Below, in pieces: positions 1 through 64,000 of a stretch of DNA of 64,000 bases; within the stretch, counting starts at the first letter, position 1, and the number at the start of each line of letters is the position of its first letter. The notes below the pieces were generated by a model that was given only the letters and a program-made list of their open reading frames with translations, did no database searches and was not told the origin of the DNA. A program made the position numbers and the translations under genes. The DNA lies in assembly GCA_014925825.1 (NCBI GenBank), contig JACGCK010000182.1:24627-88626 (forward strand), read 5' to 3'. This DNA comes from Pholiota molesta. Taxonomy: Eukaryota > Basidiomycota > Agaricomycetes > Agaricales > Strophariaceae.

Positions 1-1131
1 CGGGATGTGCGCGGACAGGTGCTGCTGCTGCGCCTGGAGCGTGGGGTCGAGCACGAGGGCGTGTGCGGAGGTGGGGTCGGGGAGGGGGCTGGAGTCGGAG
101 CTGTCCTGCGAGTCCGGCGAGCCGCCCCATTGCTGCTGGGGATGGTGCTGGTGGAGCGATGGGTGTTGTCCGTAGTTGATGTCCATGTCCATGGCGTGGG
201 CGTGGCTCTGATTCCTACCTTGCGGCAGGCCGAGGCGCGGAGGCGACAGGGAGCCCAAGTGGTCGGCGGGCTGATGCCATGCACCGCGGCGGATTTCGTG
301 GCGTATCTTGAAGTTCTCGACCCATCCGGAGGAGCCCTTGAAGCGCTCGGTGCTGATGCGGAGGTCGCGCGCGATCTCGAGCGCGCGGGTGCGGATGAGG
401 TTGTCGGTGATGTTGATGCCCTGCTCGGTCCAGGCCTGCAACGAGCGCTGCAGGTCGCGCTCGATCTCGGGGAACTTGCTCGAGCTGGCGATGGGGGAGA
501 AAAGGGAGATCAGCACGGGGATGCATGAGATGGGATGGGGCGTGCGCACCGGTGCCGAGAGGTCTGCTCATTGGACTCGTCCTCGGGGGAGATGTTGAGC
601 CAGCGCGACTTTTCTTTGAGGATCTTGGAGATGGTGCTGCGCTCGACATTGAAGGCGGCGCCGATGTCCTCCTGGCGGGCGTGGGGGTGGTCGATGTGGT
701 AGAGACAGATGTTCTTGCGGTCGACGTCGCGCAGACGGTGCTTGGTGTGCTTCGGCGGGGGCGGACGCGGGGCAGGCGGGCGTTGGAGGATGCTGCTGGT
801 GGGGGGCGAGAGCGAGGAGAGGGTGCCGTGGTGGGAGGGTGCACGCGAGCCGGAGGAGAGGGTGCTGCGGGCGGGGGAGACGCCGCGCGGGGCGTCGAGC
901 TCTGAGGTGGAGCGTGGGCGCGAGCGGTGGCGGGGATTGTCGTAGGGCGCGTAGGAGGGCGGTGTGTAGACGTCGGGCTGGGGGCGCGATGGGTGAGCTG
1001 GGCGGGGGTGGGACTGGGAGACATACCTGGCGACGGCGGAGACTGAATACGTCGGAGGGTGCGGGGGACGGGTAGTGGTCGGACATGTTGAAGTACCAGG
1101 AGGCTGGGAGGAGGACGTGAGCAGGGTCCAT
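1..1131 (-). CDS. CENP-B-type helix-turn-helix DNA-binding protein (partial, 3' end outside window)
   Basis: Predicted nuclear DNA-binding protein with the two helix-turn-helix modules typical of the CENP-B / Abp1 / Tc5-transposase family. Three exons fit: 1131-1027, 977-550 and 484-1 (open at the window edge), separated by 49 and 65 bp introns with phases that match exactly. Exon 2 is a Ser/Pro-rich linker, then the first module, with DVDRKNICLYHIDHPHARQE followed by IGAAFNVERSTISKILKEK. Exon 3 carries the CENPB-type second module (KFPEIERDLQRSLQAW, then NLIRTRALEIARDL and GSSGWVENFKIRH). The tail is rich in Gln, Ser and Pro. No DDE nuclease domain is visible in the part present, so a domesticated regulator or centromere-type protein is more likely than an active transposase, but the missing 3' end could change that. 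The start ATG at 1131 is the first in frame; an ATG at 1086 is an alternative. Confidence 0.8.
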
Positions 1132-1160
1132 GGCTGCCGACCAGCCCCATCTTCGCGGCC

Positions 1161-1168
1161 TATATAAA
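1161..1168. promoter_or_regulatory. TATA-like element upstream of the CENP-B-type gene
   Basis: The sequence TATATAAA lies about 30 bp upstream of the first ATG of the leftward gene. It reads as a canonical TATA box on the plus strand and as TTTATATA on the minus strand, so it could serve either direction. It is the only such element near this start. Confidence 0.35.
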
Positions 1169-1194
1169 GGACACTCACTGTGGACGTACAGAGC

Positions 1195-1907
1195 AGACAG
1201 CCATTCAGGCCATTCCCTTTTCTGGACACAAGGCTCCCTCGGCTCCGTCCCTTCGCCCGCGTCCAGGGCACTGGCCGCCCTGCACCACACCGCTGGCTCC
1301 CCGCGTCCCGCACAGTCCACGCGAGACGCTCGCCTCGCGGGCCACTCATGTCAGATCCATCGCCGCTGCCACCCTCTTTCCTCTGCGCCGTGTCGTGGAG
1401 TGGGATTCTTCGCCTCGCACGTCGATCATCCACACACAGATCCACCCGTAATCTGCCCTCGTCTTCTCTTCTTCCTTCCCGTGATTGACCTTTACTTTGG
1501 GGTCACTGCTCTGCGATCGCCCTTGCTATCATTGCCCGGAGAGGCCCGTCTGCCGTTGCCCATTTGCGGGCTGCCGTCTGCCTTGCGTTCAGTCATGGGT
1601 CAAAATGCTCCCTATATGCGTGCATGTTCTGGTCTAGGCTCTCGTTTAGCATACAGTCTTCCATTAGTCTGTCTGTCTATGCGCCATTTTTGTCTTGCTT
1701 TTTTCTTTGCGATTTCTAAAAGCTCGCTCGAACCTTCAGTCCTTATCTCTTCCTCTCCTGCCTGCTGTTCTTTCATTTCCCGTATCCTCTTCAGTCTTCT
1801 CATCCGGGGGCGATGACTCGACCGTCGACGGCGTCTTCGGTATGTATTTCTGTTCCTATATTGGGATCTTCACTTATGCTGTCCCTATACTGACTTTCTT
1901 CATCAAG
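1195..1907. other. intergenic, pyrimidine-rich
   Basis: This stretch is rich in C/T runs on the plus strand and holds no ORF with recognisable protein features. It may be the 5' leader of a rightward transcript, but nothing proves it. Confidence 0.3.
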
Positions 1908-2938
1908 ATTCAACTCAAGCGCAACCGCGGCTGCGTCGACGACTTTGCAGCAGCACCCAACGCCTGCGATCAGCGTCCATTCTACTGACCAGGTACTCTC
2001 TATCTTCTTTCATTTACACTTCCATTTAGCTATACTTTTTGGTGGGCCTGCGTATGGCTCTGCTACCTTTGTCCTTCCTATTATTGGCGTTGCCTCCCTC
2101 CGCCTTTCCGAAGCCGAACAGGACCTGCCTTCCACGAAGCTTCGCAGCGATCCAAGACAAGGGGTATGTCTTTCAATGCCCAAGTTAAAGCATATTTTCC
2201 AGCCTTCCCCCAACCTTCCACGGTCCAGGACTTGCTCCTCACTAGAATAAACTGGCCTCCCACTCCCGCGGCTGTCATACCCTCTTGTCTTCTTGCACTA
2301 TGTATCCTGTGCACGACTGGACGGCCTTGCTATGTTATGTTACCCCACCTTCTCTGCGCTCTAGGCTCTTGGGCTTCCCAGCTTCTCGCTGGGCGTATAT
2401 TACGTCCTGCGGTCGTCATTCTGAGAATCTATCTTGGTCTGGTGGTTTTTTTATGGAGCCCATCTTTTAATTTCAGTCGCTGTACTGCCAGCGCTGGGAT
2501 CGTACTGAGGGCTGCGGGCCTGACCGCACGCATTGTCGATCGTCGTGCAGTGCACCTCATCGATCAGCTGTCGATCCCTTCTCGTCCCTTTCTGCCAATG
2601 CAGTACTCGGATAATGCGCGACGCGCACCTACTACGAACTGCTTACACAGGATTTTTCGGAATGCGAAAACCGCGAACGAATGCCCATCTCGATTCTTCC
2701 GGACGAGGTACGCCAAAACCCCTCCAGCCCGAAAGGGCTGTATGACCATCTGGACTCCGAGGCAGCTTCGAGGGCCGCGACGAGGTGGGTATATGTATAC
2801 ACACAGCCCAAACGGGGCTCACAACTCATAAGGTTGTGTCATCGATTACCGCGCGGTTACATACGCAACTGGAAAGGCACCTGGAGCCAACAGAGAAACC
2901 TTTTAATAACCCCGAGGGTCCTGATCGTTGGCCAATCC
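1908..2938 (+). CDS. possible spliced gene of unknown function (weak)
   Basis: I do not recognise a family. Candidate exons with good splice sites are 1908-1992, 2114-2163, 2477-2602 and from 2651, joined by T-rich introns with GTACTC or GTATGT donors and pyrimidine-AG acceptors. Phases agree for 1908-1992 into 2114-2163 and for 2477-2602 into 2651 onward. The exon at 2477 would encode a Cys-rich piece (CQRWDRTEGCGPDRTHC), followed by ECENRERMPISILPDE and, after a short intron near 2790, ARLHTQLERHLEPTE. I could not find a start codon or connect exon 2163 to exon 2477 convincingly. It may be a real divergent transcript sharing the TATA-like element near 1161, or a non-coding transcript. Confidence 0.2.
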
Positions 2939-5900
2939 CCATGTGTCGCGGAGTGCGAAACGCGGCTGGGCATGGTTCGCGGAGTACTGATAGGCACAGG
3001 GTTTGTTGCTGGGATCACATCGGCGTTGGAGGTTGTTTGTTGGGTTTATTGTTTTCTTGATGTTTTCGTCATTGGAATTGGTTGGCTCCGTGCTCCATGA
3101 CGGCGTTGGACGGAGGTCTGTCTGTCTCGCAGGGCTGGCTGTGGATTATGGAACTCGAAGCTTTCCGTGGATAAGTATTGGGAGGTTTTAGGAAGCCGTG
3201 TACATTGCATAACGCGGCAGTGCTCATTTCCTGGTCTGATGGCGTCTAATCTCTGTGTTTTTCTCTGATACGACGCAGTCTTATCGTCGTAGATAACATT
3301 GCGAATAATCTGCGACAGAAGTCCTCACGATTTCATGCTCTGTGTATCTGGATTCGTCATTCTGCCCCGATATACTATCTGACGAATAACTTGAGAAACG
3401 AGTTCTCATGATATCTCTATATGTTATTTGTTGACCATTCGAATTTGGTCTCTTGTTCCCCGATCATCTCTACTTCTGTTCTTCCCCTTCCCGAAAATTA
3501 CCTAACTGGTGTGCCAAATTTGCGAACGCCTTCGAAAAGGAAGGAGGCTCGAATGATCTGGTGCTCTCTCCATTCTGCGTATGCGTTCTATCCCAGACTA
3601 GAGCTCCGAGGTGCCAGGCGTCTTTATGGGCATTACATTGGTGGAAGACACGGGGACAATGTGCACTGAATGCTTATCGCATTTGCTTAGACTCCTACTC
3701 CCAGAACCGTCCGAACCCCTCTCGTTCTACCAATGTCATCATTCTATGTGGACATTACTCTGGTTTGAAGATCTGGGGACAACACTGACTGAATGCTTAT
3801 CATATTGGCTTAGGCCAATACTCCCAGAACTGCCCGAATCTTCGCCTCCAGATCGATGCGGCGCCTTCCAGTGCCTCACTGCGGCCATTATTTTTGCGGG
3901 GCCTGGACTTGCGGGTACACGGAGGGGTCTCATGATGGTCATCTGGGCCACCCTCCTTCGTTTTCTCTTCCTTCTCCCGCGACGGGGGCCGCCCGAGCTC
4001 GCGTCGCGATAAGAGGAGTGGGCCCGCAAGCGAACACTGGATAATTGCCAGTTAGATGGAGGCGTCAGCTGACGGTGCCTGCAGGCGCAGATCCTGGCGT
4101 AATGGCCCATGTCCTATCGGGTACTTGAACGTATCGGAATCGCATTATGTCCTATCTGCCTTTTGTGGGTTTCTGGGCGCTTGGTACGAGAAGACTTGCG
4201 TTTGGGGGTGCTCGGTGCTAACTCGGAAGGGGTGGTATCTTGCTTTGCGTCGTTTGAGCTGCTGGACATTACGCTGGCGATGCCTTTGGGGTGGGGGTAG
4301 GGGTCGGCGACATTTACCTTGTGGCCGAGCGTTTAATTTGCCGTTGTCGGTATCCGGATATGCAGCTAACTTCTTGTTTGAAATGTTTGACTTATCCTCT
4401 TACTCTTAGTTGTTCGTCAAATGTTTAGTGCCTATCAGGTATCCGGCGAGGCCGTAACCCACATATACATATACCTCCTTCTCGTTTCTCGTCGCTGTCC
4501 CAAATGTCAGTTCTTGGGAAAATCATGCAGTCGAAAAGGCAGCCGCAGGCGCAACGCGTTCGAAGCAGTGCCGCGTTTCTGCGCCAGCCTGATGTCGCGG
4601 ACTTGGAAATGCGCCCTCGAGGTGATGTGCGTGGCTGAGCAACATTCGCGGGGTGCGAAATGGGGGGCTGGTGGCATTGTTGGCTGGTTCGTGTCCTGCC
4701 CACGGCCTCAAGGCGTGCAGGTATGGACGCAGCGGGGAGAAGGCTCTGCTCAGCTGGTCATGCGCGGTGCTAAGTCGAAAATAGTTTATCCATGACACTT
4801 TCGTACTGTTAGGCTGGTACATTGCGTCACAGCTAATTATTATTCTTGGTCGCTCGTTCGGCTGAGGGTTTCTATCTGTTATCTTCCTATCGTTCTATCT
4901 GCGTTTTCTGATTTTTTCTTTCTTTCTGAAACATTCTCTTCTATTTCATTCCTTCTTCCTTTCTTTCTAGGATCGATTGTACCACCCTTCCGGGCATTAC
5001 GGCATGGGTGAGACTCCAATGGGGACTTGGAAAGATTTGTGTGGCTTCTCCCTAACGAACTTACACTGTACACATCAAACCCAAAGTTCCATAGTTTACT
5101 CATAACACGTGTATGCCACCTTGCCCGTCGATTGTCATTCCCAACGGATTTCGGCGCTTATACTTAATAATCTGAATCTCTGCGAAGTACATTCTGTTGA
5201 CGGATTCGCTTTGCTCCGCCTATCGATGCCAGCCACTATCCCTTTTGCGAAACTTGTTCTTATTATCTCTGGATTATTTCTGCCCCGCTGCTGTAAGATG
5301 CAGAGATAACGAATAATCCAGCTGAGGTACCCTCTCGTTTTTGTCGTCATCGAGCGATGAAAGTGGCATATCTCACCGATGCGATAGGGCTGCATTATTC
5401 GGCTGATGACCATCTTGTCCAACTGCGGAGGCGGGGGAGCTGCATATAATATTACGCATAATTGTTATGCGCTGACACTGACAGTGCAGCAGGGCTAGCC
5501 ACGCGGGGACCTGCTGCACTTTCTTGGATGCGCACGTGGGTTATTGACAGCTACGGTCCACCGACAAGGAGGGGTCAAGTTCGATGCGAGGAGATCTGCG
5601 CGGATCTTCTGTTCATTTATTGGGGGCGCAGAACTGGGGCTCGTATTATTCGAGTAGACTAGCGAGAAAATCCAACTGTTGCTTCAAGCTTTCCCAGAGT
5701 CAGTGCCAAGGCGTACATCGTGTAGGACCGAGTTTTTGGATGCATTCATTATCAGAGCATCTTCCGCTTCCAAGGAGCGAACCTTAGTCTTGATGGCTGT
5801 TCTCATGATACTTGAGCATTGACTAATTCTGATCGAAATGATTTTGAGGTATGTCCTCAAGGCATACGCTTTCGATAGTCTCCTTGATAGTCGAGCGAAC

Positions 5901-7625
5901 TGCCGTCCATTAGCTGACCACCGCCCGCCAGCATTTAGATATTCGACGGTTTAAGGTTGTGTAAGTCGAAAAGGACCCCATTTCTGCAGATCAATCTTGA
6001 GATCGCTCATGCTTTTCATTACGCCCTATATATGTGCCATGCGAGATCTATGTCAGTTAATTTTGAATAGCGTTGCGATTGGATAATGGTCAGTAGGAGG
6101 TAATACATAACTTATCGGAAGGTGTTCATGAGTCAGTTCTGATGGCTGCGGCGTTGGTACATCTTTAGAGAAGTTTATACACTCGCCAGTTTATTCTCTA
6201 GCCCACAGGTTCCAGGGACCTCTGAGACATTCAGATACAAGAAAGGTTGGAGTGCTAAAATTGCTTATATTTTATTTTTCACCGGGCCAGTCTCACGGAA
6301 AGTCCTGCAAATAGATGGATAAGGTTTGCAGGTTCAATCCTTCCTTCCTGAAAAGGATCACTACTAAAAATGGAATAAATAACCCTGAAGCCTGAAGCTT
6401 GATTGGAGGATTGTTCCTAAACACAATGGTCATAGAACATAAGTACAGGTCGTCTTGCCCAATCGGATCTTCGGAAAATAGTCCTATCATAGTACGCCAC
6501 CCAATATTGAGGCCTTTGGCCGTAGGAATTTTCCGTCACTTATTTCTCGGATTCATTCAGGATTGAGACCTTTACCAGCTATCAGCGGTAGTTATTGATG
6601 ATGACAACTCAGACCTCTGACCGCGAATTCCACATGATTTTACTCAATATTAATACTCGGCAGTTTAAATTGAATGAACCTGCAGATCTTAGGCGTTCCT
6701 GCGCCGTATGATGTAAATCGATGACAGTGGGGAGTGGGAGTGGCTTTAATAATTGAATAGCTTTGGGCACTCCGGGCGATTATCAATGGATTTCTTGGCC
6801 AGTATACAAACTACGTGCATATAAACGTACAGAAGTTGTTTGTCAGAAGGTGAATTCTACATTTGTCGAACAAATTTTATATTCACTACCGCTACGGTAG
6901 TCGTACCCTTTATAGAACGCAAGCTTATATGACAGAAAGAGAAGTAAGCAAGGTCTCTAGGCTAAAAGGATCAAGTGACAAAGCAGCTATTTAGAGATAA
7001 GTATATGGCAATGTTGGGAGAGCATGTATAATAACAGGATTACTGGAGTTCAAGAAATGGAAAGATAACTTGATTGTCCCAAAAACAATCAACCTGTTTA
7101 AAGACAAGATTACACTCTGGTATTACTTTTATGAGCCTGTAGGATAGAAGCTCTCTTGCACATAATAAAAAGTACCTGCTTTTGGCCTGTAAGGGAAGAT
7201 AACGACAGAGCGTGTTCTTGGGTGCGACTCTAGGAGAGTGGCCGCCTAATCAAGTGGTTGTTACCTGCTTCGAATATGCCGGCCACTAAATATTTCCCCT
7301 CTCCTTCATTGGAAACTTATTCACTGATTCTGTAACTACGTTTATGCCATAGTTAGTACTTAAGTATCATGAAAGATCACTTTTTAGAAAATTCACAGGT
7401 GCTTTTCTTGGGAGTAAATTGGTTATCTGTCTCAGCCAGAATCACCTGCCTCGCGCCTCCGTCGGTCAGGCGAAAGGGAAGTGACGTTATCCCTTGGGAG
7501 ATGGGCAAACCTTTCTGAAGGGGATCGAGAGTAAGTAAACGCCGCGGAGATTGAAATTCAAGTTGCACCAATCAGGTGCATGTGAAACCAATGGCGTGTC
7601 CGCCGGCTATTAGCGGTTCTGCTTT
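2939..7625. other. long gene-poor region
   Basis: About 4.7 kb with only short, unconvincing ORFs on both strands and increasing AT content from about 5.7 kb. Apart from the diverged 122 bp duplication described separately I see no gene, RNA gene or intact mobile element. It could be the decayed flank of the adjacent retrotransposon or long intergenic DNA. Confidence 0.5.
3622..3845. repeat. two diverged direct repeats, period about 122 bp
   Basis: Copy one starts around GGGCATTACATTGGTGGAAG (3629) and copy two around GGACATTACTCTGGTTTGAAG (3750). Both go on to a shared GGGGACAA block, a TGAATGCTTATC block, a GCTTAG block and ACTCCCAGAAC. The offset is 121 to 123 bp along the whole length. 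The copies differ at many positions, so the duplication is old. No ORF spans it. Confidence 0.65.
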
Positions 7626-7683
7626 CCACCACCACCACCACCACCACCACCACCACCACCACCACCACCACCACCACCACCAC
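7626..7683. repeat. (CCA)n microsatellite, about 19 units
   Basis: A perfect CCA/CAC trinucleotide run of 58 bp directly precedes the 5' leader of the LINE. It is not in a coding frame. It may mark the 5' end of the element or a simple-repeat insertion target. Confidence 0.95.
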
Positions 7684-7751
7684 GCCCTTATCTTATTCCC
7701 TTTATAATCTAAAATACATTCAATTTATCATTTCATCACATTCGACTCATT

Positions 7752-10700
7752 ATGGATTTCAACGCTGGCCCCTACCAACCACCACCCGTCTCAGATGACC
7801 GGTCCGATTCTCCACCCCCTGGACTATCTTTCGACGCCAACATCATCCCTCTAACTGGCCTCGAACTGATTGTTCGCGGCTTAGATCGCTCCAGCTCTAC
7901 CTCCGCTCATGCTCAACTTACACGCATTATTGATCAGCTGCGTCAAGACGGCCAACTTCTCCCATCACTTCATATTGTCTCACCTTCCTCCCGCGAAAAC
8001 CTGGATTATGTGTTCATCTCGCTCACAGGCAATCTTCGAGAAAATCCCCGTCCCGATGTCCTTGACAAAGTTCGCGTGATCCTGGACACTGTTGACGGCA
8101 TACAAGCATGCTGGAAGATGATGAAGGGCATCGACAAAACTAGACAAGTTTACTTCGTCCCCGACGACAGATCGCAAATGTCTCAAATCAGGGAAAAACT
8201 GGACAACATCTTTCGATCCCATCACTACGACATACAATCGTCCTGGCTTTCTACTCAGACAGGTCGCATCACCTACAACTTCGTTAATCCTTCACATGTT
8301 GATAGCGTTCTCCGAACTTATCCCTCCGTCGATGGCCAACTGCTGGAACCCAAAAGACCACGGTTCATACCCATCACATATGGTCTCGAAGTCGCGGTCA
8401 ACAACGTCGGCGATTATCCTCAAGCACGCTCTATGATCGATGGCTATATCGAACACAAATATGCCACCACTGGAGACCCCGTCGTTCGCTGGAGTCGCCT
8501 TTGCTTAAATGACAATGTCTATTGCGCCGTCCTCAAGAACCCTGCTATCACCAATCGCTTCCTTTCCGAACCCTTCGAACTCTTCAACAATTCCCCTTCC
8601 CCTCCCTCCAAACCAGACTTTTTGTTCAACCTCAATACACTCGGCATTCCTACGACCACTTCCTTTCGCCAAAACCAATCCCAAGAATCTCCTTATACAC
8701 GCCAACAACTCGACAACCTCCAATCCCAAAACACATCACTCTCCCAAACCCTCAACAACGTCTGTACCAATCAATCCAACCTAGTCCGCGAACTCAACAA
8801 CACTCAAACACAATTCACTCAATTGGTCTCCAACATGTTCGCTATGACGTCCGTCAATTCGCAACTGATGATGGCCCATAACGAACTCAATGGCATCACA
8901 CTCGCCATGTCCACCGCCAACATCATGCGTACCATGACAACTACGGACTCACAACATCAAACCTTGGAACAGCATGTATCGGAGCTCACAGAACGCGAAC
9001 GGGTTTCACGAACATCACTCCAAACGCTCTCACAAGAAACCGCGGCCTTACGATCCCATCTTCTCCCAACTATCCCTCCCACCATGAACATTACCCAAAA
9101 CTCCGACACTACTCCCTCAATGTCCAATAATCCCACTCCTACCGCCCAACCTCTTCCTCTACAACCCACTACCTCTGCTCTAGAGCCTGACGACGACATG
9201 GAGGCAAATGAAGTCTATATCGCCACACGTATGCATGAGGACGAGGTATGCTCTCCCAAACACCTCCTAATGACATCTACAACTTCTAACCACTGTCATG
9301 CCTTTCACGCAGTGAACTCCTGCGTGGAAGCTGGTAATCAAGAAGTGGCTGAAGCTCTAGATCTCATTACATGTACATCCTCTTCGAAACCTATCATCTA
9401 CCCTCCTCTATATGCCACATCCATTTCCCCCTATGTTCTTGTACTATTATTCTCCTTTCTCTGCCTAATACAAGTCGCTTCCGCAGCCACTCCTCTTCCC
9501 TTTCGTACCCTTGCCATAAATGCAAATGGACTATCTGACCCGATGAAAATCGCCGCCATCAACAACGTGATATCGAAAGCCAAGCCTCACGCTTTTGTTA
9601 TTGGTGAAACGAAAAGCGCCTTCAATGTCGGTTCTCGTCTGCGCATACGTGGTTATACCATTTATGAAAACCCTGGACGCTCTACTGGAAACCGAAACAC
9701 TGCTAAGTGGGGCGTTCTTGTTGGCATCCAACAAGGCTTATTCAATGTCCAAAACGTACCACTTCCGGAAACTATTGCTGGCAGGGCAATTGCTCTCGAT
9801 TTAACAATTCCAACTAACAATGGACGTAGCTTCCAACACCGCCTTGTTGGGGTCTACGCGCCATGGAATCCTGGCATTCCTGATGACGACAGCCCTTCCT
9901 TTTGGCCTACTATCACCGAAACCTGCAATTCAGCTCAATTTTCTTGGTCCATCATTGGCGACATAAACGCGACCCTTTCTATGACTGAAACCACCACACA
10001 ACCTTATCGTATCACTCCTGCACGCCTCGCCTACAATCAATTCCTCACCTCGACGGATGGCATCGACCTTTGGACTGCTCAACCACAACATAACATTAAC
10101 TCCCAGTTCACTTATCGACCATATAATCAATCCGGCTCCTTATCCACTATTGATCGCGCCGCCGCTTCCCGTTCAGGTGTTGCTTCATCCATTATTCAAA
10201 CTTTATCAGCCTTCATCCCCTCAACAGATCATCGTGCTATTGAATCCACTCTGGTCCTGATCCCTCCTGCCACCTTCCATGGCGTCGCTGACATTCCAGA
10301 TGAATCCCCACCATCTTCTTACGCACCTCGCTTCCGCTTCCCTTCTCGGGGACAAAAACATCGATTTGCTACCTTCGCCGACCTCGTTGACACCACTCTT
10401 ACCACATCCAGCTTCCCATCTTCGGCTATTACTGATGATGAATCCTTCGAACAACAATATACACTATTAACGAACCTTCTATTGTCAGCCGCACAGGACG
10501 CTTTCATCTCACCTAAACCAGCACCTCCTCGAAAACAGTTTAAAGTCACAAATCCAACCATTCGACTTATTCTCCGTGAACTAAAGCGCATCAACCGCCT
10601 GATCTCTGCGCTCAACACCATTATCTCCTCGGGAATCGACACATTTCCCCGAGAACCATGGGTATCCTCATACTTTGCTGATTTCTCACGCACCTCTCCT

Positions 10701-13700
10701 CCACCTCTCAACTTTAACACCCTCTTCCGTGACCACCTCAAACAAACACGTCGCAATCTGCATAAAATTCGCTTCGCCGAAGAACGTTTTGAACTACAAG
10801 GCCAGGCTCATCGCGCGTCCTATGTTAAAGTCCGAAACCTTCTCTCAGGTGGCTCCGCTAAAAGACTCTACGACAACAAGTTCTCATCACTACCTCTTGC
10901 CCTATCCCCTGCCCCAACCTTCGATCCTACTAACTTGCTTACAGGACCAGAAAACATCAAGAACACAACAGTACATTACTTCGAAGATTTATATCGTCGA
11001 ACCCCTAGACCCCCACAGCAGAAACCATGGTTAAACACACCTTCCGTTCAAATAGTTGCAGATCGCGTAGCCCTTAACCCTTTCACCTGGCCTAAACCAA
11101 TCAGTCTGATCGAACTACGCACAATCCTCTCCAGAGGCAACTCCAAACCGACTCCAGGACCTGATGGATGGGAGAAATGGTTCGTGAAACATTTAAATGA
11201 CAAAGCTCTCCAGATCGTCGTGAACCTTCTCAACTACATAATCACCAACTCCCATTTCCCTGATTGCGTCAAACAAACCAACATATCCACTATCCATAAA
11301 CGTGGTCCAAACGTCTTCCTCTACAACTATAGAGGTATCGCCTGCAACAACCTCATCCTCAACCTACCTTTTGCATGGCTCAATTTCTTGCTCTCCCCTT
11401 ATGTTGCGAAACACTCTCTCATACCTGACTGCCAAATCGCAACCCAACCAGGAGTCCAAGGACGTGACCTCCTATCATTCATCGCACAACTCGAATGCTG
11501 GGCTGAACGCGAAAATGTACCTCTCTACCTCCTACAACGAGACCAGAAAAAGGGATTCGATATGCTTGAACCTCAAGGGTTCTACGATGCAATTAACGCT
11601 TATGGACTTCCTGCTTCCATCATTGATCTCGACTTCTCCTCTCAACAAAACGTACCCTACAGAGTCAAAACCGCTTATGGCTTTACTGACGATTTCATTG
11701 TCAATGGCGTCACGAAACAAGGAGGATCGTTATCACCTTTAAAATGCACCTTGACCACCAGCATGGCTAATCGCTGGATTTCAGACCTTATCAACGACGT
11801 CGATGGCGCTTTAACCATCTCCTCTCACAATGCGCGCACCAACAACCACCACTCCCCTCCTGATAACATCAAATTACCTGTTTGTATGACTGAAGCGATG
11901 GACGACTCTCTTCTGATTACTCTGACCCTTCCTGCAATGATGAAAGCCGCTCTCCATGCTGATCAATTTCAGGTCACCTATGGATGGGAATCCGAATGGC
12001 GGAAAAGCATGTTCTATGCTTATCGAGCTCCCGATTTTCCTCCAAACCAAGCCAACCTCCATATTTCCATCCCCTCCGTAAATTACGCTAACCCTTCCTC
12101 ACCTGAAACTTTCCAAAACATCGTTCCCGTCTCAACAGATCACACCACCTTTCTCCGTGTACCCATCAATAAACCAGACGCCCACTTCGCTCACCTACAA
12201 GACATCATTACCAACTTCTCTTTTCCCCTCCTCTCTCGCCCACTACCCATCACCGCTTTACGTCGAATTCTCTCCCAATCCCTTATCGCAAAAATCAGAC
12301 CCCTCTTAGCCTTTCAGACTATAACCCGCGAACACGCAAAAACTCTGGATCATATGCTTGCAAATAAAGTCCACGTTTACCTAGGAATGCCCTTCCGATT
12401 CACCTCCACCACCCTATCATCCCCTTTGTCTAAGTGGGGGCTGAACTTTCCTTCCATCTCACGTCTAAATGATTCACTTGCCGTCACCGGAATGCAACGC
12501 GACCTCAACCACATCATTCCCACTTTTCGCAACATGGCCACCATCACCCTTGCCGACTGGACCTGCCAACTTAATCATTGTCATTCGCCCCTCAGCCGAC
12601 CCCGCGAACGTCATTCCTTTTCACGATGCAAACGCCTACTACCATATTCATGGATTCATGCGCACCATGTCCTCCACCAATTAGACCTATCTTTCTGCTC
12701 AACTGATCTCAGTTTCATCACTTCAGGCAATGTCTCTCTGATCCATCTCTATAATCTAACCACACCCCTAAACCAAAACCGTTCATCTCTTATATCTCCT
12801 TCTCTTCTTTCTCATTTCCAAAATTCTGGTATATCTTTCCTACACCAAGTTGGCTACTGGATCTTTTCTAATAACTCCCTAACATTCACATTTAAACCTT
12901 ACAATCTCTCCTTTCCATATTATTACACTCTTACCCGCGAATGGCCGAAACTCTTCTCTTGGCTACAATCCCTTCCATATTCCCTTACAATTCTTTCCTA
13001 TCCTTCTATCCATCTTCTCCTCCCTCGCAACCTCCGTCAAAACCTGGCTGAGAAAGCAATTTATCGCCTCTACTCTTCCTGTCAAGCCTTTCCACACTCC
13101 GCTCCCTCACACATCTTCTCCTCCGACGCTTCCCACATATCCAAGTCCTCTATGTCTTCAGTCACCACCGCCGTCGTCGGCAACCAAAACGCCTTTGTTG
13201 CATCCCTAAATTCCTTCGGACGCCATGCCTCTATCCTTCAAGGCGAAACTTATGGTATCCTCATTTCGACACTACTCGCACGCAAACTTGTGACAGAGTC
13301 ACACAGTGACTTGCCTTCCCCTCTCATCCTCACTGACCACCTCAACTCCGTTAACCTCCTCAACAACTTCCTACGCCCCACCTCCTCCCCTCCTCTATCC
13401 TCTCTAAACTCCAACCCTGCCCGCTCCTTATACAGATGGATACTCAACATTTTCGTAAAGACCAGATCGAGAACTTTCAACATGTTCGTGCACATACTGA
13501 CTCCAAATCCCTTCCCAGCTGCCTAAACCGCCTCGCCGACCACATCGCATCCCAATCACAAAAGTTCCTAGGACCACCACCTTCTCTTCCCGTACCTACA
13601 TTTACCATGGACCAACTCACCCCTTACGACAACACCCACGGGTTCATTGAAGATAACCTCAATATTTTCATCAACGAAGCCCTAATACAACAATCACCAA

Positions 13701-14368
13701 CCTGCTTACCCTCCTTCATTGGCCACCAATCCCTCTACAACACCCTTCCCCCTCCAGAATATCCATACACTCGTGCAGTTTCCGCGTTTTCCGCTGCAAT
13801 CCAACTATACAGCCGTTCACAACAACTAGACTCTGCTCTCACCCGTTCAAAACGTCTCAAAGCCGATGTCCAACCCTGGTGCCGTTTCGGCTGCCCTGTT
13901 CTCGAAACATCACATCATATTTTCTCAACCTGTCCTCGATTCTCCCAGCTACGAATAAATGCAACCGCAGAACTCAGGACGATAACGGAAACAACACTCG
14001 AAACATTCCGCACCGACTTCCAACACCTGCCAGATCTCGCCCAACTCATCGACGGATTCTTCCTCGACCCCTACTCATGGCCAACTACAAGGACATACTA
14101 CTACTTTGGCGTCATCCCAAAGATCAACCTCCTTCCACACAACCTACCACATCTATCAGACATTCAACTTCAACGCATACACCAACACATCTCAAACGAC
14201 CTTCACTCATCAGCAATCAAATTAGCTGGTAGAATCTGGGGCATCGTTCGCCGCTCTTTCTCACCCTTTCATCCTACTGCAAGAAAACCGACCGTCCTCA
14301 CCCTTCCCTCACACTTATCCCACATCACCACATCATCCACTCGTCTCTCCATCAAATATACTACATAA
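7752..14368 (+). CDS. LINE polyprotein: gag-like, endonuclease, reverse transcriptase, RNase H (one frameshift)
   Basis: Encodes the proteins for target-primed reverse transcription of the element. The main frame runs 7752-13526 (1924 codons) and continues in the -1 frame to 14368. Residues 1-300 are a gag-like region, 310-440 a Gln/Asn-rich coiled coil, and about 555-575 a hydrophobic segment. From about 580 comes an exonuclease-endonuclease-phosphatase domain (LAINANGLSDP, GETKSA, GDINATL, STDHRAIES). The RT spans about 1120-1430 with GPDGWEKW, motif A QRDQKKGFD and motif C EAMDDSLL. RNase H begins near 1790 (IFSSDAS, GETYGI, LTDHLNS) and ends in the shifted frame with HVRAHTDSKS. The shift lies at a TTT run at 13475-13477; one more T would restore a single frame of about 2,200 codons. 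A Cys/His-containing tail follows. It could be an active copy if the shift is a sequencing error. Confidence 0.88.
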
Positions 14369-14562
14369 CTTCTTCGTCTCTTCCATACATACTTCTCCTC
14401 CTTACTCTATCTCTGCCAGCCGGTAGCTTTCCCACAGGGTTTTGACGCACCCGCGCTGAGCATCATATGTATATCTCATATCTACTACTTCCTGTACCCT
14501 CACGACGCGCTAACGAGGTAGCCTTGCTTACCTGAGTTACTTACGTAACGTAGTTAGCCAAA

Positions 14563-14590
14563 ATTTCATTTCATTTCATTTCATTTCCTT
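14563..14590 (+). repeat. (TTTCA)n 3' tail of the LINE
   Basis: Five near-perfect TTTCA units follow the 3' UTR of the element. Some LINE groups end in short tandem repeats rather than poly(A), and this is taken as the 3' terminus of the insertion. Confidence 0.7.
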
Positions 14591-14794
14591 TCACAACCTT
14601 TACCAGTGTAAGTAAGGCCCTCCGTGAAGGCTTTTCAAGAAGCGCCTTTCTCTTCGCTGGTCTGTGATAAGATCACAAAATAATTGAAGACTCCCCGTGT
14701 TAGTCGCTCTGATAGTCGGCATGAACCGGTTCCATGACTCAATTTCGGTTGGGATCGGAAAATTGGCTATGTACATATGTTGACGCTCCCTGCA

Positions 14795-14800
14795 TATAAA
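14795..14800 (+). promoter_or_regulatory. TATA box of the alternative oxidase gene
   Basis: TATAAA within GCATATAAAAAGGGAG lies 73 bp upstream of the AOX start codon, a normal spacing for a fungal TATA box with a leader of about 45 bases. Confidence 0.6.
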
Positions 14801-14872
14801 AAGGGAGAGAGAGGACTTGTGGTCTTCGCACCCGAACGCGCAAAACTTCTATCTTATCATCTATAGACTATT

Positions 14873-16636
14873 ATGATCACGACATCATTGGTCAAATCGG
14901 CCTCTCCTGCTCTAAAGTTAACTTGCTCAGCTGCTCATTATGCCGCTTTCTCCGCGTTAACAGTACCAGCCGCCCGTGGGACTTTGCTTCATGGAACCCT
15001 AGCAAAGCAGCTCACCGTGGCGAGTTGCAGGAATATCTCTACCTCCTCAACCCTATACAATGACGCCATGTCCAAGAGATCCCCTCTAGATGTCCCCCCG
15101 ATGCATAGAGGTATGCAGAAGTCATCTTGCCCCCTGTTATTATGATGTCATCATCGTCTTACTGGGTTTTCTCCAGTCCCACCAGATATTCGGAATCAGG
15201 ATGTTGGCACCATTCCAGCGCAGAAAGTTCCAGACAAAATCCAGGGGGATTGGGTTTTATTTCATCCCGTCTATTCTCCGGAGGAGCTTAAGGCTGTTGA
15301 GGTAATGAAGTTCACGTTTTTAGTCCCGGTAAACCTTTTTCATGCACGAAATTTTAGGTCCTTCATCATAAAGAAAAAACCATGGGAGATACGTTTGCTC
15401 GCGCCCTTGTCAGTTTCGCTCGACGAACCTTTGACTTTGTATTGGGTTATAAGCATCCTGACAAGCCTCCTTCGCCCGATATGACCTTGGATCAGTTGCG
15501 GAAAGCGGGTTATGTGCTTTCAGAAAAACAATGGCTTGACGTGAGGCTTCACCTACATGCCATTTCAGATTTTGAAATCTGACATACATGATTTGATAGC
15601 GTATCTTGTTTTTGGAGTCCATAGCTGGTTGCCCTGGGATGGTCGCCGCAACTCTTCGTCACTTGCAAAGCCTGCGTCTTATGGTGAGCACTGTCTTGAT
15701 GTATAGTCTAGGTCAACAACGGCTAATTTCTACTTCAGCGTCATGACAGCGGCTGGTAAGTTCAGAAGATCTCGCCTCCTTTTGGAAATGCTTACACCAT
15801 AATAGGATTCATACTCTTTTGGAGGAGGCCGAAAATGAGCGAATGCATCTGATGTATGCTCTCTCTTCGTATATTCCTTCATAGATTCTTTTGTTAATAT
15901 CGTTTTTACCAAGGTCCTTTATGACTCTTCGAAAGACGACTCCCTTCTATCGTCTTATGATTCTTGGAGCTCAGGGAATCTTCTACAATCTATTTTGTGA
16001 GTACGTTCAAAGATATCCTGGAACGAACGTTGTGTTGATTCTTTGCTTGTAAGTTATTTCGTATTTGATATCTCCAAAGATTTGTCATCGATTCGTCGGT
16101 TATCTGGAAGAGGAGGCAGTCATAACTTAGTGAGTATCTTTTTTTGAATGGACAATCACCATCATCAACTTTTTCTACAGTACGCGGTGTATCTCTGATT
16201 TGGAAGCTGGTAAAATTCCGGAATGGTAACTTTCTGATTCACTGCGTCATGATGGCCCGGAATACTCACAATCGCTATTGTAGGACTGATGAACCAGCTC
16301 CGGAAATTGCTATAAATTATTGGCGCCTTCCGAAAGACGCCAAGCTGTTGGACATGATATACGCGGTGAGGTCTGATGAGACCACTCACAGATTTGTAAA
16401 TCATAGTCTGGCCAACTTGGACCCTTCGACGGACGTCAATCCCTTTGCCATACGTGAACCCGACATGCTTGTCAAAGGCAAAAAGATCGAGTATGTGACT
16501 TGGATGTTCACCATCGTCGCAGTTCGTTAACAATCTCATCGTTAGGTTCGCACGTTCGGAATCTGAAGACTACGTCAAACAATCTCACGAACTGTTATCG
16601 GAGATCAAGCAGCAAGGCAAGGAGGAGAATGCATAA
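14873..16636 (+). CDS. aox1: mitochondrial alternative oxidase
   Basis: Ubiquinol oxidase of the mitochondrial inner membrane, which passes electrons from ubiquinol to oxygen without proton pumping. Eleven exons give exactly 398 codons: 14873-15110, 15177-15301, 15358-15540, 15600-15683, 15739-15755, 15806-15853, 15914-15996, 16054-16129, 16181-16225, 16284-16490, 16546-16636. Residues 1-60 form a Ser/Ala/Arg-rich mitochondrial presequence. The diiron ligand motifs are all present: [33 protein letters not shown] and [12 protein letters not shown] (the last is usually RADEAxHRxVNH). A membrane-binding hydrophobic stretch (FYNLFFISYLIS) is split by an intron. Exon 5 is only 17 bp. All phases match without frameshift. 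The gene starts about 280 bp beyond the LINE tail, so the insertion now forms its distal upstream region. Confidence 0.95.
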
Positions 16637-16998
16637 GCCAACTACATCATTACTTTTCTTATCCATCGACGATTATTGCAATATTTTTATGTTAATCTAA
16701 TTGTATATAGGCTTACTTACTTTACATGCATACCACTCAATTCGGAAGTTTTCCATTTTTCCATTGTTACATACGCAACATTACTTACAAATAGACTTCA
16801 ATCCTCTTTAATCCCCTTCCTGCCGATTGGAGCTATGAGCTGCTATGAGGCGCTTCTAGTGATGATCTATTTTTGGATTCACTATGACAGCCTATGCCAT
16901 CATCATTGAAGTTCGAGTTCAGCTCGCTCTTTCGTCATCACATTCCATACGTCCTGCAGTGAGCTATCGCTGCTAGAGCTCAAAGGTCTGAACACTAG

Positions 16999-19900
16999 AT
17001 GGCGTCTGCATCGGATGGTTATAACTGCGAGACTACTTCTACCCACAACTTGTCCGACGGGGTGAAATTACAATCACAGGGGCCCAAAGATGCTGTCGTC
17101 CACCGACGCATCTTCATTGGTCCTATGCCAGAGAGAGTCATCTCGCAAACGGAAATGCAGGCAAACCAAAAGAACCCAAGACCACGCTAGGCAGCGTTTT
17201 CTCTTTATCACTGGAGCCCGATAAATCGCATGGTGGGGACAAGATCGAAGAGGTGACACGGTTGGTCAAGGCGCATGCATTCCGGTTTTTCGTGCATGAA
17301 GGCGGCGATCCACAGCACTGGGATGAACAGCAGGAAGACAATGTTGCAGACGAACTTATGAGGCGATGGAAGGTCAGCGATTGGGGTGAATTATGGACTC
17401 ATCGACATGATCGCCGCAAGGGCGCTGGCGGTTCAAATAATTGGTTCGGCACCAGCTTTGAAGTGGGAAGCTTATTGGGTGTCAACCTTTACAAGCAGGA
17501 GAGCACATCCATGCCAAAAATCCTCTCATGTCAAGCACGGAAGCGGGCACTTCGGCGACACAAGATGAACCTAACGAAGTTCAAGTCCTCGCCAGATCTA
17601 CCTCAACACCATTGACTTCGTCTTCGAAATCTCACCTACCAATATCCCGTATCGACACTACATCATCTAAAGTTAGCCATCACGAAACTATTCCCGAATC
17701 GCTGATGGTTAATGACCCCGAAATACGAGACGATGCCGTACCAACACCTGCGTCTTCAGTCACAAAATTGTTGCATGCAGGCCCAACGTCTGAGCAGGAG
17801 CAGAAAGCAAAATCTCAACCTGACTTACGAATATCACCAAAACCCCAAGAGGTAAACAGAGCGCAGACAGACATGCCTGCCACCAATGTAAAGGGCAAGG
17901 CAAGGATGGTTCACTACGAAGAGCTTCCCGATTCGAGTCCTTCTCCTCCAATGGCGCGACCTGCACCTCCTGAGGACGTGCTGAGCCGGAACGAGAGTAC
18001 GACAGATATAAACACTAGCTCGGCTGCTGCGCTACAGACAGAATTAGCGTTGGACCGTTCAACAAATCCACCCGAGGATGAAGTGAAATGGGGGGACATC
18101 TTTTACGAGGTGACGAGATGTCTCTTCGGCTGCCAGTGATTTTATTGACTTTCTGGAAAGATAGGATGCTTATTAGGGCGAGTTACACGAAGGATGAAGG
18201 CATAACACATTTGATGAAGAGATAAACCGGAGCACTCGAGACCTTCGTTATGAAGACTGGGGTGAATTCATCGTTGCTTGGCGTAAAGACAGTCTCGAAA
18301 TCTACAGAGACCATGTCAGTTCCCTTGGAATAATTCGCAATAGAGACTAACGCCTCATACAGCTCATACCCTGCAAAGAACGGATGACAGGACATAAACA
18401 TCTTTCATATGTCATTCCACTGAAGTCGTCCAGAACGAAACTATCATTGTTCTCGTTTACCGATTTAACATTTTGCATAACATGCGCGCCAACGACAAGC
18501 AAGGTCAACCCAGAGACATCTCGATGGATCTTTCATCGAGAGAAGGAAGGCACCAATATCTTCATATTCAAGCACAAAAGCAGGTCAAGAGCATATGATT
18601 GGATATGGCAGTTATGGTCTGTATGCAACTCTTATTGCAGCGGATTTTTTCTGATATATTTTACACGTCAGGCGTTCAATGGGCGGAGAACTTCCGCCCT
18701 CCATAGAGTGTATAATCCACGATTAAGCGTCAAAGTCACGATCGACATTCCAAAGGATGAATCAGGAAACGAGGAGCCGGCAAAGTTGTCACGCGCAAAA
18801 ATGTGATTCAACTCTGCATTGATTCTCTCCACGACGTCCCGGACTGGAAATATCTAGTTGACGAGGAGATTAAGAAAGGATATTCACTAGGGCTAGCCTG
18901 GCGCTCTAAGGCCGCCCTCGACTGGATATGGCTGGAGGACGATGTAAACGGCAAACCCAGGGAATGGGCCGTCCTATGTGGACTGCCGTTGAAGCAGTTG
19001 GTCGGTTTCGCATTCATTTTCAATCCATCTTATTGTCTTCGATGCTAACCTTTGCTCTAGGCTTCAGCGCCACCAGCCTTGGAGATTCGCGTCGCGTATC
19101 ACGCACCCAGTCATATACATCTGAAGGACGGTACTATCGCAGAAGAACCACCTTCCATCGAAGGCTACTTGGACCGAATCAGACCAAACACGCAGACGAA
19201 GCAGTCTACCTACCTCTCAGTTCATCAAGGCAATATTTTTCTACTGAACCCGGTCAACGCATCGCCGCCAATGCCACCAGGATTGCTTCATATTTCAACT
19301 GGAAGTCTCGATGCCCAGATTCAGAGCCTTCGGCACGTAGAGACGCGGCGTGGGATGAACCAGATCATGACAGCGACTGCAGTCTTGGATCTGCGCACAA
19401 TTATCGCTGTGCGCAGGTCCTTCCATGCAGTTCCGTCACATATGCACAACGACACTGAAGCCAAGGATGAAGAAAGGCAGTATAAGAACTTCACCGCAGA
19501 GCCAAGAACGGCAGAGGACGAGGAGGATGAAGGCGGAGACGCTGGCCTTGCCAAAATTCAGGATCGCACACGAACCAGAATAAGGCGATCATTCGAACTG
19601 TTGCTGAAAACGGGGCACGTCCTTCGATTTGAGGTATGCAACGTCTAAAAACGTGGCTAAACGCGGTTTGCTCACCAATGCATCTTTAGGCACATTCTTC
19701 TGGGGTTGCACTGGAGTGGATCGACAGACTTCGGGCGCTTGTAATCTATTGGAAACTGCGACACCGTACCGATGCAAAGCAAGAGATCGAGCTTGCGCAA
19801 GCAATGCGACCTCGGTTGACCCCACAACACGGGTGCATGCCGAAGACGAGGAACTTCCTCCTGACCCTCCAGCAGATCTGTCTGCCCCTTTGCTGCGATG

Positions 19901-20519
19901 GATTCTTTGTACAATTGGTGCGTTTTGGAAGGTTGCAAAGCGCTATCCAAGTTTGGTCGCCTATACATGAGAAAAGGTCTGCGAGGGCAATATAAGTAAG
20001 CCAAAAGTATTTTTATAGGTGATGTGATTATTGATGCTCATGGAATAGACTTGTCCAACTCTATTTGGTGGCCGGTCATCTTGTTCACTTCCGCATCAAT
20101 GGTCATTCCTCGATATACCCGGCCATGCGGAAGAAAATTAATTTGCTGGACGCATATGTCTGTTCAGGCTACTTGGCGACACAATGCCTGCCAAAGGACA
20201 ATATCAACCAAACGAGGAGCCCGCCCCGCGGCGGTACCAGGACGGGTTGGAAACGAATGATCGCGAAGAGGATATGCTCTTTGTTGTCTGGTACCGCCCG
20301 CAACCCCAAATGTTTGATGCTGACCAGGATCCAACGGTCACGCCGGTTGTCTCGAAGTCGGTTCCCGGCTTATCTGCTAAGAACAAGATGCTGGTGTTCA
20401 AGACGAGAAGTATTCTCGAGCGTGATGCTTGGTGTTGGGCTATAAATTCTGAGATCGAGAAAATCGTTAGAGCTCAGAAACCTCGGGAGAAATGCTACGA
20501 GAAACAGGCAGCTTGTTGA
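16999..20519 (+). CDS. Spo71-like PH-domain protein, frame broken at several homopolymers
   Basis: Large protein with PH-domain-like segments. The conserved pieces resemble the fungal Spo71 family, whose yeast member recruits the lipid-transfer protein Vps13 to the prospore membrane; this assignment is by recalled pattern. Visible landmarks are HRRIFIGPMPERVISQTE near the start, the RFFVHEGG and WKVSDWGELW region, a long Ser/Thr-rich linker (17.53-18.08 kb), a first PH-like core (YEDWGEFIVAWRKDSLEIY, SYVIPLKSS), a middle block (WAVLCGLPLKQ, ALEWIDRLRALVIYWKLR) and a C-terminal core (WYRPQPQMFD, MLVFKTRSILERDAWCWAI). Introns lie near 18110, 18299, 18620, 19003, 19635 and 20007. The reading frame steps by -1 at about eight places, each fixed by one added base in a short run (17168, 17516, 18210, 18723, 18797, 19820, 19885, 20193). 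A sequencing cause is more likely than a pseudogene. The junction near 18109 remains unsolved. Confidence 0.65.
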
Positions 20520-20627
20520 AATTGACGAGGTAGTATCCGGTCAATTTTTCTGATATTTTCTTGCTTTTCTTGGAATGGAGGACTCCGAAAACTTGGATAA
20601 ATTAATGGATAGCATAATGTATATAGT

Positions 20628-21250
20628 CTACTTTCTCTTGGGTTTCTTAACACTGTAATGGAATTAGTCCCAGATAATATGAATCATCTAATGTTGGCAC
20701 TTACCCATATCTACTGCGAGATGTAGCACGGTTGACAACCCCAGCGAAATCGAGGGCTCCGCGAACAAGCTTGTAACTGGGAAATGTAATGTATGTGAAT
20801 ATTGAACCTATTTGAACGTATTTGCAGCACTCACCCCACACCGGGCAAATCCTTTGTACGACCTCCTCTTACTAAAACGACACTGTGCTCCTGCAAGTTG
20901 TGTCCCTCTCCTTGGATGTACGCCATCAGAGATTTTCCCGTTGACAACTTTACACGAGCGACTTTTCGCTTGGCAGAGTTGGGCTTCTTGGGAGTGGCGA
21001 TGATGAGACGGGTGACGACACCCTTGCGCTGTGGGGAGGTCTCTAGCAGTGGTGACTTGGATTTCACTTGCTTTTTGGGGACCCTCTTCGCGCGAATTGA
21101 CTGGTTCATGGTTCGGAGCGCTGCTGGCGTCGCATGGAAGGAGCGGAATGGAATGGGAGACGGCAGGGGGCTATGGTGCAGAGACGGCCTGACAAGCGAT
21201 GGGGCCCATATCGAGGAGCTGCGAGCCAGGGCCCGGAGTGACGCGAGCAT
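20628..21250 (-). CDS. MRPS12: mitochondrial small-subunit ribosomal protein uS12m
   Basis: Component of the mitochondrial ribosome decoding centre (bacterial S12 homologue). Three exons, 21250-20835, 20776-20705 and 20652-20628, give 170 codons with consistent phases. Residues 1-45 are a Ser/Arg-rich presequence; the mature part shows [46 protein letters not shown] and, after the first intron, [16 protein letters not shown]. The protein ends in the basic tail YGVKKPKRK from a 25 bp last exon. The start was placed at the methionine before [12 protein letters not shown] because it gives a mitochondrial presequence; an upstream in-frame ATG at 21325 gives a less typical N-terminus. The gene converges with the Spo71-like gene (108 bp) and diverges from NSE2. 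Confidence 0.95.
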
Positions 21251-21390
21251 TGAGGAGGATGGTGGCAAGTGATCCGGAGGCGCAGGCCAGAAATGCCTTT
21301 GTTTGCAGGAACGCCCCGTAGCCAAACAACTGAGGCGCGTCCACGCCTAATGAGTTAGCTTGAACCACTGCCACACACGCGTTCCATATC

Positions 21391-22687
21391 ATGCCTGTAG
21401 CTACCACTTCGCGTCAAAGGGCGTCGCGGCGCCAGAATTCGGAAGAAATCGAAGACGCGCGCAACACGCAAGCGAGTCGCACGGAAGATGTTAGCGACGA
21501 GGATCAGCCAGTCGCGAAAGTAAAAAAGGAGAAAAAGGGAAAGAGAAAGGCAGTCGTCGAGGAGGATGACGACGACGTTGTGGTTCCTGATCTCGACGAT
21601 GAAGACGACGAGGATAGGATTGACGTCGCGAACTTCCCTAATCAACCACTAGCCAAAGCCGACCTACACAAGCTCAAGGGTATCGCGCAAGACTGGGAGT
21701 CCATGGCTTCTCAGATCGGACAACAGTCTAGCATATATAAAGACGTGGCTATTGCCATGGCCGAATCTGGAGAGGCAGACACAAACTCTTCAAAGGTATT
21801 GAAAAACGCGTTTAACACTTCCCAGACCCATAATGTTGCTGAACGTCTTTTCAGGACTTGCAATTGCTGGACCGAGATATGCGAGATTTTCTGGACGTCT
21901 GTACCGAGATGACGCTGCACGCTAAGGCTCTTGATGCTCTGCACCAACGTATCGCATCGGGCGACGCAGTGGTCAGTGTAGTTCAACTTTTTCGACAGCT
22001 GCAATTGACTCAACGCTGTTCTTAGACTGACCCTCAAGAACTGTACGAAACAGGCCTGAAACAAGGAATGGAAGAATATGCAGGCAAAACGACCCGACAG
22101 AAATATGCAAAAGATAGACGATATAACGAATTCCAAACGAGTATATGGGTATGTGAAGTCATATGCATCGCTTGAACGAGAAAGGTTTTGATAACACAAA
22201 ATAGGATGTTAATCATCCTAACGAGCCGATGCCTCCACTTACCAACTTCATACCCCGGGGTATGTGTTTATCTCCACCAATGACCCTTTCGATAATTTCA
22301 GACCTTTGCAGAGGACGGTGATGATTCTGACGACGACGACGACCTGGAAATGGGTGGAGCTACTCAAAACTACAACTGCCCTATCAGCTTGACCATTTTG
22401 GTCAATCCCGTAACATCGTACGCTCAATCTATTTTCGTCTTTTCCCTTTTTGACACTTTCTACTTTTCTTCAGGCGCATTTGCGGCCACAGTTTCTCTAA
22501 AAGTTCTATCGTAGAATATTTCCAGGTCCCCACCAGACCTATGAAGTGTCCGGCTTCTGGTTGCAATAAATCCTTCAGGCTATCCGACTGTCAAGCCGAT
22601 TCGGACCTGGCCAAGAAGGTCAAGACTCACCAGCGTCGCCTGGCGTTGGCTAGAGAAGACAGCGACGCTGAAGAAGTCATTGACTAA
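21391..22687 (+). CDS. NSE2: E3 SUMO-protein ligase NSE2/MMS21 of the SMC5-SMC6 complex
   Basis: Nuclear SUMO ligase subunit that acts with SMC5-SMC6 in DNA repair and chromosome segregation. Six exons (21391-21795, 21855-21971, 22026-22148, 22205-22259, 22312-22417, 22474-22687) give 339 codons with matching phases. The N-terminal 75 residues are acidic and lysine-rich; the middle is helical and would bind SMC5. The C-terminal SP-RING/MIZ-type domain has CPISLTILVNPVTS, then RICGHSFSKSSIVEYF and MKCPASGCNKSF, giving the expected Cys and His zinc ligands. The ring is split by the last intron. It diverges from MRPS12 with only 140 bp between start codons, so the two probably share a promoter region. 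No frameshift is needed. Confidence 0.92.
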
Positions 22688-23534
22688 GTGGTGACTATTG
22701 CAACATATCCATGACTTAAGATTTCGCCTTCTAGGTACCAGTAATTACTGCATGCCACATATTTCTACATACCTTTCTTTCCATTCCCTTCACGGTTATT
22801 CTCGTGGTCTTTTTTTCAATTGATCTATTTAATCCGGCTTAACATATATGTAACACTTTTGTGTACGCACTTCTGAATCCGAGGTCTTGTGCATTTGTTT
22901 TATGCGTAAGATATCGATTCTCTGGCCATTTCGCAACCCCAATTTCACCAGCTACATGTGGCTTGGAGCACGTAAACCATCGTCCACCCGATGTCAAAGG
23001 AAGGAGATGGGTAGATCTTATCGTGGTTTCGTCTGAATCCATCCGACGCTTAGAAGATTATAGTCTAACAGAAATTATTTGACACGTTCCAGGGCGTGAT
23101 GATACTTGTGTGTTCCTAAGATCCGACTACTAATAGAGTTTGAAGGCCGTAGATCGAGGTGAACATTATCTACGCAATGAGTTTTTCATATATCGCATAG
23201 AAGCCTACAGTGTACTAAAAAAGAACGATATTCTCATGATAGCAGGGTTTTGAATACAACCACTTTTCTGGAATTTTTACCTTGCAAGAATATGTGTTTA
23301 ACCTTGGGAAGGCAAATGAATGTGTTTCATTTTTTGAGTGACCGGCGCGAAATCTTAGATAGAGTTGATAGTCAGGCAGAGCACTAAGGCCGAGAGCAGT
23401 GTTACTGCCTAGTCGAAATCAAGAGCAACGAGCTCTCCAGGTCCAAAAGCACGCCTCTTTTGGAGACTAGAGTACATTCAGACTGAGATATCAAGACCAA
23501 GTAGCATATATTAGACGAGAGCATCAACACATTA
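22688..23534. other. intergenic between NSE2 and RPN13
   Basis: About 850 bp between two converging genes. No ORF with protein-like features and no RNA gene was recognised; it should hold both 3' UTRs. Confidence 0.5.
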
Positions 23535-24786
23535 TCAATCTGTATCCATGCTGTTATTTCTCTCCCTGTCAGCTTGTTCTTGTATTGCTCTCAGGAATGG
23601 ACCGACTCCAGTCCCAGCTTCTTCGGGGAGACCAAGAGTCCGAACCAGTCCACCCAAGAGACCTGTCCTCAGAGCTTGGTCGAAATTCGACACTGCCGCT
23701 CTGAATTGAGGTGAACTGGAAGGGGAAAAAAAGAGGGACCTTTCAGAATATGCCAAGAAAGAGTAATAGAAGAGTCGTACTGAATTATCTGTTGTAGAAC
23801 CTCAGCTGACGGTCGGACCGGTAGATCTGGTGGAAGATGGGGGAATAAGGCCTGGATGAGTTCCGGATGGCTCTCAAAGAGGGGTCCCAAAATTCCGGGT
23901 GTTAAAATATCGCTAAGCGACACGTCTACAAAGGAGGAGATAGCGATAGTTATTAATGAGAACAACTAAGATAAACCAACAAAAATAGCTCTCACCAGGC
24001 GTGCTTGGGGCTTCTGTTCTGTCCGACATCGAAGTCAGTATTTGGGAAAGGGCAGCCAGTTGTTCAGGGGTCGCCGCATAATTGGCAGCCCCACTAGGAG
24101 CGGGTCTGACACAGTAATATAATTCAGAAATAGGTCTTGGAAAGATGGAAAGAACATACGCCGATGGTCCAGGCTGAGCAGCAGCTGCAGAGGTAGAAGC
24201 TTGGGGAGCAGTAGAAGTTATAGGCACGTTCCACCTCATGTCGAATTCGGGGTCCATCAGGAGGCCATTGACATTGGAAATGAATTCAGCGTCGCGGGAA
24301 TCGGAGGCATCCTAAGGAACGTTTCGAATGAGAATATATTTCTTTAACATCAATTGGAATCCAATATACCTGCATCCAGAACTGAGAAAACCTATAAGCT
24401 TACGGGAGCCAATCAGATAGATGAAGAAAACTCTCACAAAGTGTCGCTGATTGGAAGAAGAGAATTTGAGGACATATACCCGTCCTGGAGATTGCGAAAC
24501 TTTGACAAATGATGCATCAAAAGGGAACAATATAAGATCCTATATGGTCATAAAAAATTTTCAGCAAGGTGTTAAGCCTCTGAGTAATCTGGCTGAGGCA
24601 TGGAAGCACCTCTTCAATAGCATTCGTAACTCGATTCTTCCAAATGAAGTGCAGCAATCCATCCTCTCCGGTCGTCAAGTAGATGGCGCCCTTGGTCGGG
24701 GCGGGTACGACGTTATTGGTACCTTCTCTTCTGAAAGCCCTTCCAGCCTTAAATGCGAGGAGTATTTCAGAGCTTGGTATCGACAT
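23535..24786 (-). CDS. RPN13: 26S proteasome ubiquitin receptor RPN13
   Basis: Proteasome regulatory-particle subunit that binds ubiquitin and recruits the deubiquitinase UCH37-type partner. Seven exons (24786-24610, 24539-24438, 24381-24370, 24311-24160, 24105-23996, 23925-23781, 23715-23535) total 292 codons with consistent phases. The N-terminal Pru domain shows LLAFKAGRAF, GAIYLTTGEDGLLHFIWKNR, ILFPFDASFVKV and VYVLKFSSSNQRHFFWMQ. After an Ala/Ser/Pro linker the C-terminal DEUBAD domain has LSDILTPGILGPLFESHPEL and LRTGLLGGLVRTLGLP. Exon 3 is a 12 bp microexon coding FWMQ. The start at MSIPSSE gives the usual length; an upstream in-frame ATG at 24855 is less likely. It diverges from the SCOC-like gene by 235 bp. 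Confidence 0.95.
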
Positions 24787-25021
24787 ATTGGTGGTCTGGA
24801 TTGTATCGCAGGGGCTTGGAAGAGGGCAGGCGCGACGCGTCAGTGCTTGATTCAAAGTCCGCCAAGTCTTGTGATCGAACTTCGAAGCAGACTCTTGCCA
24901 TTCTTGATTTTGATCTTCATCTATCCTTGACCATCCCTGCTACTTTCAGGACGCAGCTGCTTCATCTGAGTGACAAACCTCTCTGGGTCAAACATCTGTA
25001 TTCCTAGGAAAGCTATCTGGG

Positions 25022-25397
25022 ATGGATTTCGACGAATTCGAACAACCAGCGGTGTGGGGCATTGTGTCTCCACGCGAGGCTGGTAGCGACCTTGGACTTG
25101 TGAGAGATACGCTGAGGAAAGACCAAATCATCAAGTGCGTATATCTCCTCTGTCTTTGCGCCAAGACAGGTGTACTGACTCGCTCTGATTATAGGGATAT
25201 ATTGGCTTCTCAGGAAGATTTGAGGGGTGAGCTTTCATCAGCTTGTTGCGGAGTCTTCAAGGCTAAAACCAGACCTAACAGCTATGCTGGCCAAAGTCCA
25301 AAGCGTGCAGAAGGAGGTTGACAAACTAACATCGGGGAACGAAACTCTCCAGATGTACATCGATAATTTGACGGTGCAAATGGCGAAGCGGCGATAA
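25022..25397 (+). CDS. short coiled-coil protein, SCOC-like
   Basis: Small protein of 89 codons from three exons (25022-25134, 25195-25226, 25273-25397) with exact phases. The N-terminal half is acidic and unstructured; the C-terminal half is a heptad coiled coil (LTAMLAKVQSVQKEVDKL, then NETLQMYIDNLTVQMAK) matching the SCOC/SCOCO family, Golgi and endosome-associated adaptors that bind Arl-type GTPases. The neighbouring ARL8 gene 445 bp away is convergent, which is suggestive because SCOC binds ARL1-family proteins, but adjacency may be chance. The family call rests on the coiled-coil pattern and small size. Confidence 0.75.
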
Positions 25398-25842
25398 TTC
25401 TTATCCTCGATACCCCTCCTACATATACAACTCCCATGCATGGGGAATGCCTCTCCGGAGGAATTCCGGAAAGATGCAGATCGGAATTAAACGCCACAGA
25501 CATACTATGCGTCCCATTCGTTCATCTGAACTTCCCACCGATACATACCAAGCATTGATTAGCTGGTTTTGATTGAGAACATTCATTCTTCGTTGCAAGC
25601 CCACTATGTACCGCGGGACTACAATGGTTGTCAAACATTGAAACAAGCTATTTGCTTGAAGCTGGAGTATAACGTGTAACATTTGATATACAAAATTAAT
25701 ATTCCATTATGATACAGGTTACATGATCTAGTGAGAAATACGACAAACGACGCCTGCTGCACCGAATTGTTATATCATGGGTATGGTTCCAAGGACATAC
25801 GCTGAAGGAGGTTGTGTACCCAGTTTTTGGAAAAGAGCCAAG
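25398..25842. other. intergenic, converging genes
   Basis: Holds the 3' ends of the SCOC-like and ARL8 transcripts. Nothing else was recognised. Confidence 0.5.
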
Positions 25843-26987
25843 TTAATGGCTCCGCCCTGCAAGCCATTGAAGTACGATGTCGCTATTACCTAGCATTAAA
25901 ACAGTGGACATGCTTCTGCACAAATAGAACTTACAGGTTATGTTGACTCTTCATGGAACACTGGTAGAAAATGAGATGCTTGCCATAAAGTATGCAAGAG
26001 AAAGGATGTCATACCGAATAGCACTAGGGACATAAGTCAGTATTGCATTATAGAAAAGTAATTGATAAATTAACGTACGGATACCGGCCGGTCAGAAATC
26101 TTGTCTAATTGTCTGGAGACAAAGGTTACTGAAGTGAAGATAAATTTAAAGCAAATGTCATACAAGTCTTTGATAATTTCTTTGACCGCAGCATGTCCAT
26201 CGAGATCGTTTTTGTTGCCCAGCTGTCGTGGTACTTAATAAGTAGGATTCTAACGGTATCTGAAAGACGATACATACTACTAGCAGTGGTACACCGATTA
26301 GGGTTGGCTGTCCCAATAGCTGGTGGAGTTCAAAGCGCGCTGTATTGAACTTATCATGCTGCGCACCGGCGTCAAAAAGAAATGCGCAAATGCAAAATAA
26401 TAACACTCACATCCACAGAGTCAACCACAAAGCTAGAGACAATGAGCCCTCACGCAGATATTTTTAGGGATAAAGTGGGCAGCTCACACTATGGCGTCTA
26501 CCCCATGGCAATAGCGTTCCCACATAGAGCGAAATTTCGGTTGTCCTACAAGTTTGGGTGACAACGATGAGCACAATGAGATGAATGGCTATATCCTGAA
26601 AATCTCACCTGCAACATCCCATATTTTCATAGTGACATTCCCCTTCCTTATCTTCCGAAAGTTGAAAGCAACGGTTGGAACGACATCTTCGCTCCACTAC
26701 ACAGCATGAGTCCCATGGGCGCTACATGAAGCCTGATAGAATGGTACTGACTTGGCCAGACGTAATAACATTAACAAAGGAGGTCTTTCCAGATGCCTGA
26801 TTGTAGGGTGCCCTAAGCGAATTGCATGGAAAGGTCAGGGAGATAGGCGCACTTGTAGACCGACAACGGCTATTTCTGCCTGTTTAGAGAAAAAGAGACT
26901 GCAAGGGTTCAGAGAATTGCGGCAGCTTCGAAGCAAAGGCACGTACCCGCTAATCCATTGTATTATTGTGGTGAATATCCCAGGCAT
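25843..26987 (-). CDS. ARL8: ARL8-type small GTPase
   Basis: ADP-ribosylation-factor-like GTPase; animal ARL8 drives lysosome movement and fusion. Twelve short exons assemble to 176 codons with all phases matching, starting [15 protein letters not shown] at 26987. The P-loop is [15 protein letters not shown], switch I PTVAFNFR, the DxxG motif [17 protein letters not shown], NKxD is LGNKNDLDG and the C-terminal base-contact region is [18 protein letters not shown]. Exon 1 is 45 bp, exon 6 is 22 bp, and exon 10 is only 9 bp (26015-26023, coding CYS). The N-terminus lacks a glycine at position 2, as in animal ARL8, which is acetylated rather than myristoylated. The gene diverges from PET127 with 233 bp between starts. 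Confidence 0.92.
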
Positions 26988-27220
26988 GGCAAAGATGGAA
27001 AGATATGCGGAATGAATGAATGAGTGCAGCAGTTACGGAGAAGTCGATGATGTGCTACGCGGACCCTATTCACGTCCAAGAATGGAAAGGAGAGTGCTGC
27101 CGGGCCGACTCGGATCCACGTGACATTTGTCCAAAGTTTGTCCACGACTTGACTCGCGACTTGAACTTCAAGATTTTTATATTGACCGCTCTCCGTCATC
27201 CCTTGCCACCTCCTTGCTAT

Positions 27221-30200
27221 ATGCTTACCAGCTCGGTGACTCGGCTGGCTTCCGCGTCAACATGTCTCCATGCCACTAAGCTTTGCGACCTCGCTGCGAC
27301 GCGGTCAGACACGCTGTTCAGATCCTATGCGACGGTACCTTCTCCATCCAATTCTGCGTATACGGCGGCAAAGCACCAAAAAGCAGCCTTTATTCCCAAA
27401 AATAGAGGAGCTGCGACTGGAGACGGAGCTCCTCGAGTACATTCCCCGCGACCTCTCAAGTATCCATCCTCGCCTGTTAATTTAACGTCACGAATATCGA
27501 AAAAGAAGAAATTTAAATCGCCAAAATCCCCCCCTTCCGAATTACCCTACTTGCCACTAAAGCGAAGGATTTCAACCAAACATTTTACCAGTGCATTTGA
27601 GCAGAAGACTACGGCAGAGGAGGACGAAGATGACAACCCGCTGAAGGGCGTGCCTATTGTTAGGACGAGGGTACCTCCTCCTAGGACAGTCAAAAAGGAG
27701 AAGCCTACAGTTGTACGGCCTTCAGAGGAGGTGCCCACTTTCAAGCCAGTGCCTGTTACTTCCCTGGAGGCATCCGAAAGGAATGCATCGCAGGCGGACG
27801 ATTCTTCAGTGTCATTAGGACCTGGATTTGTTGAGGACAGCTGGGCGCCGGAGTCGTGGGGTGCGTACTTTGCCCACATATCTTACCCTTTGACTACTGT
27901 TCTATCCTCGACGCGTTAAATCTAACTATGAGCCATATATAGAATCAGAAGACGGAAAGAGAGCTCCTCCACATTTCGTGCCCACTGTAAATATACAAGA
28001 AGGGACCGTCAGTGAGGTGGAGGGATTGGTTGGTAGGCATGTTCAATGTCAATTAAAGTATTTCTAGCTCACGACATGCCCAGATCTCGCTCCTCCAACC
28101 CAGCAACTACCAGTTGCGCAGTTGGCCCATGGACTAGACAGAGTCTTGTTCAAGTATGTCGCGTCTTGTATTCTACAGCAAGGAATCTGCTCATCTTCGC
28201 GCATCTAGTCCAGGGGTTCACTGGCTGCAAGACCCTCGTTCTCATGTTTATAATTTCACACCATGGATCGAAAAAATTCCCAAGGTCAATGACTTTGCGT
28301 TCGAAAAGCTGACCGGATTCATCAAGAGCTCTCAAGACGAGGTACATTTATACCTCGCGTTCTCAAGGGAGAACCAACTAAATTTTCTTTCTTCTTTTCA
28401 TTCCAGGACTTACGAACACTTGCCAGACAAGAGCAAAAGAAATATACAGGTTCTACATCATCGCTATCGGGGATGTTTAGCCATATATATTTCTTGATTT
28501 CGGAGCACAAGGATGTGGAAATCGAGACTCTGAGCCAGCATTTCTCATTGGAGGTAACCTGATCCACTTCTACACGTTTTTGAGCTTTACAAATCTGTCA
28601 TTTTCGTCATCTTCTAGTCTTCTGGATTCACTTTAGGTCAGCGAATGCCATCAGGGGTAACGCTGAATTACAACGATGGGATATATTCTTGTGACGCGCT
28701 CGGGTCGGAGTCCGACGATCCTGATAAAAATGTCTTGACCTGGATGGTATGTTACTTGTTGCCAAACCCTCATACATATATGTTAATTCGTAAACAGGGT
28801 ACTCTTCTGGAAAATTTTTTGACCAAGACACCAGAAGATTTCAAGACGTTCATGCGATTAGAGTCATCACCGACGGGAACTGCAAAGAAGCAGCCAATGC
28901 GGGAAGCTTTCCGATTCTCAAAGGTTCGTAGAATACTTACCTCGCTCAATGTCCATTCCACTGACACTCCACTATTCATTAGTCCGACAAGTTCGTGATG
29001 CGCTCTCAGCTGGACTGTCAAGATGACCGATTGCCCGGGACGGGTGTCTTTGATATCAAAACGCGCGCCTGTATCTCGGTCCGCATGGATATCTTAAACT
29101 TCGAGGTTTGTGGTGCCCCTCAGCTTTAGTTGCATCGCATCAATATCTGTTTCGTAGGAAAACTCTGGGTATGCGATCAAGAGTCAACACGGCATTTTAG
29201 AAAGTTTCGAGCGGGAATATTATGATCTCATCCGTTCGGCGTTCCTTAAATATAGGTGAGATTTATCTGCCATGTTGTGTGGACCATCTGCTTACCACTA
29301 CATCATAGTGTCCAAGTACGCATTGGCAATATGGACGGTGTGCTGGTCGCCTACCACAACACTGACCGCATATTCGGATTCCAATATATCAGTCTTGACG
29401 AAATGGACGAGCGCATATATGGACCAGTTCCGGGCATGGGCGACAAAGTGTTCAAGAAATCAATTAATCTGCTAGAAGCTATTTTGGAGGAAGCAACGAA
29501 AGTTTATCCTGAGCAGGTTAGTGACAATATATCCCTCCATCGATATTGGAGATTCTGATCTGGAAAACTTCTAGTCTCTTACCTGCTTATTTGAGACACG
29601 ACGCCCCGGTAAAATGATGGATGTTTATGTGCAACCTGCCGAATGGGAGGAGAAGAAAGGGCCAAGACCCGTCACGCAATTCCTCGTGCAAGTCTCGCAT
29701 TTCGTCGACGACAAGCCAGCAAGAGCTGCTGTGGCTCTCAGGACCACAACCGAAGACTGTACGTTTTTCTCGCTCTGCGTTCCAGCCACATTGCTAATCA
29801 TACATCATTAGGGACGATGAAATACTCGATCGCCAAAGCCGTTCTACCCGATGATGTAGTCAGACACAATCTCAGCAGCGCCCAACAGAGGAAACACCGC
29901 ACACTGACGTTGCCGTCCAATGTCACCATGGACAAGGCTAGGGAGTACTGGGAGAATCTGTCCTACAACCCCAAGTTGAAAGCCGTGACCAAGGAATTCA
30001 AAAGCAGCCACTTCTGCATGGCGGACCCCACGATCCAGAGATACCGCGATATCTCGAATGAGGGCAGGGTTTGGTACGAGGAGCGGCAGAAACAGATGGC
30101 GGGTAAACCGAAGATTGTCCTGGGCCAAGGCGTGTACGAGGAAGACGAGAGCTTGTTGTCGTTGCAGGAATCCAAGCAGGAGCCCCAGCAGGAATCTCAG

Positions 30201-30506
30201 CAAGCACAAGTACAGGCGGAATCCTCTCCAGCCTTGCAAAGCTCTCAGCAGGAACCCCAGCAAGCGCAAGCGGAATCCTCTCCAGCCTTGCAAGATTCCG
30301 AGCAGGAACCCCAGCAAGAAGCAGCGGAACAGGCACAGTTCTCTCCAGCCTTGCAAGACTCCCAGCAGGAGCCTCAGCAAGAAGCAGAGGCACAGGCGGA
30401 GTCCTTTTCAGCCTTGCAAGACTCCCAGCAGGAATTTCAGCCAGAAGTACAAGCACAGTCATCTCCATCAGAGTCTGAGTCTGACCCAGAAGAGAAAAAA
30501 GAGTAG
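27221..30506 (+). CDS. PET127: PET127, mitochondrial RNA-processing exonuclease family
   Basis: Mitochondrial protein; the yeast member is membrane-associated, acts in 5' processing and decay of mitochondrial RNA, and belongs to the PD-(D/E)XK nuclease superfamily. The start at 27221 gives a Ser/Thr/Ala-rich presequence. After a basic, low-complexity N-terminal region, the conserved core begins at LAHGLDRVLFNPGVHWLQDP, then YNFTPWIEKIPKVNDFAFEK, GSTSSLSGMFSHIYFLIS, KFVMRSQLDCQDDRLPGTG, FDIKTRA (the expected catalytic Asp/Lys strand), NSGYAIKSQHG, YYDLIRSAFLKYSFQVRIG and FGFQYISLDEMDERIYG. About ten introns of 45-70 bp interrupt it. The C-terminus ends in four to five Gln/Glu-rich tandem repeats (30170-30460) and an acidic tail. 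No frameshift was needed. Confidence 0.93.
30170..30460 (+). repeat. in-frame minisatellite, about 55-66 bp units, in the PET127 C-terminus
   Basis: Units share CAGGAACCCCAGCAAG at the front and TCTCCAGCCTTGCAAGA at the back, translating to variants of QQEPQQ...SPALQDS. Unit length varies by multiples of three, so the frame is kept. This is a typical expandable coding repeat. Confidence 0.85.
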
Positions 30507-31146
30507 AGTCCCCTTCATAATCGACTGTAAGTAATTGCATTCGTCCAATCTTCCATAACATGGTTTCTCAAGTTTACTCTATTTGTAGAATATTCTTCTC
30601 GATTAGCCTAATCGCTTTTCAAATACGCTCATCGGTGTAGCTGGGAAGTGTTCTACTACATTCTCGCGGATAATCATCGGGTCGGCCGCCTGTAATGAAC
30701 ACCACAACTCCTACGTATACCCATGATCTATCCGCGTTACACCTTAGTTTCTGCTTTAGATTACAATTTAATCCAGCATATCGCTTAATTATAAGAGTTT
30801 TTATGTGCGTTGAATAAGTAAACCCAAGCCACGGACCGGACGGAGACCTGCGCCAAAGAGGTGATCGCACAAATATGGGTGACCGACGACGGTTGCGATC
30901 TGATAGCATCTCTCTCTCGACCACCCGCTGCCGCTGGGAATATCAGCAACCGCGCACAGCACTAGGCTGGGACTGTGGTGACTTACGGAGATGACTAGCG
31001 TACGTACAGCATAAGCATATGCCAAGCCTTTGCCCCACTAATTAGCACCCAGTCTGCTCAAGAGCCCTCCAAGCCTTTACCAGTTTCCCAGGTAAGCTCG
31101 TGCACCTTTTATTTTTATCCCGTCGCCCTCCCGTTCCTCTGTCCAC
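30507..31146. other. intergenic between PET127 and UspA-domain gene
   Basis: About 640 bp on the same transcriptional strand as both neighbours. It should hold the PET127 3' UTR and the promoter of the next gene. No TATA box or small ORF stands out. Confidence 0.45.
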
Positions 31147-33471
31147 ATGAGTCTCGACAACCATCCCGTCGCCAACAAGCGCAGTTGGTCTTCCTTTCGT
31201 GCCAGGCCCAGCAGCAGCGGTGGCACGAGCTCCAGTCCGTCCTACGCTTCCATGAAGCGGCCGAGCAGCGCAAACGGGGTGCGCCCCAAGGAACCCTCGC
31301 AACCTGCGCTGCCGGCGCCCCTTGAAGGACAGGAACTGGTCTTTTCAGAGTCTTCTCTCTTCTCGCCCATCTCGCCGCTCATCTCTCCAGCGCCCACCCG
31401 GCCGGCGCTCTCTGGGCGGTCGCGTTCGAGCACCGCTGATCCCCTGTCCCCTGATCCCCTGCCGCCCTCTGGTTCCCGGCCTACGACACCGAAACGGTGG
31501 TCTTCGAGCTTCTTACTGACGAATTCTTCTCCAAAGACATCCCCCCAAGCCCTCGATGGCCAGGCCTCGCAGCTCATCCTCAATGCGCTAGAGCGCACAA
31601 ATTCGCAGCAGCAGAGCCAAAGCTCGTTCAAATCCCCTACCGAATCCACCAGGAATGGAGGCGGATCATTTGGCAAGTCCCTCTCGTCCATGATGGGTGG
31701 TCTGTCCAACCTTTCGCTCTCGCGTACGAGCACGCGAGATAGTACGATCCAGGAAGACAAGGACAAGGACAAGGACCGCGGTCGCAGCATGCTCAAGTTG
31801 GGACGGAAGCGGTCTGCCTCACAGGCGCCCGGCGAGGAGCAAGACGACTCCCGGAGCAGTCTATCGCGCGCCAGGTCGCAATCCCCCTTCACACTACGCC
31901 GCTTCCGCACGCGCGACCCCTCCCCCGCACCCCAGCCGGTCCGGATGAGTCAATCCGACGTCGAGCTCTCGGACACGTCCTCCGCCATTCTGCCTCATAC
32001 CGCTTCACAGACGACGAGTCGGGCGACGAGGGCGAGACCGACGACGAGTCGCCCGACGAGGAGGACATCTTCGATCCGATTACGGAGGCCAACACCGAGC
32101 GCAACGCCCTCATTCCGCCGGTGCCGACGGAGGGCTCTGGGCCTGGCCAAGAGATCGAAGACCCGGACCCCGTCGGCGAGGGTGTGAACGTGATCGTCGC
32201 GCCCGAGCCCTACTTCCCGAGCTCGCTGAACGCGCTGGGCTCCGCCGGGCGCGGGAAGCGCAATCCGCGCAGGCGCAAGTCGGTGCGCACGCACGAGCCG
32301 CTGCCGTTCACCACGTCGCGGCCGGTCTTCCAGCGCGATAGGTGCACGATCACGCTCGTGCAGGGGGATCCCGAAGGCACCGTTGGGGATCGGCGGAAGA
32401 GGCGCTATGTCGTTGCCAGCGATCTAAGCGAAGAAAGTCGATATGCGGTTGAATGGGGTATTGGGACTGTGCTACGCGATGGCGATGATATGCTCATTGT
32501 TACCGTTGTGGAAAACGAGTCGAAAGGTACGTTATACGGTTATCAAACTTATCGGACTTGGCAAACACATAATACGCAGTGGATCCCGCTATTCCCAGTG
32601 CTGCTGACCGCGCAGTCAAGCTGAGAAGCCAGCAAGAGGTATATATTGTTCTTATGTGCCCCGTCGTGACAGTTTGATCTGACCCACTTTATCTTCCAGC
32701 GTCAAGGTTTAGCATACATCCTCGTCCGTCAAGTAACAGGCTTGCTCCAACGGACGAAATTAAATGTTACGATATCATGTCAAGCATGGCATGCAAAGAA
32801 CTCGCGACATATGCTGCTCGGTAAGTCGCTGGCGTCACTTTTTATATGGGCGGCGTTCTCATTCTGTGCAGATATTGTCGATCACGTTGAGCCAACTATG
32901 TTGATTGTGGGATCTCGTGGTCTAGGCCAACTGAATGGGTAGGTTCCATGTTTCTTCTTATGTTTGACCAATATGTAATCCCATCACACATGTCCAGAAT
33001 TCTCCTTGGCTCGACATCTCATTATCTCATCCAGGTATGCCCTTTCCTTGGTTTTTGTCTTCTAGTAATTGCTAACCGCTCCTTATCCCAGAAATGCTCT
33101 GTTCCTGTCATGGTCCGTATCTTCCATCAGCTCCAGCCAAGTCTGACTCATTCTAACATCCCACAACCCACCAGGTCGCGCGCCGCCGGCTCAAGCGCCC
33201 GCCCAGGAAAAACGCGCACCTCTCCACGCACCGCACGCACGTCTCGCTCGCGGAGGCCGGCATCGACCGCGTCGCCGCCAAGGTCGACCAGGACGTGCAG
33301 GTGATGCGCGACGAGCTGCAGGCGGAGGACGAGCGCCGCGAGGCGGGCGGCGGGCCCGGGAGCCGCAAGGACGCGCGGTTCGACGCGGTGCCGGAGAACG
33401 AGGGCGCGGAGGAGGAGGACGGCGAGGAGGAGAATGACGACGAGCCGGTGGGCGTCAAAGTCGCTGGCTAG
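31147..33471 (+). CDS. universal stress protein A (UspA) domain protein with long disordered N-terminus
   Basis: Probable nucleotide-binding stress protein. The first 280 codons are Ser/Pro/Arg-rich and disordered, followed by an acidic stretch (SGDEGETDDESPDEEDIFDP). The UspA fold starts near 32395 with RRYVVASDLSEESRYAVEWG and DDMLIVTVVEN, and ends with EPTMLIVGSRGLGQ, then ILLGSTSHYLIQKCSVPVMV, which carries the family ATP-binding pattern G-x2-G-x9-G-S/T. Introns occur near 32525, 32640, 32821, 32940, 33034 and 33111. The C-terminal 100 codons are very GC-rich and charged. The frame steps by -1 between 31977 and 31990 (after SDVELSDTSS); one added C restores it. The partner or pathway is not visible from sequence. 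Confidence 0.85.
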
Positions 33472-33844
33472 TTGGCGGTTTGCGCGTCTGTTGTTCTTTT
33501 TTATTATTTCTGTTGTCTTTTTATTGGCCTCTTTGCACTATACTACATAAATTATCTTCGGTTTCCTTTGTTTATACAGTAAAATACAACCCCCCTTAGA
33601 ATGGTATAAACTTCAAAGATACTCTATGTTGGTCTTCGGTTGTGGTTTTCTCGTCTTTTCCTCTTCGAATAATGATACTCAGTATGTAATATGTTGTTTG
33701 CGCAATTAATTCTTAGGTCCTAGTTCCATGGAAAATACTGATATTCCACAGTACTTGTCGATCTTTGTGCGATCCTTTTGAAGTAATCTTATGTAAATTT
33801 TGTGCATCAGAAATATAACTACTCGGCCCGAATTATTCCTTGTA
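33472..33844. other. intergenic, converging genes
   Basis: AT-rich spacer holding the two 3' ends. No feature was recognised. Confidence 0.5.
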
Positions 33845-36800
33845 TCACAAGTTGGCAGCCTTGGAGGCCGGCACCGTGCCAAAGAGCTCCTGCAAGAATG
33901 CCTCGCTGTTGGGAGGACGTCCAAGGAAATCCTAAACAAAGGTTGGGTTCAGCATAAGTGGCCATGACACCCAGAAGCAATCGCACCTTGAGCGTATCGA
34001 GTTCCTCGCGGCTTCCACCAGCACGTAAGATCTTGTCGCGGTATAGTTTACCGCGAGCGGGGTCAAGAGGGTCCGCCTTGAAGACGGTAGCTGTAGGGAC
34101 CATATGAGGAAGTTGTCGATCAATCATAGCCAGTGCAAGAACGTACCATACATATCCGCGGCAAAGACAAGGAATACGTGTAACTTGTGCGCAAAAGTGA
34201 GTCAGGAGTACGTCCACACATGGATACTTTGAAACGTACCCGTAATAGCCTGCGTCGTACCCGCCAGTAATGTGCCCGAAGCTGGCTTGGCCAGGACAGG
34301 GCTTGTCGTACTTGACAAGCGAAATCTTCTCTCGAAGGTCATTCCAGAGTTGCGTGTAATCCTCACCCACTATGAAAAACTCATCAATCGGTTGTCATCT
34401 TTTGAAAGGTTTTCGAAGCACAAGTACCTTGATCAGTGTGTACTTTGAGATCGAATTTGGCGAAGAACAGTTGGCGCAAGTAGAAAAGGCCAACATTCAC
34501 GTATCGGCTAGAGTTGCAGAATTGTTGAGTGAGATGTGGAAGGGGGAAACATCATGGAAGACTCGCCTCTTGATGATTTTTTCGATGAGCTCTGGTGAAA
34601 GAGGTTGCTGAGTTTCATAGTGGCTGGACATTTGTTCCAGGACTTTGGGTTCCCAACACCTATTGCAAGCGAGCTGTCAGCAAAGGTAGATTTGCGAAAG
34701 GCGGACATATGCACCAATTCTCGAGCATCTGAGAAGGAGCCTCGACGAAATCACGCGCGACGCTGTTCAAACAAGCAAGTTCAGTATTCAGCCATGACTG
34801 TTTGAAACGGTTTTTGACTTGCCTAGTGCCATGGAAGCGCGCAAACTTGGTCTTGCTCAGCAGTCCATGGAAGACGTGTCCCATTTCGTGGAAGAAGGTC
34901 ACGACGTCATCATGGCGCATGAGAGCGGGTTTATCAGGGGTGGGCTTAGCAAGATTGGCGACCATAGCCGTCAATGGGTAGCTGCGTTTCCCATCGGGAC
35001 GATCGTATCCTGGTAGGATTGGCCAAACAGCGGCATGAGAGTATTTGTTGGCTGAACGATGAGATTCGCATGAGCGAGAATCTTTCAGGTCGAATATATG
35101 AACGTACCGCGTGGGAAGAGGTCCAAATAACAATATCCAACAAAGTCAGATTCATCCTTGGCGTCTTTCTCCCAGACCTCGAATGCCTGGACCTCTGAAC
35201 GCGAGTCAGACAAAAACTGATCTACAATGCTGATATATAACGCACCAGGATGCCATGTTGATGGTTTCTTGATTTCATGGAATTGAACCGAGAGAAGATT
35301 TTGATAGATAGTTAAGATCGTAGGAACAACCACAGATACAGGGAAATACTCCTTGACGAGCATGTCGTCGAGATTAAGAGATTCCTCGATATATTTCGGT
35401 CGTAATAGCGGTAATCCCAAGGTAGAATTGGCCATCGAAAGGAAGGCCTTTGGCTTCGTGCTCTTTCTTCTTCATTTCGAGGAGAGTTTCTTTGTCCTTG
35501 ATTCCAACTGGGAGGAGTTTGCTTTCAAGATCATTGAGGAACTATGCCAACTATGAGAATTTGTTTTCGACTTAAAAAATGAAATAGGAATGCATACGTC
35601 TTCAACGCCTTTTCCTGACTTGATCATCTTGACTTCAGTGATATAATCAGCCCTGGATAAGATTAAGATCAAAAAGGACTATAGAACAGAACATATGATT
35701 ACCAAGTCTTGTATCCAAGAAGACTTGCAATTTTGCGACGGATTTCAAGGGCTTTGGCAAGCAAAGGCACATTTACTTCAAGACGACTTTCGTGGCCTTC
35801 CAAGGCTCTTTTCCTAGTTTCCGGATTTTCAGCGAATTTGAACTAAGGAGGGTGTAAATTTCACTCTTGACAATTTCAGATTAAAGCGACTCACAATAGG
35901 GAAGATATCAGGAGTCTTGTAAGTCACGTCATAGAGTTCTTTGTCGCCTTCAGTACGCTTGGTGTATCCAGAAATTACATCTTTTGGAACGCCTTTCAGT
36001 TCTTCTTCGGTGAAAGAGATAAAACCCTATATTGTTTCTCAGTGATGGATGCCTTAAGCAAGGACCGTAGTATTCTTACGTTCTCTTCGTTGAAGTTTTT
36101 CTACAATAATTAGTCAGTATTTATCCACCAAATAACGACATATGCGGAGGTCACGTACGCTGAATTCCAAGCAAACTTGAGACAATTCTTTCTTCAATGT
36201 TGTCAGCTCATTTCTTTTTCCTCCGGGAGAGCAAGACCAGCGCGGGTGCCATCTAAAATCTGTAGGAATAGACTTCTCAATATCATCGCTTCTGGAGAAC
36301 GTTGGCAGATCCAAACCATTTTCTCGACGAGACGCTGTTCTTCTGGCGATAATTTATCCCATTGTCCTGATTCTTTGATATTCTTTTCCGCGGCGACCTT
36401 GGAACTGAACACATCGAGACGCATCGAACACTCCACGCCAAAATCGCGAACGAGGGATTCTGCCTCGTTAGATGAATCGCGCAATTCCTTAGAGGGTGAA
36501 ACATTTTGATAGAACGCCAATGGTTCTGTCACGGCGTCAAAGCGAGTGTCTGCGATTTGAAGAGCGAGCTACGGCTCTATTAAGCAATGCACATAATATG
36601 GCGAGGAGTGATCAAGCGGCACTTACGAAGACCTAGAGAAACGGGTGAGTTCATGGAGTAAACTAGTGTAGAATGAACTCACAGATTCGAATGTACTATC
36701 CTTAGGTTCAAGAGCGCCAATCTTGTCCATAACCTTGCGATATTCGTCGATCGACTGCTTGGTCAAGTTGGTGATATCCTCTGCGGAATGCTCCCATGTC

Positions 36801-37009
36801 GGAGGAGCCTGTGGGGGTGTGATGGTCATTGTGGCTGGTGCAGATGTTGCAGAGAAGAAGAGATTGGATGATGTAGTCGAGATGGATCTGAGGGCAGCAC
36901 GATACCGTGCATTAATCCCATACCTGTACCGGATATCTCCAGTCGAGCCGTGACTTGAGATTGATCTGAGGCTCACAGCAGCAAGACCCACAGCCAGCGC
37001 CCACTCCAT
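33845..37009 (-). CDS. PRD1: M3-family zinc oligopeptidase (saccharolysin / thimet oligopeptidase type)
   Basis: Cytosolic or mitochondrial-intermembrane metallo-oligopeptidase that degrades short peptides. The zinc motif is FFHEMGHVFHGLLS with the third ligand in FVEAPSQMLENW, both near the middle of the gene; the substrate-binding loop FGHITGGYDAGYYGY lies near the 3' end, followed by the usual C-terminal helix LDTLKDFLGRPP. About 14 exons separated by 45-70 bp introns. Translation could start at 37009 (extra presequence-like 60 residues) or at 36829 (MTITPPQAPP); both forms may exist, giving dual targeting as in yeast. One frame step occurs at a T5 run at 36215-36219 (A5 on the coding strand), where adding one base joins LALPEEK to RNELTTLKKELSQ. 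The intron after HGT needs a GC donor. Otherwise complete and of family length. Confidence 0.92.
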
Positions 37010-37859
37010 CCTAGCGTCGCCTTACGAGTTGCTGCGCGAGGCAGCCATTGCGTGCCTGCACGAAGGGCCATCTAGGGCCTTTGGAAGAGAGTTGGTCAGA
37101 ACAGAAAATACGAACACAATTTTGTTGGCAGCTCCGGTGGCCAGGGTTGAATTGATGGCTAGGTATTTCTGTGCAATCTTATCTTATCTTAGTACATGCT
37201 ACGTGCTAGTTTGTCGACATGGTTGAGTTTACGCATCGCTCATGATCAGTACTACCTTGTCCTCGTTCAACTTACATGCACTGCGTCTTAAAATTGCTCC
37301 TCCCTGAATGGGAACCTTGCCACTTTCCCATTCTCTCAATTCACCTTCAAACTCAGGTCTTCGAAGAGTCATGCGACCACACACCGCAAGCTTCCGTCAT
37401 CTGAATTTCCCACCAAGGGCAATGTGATCGACAGAAGGCCTCCGATGGTAAGGACATTCATTTTCGCTGCATTGTAGTGCCTCCTGAGGCTTGACATGTC
37501 CTGAAGTCAGAAGTCAATATCACTCGGCGATAAAGTCTGCAATTCCAGTCTTCCTATGTCCCAAAACCCTCTAGGTTTTTGTATTACTACAAAGCAAAGC
37601 ACCGCCTTTTCGACACGGAAGAAATGCAAGCAGAAACATTGCACTTCAAAATCTTATCATTTAGGTCCGCTCGGACCGATAATGACCTTCAACATGGCGA
37701 GATCTGGCGAGATCATAACACATTCGCAATCGCAAATTCAAATCAACCTTCGACGGCCCGCCCCCAGCCTTCATAGATAAACGCCTGGCTCCCTGCTTGT
37801 CCTCTCGATACTTTCTAGTGATTTACCAACCCCGTATTCTCCTCTCTCATCTTTCAAGC
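37010..37859. other. divergent promoter region
   Basis: About 850 bp between the starts of the oligopeptidase and SDR genes. No convincing ORF or TATA box was seen. A GGTCCGCTCGGACCGAT imperfect palindrome occurs at 37662. Confidence 0.4.
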
Positions 37860-39005
37860 ATGTCCTCCCCGGCTTCTTACCGTCCGGCAGTGTCAAACGA
37901 TTTATCTGGAAGGGTCGCAGTCGTAACAGGGGGCGGAACAGGCATCGGTTTGATGATCTCACAGGGATTGGCAGCAGCTGGAGCCAAGGTGTACATAACT
38001 GGACGCCGTCTGGAAGTGCTTGAGAAGGTTGCTGCGGCTTGGGATAAGCAAATCGGAGGGGAGATTCTACCGTCAGTGAATTTCTCTGAATCAGAAACGA
38101 CCTTGCTGATCTCTTTGTAAATTCGATTGCTCTCAGATTGCCGATGGATGTCACGGATAAAGCTAGCATCGCAAAGGCTAAACAAGTGATTGAAGAGAAG
38201 GAAGGCAAATTACACATTCTTGTGAATAAGTAAGTACAACCAGTACCTTTGACGCACATATCAGCCGAACCATTAATTTCTCAATCAGTGCAGGCCAGGT
38301 TGGACCAACTTCTCCATTTTTAGGCGACGCGAATGCACCAGAACGAAAGGACGCAGAGACCCTTGGCACAGCGTTATTTAACAACGAAACTTTTGAAGGA
38401 TGGGCTAATCTCTACACCGTTAACTCTGCTGCACTCTTTTTCGTTACCACTGCATTCACTGGACTGCTTGCTAAAGGCTCAGCAGACGTCGAAGGATACT
38501 GGTCGGCTGTTGTCAATATCACGAGCATCAGTGGCCTTATCAAGGTGGCACAGGAGCATGTGAGTTTGAACCTTTGAAGCAGTTATGTCCAAAAAACTGA
38601 TTTCGTCCTGATTACTGTATAGTTCTGTTATAACAGCGCGAAGGCCGCTGCTTCACATCTAACAAAAATGTTGGATACCGAGTTCGCCCTCAAGGGCATT
38701 CCTATTCGCGTCAATGCAATTGCCCCAGGCGTATACGCGTCCGAGATGACTTTTGATCATATCACACCTGAAGAGGTGGACAAGGTCGGAAAAGGTGTGT
38801 CGTCCGTGCCGGCGAAGAGGGCTGGAACGTGAGTGGCATATTTGCATACCAAACATCATTTTTCATCGAACTCTTTCCCTTGTTTAGTGGTCAGGAAATG
38901 GCTGGCACGGTCGTGTATCTCGCCTCGCGCGCGGGCGGATACACACACGGCCAGGAAATTGTTATTGATGGTGGTTATGTGTCGGTCAATCCTTCAACGG
39001 TTTAA
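37860..39005 (+). CDS. short-chain dehydrogenase/reductase
   Basis: NAD(P)H-dependent oxidoreductase of the classical SDR family; the substrate is unknown. About six exons. The cofactor-binding motif is [18 protein letters not shown], followed by the arginine-containing turn YITGRRLE that suggests NADPH. The structural motif is HILVNNAGQVGP, the catalytic serine lies in [10 protein letters not shown], and the YxxxK pair in [14 protein letters not shown] proline-glycine motif ([12 protein letters not shown]) and C-terminal [13 protein letters not shown] complete the family set, and the length of about 300 codons is typical. All key residues are present and no frameshift was needed. It is convergent with the DPP5-like gene. 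Confidence 0.92.
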
Positions 39006-39990
39006 TTCAAGCGACAACCTTCAGGACATGTTGTTCATTTATGACATATGTATAATTCCATATCCCATCTTGCGACTGAAAACTAATGTCTCTCATACAT
39101 GCGTACGGTCATGCGCTCGAACTGCGCGCATAGCATGAGGAAGCGAGGGCTCTCAACACAGGAGTCCGGCCTCGGTGAAATATCCATTAAGCAGTGTCCT
39201 CGTATTTGGAATTTCAATCTTAATGGATGGTCTCCAAACCGTAGGAGTGAGAACGCGGTAGCTTGTGACGACTTTCTAGCGTTGACAATTCCATGAACGT
39301 GTCGGTGACGCAGACTATGTCCACATAAAGCATGAGGAGGCTGGCGTGCGCCTGTGGGTCATGGATAGACTGATTCTAGTACTAGAGTACTGAATCATGC
39401 ACGGTGGAATATGCATGCCACGAACTCGACAGGTCATGCATGCGCACCCATATACATGGGTGAGAGGCAGAGAATGGAGCTTGAACTTTCATAAACTACT
39501 TTGTCATCATGCTGCGCATCCAATTTTCGGTAGAGCTCGAATTTTCGCTTCAGAAATGGAAAAATCTATCCAGTTTTTCGGCTGGGGCGTCTAATTTTCA
39601 GGCAGAGCTCAAATTTTCACTTTCTGGGCCTGCGGCACCATGTTCGAGACAATACATACACTCAAAATATACCAGGTAAACCAAGATAGCCGTGGTAAGT
39701 ATGTGGGTAACACAAGGGGAACAAAGGTATTTTTGTACCGCGGAACAACTTGACTCTCTTACACTTCCTAAGAGTACAACTATTTAAATTTCTTGAAAGT
39801 CCTATGAAGTTATAGAGGCCTCGCTAAGCCATCCCTAGAATTATATCTTTGACAGTGGAACTCGTGTGTTTGGATGTGCACATAGCTTCCTATAGCTACT
39901 TGATCTTATACAATGCCTTTCCATTTATCCAACATTACATTTTTGTCTTTAGATATATTTCCTCACTCCAAGGTATTGTAGGCATTGTCC
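39006..39990. other. intergenic, converging genes
   Basis: About 985 bp. Contains a small local duplication: AATTTTCGGTAGAGCTCGAA near 39522 and AATTTTCAGGCAGAGCTCAA near 39593, offset about 71 bp. No gene was recognised. Confidence 0.45.
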
Positions 39991-42900
39991 TCATCTCTGA
40001 GACTTTTCGCCAACAAATTGATCAATGAATCTGAAAACTTCGTAATGCCATTTAAGACTATTTTCGAAAGTAAGTCACCATGTCTTCTGGGCACATGTAG
40101 AAGCGTACCTATTGCCATGATTCAACACCCAATGATTTTCGTCGGGAAAGACGACGAGGCGACTAGGGATTCCAAGTCTGAGAGCGGTTATCAGCACCGA
40201 ATATACCACCACATATGTAAAAACTTGTTGAAAGCTTACTGTTGTAAGGCGTGGAAAGCACCAATACTCTCGGTTTCTGGGAGGCGATAATCTTTGCTGC
40301 CATGTATCAAAAGTTGGGGAGTAGACCATTTGTGAACAAAGTTTGCGGGGCTGAATCTAATATGAAGATATGTAGAACATGAGCGCCATTTCAGGGGGAA
40401 TGATAACCACTTTTGCAAGGTCTTCTGGCTTTTAGGGTCCCATGGCCTGCCTCCCCATTCGTGATTGAACTGGTTTGATGTTAGTTTGCATGCATGTATA
40501 TAGAAGAATGGTACCCACAAAGTAGAGTTCGTCAGTGCTGTAGCCGTTGTAGCTAGCATCGAAGACCTGTTCTCATGTCAATAGGGATATCAGAGACTTG
40601 TGTAACAAGGCCTACACCGTCGTGGCAGACTAAAGCCTAAAAAGGTCGTTAGTTCCAGCCGTGCACGCGTAAGTTACAAATACTAACCTTGAAGTTGAAG
40701 CCAAATTCAGGGTGTCCTTGTATCCAACTTTGAAGAGCTAATCAGCCTCCGATGCGAGGGAATCTGCCAGAATTTACGCACTTGACTGCATATCCACCCC
40801 AACTGGCACCCGCTGCGACCGCTCTATCGGCGTCAATCTTAAACGTAATGAGTACAAAAATGGTGAATACGCGAATGAGCTAGGATGATTCATACCTCAG
40901 GGTATGCGTTCAGCGCATATTTCCATCCATTGATCATGTCAGTAAAAGGCTTGCCTCCCCAATCTTCGGCAATAGCGTCGGTAAATTCTGGTACAGGAGA
41001 TATTTCAATTTTATTACGGGAGCGTCTGAAATGAGGCAAACCTTGTCCAAATGTAGTGCTTCCTGTTGGGTTTATCATAATCACAAAGTAACCCTGTTGG
41101 GCAAAGACTAGAGTAGGCAGAAAGAGAAACGTTAAATACCATTGGTCGGTACAAGAAGACAAGAAATCTTACCATTTGGATTCCATCGAGTGGACCATTG
41201 ATCTTCCCATGCGCCTTGGGACCTATAAGAGATGAATACCGAATTTTAAAAAATGCAAAATCCTATACAAACCTCCGTGAATAAGAGAATGGCAGGCCAT
41301 TCTTGGTGTCACCTGCCTTCCATCCTTTGGGCTTCAAAGCCCATCCTTGCACATCTTTGTTGAGGGCACCTTGAACCAAAATTCTTCTCCCGGGTGAGGT
41401 TCTTGTCTTTTAGATCCGCCACCGAGAAGTTAGTGAGTTGCTCAATCTTGACGGTATCGGCGACATTCTTGTTGCCAGCCAGGATGGAGCCTTCAATAGA
41501 TTTAAGGTCGCGGATGACGAAGACATCGTTTGGAGAGGTGAACGACGATTGGCTGAACAGAATCTTGCCACCCGGAAGGGTTTGAAGGCCAGAAGATGCT
41601 TTGCTATGAGTGAGCGCAACTGGGGCGGTGTATTTTGAGTCGAGTTTGGGATGGGTAGTTGACTCTGATGGAGTGGGCGGTACAGGAAGAGCGAAGATTT
41701 TAACTTTCGCTTCATCTCCAGCGGTGAGATAGATGAAGGTATCGTCTTTGGAGAACTATGAATGGAAGGTGAGAAGAAAAGTGTAGCAGAAGTGACAAAA
41801 CAACAGACCGCCAAGGAATCAGGCGAACGATCCCAAGCTTGAGTGACCGTGAATCGAACATTCTTTTGCAGGTCGTAAATGACGATTTTGGCACTGAAAA
41901 GACTTGTGAACACTTCAGACCAAATATCACATTAAGCCTAGCGTACCGATCGCTTTCATATCCATCCTTATCGAGTTCCAACCAAGCTACTTTCGTTCCC
42001 TGGGTGTTGAATACTGGACTATGAATAGCACCGTGGTCGCCAGCTGTTAGTTCCACAGGAGCTTCTGTAGCGCTGATAGGAACGACGAATACCTGAGGTT
42101 CGGGAGGATTCAATGTTAGCAGAGGATGTAAAGATAAAGGTAAGCAGACGAACATCTTGTTTGGTATGACAGGCTACTGGAAGGGCAGGGTCCTTCGTAG
42201 TATATACGATATGAGTGTTGGAGGTATCAAAGTCATCAGTTCCTCCAAAAGGTTCGACAGGGGTATGCTGATGAAATTTAGTTTTAGAACACCGATTATA
42301 ATAGAGAAAAAGCATGACATACATGTTTAGTTCCTTGCAAGGGGCTCTTGAAATCATCGTTAGATTTCCACAGGCCATCCTTTCCTTTCGTGAGCTGAAC
42401 GCTAAACAGCTGATAATCTTTCTTGCCGGTCCATGTGTCCCAGTGGCGCTCATAAGTCTCGTCGTAAACAAGAGCAGTATTTCCTCTTTGTTCCCAATCC
42501 TTATCTTGTTTGGCCACCGTGGTCAGATTCCCATCAGGATACACGTATGCCGAAAAGACGAGATTGCCAGTTTGCTGGTTGAAGCGGAAATTCGCCGCGG
42601 TCTTGCTTGGAATGGTGCCAATGAGGCCGCGGGGAGTGTAAGCTTGGGCATGCTCTGCAAGATGCCCGTCCAATGCCTTCAGGTCGACTTCAAACGCGTG
42701 AATTTCCGAGTTGTCTTCGCCTTCGACCACGTGTGCAAAGGTATTCTGCGAGAGCCAGAAAGACTCGCCACCTTTGTCGAGCTATGGAAAATTCGTGGAA
42801 TAGAGTTTACAACAGTGATGTTGATGAGTACGAACCGGAACTTGGATAGCCTTTCCTTCGGACTCAAGAGAAACAATGAATACTGATTTCTTGTTCCTAT

Positions 42901-43268
42901 GGTGGGCGAGGGAATCAGGGTCAGTCCCATTCTCCGGTCAACATGATCACCCTCCACGGATTGCTTACTTTCGATCTGCGAATGAGAATTTGCTGAAGGG
43001 GACGAGAGCAAGATCACCCTCAGCATTGGCAACGGCGGCGCCTGGCCTTCCGAGCTCAACCTAGTGGTGCGATCACTTGCTTCAGACTATGTTAGGGGCG
43101 CAGGACAACGCCTCGGCTTACTAGGTCTTTGGGGGCGAAGACATCTGCGCCCTCCTTGAACGAGAATCCGCCGGAGACGGGCTGTACCATAGCGCTCTTG
43201 GACTGCAATGGTGGTTGTTGTAACGGAGCTTGGGTCAAAAGACCCAAGAAAGCGAAGGGGAACCTCAT
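39991..43268 (-). CDS. secreted dipeptidyl-peptidase V-like S9 serine peptidase
   Basis: Extracellular prolyl-oligopeptidase-family enzyme expected to release N-terminal dipeptides. The start at 43268 gives a signal peptide (MRFPFAFLGLLTQAP). The N-terminal two thirds form a seven-bladed propeller, with blades such as VPFSKFSFADRKN, AHVVEGEDNSEIHAFEV, FGGTDDFDTSNTHIVYTT and VFNTQGTKVAWLELDKDGYE. The C-terminal alpha/beta hydrolase has the catalytic serine in AVAAGASWGGYAV, aspartate in LLIHGSKDYRLPE and histidine in VVFPDENHWVLNHG. It ends FVGEKSQR. Many short introns. In 41218-41391 five single-base gaps in G, A, T and C runs break the frame around the start of the hydrolase domain; adding one base at each gives a continuous family-like protein (WALKPKGWKAGD, then WEDQWSTRWNPN). 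The gene is probably intact. Confidence 0.9.
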
Positions 43269-43623
43269 GCGGGCGTCACGGCAAGGAACAGGGGCCTTGT
43301 GAGTTTAACCTTGACCCAAGCGTGGCAGAACGCGTCCTTGATAAAGCGAGAAGACTTACGATATCGCAATACGACCCACAGGTGGTATAATCGGCGTAGA
43401 CGACGTGGGGAATTTCTGAGTTGCGCGTGAGCACTATCCCAGCACCATACGATCGCTGGGCTAAATATTGAAATCACCGCTTCATTGCAATTCGTCATTC
43501 ACACCCCCGAGACGAATTCCACAAGGTTGTAAATGAAATGTGCACACGGCGATGCTCAGAATAGATACAGACATGGAGGTATGGTATACAGAAATAAAGT
43601 CATCTATGTAGCATAAGCATCAA

Positions 43624-44617
43624 TTACTCGCTCATCTCAGCCTCGTTTGCAGCCTCATCTTCATTTTCCGCCTTTTCATCGGCTGAGATACCGCCACCCT
43701 CAATTTGTGTGACCTCTCCAGTGGCGGAGTCCCAGCGAGCCATCAGTCCTACGCGGAAAGTGACCATTTTTAGACCAATCAATTTTAGAAGTTGGGCCTG
43801 TTCGCTCGTCAGAGTCTTGCCCTTCTCGCATACTTTGTGAGGAGAAGTTAACGTGGGGACACCCCGGTCATAGTTGTGGTCAGCCCAAGCTTCCTTAATT
43901 GCGGGTCTTCGTTATGGGGAAAGGTTCTGGGGGATCGGAGTGTTGGCGCATTACTGGTCCGATGGGAAGGATTACAGTGCGAGTCGCCCTGTTCCCTGCA
44001 CGAGCGAAGTCAGGTTGTTGGAAGTCGGCGAACCATTCGATAACTTCTTGAGGTTCGCTATCAGTGAAGAACAACCCCACTTGGCCTTTTATTTGCTGCA
44101 AGATGATGTCAAATTTGGGAGTGCAAGGTGCGGGGATGGCTACGCACTGTGGCTATTTTCGACAATCCTAACCGATGCTCTTCCTCCACTGTAGTTCCCA
44201 ATGCCTTAGCCATAACAGCTCCACGGCCAAAAAAAATTCTTGCTGAACTAATAAGATATTTGGGATTAGGAAAGAATATCTGGAGAAAAACCGAAGACAT
44301 ACTCTTTCCATAGCTTGCGTACGGTTTTGAGATGTGAATTGCGCATAGATCCGACTTCGAATAGCCAGCAGTACCGCCATTTTTCAGCATTGGCTTGCAC
44401 CTGCGGGATGAAAAGAGAGAGAGAGATGTGTATCAGATATGGAAATTAAATTGATTTGGGAAGATCAGTACAGACCTCAGTCATCATGGCATTTTTGTGC
44501 TCCTTCGTCTTCTTGGAGACATTCGTCAAAGAGACTGAATTTTAAAGGTAAATAAACGATCGAAAACATGTATTATCGCTGGTCACTAACCACTTTTGAG
44601 CGTTTTGACCTTGGCAT
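43624..44617 (-). CDS. MRT4: ribosome assembly factor MRT4
   Basis: Nucleolar paralogue of ribosomal stalk protein P0 that occupies the stalk site on pre-60S particles until P0 replaces it. The start MPRSKRSKV at 44617 is the family signature. Further landmarks are VSKKTKEHKNAMMTEV, WRYCWLFEVGSMRNSH, RIFFGRGAVMAKALGT, GQVGLFFTDSEPQEVIEWF and a C-terminal insertion domain with SPHKVCEKGKTLTSEQAQLL. The tail is acidic. Two -1 frame steps lie at a G4 run at 43916-43919 and around 43861-43872; adding one base at each restores PEPFPHNEDPQLRKLG and GVPTLTSPHKV. Five or so short introns. The start is only 81 bp from the divergent deoxyhypusine hydroxylase gene. Confidence 0.92.
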
Positions 44618-44698
44618 GGTGGATGGAAGGGAAGAGCGTGTTGTTATAAAAATTAGAAGTCCGCTCAAAAATCATTTCGACCCTTAGCGATCATAATC

Positions 44699-45960
44699 AT
44701 GGCCATCGTCGTCTCCCCATCCGAGCTTCAAGCTCTCGAGGACTGTCTCCTCAACAAATCCGGCGATGTCGTGCTACACACGCGATTCCGTGCTCTTTCA
44801 CCTTGAAGGCGCTAAAATCAGAAGAGTCCGTCCAAATCATCTCGAAAGGTGCGTAGGCATAAGATCTACGACTGTAACTAAGCTCATGGTCTTCAATCAA
44901 GGTTTTAGTGATCCATCTGCGCTGTTGAAGCATGAGCTGGCCTACTGCCTAGGCCAAATAGGAAAACCAACGGCGCTTCCAGCCTGGAATCTGTCCTAAG
45001 AGATGCCTCTGAAGATCCAATGGTCCGGCATGAGGTGCGATTGTTATTTTTTCCCTCTCAACAAGCACCACGGCTGACTATACGCTCATTAGGCAGCTGA
45101 AGCTATGGGAGCCATTTCAGATCCCTCCTCCGTGCCCGTCCTGAACGATTCCTTGCCGATCCCGAAAGAAGCGTCCGAGAAACCTGCGAGATCGCTGTCG
45201 CCAAAATCGAATGGGACAATTCTGAAGAGGGCAAAAAGCATCATGCCAGCCTCAATGATCTACAGTTCCGTACGTGCTGTTACCCCGTCATGCGCCATAG
45301 CTAATTGATTATTAGCCTATATACTTCCGTTGATCCCGCTCCGCCTTCGTCTAATCTCCTACTCGGTAACTTGAACCCGGAAGACGTCTCTGAAGCGGGT
45401 GTCGAGCGTCTGAGGAAGGAGCTGGTTGACCCCAACCTCCCCCTTTTCCAAAGATACCGCGCAATGTTTGCCCTTCGCAATATTGGTACACCAGCAGCCG
45501 TTGATGCTCTTGCCTCTGGATTCTCCGACGACAGTGCATTGTTCAAGTAAGTCATCGTTCATACAACAGACAGAACAGTCCCGAGCTGACGACGACATAT
45601 TTAAAGACACGAAATCGCGTTCATCTTTGGCCAACTCCTTCACCGCACTCCGTCCCATCCCTTCTCAAAGTCCTGGAAGACACCAAGGAATCAGACATGG
45701 TCCGCCACGAAGCAGCAGAAGCCCTCGGCGGCATCGCCACACCTGAGGTCCTACCCCACCTCCGCGAATGGATGAACAAGGAAGACGCTCCTCGAGTAGT
45801 CCGCGAGAGCTGCCAAGTTGCGATTGACATGTGGGAGGTATGTGCTAGTATTGATTTGGTCAAAGCTCAATAATTTTAATCCTCAAAATAGCACGAGAAT
45901 TCTGACGAATTTCAATATGCGAATGCGCTTACGGGTACTCCTCCTGTCGCAGCAGCTTGA
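44699..45960 (+). CDS. LIA1: deoxyhypusine hydroxylase
   Basis: Diiron HEAT-repeat enzyme that completes hypusine on eIF5A. The protein is two four-repeat halves; all four His-Glu metal-binding pairs are visible: [32 protein letters not shown] and [12 protein letters not shown]. The end is [13 protein letters not shown] with stop at 45960. Exons begin at 44699 and are split by short introns near 44849, 45033, 45272, 45547 and 45838. The frame steps by -1 at four or five places (44796, 44983, 45143, perhaps the exon end at 45271, and 45639); each is repaired by one extra base in a short run, for example [16 protein letters not shown] and [15 protein letters not shown]. Length and repeat number then match the family, so a sequencing cause is favoured over decay. 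Confidence 0.92.
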
Positions 45961-46674
45961 ATCGATGTTTCGGGTGGATGATCAATACTCTGAACAAAAG
46001 TCATTCTGTATTTTACACATTCGCTTCATCTAATTCACTCCCCTCCACTAGTGTAATGCACCGCCCGATTTATTATCTGCAATGAGTGGAGACAAATGAT
46101 GAGTCTGTTCACGCCTACTTGCCCAGATTTATGGGTTTTGAGCATGCCCATAAATCCAAAATTATTTCGCTCTAGCCTGTTGATATCGACGTGACAAGAT
46201 TTCAAGCAGAAATCGCCAATAGTTGCTGAATTAGAATTGACATGTTCTATTAGCTATTTTACAACAGGCAAACAAAAATCATCCAAAGATTGTAGACTTC
46301 ATCAATGCAAGCGAAGAAGTTGTTCGAAAAAGAAAAGAAAAAACAGAGTAGCATGACATGGAGAGGATGCGAGTGATTTAACAAGTGAACTGACTGGAAC
46401 GGTGTTGGAGGTACATACTCGGACTTGGCTAGGAAAGCCAAATGCAATGCATATCGGTGCAGTTTGGTTTTATGGGGATCTTCTACGGATAGATGCTATG
46501 CGAGGTGTAGAATATGTGTTTGGCTGGTGAGATGTTTGAGTTTGAGATGGGTTGCTAATCATTGAGTGAGGGTGGCTCCAAGGCCGTTGAATAGCCAGTG
46601 AGTGAACAAGTGAACAGAAAAATTGAAGTTGGTGTCGCGAGGAAACCAAAATATTAAGCCAAGATATTGTGTTT
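45961..46674. other. intergenic, converging genes
   Basis: AT-rich stretch of 714 bp with no ORF of note; it should contain both 3' UTRs. Confidence 0.5.
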
Positions 46675-48460
46675 TTAAGTTCTCGCACTCCTCCAAGCGC
46701 TCTGCATGGCAATCCTTCTCGCCTACAAGTATGATCGCGGCCATCAGCCCAATCCCGGAACAGTAAGGACAAAGGCCACACACCTGATCAAGTGATATCG
46801 AGCCCTCCCTTAGCTCGACCCTCTGTCTGCCATCGTCCTCCTCCTCCTCATCTTCTTCGAACGTCCGGCTCGCGGCAGGGCGCATGCCGCCAAACGCCGC
46901 CTTCCCTCCTGCCAGCGAGAAGGGCGTTGAAGCCACGGCGGTGCCAAAGACACTGGCGTTCTTGGGCGCACCGAAAGCGGCAAAGTCCGTTACCACTTTG
47001 CGGGGAGGTGAGGAAGGTATGGTGGATTTGGATGGGGAAGCAGGGGTGGGCCGGGGTGAAGTATGGGGAGAAATAGATGAATAAGGGGCATAAGATGATC
47101 TGGACATGGCATGGCGGGCGTTTAGATATTTTTCTGTGAAACGCGTTCCATGGACCTAGGAGGAAATGAGATAAATTATTACATTGCCCGAAATCGATGA
47201 AAAGATAAGTGCATACCCTCTTGAGCAATGGTCGTGCTTCGTCCAGCGAGTTCGCATTTGCGAACACTTGTACATTGTGCTTGGCTTCTTCAGACTCCTT
47301 GTATATGCTCTCAATGACGACCTTTTTCGTGCTTTCATTTCGGAGCAGGAGTTTCTCATGGAGTTCGCGAGCGACGTCATCAACCTCTCGTTGTTTCCGA
47401 GAATGCGCTGCGCAACAGCGTGTCCAACTTCGCGGACGAGGCGTTCCATGTCGAGGTTCTCGAGCACGCTTCCTACGATGGCATGCGTCAATAGATCAGC
47501 TGTTAGGAGTGGTAGCATGAGTCCGGAGGTGATGGACGTAATGGCTTGATAGAAATCAGTAGCATACTAATAGGGGTAATCAATGTCAAAATCTAAGCGT
47601 CGCTACTGATGAACATCGCTCACTGAATATCCACTGAGAGCAGGTTCACATGCGACGAAGAACTATAGAAATATGAGCACACCCATAAGATCAGGATAAA
47701 GCAGCACTTGCGAGTGTGATTCCCCGACTGGCCATCAAGCGAGCGAGCTGTAGTGGGTCATTGCCATCAGGAGAACCCTCATCGAACCCTAAAATCAAGA
47801 AAGGTTCGGTGACATATCACCTAAACGAAAATCAACATACCATCGCCGTATTCTCCAATTCCATGGGGCGGCGCATCCGCAATGAGCACCACCATTTTGC
47901 TGGAATACGGTCTCCAGTCCATGTTGACCGCCTCCGCCAGTGCAGCGGTCACCGCCTCTGGCCCATCTCCACCGCCCGAAGCATACAGCGTCGACAGATT
48001 TTTGTGCACCTGGCTGATGTCGGACGAGAAGCCAAAGTTCTTGGTGATGTACGTATGGTCCTGCGGGGGGTGATCCCGGAAAGCGACGAGCCCGACGCGA
48101 AGGTCTTCTGGGCTTTGGAGCTTGCCCGACTCAAATATGTGCGCGCAGATAGACTCGATGTTCTTCGTCGCGGAGGAGATGTACGTTCCTTGGCTGCCGG
48201 TGCAGTCTTGCACGAAAACGAGGTCCCTACACGATGGTGACGAGAATCAGTGATCTGATGAAGATGAACGCACAGGGGGGAGATTCTGGCAGCGGCTCCG
48301 AAGAGAAACAGCTAATGCCTAGTAGATGGGAGTGTGCTCACAGCTGCTTTCTGCCTGGATCGCTTTCAGTGTGTGTCGCGTTGAAGACCTGCGGTCCAGG
48401 TTGGTGTTCGAATGCAGGCTGGAGGCCGTAGCTCGAGTCCATACTCATATCTTCGTCCAT
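46675..48460 (-). CDS. von Willebrand factor A domain protein, VwkA-like but without a kinase domain
   Basis: Probable cytosolic protein with one vWA domain. It starts MDEDMSMDSSYGLQPAF at 48460. The metal-ion-dependent adhesion site reads DLVFVQDCTGSQGTYI, a DxTxS variant of the usual DxSxS. Other conserved blocks are DLRVGLVAFRDHPPQDH, LYASGGGDGPEAVTAALAEA, KMVVLIADAPPHGIGEYGDG and ASRGITLFFVACEPALSGY. These resemble the vWA region of alpha-kinase VwkA proteins. After it come a helical region (VGSVLENLDMERLVREV, SIYKESEEAKHNVQVF) and a Ser/Pro-rich C-terminus with an acidic run, ending RRIAMQSAWRSART. No kinase domain follows. About seven introns. No frameshift was needed. Confidence 0.85.
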
Positions 48461-48759
48461 GGCGATAAATGGTCAGTGTTCAACGTTCAGGAGTAGCAAA
48501 CCAGAGACAGCGCGCGCAACAGGACGTTTTACAGGGCACACGTGTGGATTTGTTCAGAGTCGTGTAGATCGATGGGCACGCCGTTAACTGTCGAATGCAA
48601 GCAAGGCGCACCCAAATCAATTGTCCACCGTCCTCGCCCCCACGACTTATGCAATGCCGCAGATTCGGATCTGACACGTCGGCTCTCGGAACTATCCCAC
48701 ATTTCCTTTTTGGGCCCGCTCTCCAGCTCATGATTTAATTGCGCGTCTACTCTATCTGT

Positions 48760-51532
<2,773 letters not shown>

Positions 51533-52062
51533 GTCCTCTGTGTGATTCGTGCGCTGGGGCTGGCGTAGTTTAAGTGCACGGTGCGGACGACTATAAGGTA
51601 GATGGAGAGAGACGGCCGGGAGAATAGGATAGGATTGGGGTGCTGAGTGTTCTGGCGGTCAGAGCAGACGGGGAGGAGAGGAAATATAGCAGGAACACGT
51701 GATTGCAGAGCTGTTGCCGAATCTTGTCGCACCCAGTGCCACCAAGCTGTGCTCCAGACTGTTCACTATGACCACCCCAGCGGTTCCGAAGTATCTGGCG
51801 CCCATAAGAACGCTCAGTTTTCGCTTTTATTTCGTACACATCCCCATTTCCAACTGAACAAAGAATTAAACTACCAGTGCGCCTTTCCTCTGAGAATTCT
51901 TCCGCCAGTACCATCAATTAATCAGAATCTTCGGACCTACTGAAGGAGCGTATTCTTGAAACGTCCGTCCCGTTTACACGCGTGAGCTATGCTGGTCCTT
52001 CTCTATTTAAGAAGCCGTTGAATTGACTGGAACAGTCACGGTGGTCAAAGAATTACCCCACC

Positions 52063-53715
52063 ATGTTGACCCTCACATCGCTCCCGGAAGACATCCTGAT
52101 TCTTATCTTGGAGCCTCTCGGAATAAACGAACTAACCGCCCTATCCTTGACTTGCCACGTCCTGCACACCATCGTACGTTTTTACCGTCTCATCTTGCAC
52201 ATTTCGGCGACTCACGAGGCACAGGTCAATGCATACGGCTGGTCAAACTACTTGCGCGCCAACCCTCGTCCCTCATACAGCCTAGCAAAGGCAAGAGCAG
52301 TCTGGTCCCCCCGTAAACGCGCCTATATGACGGCATAGCCGACTCAGCCTGGACGCGCGCAGCGTTCATCGCACGTCCTTTGTCGCGCACTTGGGCAGGC
52401 AAACTCCAGCCCGTACTCGCGATCAGCACCTCCCGGTTGGTCGTAGGCGCAGGCAGCAACCTTTATTCATATGCCTTCGGAGTACCGAAAGCAGGCTCGT
52501 CCTCCGCCCCACCCGTCACGTTTGAAGGAGTGGTCTCATTGTTGGAAAATCCCGATCGTGCGCGGATATTACCGCCATCACTTGTATCAACGATGATGGC
52601 TCGAACGTAATACTAGATGTCGCCTTCCATGACGGAGCCATAGAGCGCATCCGCCTATTTACGACTCGACCCCCTGCTGGAGAACAAGTGACACTATCTT
52701 TCTCGCGGATCAAACTAACTCCTATGCCCAACAACGATTTCGTAGAAAGCCTGTCGTCCGAATCCAACATCATCCTCGCACTATCCACCAATGGCTACGC
52801 TAGACTAAGCTCCAATTACGCAGACCTCTCGGACACTACTCCCCACTCACTCATCGACCTCCAAACCCGCAGCTGGTCATCATATCTATGTCTTGAGTCT
52901 TCCACACCCTACGCCGCATTCGGCACTGCTTCACAACGCCTCTAAATGTACATTCCATCACTGACGGTGGTATACTCTCCCCACGACCCACCGCCATCCT
53001 GCACACCAAACGCGCACCCGACCTCCCAGCCGAGCAACTCCCCACATCCGCTGTATACGGCCTCTCGCGGGCTCCTATCAATTCGCCCTGGGGCGCCTCC
53101 CCGCAGATCCTCGTCTCGGGCTGGTTCGATGGCCAAGTACGATGCTACGACCTCCGATCATCTTCGCGCGCTTCTAGAGACCTCAGCAACAGCAGCACTG
53201 GGCCCGGTGGCGGCCACGGTGGTGATGCCCCTCTCCTGCGGCCCGTGCTCACGCTGGCAGATCGCTGGTCGTACGAGTCCATCTATTCCGTGTCTGCGGC
53301 GGCGGGTCCGCGGCGCACATCGCCGCAGGCACCGCGCGACACAGCGTCGTGTCGTTCTGGGACGTCCGCTCGCCGTCGACGGGCTGGAGCGTCCACGCGC
53401 CGGGCAACGACCCGTCCCCCGTCTACTCGGTCATCCTCGAAAGCTCGCGTTTCTTTGGTGTAACGCAAAGTCGGCCGTTTGTCTATGACTTCGTGAGTAT
53501 TGGCGTGTTTGCCTCCGTTGATGATAAATCGTATACTTACCTATTGTTCCTCTCAATAGGGACCTGGAGTTTCGATGGACACATATCCGCCTATACCTCA
53601 GGTCCGAGGCATTGATAATCTTAAGCATAAGAAAGGCTCCAATCGGGCTACTTATCACGTCTTGAGATATGAACACAATAGTTCAGGTCTATGTAGTGAA
53701 CCAGTGGCTGGATAA
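52063..53715 (+). CDS. F-box and WD40-like repeat protein, frame broken at four runs
   Basis: Probable substrate receptor of an SCF ubiquitin ligase. The N-terminal F-box is LTSLPEDILILILEPLGINE followed by LTALSLTCHVLHTIV. The rest contains beta-propeller-like repeats, the clearest being PQILVSGWFDGQVRCYDLRS and HSVVSFWDVRSPSTGW, and ends VLRYEHNSSGLCSEPVAG with TAA at 53715. An in-frame intron may lie at 52171-52224; the last intron is near 53490. Four -1 frame steps occur at 52322 (CC), 52564 (GG), 52942 (C) and 53304 (GGG). One added base at each gives a continuous reading frame, including LTLADRWSYESIYSVSAAAG. The substrate cannot be told. Confidence 0.82.
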
Positions 53716-54053
53716 AGTGTTGGCCTCACTGGGCGTCATTACCTCTTGTTGAAATTTTTATAGAGTAGAAACAGACCAGAATAATGAATCTTCCTCTATT
53801 CATTATAGACATCACTAGTCTTCGACACTAATTATTACATAGTAAACAAACAGGAGCAGAGATTATGTGGTAAAAATGCAATGAGTGAACATTCGAAGAA
53901 AACAAAACGAGATAAGACAAAATCGAAATAAATTCCAGACACAAGTTCGAAAGATGATCGGAGGTCCGGTGAAAAAAAATTACAGACAATCGTTGAAGCC
54001 ACAAATGGTATAAATAAGAATATAAATTTGTTGAAGACGAGTATATCTCGCGA
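53716..54053. other. intergenic, converging genes
   Basis: AT-rich spacer between the F-box and RasGEF stop codons; nothing recognised. Confidence 0.5.
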
Positions 54054-57000
54054 TTATGAAGACGAAGTAGTTTGTGATTGTGACCGCGTTGCCCAATTGA
54101 ACAATTGGCGCACGTCATTGGCTGGCGGCTGGTCGGCTGCTTGTTTTGGTTCCACCAAAAGACTATTGCAAAGGACCAATTAGTTGAAGATGATAGAGAT
54201 ACAATACATGCACACGTACCTTCGACGGTAAAGATCCTGGAGATCGCCATGATGTTTAGATTTTTCAAAACATATATTCAGATATTCCTGGACCTCCGGT
54301 ATACCCTTGAGATTGTACGGAATCTGAAATCGTTGCATGTCTAAACCAATAAATTAATATCAACAAGCAGGCAGAGTCGATATCGCGTCACAAACCTTGG
54401 ACAATTCTAGCAAGTTTGTGTATTTATTGAAGTTAAGAAGCTTCCTGCTTGGGTTCGAAGGTGATGCTCGATGCGAAGGATTTCCTTCTCGGCAGAAGTA
54501 ACATCAGTGAGATACAAGCTAGAAATCAGGTAATTAATCAGCCAAGAATTGTAAACGGAATCCCAGCAAAAGCATACCTAAAAAACGGCACAGCAGGAGG
54601 TGCTGTGTTACGTAGTTTGCTGCGGTACTCGTGATAATTCCGACTATGGTCAGCCAGCCTTCGGAGGATTCAACATGGGCCTTGTATTTTTGCGACAGAC
54701 CCTAAAATCACGGAAATCAGTATTGATTCGTCCATGTAAAATGCAGACATACCATCCAGGTTTGGCGCAGTCTGGAAATGACGGAGGAGTCCAATGCAGC
54801 TAGTATTGAACGCGATGTGCTGAAATTATTCATGCTAGTACAGCGCTGGATGGATGAAAGACAAATTTAATTAGGATTACGTCAAGGAGAGAATAAATAG
54901 CCACGCACGTCCGCAACCTTCACGAAAAAACTTCACCAACAGCGTCCGCTTCTTGAGATCCGGTTCATTCAGAATACTTTCCGCAACCCAACCAGTTATC
55001 GCAGTGCTCAATGAACTGATAGCCCGCACATTGACAGGAGGCGCCGCGCCCTCTTGACCACTCTCCAGAATTTCCTCCGGTTGGATTGCGCAATACAGAT
55101 TGGCATTCAATCACCGTTAGCTGGCGCGCAAGCTCCCAAAGCGTCAAAGTCAGTGATGGAAATGTGTTCGAAATCCTTCTTCCTGAGGTTCGCGAGGAGG
55201 GCTTTCGTCATTGTCGGTCGAGGGACTTCAGTGACTGGGGTGTAACAGTCGGAGGATTGATAGACATCCCAGGATCACGTATGCGGTCTCCTCTTGGGCT
55301 GACAGTCATGTCGGAGGATTCGCTGCGCATTTGAAGAAGCTCCATGATACGCGCGGCTGGCCCAGGGAACATGGGCGCCAAACCCATCTCAGTAAACAAA
55401 ATCAGAGAAGGAAGGGCAACATCATCAACCCCTGTACGCCAATAAAGCTCGACCCAAGTCTTGACAAAATTCGAGACTCTTACCTCACAGGGATGCCCTT
55501 TCGCTGTTGCCATACATTCAGATCCTCTTCCCTAACGACGTTGGGCGCCTTCAAGTTGAAGCGTTCCACAAGCGCATCAGTCATTTCACAAGGATTCGAA
55601 AGAGGCGAAACGTCAAGAAGAAGATGCTGCAAAGGCCGGATCGACAATGCTGTCATGTGGGGTCATCTTTTCGACGAGGACTTCAATGGTGGCACCGACG
55701 AGATGGCCTTCGCTGTTATACGCAGCATCGTCGACCGGGTAATCGTGACGTAGATCCATCCGAGATCATTAGGGTCCATGGGGTACCCTGACATGGCACG
55801 CTGGGTATCTCTCCGTGATGAGCTTCTCGCCCATCTCTCTATCGTTGAGACTGCCTTCCCATGTGGTGCCGGTCTCATCAGTATTCGCCAGCGAAGTAGG
55901 AGAGGGCAAATCGCGTTCGACAGAAACATACGGGAGGCAGGGAGCGGCGCTGCCTCGTCCGGTGATGTAGCACGAGTGTCGTCAGAATGCACCCAGGATG
56001 ATCTGGTCAAGATGCTCGTCTCCGAGCCGGATGAGATTTCCGCGCGGACGTTGAAACGGCGAGGGTTTTGGCTTGGATAGTCAAGTCTTCGTCCTCCATT
56101 CCATTCAGGCGATATGCACTACCTGAGTTATTCCAAGCTGAGCACCTCGGGGTATTGGGCGGCATTTGTTCTCAGAGGAGTGAACGGCGCCCTAATTACG
56201 TTTTCGACATTCGGCAAGTTGACGATGAAAGGTCGGTCTCCAAATGATCGGTTAAGACAGACTTTCACTGCGGCTACACAGTCAGCGCCGGCTTTCAAAG
56301 CGCCCGTAGCTGAGCGCAGTAAAATCTTCTTCTCGTCCTCCTCTGATATCGTAGAAGGAAGTGATAGCGTCAAAAGGCGAACGGACTCCGCCAAAGCGCT
56401 TAGTGACGTTATACAGTCCCTCTTTGGCCGCCTTTAAGTTGCCTACTCGGTTTCCTGGTACATCTGGATGCTGCATCACGGCCTCAACGATGGTGAGAAG
56501 TTTGCAAACCATTTCCACGATTTCTTTGACAAGGTCGTACAACACGCCTGTACTAGATGCGTATGACGTCCGAGAATGAGAATGAGCGTGGCCGATGAAG
56601 GCAGCGATAGTGGAAAGATAGTGGTCGTGAGTGATCTAAGGGCTTCCATGACCTGTGCCGCCGTTGAAGTCCACAAGGAATGGAGGAGGTTCGGCAGGTG
56701 TAGATTCTTGTGATGAGAGGAGGATGAGGACGAGATACTACTGATTGATAGGTTGAGTTTATGCTGTGGGTTGTATTACGGTCCTTGAGGAGATATTGCT
56801 CTTGTCGTGCTCTTGCTAAGGATTTGACAAGTCCGGGGCTATTACCAGAATCCGATCCGTTTTCCCTTGCACGGGGCCCCACAAGCCCGGATCCTGGTCT
56901 CGGAACCATGCCACTGGGATCGCGCCCTCGGTGTTGGGTAGGCGTCCGTGTGGGCGAGTTCTCATCGTCCTCATGGCCATAATCTTTGTATGCTTGGCTC

Positions 57001-58258
57001 CCTTCCGAGCCTGGAGTAGCCGTCCGGGCAATATCCTGTTCTTCTGGGAGTTCTATGCCACACTTTATCGCCACGGTTAGAAACGACCGGACACGTGAGA
57101 ACGCCTGCCCTCCTAGCCGTAGCATCGTTTCCACCTCTTGCGCGAGTTCCTGGTCATCCAGATTTCCTTCCGACGCTTTTTTGCTCTGAGCAACTAGTGA
57201 AGCTAGATTCACTAGCAATTGTTTACGTTCTTCACTGAGAGTCGGAAACCGTCGCAGGATTGCAGCGTCTCGTTGCAAGGTTCCAGTCGACGCCAGAATA
57301 GAGCGTACACAACCAATGATGCACGCGGTTGAAGGTTGGAAATGGGTTATGCGATTCGCTCGTACAGCATTTTGTAGAAGGGAAAGTCCGTGTAGAAGAG
57401 GAACCATAAGTGGTGGGCAATATGGATCCACATCTTGTTCGGATGGTTCGCTTGTTATTGAAGGGTTACGACTATGTTCATCTCTTTGAAGTTGAGTTCC
57501 AGACGATATAGTAGTCCATGATGTTGCGGATGCAGAAGATTTATTATGGACGTGATGGCGGGATTCCGACTAAATTAAATTAGCTGATGCCATCTTATCA
57601 TATGTATAACAGTACTCACAATCATCCCCACAGGCTCTTCTTCCGTGAGGGGCGTCATCTCTGCATTCACATAATTGCTCGGAAACCACCCTCTTCTTCC
57701 CTCCAATTCTCCGTCCCACCACCCACTTCCATGTCGGTTTAACACATGGATGACCTGCCCAGTGCGAAAAGAAAGACACGTCGGATTCGGAGGATCCGCA
57801 GAGTAATCATGCATTGCAAGGACATATTCCGTGCCAAGTCGCACCGTTTCGTCGATTGGAGGACTGATTGAACGAGACCGTGAGCGAGAACGTTGTCTCG
57901 AGGTGGGTATAGCTAGTGATGTCGTCGAGGCATTTGTGGAGGAAGATGAAGGGGATATAATTGATAGTGTTGAAGTAGTAGATGCGTTGGATGTACTGCG
58001 ACCTCGTTGGTATATGTTGCGGCCAGTACTAGACCCAGCTGAATTGAATGATGGTGAAATGCTGCGCTCTCGAAACTGCGTCTTGGTATGAGATGGGCCA
58101 GAATTATAACCAGCCGTGGTATCAATGGCAAGACGCGAATGCATCGCGGTAGCGTTAGATGGAACCTGCAGGTATATCGAGTGGTCGTAAGCCATGTTTG
58201 TTGAGCGGGTCTCATGGAAAGAGTCGTGCAGGACCATGGAAGAAGCATCACGCACCAA
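54054..58258 (-). CDS. CDC25: SH3-containing Ras guanine-nucleotide exchange factor (Cdc25 type)
   Basis: Activates Ras by nucleotide exchange. The N-terminus is Ser-rich with an SH3 domain at about residues 145-200: YVLAMHDYSADPPNPTCLSF, GSGWWDGELEGRRGWFPSNY. A long helical middle follows (LVNLASLVAQSKKASEG, EVETMLRLGGQAF). The RasGEF N-terminal module includes LVGATIEVLVEKMTPHDS and LTFRLF. The catalytic domain has ELARQLTVIE, LSTAITGWVAESIL, KKRTLLVKFF and ends IPEVQEYLNICFEKSKHHG. Many introns. Frame steps occur at an A3 run (55631), a T3 run (55584) and CC (55756), each repaired by one added base, plus one near 55095 that does not fit a simple added base. The start is uncertain between 58258, 58234 and 58195. 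The symbol reflects family type only. Confidence 0.88.
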
Positions 58259-58270
58259 TGAATATCAAAT

Positions 58271-58716
58271 TTAACCCAGCATCCACCAAATTGCGATAAA
58301 AGACGCTAATGTTTGAGATCGGAGGCCCGAAGGATTTAAAGATATGCCGGGTGGAGTTGGGGGCGATGGAACCGGTATCGGTCTGGTATACCACAGGCCA
58401 ACCGAATAGTGAAGATAGTAGGGGGGGGGTTGACAGTTATATGGACCTGTAAAGAGACCAGCGACAAGGCGATTAGCGTAGTTGATAGAGTTGGACTTGC
58501 ACTGTGAATTAGGATATATGGCGAGAAATACAATGTATTTCCGGGCGCGGGCGGGGTAACTGGGAAGGAGAACGTCGTAGAGAGAATACAGAGATACAGA
58601 GATGGTATATTCACGGACGTTGTGGTCGCGGTGGCCTGCTCGCGGCGCGTACGACAACTTCAAGGTCCTTGCTCGATGCCGCCATTACCGAGCACGAGCA
58701 AACCCAACGCAGCCAT
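58271..58716 (-). CDS. small ORF of unknown function upstream of the RasGEF gene
   Basis: I do not recognise a family. An ORF starting MAALGLLVLGNGGIEQG at 58716 continues, if one base is added at GG 58664-58665, into LKLSYAPRAGHRDHN, ISVSLYSLYDVLLPSYPARA and KYIVFLAIYPNSQ. The frame then reads through to a TAA at 58271, or a 56 bp intron (branch-like CTATCAAC, acceptor TTTACAG) may intervene near 58500. The N-terminus and the segment before AIYP are hydrophobic. It ends only 13 bp before the first possible start of the RasGEF gene, so it could instead be a spliced leader or upstream ORF of that transcript. Confidence 0.3.
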
Positions 58717-59886
58717 AACAGCGCCAAATAAAACTCATCCACCTCACTTGAATCTCTTCTGCATGTGCTTTCAGTTTTTTTATCCAATTCCCCCCTACTT
58801 ACATAGGTCCTCCGACTTCAATTGTTCAAAGCACTGTCTGCAAACGTAATCAGCTCTCATCGAATCTTTCGTCCATTTTGCCATTACGGGCCGCTCAGCT
58901 TTTTTTGGGTAACGAACACGCTCGACCGAATTCATATACCACTCAACAAGGGTCTTCGAGGCAATTCGAGGCTGCGCATGCATCTACATTCCGGAATACC
59001 GGTTCCAACCGCACATGTCACAAAATGACAATCTTCAGATCATGTTCAAGTTGTAGGGTACACACATGGAATCTCCGTGAATAATCCACATCGTTTACCC
59101 ATGGAATTCTTCTTCGAAGTAATGCAAATATTTTCTACACGTCCTGGGATATATATCCTTGAAGATGGAATCCTTGAGTGCTGCTTGCATCATCGATTTA
59201 AAAAAAGACAAGAAAATTAGGCATTCGTACGTTATACTTACTAATCATAATGGAAATAGATGGTTCTGTCCATGCAGTCCATGCTGCCCATAAATTAATT
59301 ATGTTCTCAACTGTTTGTTCCGGTACCATCCGCATTTCTAATCGATGCATCCTCATATTTTTCACATTGTTATCAGCATTTACTGGGAACCTGTTCACCA
59401 GAGAAGGCAAATACCCAATATAGATCTCGAAACCTCACAGATTTGGTAAGACATACAGCGACCCTGCATTCGGAATATACTTGGATGCCAGACTCGGAAA
59501 ATCCACGCGCAATCTTTTCATAGTACACCGTACAAAATTTCAGCAGAACACCCGATTTTTTCGAGCTGTGAGCAAATTTACAGACCATACGCATCATCTA
59601 TGAGGAAATTTACTGCGGTAGATCCCGATCATAGACTGTCTTCTTCAGGATTTTGCCATCTGTCCGCACGCCCGCGCACAAGCGCAACATATTTTAATTT
59701 ATGCCATCACTTCATCCTCTCAACCCTTGACTATCTGTTGCAGAGTACTTCCTGCTTCGCATTCGCAAGCATTGCATTGTGCGTGCAACCGCCTGGGAGG
59801 CCCCAGCGCCACCTGTTCTGGTGTGACGCCTCGCAAGATCCAAGCCAAGGGGTCTCGATCGCCAATCCGCGATGGCAAGCTTAGCA
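58717..59886. other. intergenic
   Basis: About 1.2 kb with no protein-like ORF or RNA gene recognised on either strand. Confidence 0.45.
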
Positions 59887-59890
59887 GGCC

Positions 59891-59897
59891 TATATAA
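59891..59897 (+). promoter_or_regulatory. TATA box of the GSKIP-domain gene
   Basis: TATATAA within GGCCTATATAACCTG. It lies 21 bp before the first ATG (59918) and 63 bp before the next (59960), which favours the second as the start codon. Confidence 0.55.
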
Positions 59898-59959
59898 CCT
59901 GCGCCGAGTCCTCAATCATGTATCAAAAAAATTGGCAGCCTTTTTGCCCTAAGCAAGCC

Positions 59960-60305
59960 ATGCACTCCCCCCCTTCTTTTTGCGACACAGAATTGCACCG
60001 AGCCCTCAGCGAGCAGGCCTTCGGGATCAAAAGTTTTGCTGTGTCGTCATCTTCGCCCCAACAGGCAATCGCCACAATCGTCCTGCTCGACGGTCCAAAA
60101 ATTACAGTCCAATTGACTACCCAAGGCTATTCAGTGGGTTCCTAGCTATTTTACATTTTTTTGCTCATCACTGATTATTATCTTAGATCGTCTCGACTAC
60201 CGGATCTATGAAACTATAGAAGACCTTTTGCAAGCGTCAAGTGCTATGTATGCCAAAAAGCGTCAAGAGGCGCTCTACGCAAAGCTTTCAAAGCTTTCTT
60301 CATAA
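59960..60305 (+). CDS. GSKIP-domain protein
   Basis: Small protein of 98 codons from two exons (59960-60137 and 60187-60305) with a GTTCCT donor. The pattern fits the GSKIP domain, known from animal GSK3-beta interacting protein and the N-terminal part of CLU proteins: FCDTELHRALSEQAFGIKSF, IATIVLLDGPKITVQLTTQG, then DRLDYRIYETIEDLLQASS and KKRQEALYAKLSKLSS. The strand-rich first half and helical C-terminal YETxxxLL motif are typical. The start at 59960 was chosen because the upstream ATG at 59918 lies too close to the TATA box. Its role in fungi is unknown. It is convergent with the OGFr-like gene. Confidence 0.75.
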
Positions 60306-60540
60306 TGGCTGACGATATGTGAGTCCCTTGTTCAACTTCTGTCGAAAGTTTCACATTGCTTAAATTGAAACGACAGCGTCTGGAATTAGGACGGAATAAC
60401 TTGCCATGCTTAGATTTAGACACCACATTGCTGGAAGTAAAAATACATGATATGAAAATCTTTTCAGATTTACGTCTGAGTCTCGTCGGCTGGCTGGGAA
60501 ACCTGCTCTTTGTTCTGTTCCTTTTGAGTCATTTCCCCGT

Positions 60541-61527
60541 CTAAGATTCTGCTCCTTGGCTGGGTTCATCATGAGAGTCTACCTTTGGGGGTTCTGTTTC
60601 CAGAGTTCCAAAATGCCCCGTCACGGCTCTCCGTTCGAGAGCGCGCTCGTATTCTTGCGTGTAAACACGAATCCGTCCTCGGCCAGGCGGACTTTTCGTA
60701 TAAGATTTCCTACCCAGGATCTTTCTTCTTCGTTTCGCATGCAATTCGACCACCATCTATCCATGCTGCTGCGTATTCCCCATGAGTTCAATTCATTCGC
60801 TTCGCTCTGTTCGTTCAGAACGTGTAACAGAAACCCAGCGTTGAGGCGCTCCAGCCCCAATTCGGATAGACACTTCAAAATGCGGGAAATGCGAAGATTG
60901 TTGTGGGATGATCCTGGAGCACGGGGAGGGACGGTGAATAGTCGGATCTGTCAGAAAGGACATCGTCGGTGGCGACTTACGAACGAGATTATGGTAACGC
61001 GTTTGGTAGTCTTTGGGCTGAAGGAGCGTTCTACAGACCAGTAGCTTCTGAAGCCAATCGCATCCCGTAAAAATCGAGCATAAGCTTGTACGACTCGATG
61101 ACGCGTTGGATTATAACAGGATCAGCCTTCATCCGCTCTACTTCATGTTTATAAAGTGGTTGAGATTCGTAGTTCATCCCGTATTCCCGTATAGGAAACC
61201 TACAATCAGCGAAAGTCACCAAAAACTCGGAAGAATGTCAATTACAAGGAGGAAAAAGGGACGTACAACCACTGGATATATCCATGTTTATATTCCAACT
61301 TGTCATAATCTCCAAACCATCTACCAGAGAACGAGCGCATAAGCGAGAATTTAATCTCGGATATTCAAAATATAGATGGATACTTTTTGTGTATCTGAGA
61401 GATCGTACGCTCATCCGGTCTGCAGCGCAGATTATCTGAATAGAATTGAAGGTTCGCTGTCGCCGAAGTGTCCTCACGAACGTCGGATACCCGTCCAAGA
61501 ATTCTTGCACATCTTGGGAATAGACAT
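60541..61527 (-). CDS. opioid growth factor receptor (OGFr)-like domain protein
   Basis: Protein with the conserved OGFr N-terminal domain, named from an animal nuclear receptor-like protein but widespread in fungi with unknown role. Landmarks are DVQEFLDGYPTFVRTLRRQR, FPIREYGMNYESQPLY, MKADPVIIQRVIESYKLML, MKCLSELGLERLNAGFLLHV and SMDRWWSNCMRNEEERSWV. Introns interrupt near 61010-60960 and 61330-61200. The start MSIPK at 61527 requires one added base at 61513, and another is needed at the A3 run 60663-60665 to pass from AEDGFVF into TQEYERALERRAV; the protein then ends DSHDEPSQGAES. Boundaries of the middle exons are not fully solved. Confidence 0.7.
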
Positions 61528-64000
61528 AATTGTAGAACTTAGTGCTTTGAAGTGTCTTTCCCGTTTCTGAAATCCGAAAGATACTGATATATCAATGTTA
61601 ATAGCCTCGTAGATGTGATGTAAAGCCGATAGATACAATTAATTGAAGGCTCAAGTCTCCAAGAAGAAAAAATTGGAGCCAGATGGTGTTGGCTGGTGTT
61701 GGCGATATGTAGTGTACCGGCTTATCAGTGTCAAGATCAAAGAAAGATTCAAAGAACGGGGTCACGACGCGACGCGGTGATGCCCGTTACAATTAAAGTT
61801 TGTGCGTACGTGCCTAAATTAGTTGAAATAACCTTCCCATTGCAACCATGTCGATGCTGTTCAGCAACTGTCGAGTGCTTATTGCCAGTCCCAGGAACTC
61901 TGCTTCGAACTGTCTTTGTAGTCGAAAGGCCAGAACTCAAGTACTCAATGTTTGCAACTTGGAAACACGGGATGTATCGCTTGTCTCGCTGGCATTCTCA
62001 GCCTGTGCTTGTTCTTGAATCTATACTATGCTAGCCTCTTTTGTGGTCAAAATATCCCAATGCTTACTTCCTATTCCAGAATCTTTCAATCCCAAGAAGC
62101 TTTCTTTTCTTCCTACTTTCTTGAAGATATGTGGTCCCTCGGCCTCAATCTGGATTACCCACATCATATACAAGGACGTCTCAACGAAATGGGGTAATAT
62201 GTATCTTTGTACCTCCTGTGACGACAATCCCATGGACATGGAAAATTGTATCTATCATCTATTCTCAGGAGATGGTGAGTCCAAGTACTTAGGCCGATGG
62301 GCCGACCTTTCTGTCTATCAACACATTATCGAGCTTGTTCATAAGAGGCCGGCTTCCGGTCTATCAAGTACTGAAGCTCTATGATTCCTTGAAACGTCTC
62401 GTGATTTGGTATCACAGTGGAAATCCAATGAACGTCTCATCTATCTACTATCTGCTTGCTGTGTGCCAGGCCAGCATGAGAGCTGCTAGAATCTAGATCT
62501 TTTGCACGGACATCAAAGCGGCGACAAAAGCGTGCGTTTCTTTTTTGCCAGAATTACCGTCTACAACCCTGAATTCGATACACATGCAGCTACATTTGTT
62601 AGAAAGCCGGACGTTTTCAACTAAATTCTCAAGTTTTGGCCTGATAACTTGGCGGGGAAAATGCCTGTTTTAAAAGCCTGTCTAACGGTGAAATGGCTAT
62701 TGCTAGAGATACTCGTTGTTGCTGTCCAGATCTCCCGTCAGGCGCTCTCAACAAAAGGTGCCTAAACTACTTGGGGTTACTTACAAATGGGCTCAATGCA
62801 ATTATCGGCACTCTGCTCCGTTTTTTTATTTCGACCGCTCGCCGTAGCTATAGCCCGTAATGGTGAGCTAACTACGTCCACGTTTTCACGGCCCGCCCAA
62901 CTCACAACAGTTTTAATGGGACAGATGGTGTGGAAATAATGCACGAGTGGAGAAATACGAGACCGAGTTTCTACCATGTATCTTCCGAATTCTGCTCTCC
63001 TTCACTGTTCAAACGGAATCATTGAAGTATCGTTAAATCGTTATTGACTGCTGAGTGCTGAACGTTGAACTACGCATTCTGAATGTCGAACGTCGGGTTC
63101 TGGATGGACTGGTGGGCGGAAGGACGAGCTCAAAAGTTGAAATATCTTCGCACGTAATATTTCTTCTTTCGAAATAACAGTGTTCTGATTTTGCAGCTGC
63201 CTTTTCCTTATTCCTTAGATATCATCTCCCCGTGAGTCCATACACTTCGAACGGAATTGCGGCCTTCCTTATTTACTGACGTATGAATATTATACACCGA
63301 AAGGCGTCCCTGATCTGTGGCAACCAAGCAAGTAAATATGGCACTTATTATTATTCTTATCCTCAGACATTGACATCTCATTGCTCAAATGGACATAGCT
63401 TAACATGCCAGATTCGAAGAGATCATTCATACGCTATCTATAGTGTCTTTCAAAACATGACACAGTTTTTAAACCTTTAAACCTTTTGGCTTAATGTTCG
63501 CGGACACCACTTGGAATTTTCAGATGATCAAATATTTTTGGACCCTCGTGAGTTGACTTGCAGGTCCTTTCGGACCGATTATGTACTCGTAGTCCATTAG
63601 CAGGGCGATATATTTTCCATGTCCCGCATTGACTAGGCTGCCATGGACTCCAGTAGGCAAGTGTTTGGTATTTTGGGTTGTATAGACGATTCTTGAAAGG
63701 GAAGAATATTAAGCGCCCGTTGCGTCGTTGGATACAGAGACTTGGCACATATCAAGATGAGTTTATCGCCTTGGTAGATGCGAAGCCAGCACTCTAATGC
63801 AAACATCATTTACTCGTTCCGATTTGGCTCGCAAGATATAAGGTGAAGGGTGGAAACAGTCCCCGACGTCTAGCAAGCGGCCCGATTGTACCACGTGAAT
63901 GAGATCTCGGAGTCGGACATTCCATTCGCAAGTTGTTCATCGCCCAACGGGAAGGCCATGGCTATGTTATGCCGGTTTTTGCGACGATTATGGCTGATGG
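61528..64000. other. gene-poor window end
   Basis: No confident gene in about 2.5 kb. An ORF at 62028-62384 (+, 118 codons) has no recognisable motif, and one at 63491-63748 (-) is short and unsupported. Composition is AT-richer than the gene-dense part. It may hold decayed repeats or regulatory DNA of genes outside the window. Confidence 0.4.

What the first reader, a model, noticed from the sequence alone, without database searches (positions are those of the whole stretch)
13475..61513. About 30 single-base losses at homopolymer runs in at least eleven genes
In the LINE, Spo71-like, UspA, M3 peptidase, DPP5-like, MRT4, DOHH, F-box, RasGEF, OGFr-like genes and the small ORF at 58.5 kb, conserved protein motifs continue only after a -1 frame step, and nearly every step sits at a short run of A, T, C or G where one extra base restores the frame. 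The steps have the same direction on both strands and occur in unrelated, essential genes. Real gene decay would give mixed substitutions, stops and indels of both signs. One RasGEF site (about 55095) does not fit. The likely cause is homopolymer under-counting in the assembly, which would make automatic gene models here wrong or split.
Basis: partly seen in the sequence, partly recalled or inferred. Interest (0 to 1): 0.75.

Follow-up and report, generated by a model that had tools for sequence, protein, structure and literature searches.

The report
Consensus base-loss errors in mushroom contig
The broken reading frames in this stretch of a mushroom genome are very probably mistakes in the assembled sequence rather than real gene damage, and they have distorted gene models deposited for it.

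Summary
The window is the end of contig C93 (88,626 b), very likely of the Pholiota molesta assembly: two deposited P. molesta proteins lie on a contig of exactly that length. Seven genes tested with relatives or second copies show 43-44 frame steps of the one-base-loss kind and 6 one-base gains. The same assembly holds other copies of parts of this contig. Decisive is C218: over 12.2 kb it differs from the window by 18 substitutions but 51 one-base indels, and its RasGEF gene has no frame step where the window has 23. Three haplotype pairs elsewhere give 154 substitutions to 8 one-base indels (Fisher p 2.9e-27). Corrections: (1) errors are patchy (17.2-20.5, 34-46, 52.3-59.7 kb), not shown assembly-wide; (2) runs are short: 18 of 38 losses in runs of two, 12 in longer runs, 8 at single bases; (3) both signs occur, six gains in RasGEF including the site that 'did not fit'. 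For 31.5-47.6 kb no second copy was found, so there the case rests on homologous proteins. A known kind of artefact.

The parts
17173..20489 (+). Spo71-like gene (PH_SPO71 domain at 18351-18803): window lacks 10 single bases relative to C101; C101 lacks 1 (17843)
   Evidence: From 17286 to 20189 the two contigs differ by one substitution only, so they are the same haplotype there.
31547..47569 (.). Stretch with no second copy found in the assembly; C101 ends at its left edge, C218 and C330 both end at its right edge on the same base
   Evidence: 40.5-41.0 and 41.6-43.0 kb were not used as DNA queries; one search also lists short matches of 77-88% to other contigs.
33848..36829 (-). M3 metallopeptidase (MepB/thimet oligopeptidase-like) gene with 4 one-base losses (34172, 35397, 35420, 36219)
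40000..43268 (-). DPP5-like serine peptidase gene with 4 one-base losses clustered at 41286-41392
   Evidence: limits approximate
43600..44617 (-). MRT4 (ribosome assembly factor) gene with 2 firm one-base losses (43867, 43923)
   Evidence: limits approximate
44715..45873 (+). Deoxyhypusine hydroxylase gene with 4 one-base losses (near 44796, 44983, 45145, 45648)
   Evidence: limits approximate
52027..53612 (+).
   Evidence: name not tested here
54080..58150 (-). CDC25-like RasGEF gene: 15-16 steps of the one-base-loss kind, 1 two-base loss, 6 gains; no frame step in C218
   Evidence: limits approximate
52300..59744 (.). Error-dense right part of the contig, as far as C218 was fetched; the contig ends at 64000
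   Evidence: counts per kb

Best explanation
The frame steps are consensus errors, mostly single-base losses at short runs, in poorly supported patches of one contig of a two-haplotype Pholiota molesta assembly. Shown: where a second copy of the same haplotype is held in the same assembly, the copies differ by indels rather than substitutions, and RasGEF, the F-box gene and the Spo71-like frames run on in it. Inferred: the cause is thin long-read support near contig ends and in a bridging stretch that no other contig covers, with polishing that did not reach it; and that the steps in 31.5-47.6 kb have the same cause. The gene-calling pipeline then built around the errors with doubtful introns and skipped blocks.
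For: W vs C218: 18 substitutions and 51 one-base indels over 12.2 kb, against 154 and 8 in three haplotype pairs elsewhere (Fisher p 2.9e-27; a fourth pair, 88% alike, was left out). Two further stretches of C93 against C101 also give many substitutions to few one-base indels: 176 to 10 (9.1 kb) and about 155 to 14 (window 1-7.2 kb). RasGEF: 23 frame steps in the window, 0 in C218, with P0121 at four penalties and with P0122 at one. Of the RasGEF steps inferred from P0121, 15 of 15 of the one-base-loss kind and 6 of 6 gains have a W/C218 difference of the same sign nearby: 20 of 21 within 4 b, one at 15 b. F-box: one 530-aa frame in C218, five frames in the window. Three-way alignment over 47569-55617: one-base losses private to one contig are 14 in the window, 3 in C218, 50 in C330, so each contig has its own. 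They cluster by place: C330 lacks 12-16 per kb at 48-52 kb, near its end, and 1-2 per kb further in; C101 lacks 13 single bases at 30.0-31.5 kb, its own end; the window lacks 5-7 per kb at 54-57 and 58-59.7 kb and none against C218 at 49-52 kb. M3 (P0002), DPP5 (P0243, P0245) and DOHH together: 12 losses, 0 gains.
Against: No reads were available, so coverage and platform are not shown. The patches at 17.2-20.5 and 34-46 kb are not at an end of C93, so a contig-end effect alone does not explain them. W and C218 are identical at 49-52 kb, which a plain 'redundant copy is unpolished' rule would not predict. Eight of 38 losses are at single bases, not runs. Runs of 4 and 5 are not depleted relative to other contigs; runs of 6 or more are somewhat fewer in 31.5-47.6 kb (0.56 against 0.90 per kb) but more frequent in 52.3-64 kb (1.45). 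C330 does not carry the F-box gene as one frame either (longest 484 aa). At 58.0-59.0 kb the C218 frames are not longer than the window's. In 31.5-47.6 kb there is no second copy to compare.
Confidence: 0.96

Rival explanations
1. Real decay of one haplotype: the genes on C93 are pseudogenes in one nucleus of the dikaryon, with intact alleles on the other.
For: The assembly does hold two haplotypes, and no second copy of 31.5-47.6 kb was found.
Against: C218 and the window are the same haplotype by substitutions (3 in the first 8.2 kb, against 94 to C330), yet differ by 27 one-base indels there. No stop codons in the frame-aware alignments of M3, DPP5 or RasGEF (stops were scored -8, so the method leans against them). 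654 of 706 aligned M3 residues match P. conissans.
Confidence: 0.02
2. Unrecognised introns or exon-exon frame changes misread as frame steps.
For: These genes have many short introns (16 in M3, 16-18 in DPP5); a 4-base step plus an inserted codon at 34565-34571 in the first-pass M3 alignments vanished once GCGAG-type donors were allowed, and one with P0001 at 36572 remains and is probably of that kind.
Against: Introns of 42-200 b with GT/GC-AG ends were allowed; with good splice sites they cost less than a frame step (weak sites cost up to a little more). The steps remained, with no room for an intron between the conserved residues. The same method finds 0 steps in C218 RasGEF.
Confidence: 0.01
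3. Programmed ribosomal frameshifting in many genes.
For: Direction of the steps is biased towards one-base loss.
Against: Steps are absent in a second copy of the same gene and haplotype (RasGEF, F-box), lie at different places in each contig, and have both signs in RasGEF.
Confidence: 0.005

Closest known systems
Residual indel errors of long-read consensus sequence
   Same: Single-base indels far outnumber substitutions, losses predominate, enriched at runs, absent in an independent consensus of the same DNA; they split and distort gene models. Kastor (PMC12007338) and Polypolish (PMC8812927) describe such errors (seen only as starts of abstracts in the listing).
   Different: The runs are short (18 of 38 losses in runs of two) and G is over-represented among losses (20 of 38); errors are patchy within one contig.
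Redundant haplotype contigs in an assembly of a dikaryon
   Same: C101, C218 and C330 repeat parts of C93; other gene pairs show the same.
   Different: Here a redundant copy of the same haplotype (C218 with C93), not only the other allele, is present, which is what makes the test possible.

Membership tests
Long-read consensus indel error | One-base indels outnumber substitutions between two consensus copies of the same haplotype | tested here: met
   51 one-base indels to 18 substitutions; control pairs 8 to 154
Long-read consensus indel error | Enrichment at homopolymer runs | tested here: met
   30 of 38 in runs of 2 or more, p 1e-5; 12 of 38 in runs of 3 or more, p 0.009. C330 against W: 52 of 67 and 33 of 67
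Long-read consensus indel error | Genes unbroken in an independent consensus of the same DNA | tested here: met
   RasGEF 0 steps in C218; F-box 530-aa frame in C218; Spo71-like frames open in C101 at 10 of 10 sites, with one loss of C101's own elsewhere in the gene. Not testable for M3, DPP5, MRT4, DOHH: no second copy found
Long-read consensus indel error | Losses near contig ends or at low support | tested here: inconclusive
   Seen towards the ends of C101, C330 and C93, but also inside C93; depth could not be measured
Long-read consensus indel error | Assembly made from long reads | not testable with these tools
   The method for P. molesta was not found in the library searched; for P. 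conissans and 13 other species a passage names Illumina and PacBio, with Velvet, AllPathsLG or Falcon, finisherSC and Quiver (PMC8480192)
Pseudogene decay | Mixed substitutions, stops and indels accumulated on the decayed copy | tested here: not met
   No stops in the aligned frames; indels with few substitutions
Programmed frameshifting | Step conserved at one place in all copies of the gene | tested here: not met
   Absent in the C218 copy of RasGEF and of the F-box gene

The most novel reading that the evidence does not exclude
Within 31.5-47.6 kb, where no second copy was found, some of the losses in M3, DPP5, MRT4 and DOHH are real and mark a decaying or hemizygous stretch of one nucleus, whose structure also made three other contigs end at its edges.
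Probability: 0.02. Interest if true: 0.4.

Novelty: already known. Interest (0 to 1): 0.15.

Why it matters
It is ordinary biology behind a bad consensus. It matters for users of this genome: two deposited P. molesta proteins from a contig of this length are distorted, and surveys that count gene loss, pseudogenes, introns or gene number in this assembly could be misled. The natural control used here, two contigs of one haplotype, is a cheap way to tell consensus error from decay without reads.

Tried and rejected
Global shortening of homopolymers: not favoured. Runs of 4 and 5 are about as frequent in the window as in other contigs; runs of 6 or more are somewhat fewer in 31.5-47.6 kb (0.56 against 0.90 per kb) but not in 52.3-64 kb (1.45). 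A uniform assembly-wide error rate: not favoured; three haplotype pairs of CCT genes on six other contigs show 8 one-base indels in 10.6 kb. Setting their places against the family matches, none of the 8 lies inside a matched stretch; some, above all in C508/C555, could still lie in exons that the family model did not match. The fourth pair, C266/C613, only 88% alike, was left out. A chimeric contig: not favoured, on contig lengths alone: RasGEF and DPP5 share a contig length in P. conissans, Flammula and Gymnopilus junonius, and Galerina has M3, RasGEF and DPP5 on one; against it, M3 lies on a contig of another length in P. conissans and G. junonius. A rule 'errors only where two contigs are identical': does not fit C330, which is error-dense where it differs from the window, nor 49-52 kb, where W and C218 are identical. 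Of ten window ORFs scanned against Pfam, one matched above its cut-off (PH_SPO71), one below (Usp), eight not at all. Rfam and tRNA scans were empty. In some searches one candidate each was not scored; the window itself is missing from both lists, so probably it was that. The DNA search with 54-64 kb was not scored at all.
Full report
WHERE THE WINDOW LIES. It is positions 24,627-88,626 of contig C93 in a genome of 65.6 Mb and 625 contigs; the contig has 88,626 b, so the window's right edge is the contig's end. A protein search with the M3 gene returned a Pholiota molesta protein (P0009) on a contig of 88,626 b, and a search with the DPP5 gene a second (P0241) on a contig of the same length. 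I take the window to be from that species, a mushroom of the family Strophariaceae (that it is a saprotroph is recalled). A paper lists its accession as GCA_014925825.1 (PMC11856836, passages seen). How it was sequenced I did not find in the library searched. For P. conissans and other mushrooms a methods passage names Illumina and PacBio data, with Velvet, AllPathsLG or Falcon, finisherSC and Quiver (PMC8480192, passages seen). That P. molesta was made alike is inference.

THE FRAME STEPS ARE THERE. I wrote a protein-to-DNA alignment that allows introns (42-200 b) and frame steps (more GC-AG donors added). Against relatives' proteins the M3 gene needs four one-base losses, the DPP5 gene four, the latter the same with all three references. 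Not all references agree on extras: P0001 adds a 4-base step at a weak M3 intron, and P0242 two 5-base steps in DPP5. DOHH against the human protein needs four losses, MRT4 two firm ones and one that depends on the penalty. RasGEF needs 15-16 steps of the one-base-loss kind, one two-base loss and six one-base gains; one of the loss steps, at 55,934, is a ten-base loss in two gaps when C218 is set beside it. The F-box and Spo71-like genes were tested by second copies (below).

SECOND COPIES IN THE SAME ASSEMBLY. C101 (519,140 b) matches the window at 97.6% from 14,584 to 31,547, where C101 ends. C218 (48,218 b) and C330 (28,995 b) match from 47,569 rightwards; both contigs end there on the same base. 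No second copy of the stretch between was found: queries 30.5-40.5 kb (which lists otherwise only short matches of 77-88%), 41.0-41.6 kb and 43-53 kb. In some searches one candidate each was not scored; since the window itself is missing from both lists it was probably that.

THE DECISIVE COMPARISON. C218 and the window differ in the first 8.2 kb by 3 substitutions and 27 one-base indels; C330 differs from the window by 94 substitutions. So C218 and the window are one haplotype written twice, C330 the other. Over 12.2 kb the count is 18 substitutions to 51 one-base indels and 5 longer ones; 38 of the 51 are bases the window lacks. Most of the 18 lie beside longer gaps at 55.93-55.95, 56.06-56.07 and 59.25 kb and may be alignment effects. 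Three haplotype pairs of CCT genes elsewhere gave 154 substitutions to 8 one-base indels, p 2.9e-27. Other stretches of C93 against C101 give 176 to 10 over 9.1 kb, 40 to 0 over 1.5 kb and 47 to 7 over 1.9 kb. RasGEF has no frame step in C218 at any of four penalties while the window keeps 23. Of the steps inferred from P0121, 15 of 15 of the one-base-loss kind and 6 of 6 gains have a W/C218 difference of the same sign nearby, 20 of 21 within 4 b and one at 15 b. The F-box gene is one frame of 530 aa in C218 and runs through five frames in the window; C330 has losses of its own there and a longest frame of 484 aa.

THE SPO71-LIKE GENE. From 17,286 to 20,189 the window and C101 differ by one substitution, so here they are the same haplotype too. 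The window lacks ten single bases between 17,173 and 20,489; all ten lie in stop-free C101 frames of 103 aa or more, while the window changes frame there. C101 in turn lacks one base, at 17,843, where the window's frame runs on. At 17.0-20.5 kb there are 19 substitutions to 11 one-base indels; at 20.5-30.3 kb, where the two haplotypes differ normally, 218 to 10 (p 1.3e-6). The domain name rests on a Pfam match, PH_SPO71, E 7.8e-29; no relative of the whole protein was aligned.

EACH CONTIG HAS ITS OWN ERRORS. In the three-way alignment of 47,569-55,617 the one-base losses private to one contig are 14 in the window, 3 in C218 and 50 in C330; at 6 places only the window has a base, at 3 only C330, at 2 only C218. 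C330 lacks most near its end (12-16 per kb at 48-52 kb) and 1-2 per kb from 52 kb on; C101 lacks 13 single bases at 30.0-31.5 kb, its end; the window shows no difference from C218 at 49-52 kb and lacks up to seven bases per kb from 52.3 kb to the limit of comparison at 59.7 kb, though none at 57 kb. That is how thinly supported contig ends would look. The patches inside C93 need another reason, perhaps a dip in read depth that also ended the three other contigs; this is inference.

WHAT THE LOSSES LOOK LIKE. Of 38 one-base window losses against C218, 18 are in runs of two, 12 in runs of three or more, 8 at single bases; 20 are G. The run association is real but the runs are short. Long runs are not clearly scarcer than in other contigs, so 'homopolymer under-counting in the assembly' is too general a phrase.

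EFFECT ON GENE MODELS. The deposited M3 protein P0009 has 610 aa against 680 in Hypholoma and lacks two conserved blocks of 18 and 53 aa that span three of the four step sites. When P0241 is laid on the window with frame steps all but forbidden, it needs a 46-b 'intron' with the ends GTCAAG..AAG next to the DPP5 losses, and it lacks 16 and 8 aa found in P. conissans.

WEIGHING. Decay is refuted where a second copy of the haplotype exists, since the copies differ in indels but hardly in substitutions. Programmed frameshifting is refuted by the unbroken copies. Missed introns were allowed for and do not remove the steps. In 31.5-47.6 kb the same conclusion rests on homologous proteins, on twelve losses and no shared gains in M3, DPP5 and DOHH, and on analogy. 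Nothing here is a new kind of thing.

Noticed in passing
window 7627-14584: LINE insertion with a 1937-aa stop-free frame (7713-13526) is absent from C101, whose sequence runs through an empty site at about 502164-502168: heterozygous. A CCA array stands at its left edge (7626-7683) and ATTTC repeats at its right edge.
   Followed up: partly
window 13300-13800: A near-identical LINE copy at C455:6695-7196 is one base longer than the window's; a third copy, C152, is 78% alike.
   Followed up: no
window 47569: Two contigs of different haplotypes (C218, C330) end on exactly the same base, while C93 runs on; this looks like a branch point of the assembly graph.
   Followed up: partly
window 31547-47569: No second haplotype found for this 16 kb although both flanks have one.
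   Followed up: partly
G000 contigs C110/C586, C508/C555, C537/C478, C266/C613: CCT chaperonin genes occur in paired contigs; three pairs are about 98% alike, C266/C613 only 88%. Gene counts of this assembly are likely inflated by haplotype copies.
   Followed up: partly
window 58421: Longest run of the window, G9; C218 has one G more there.
   Followed up: no
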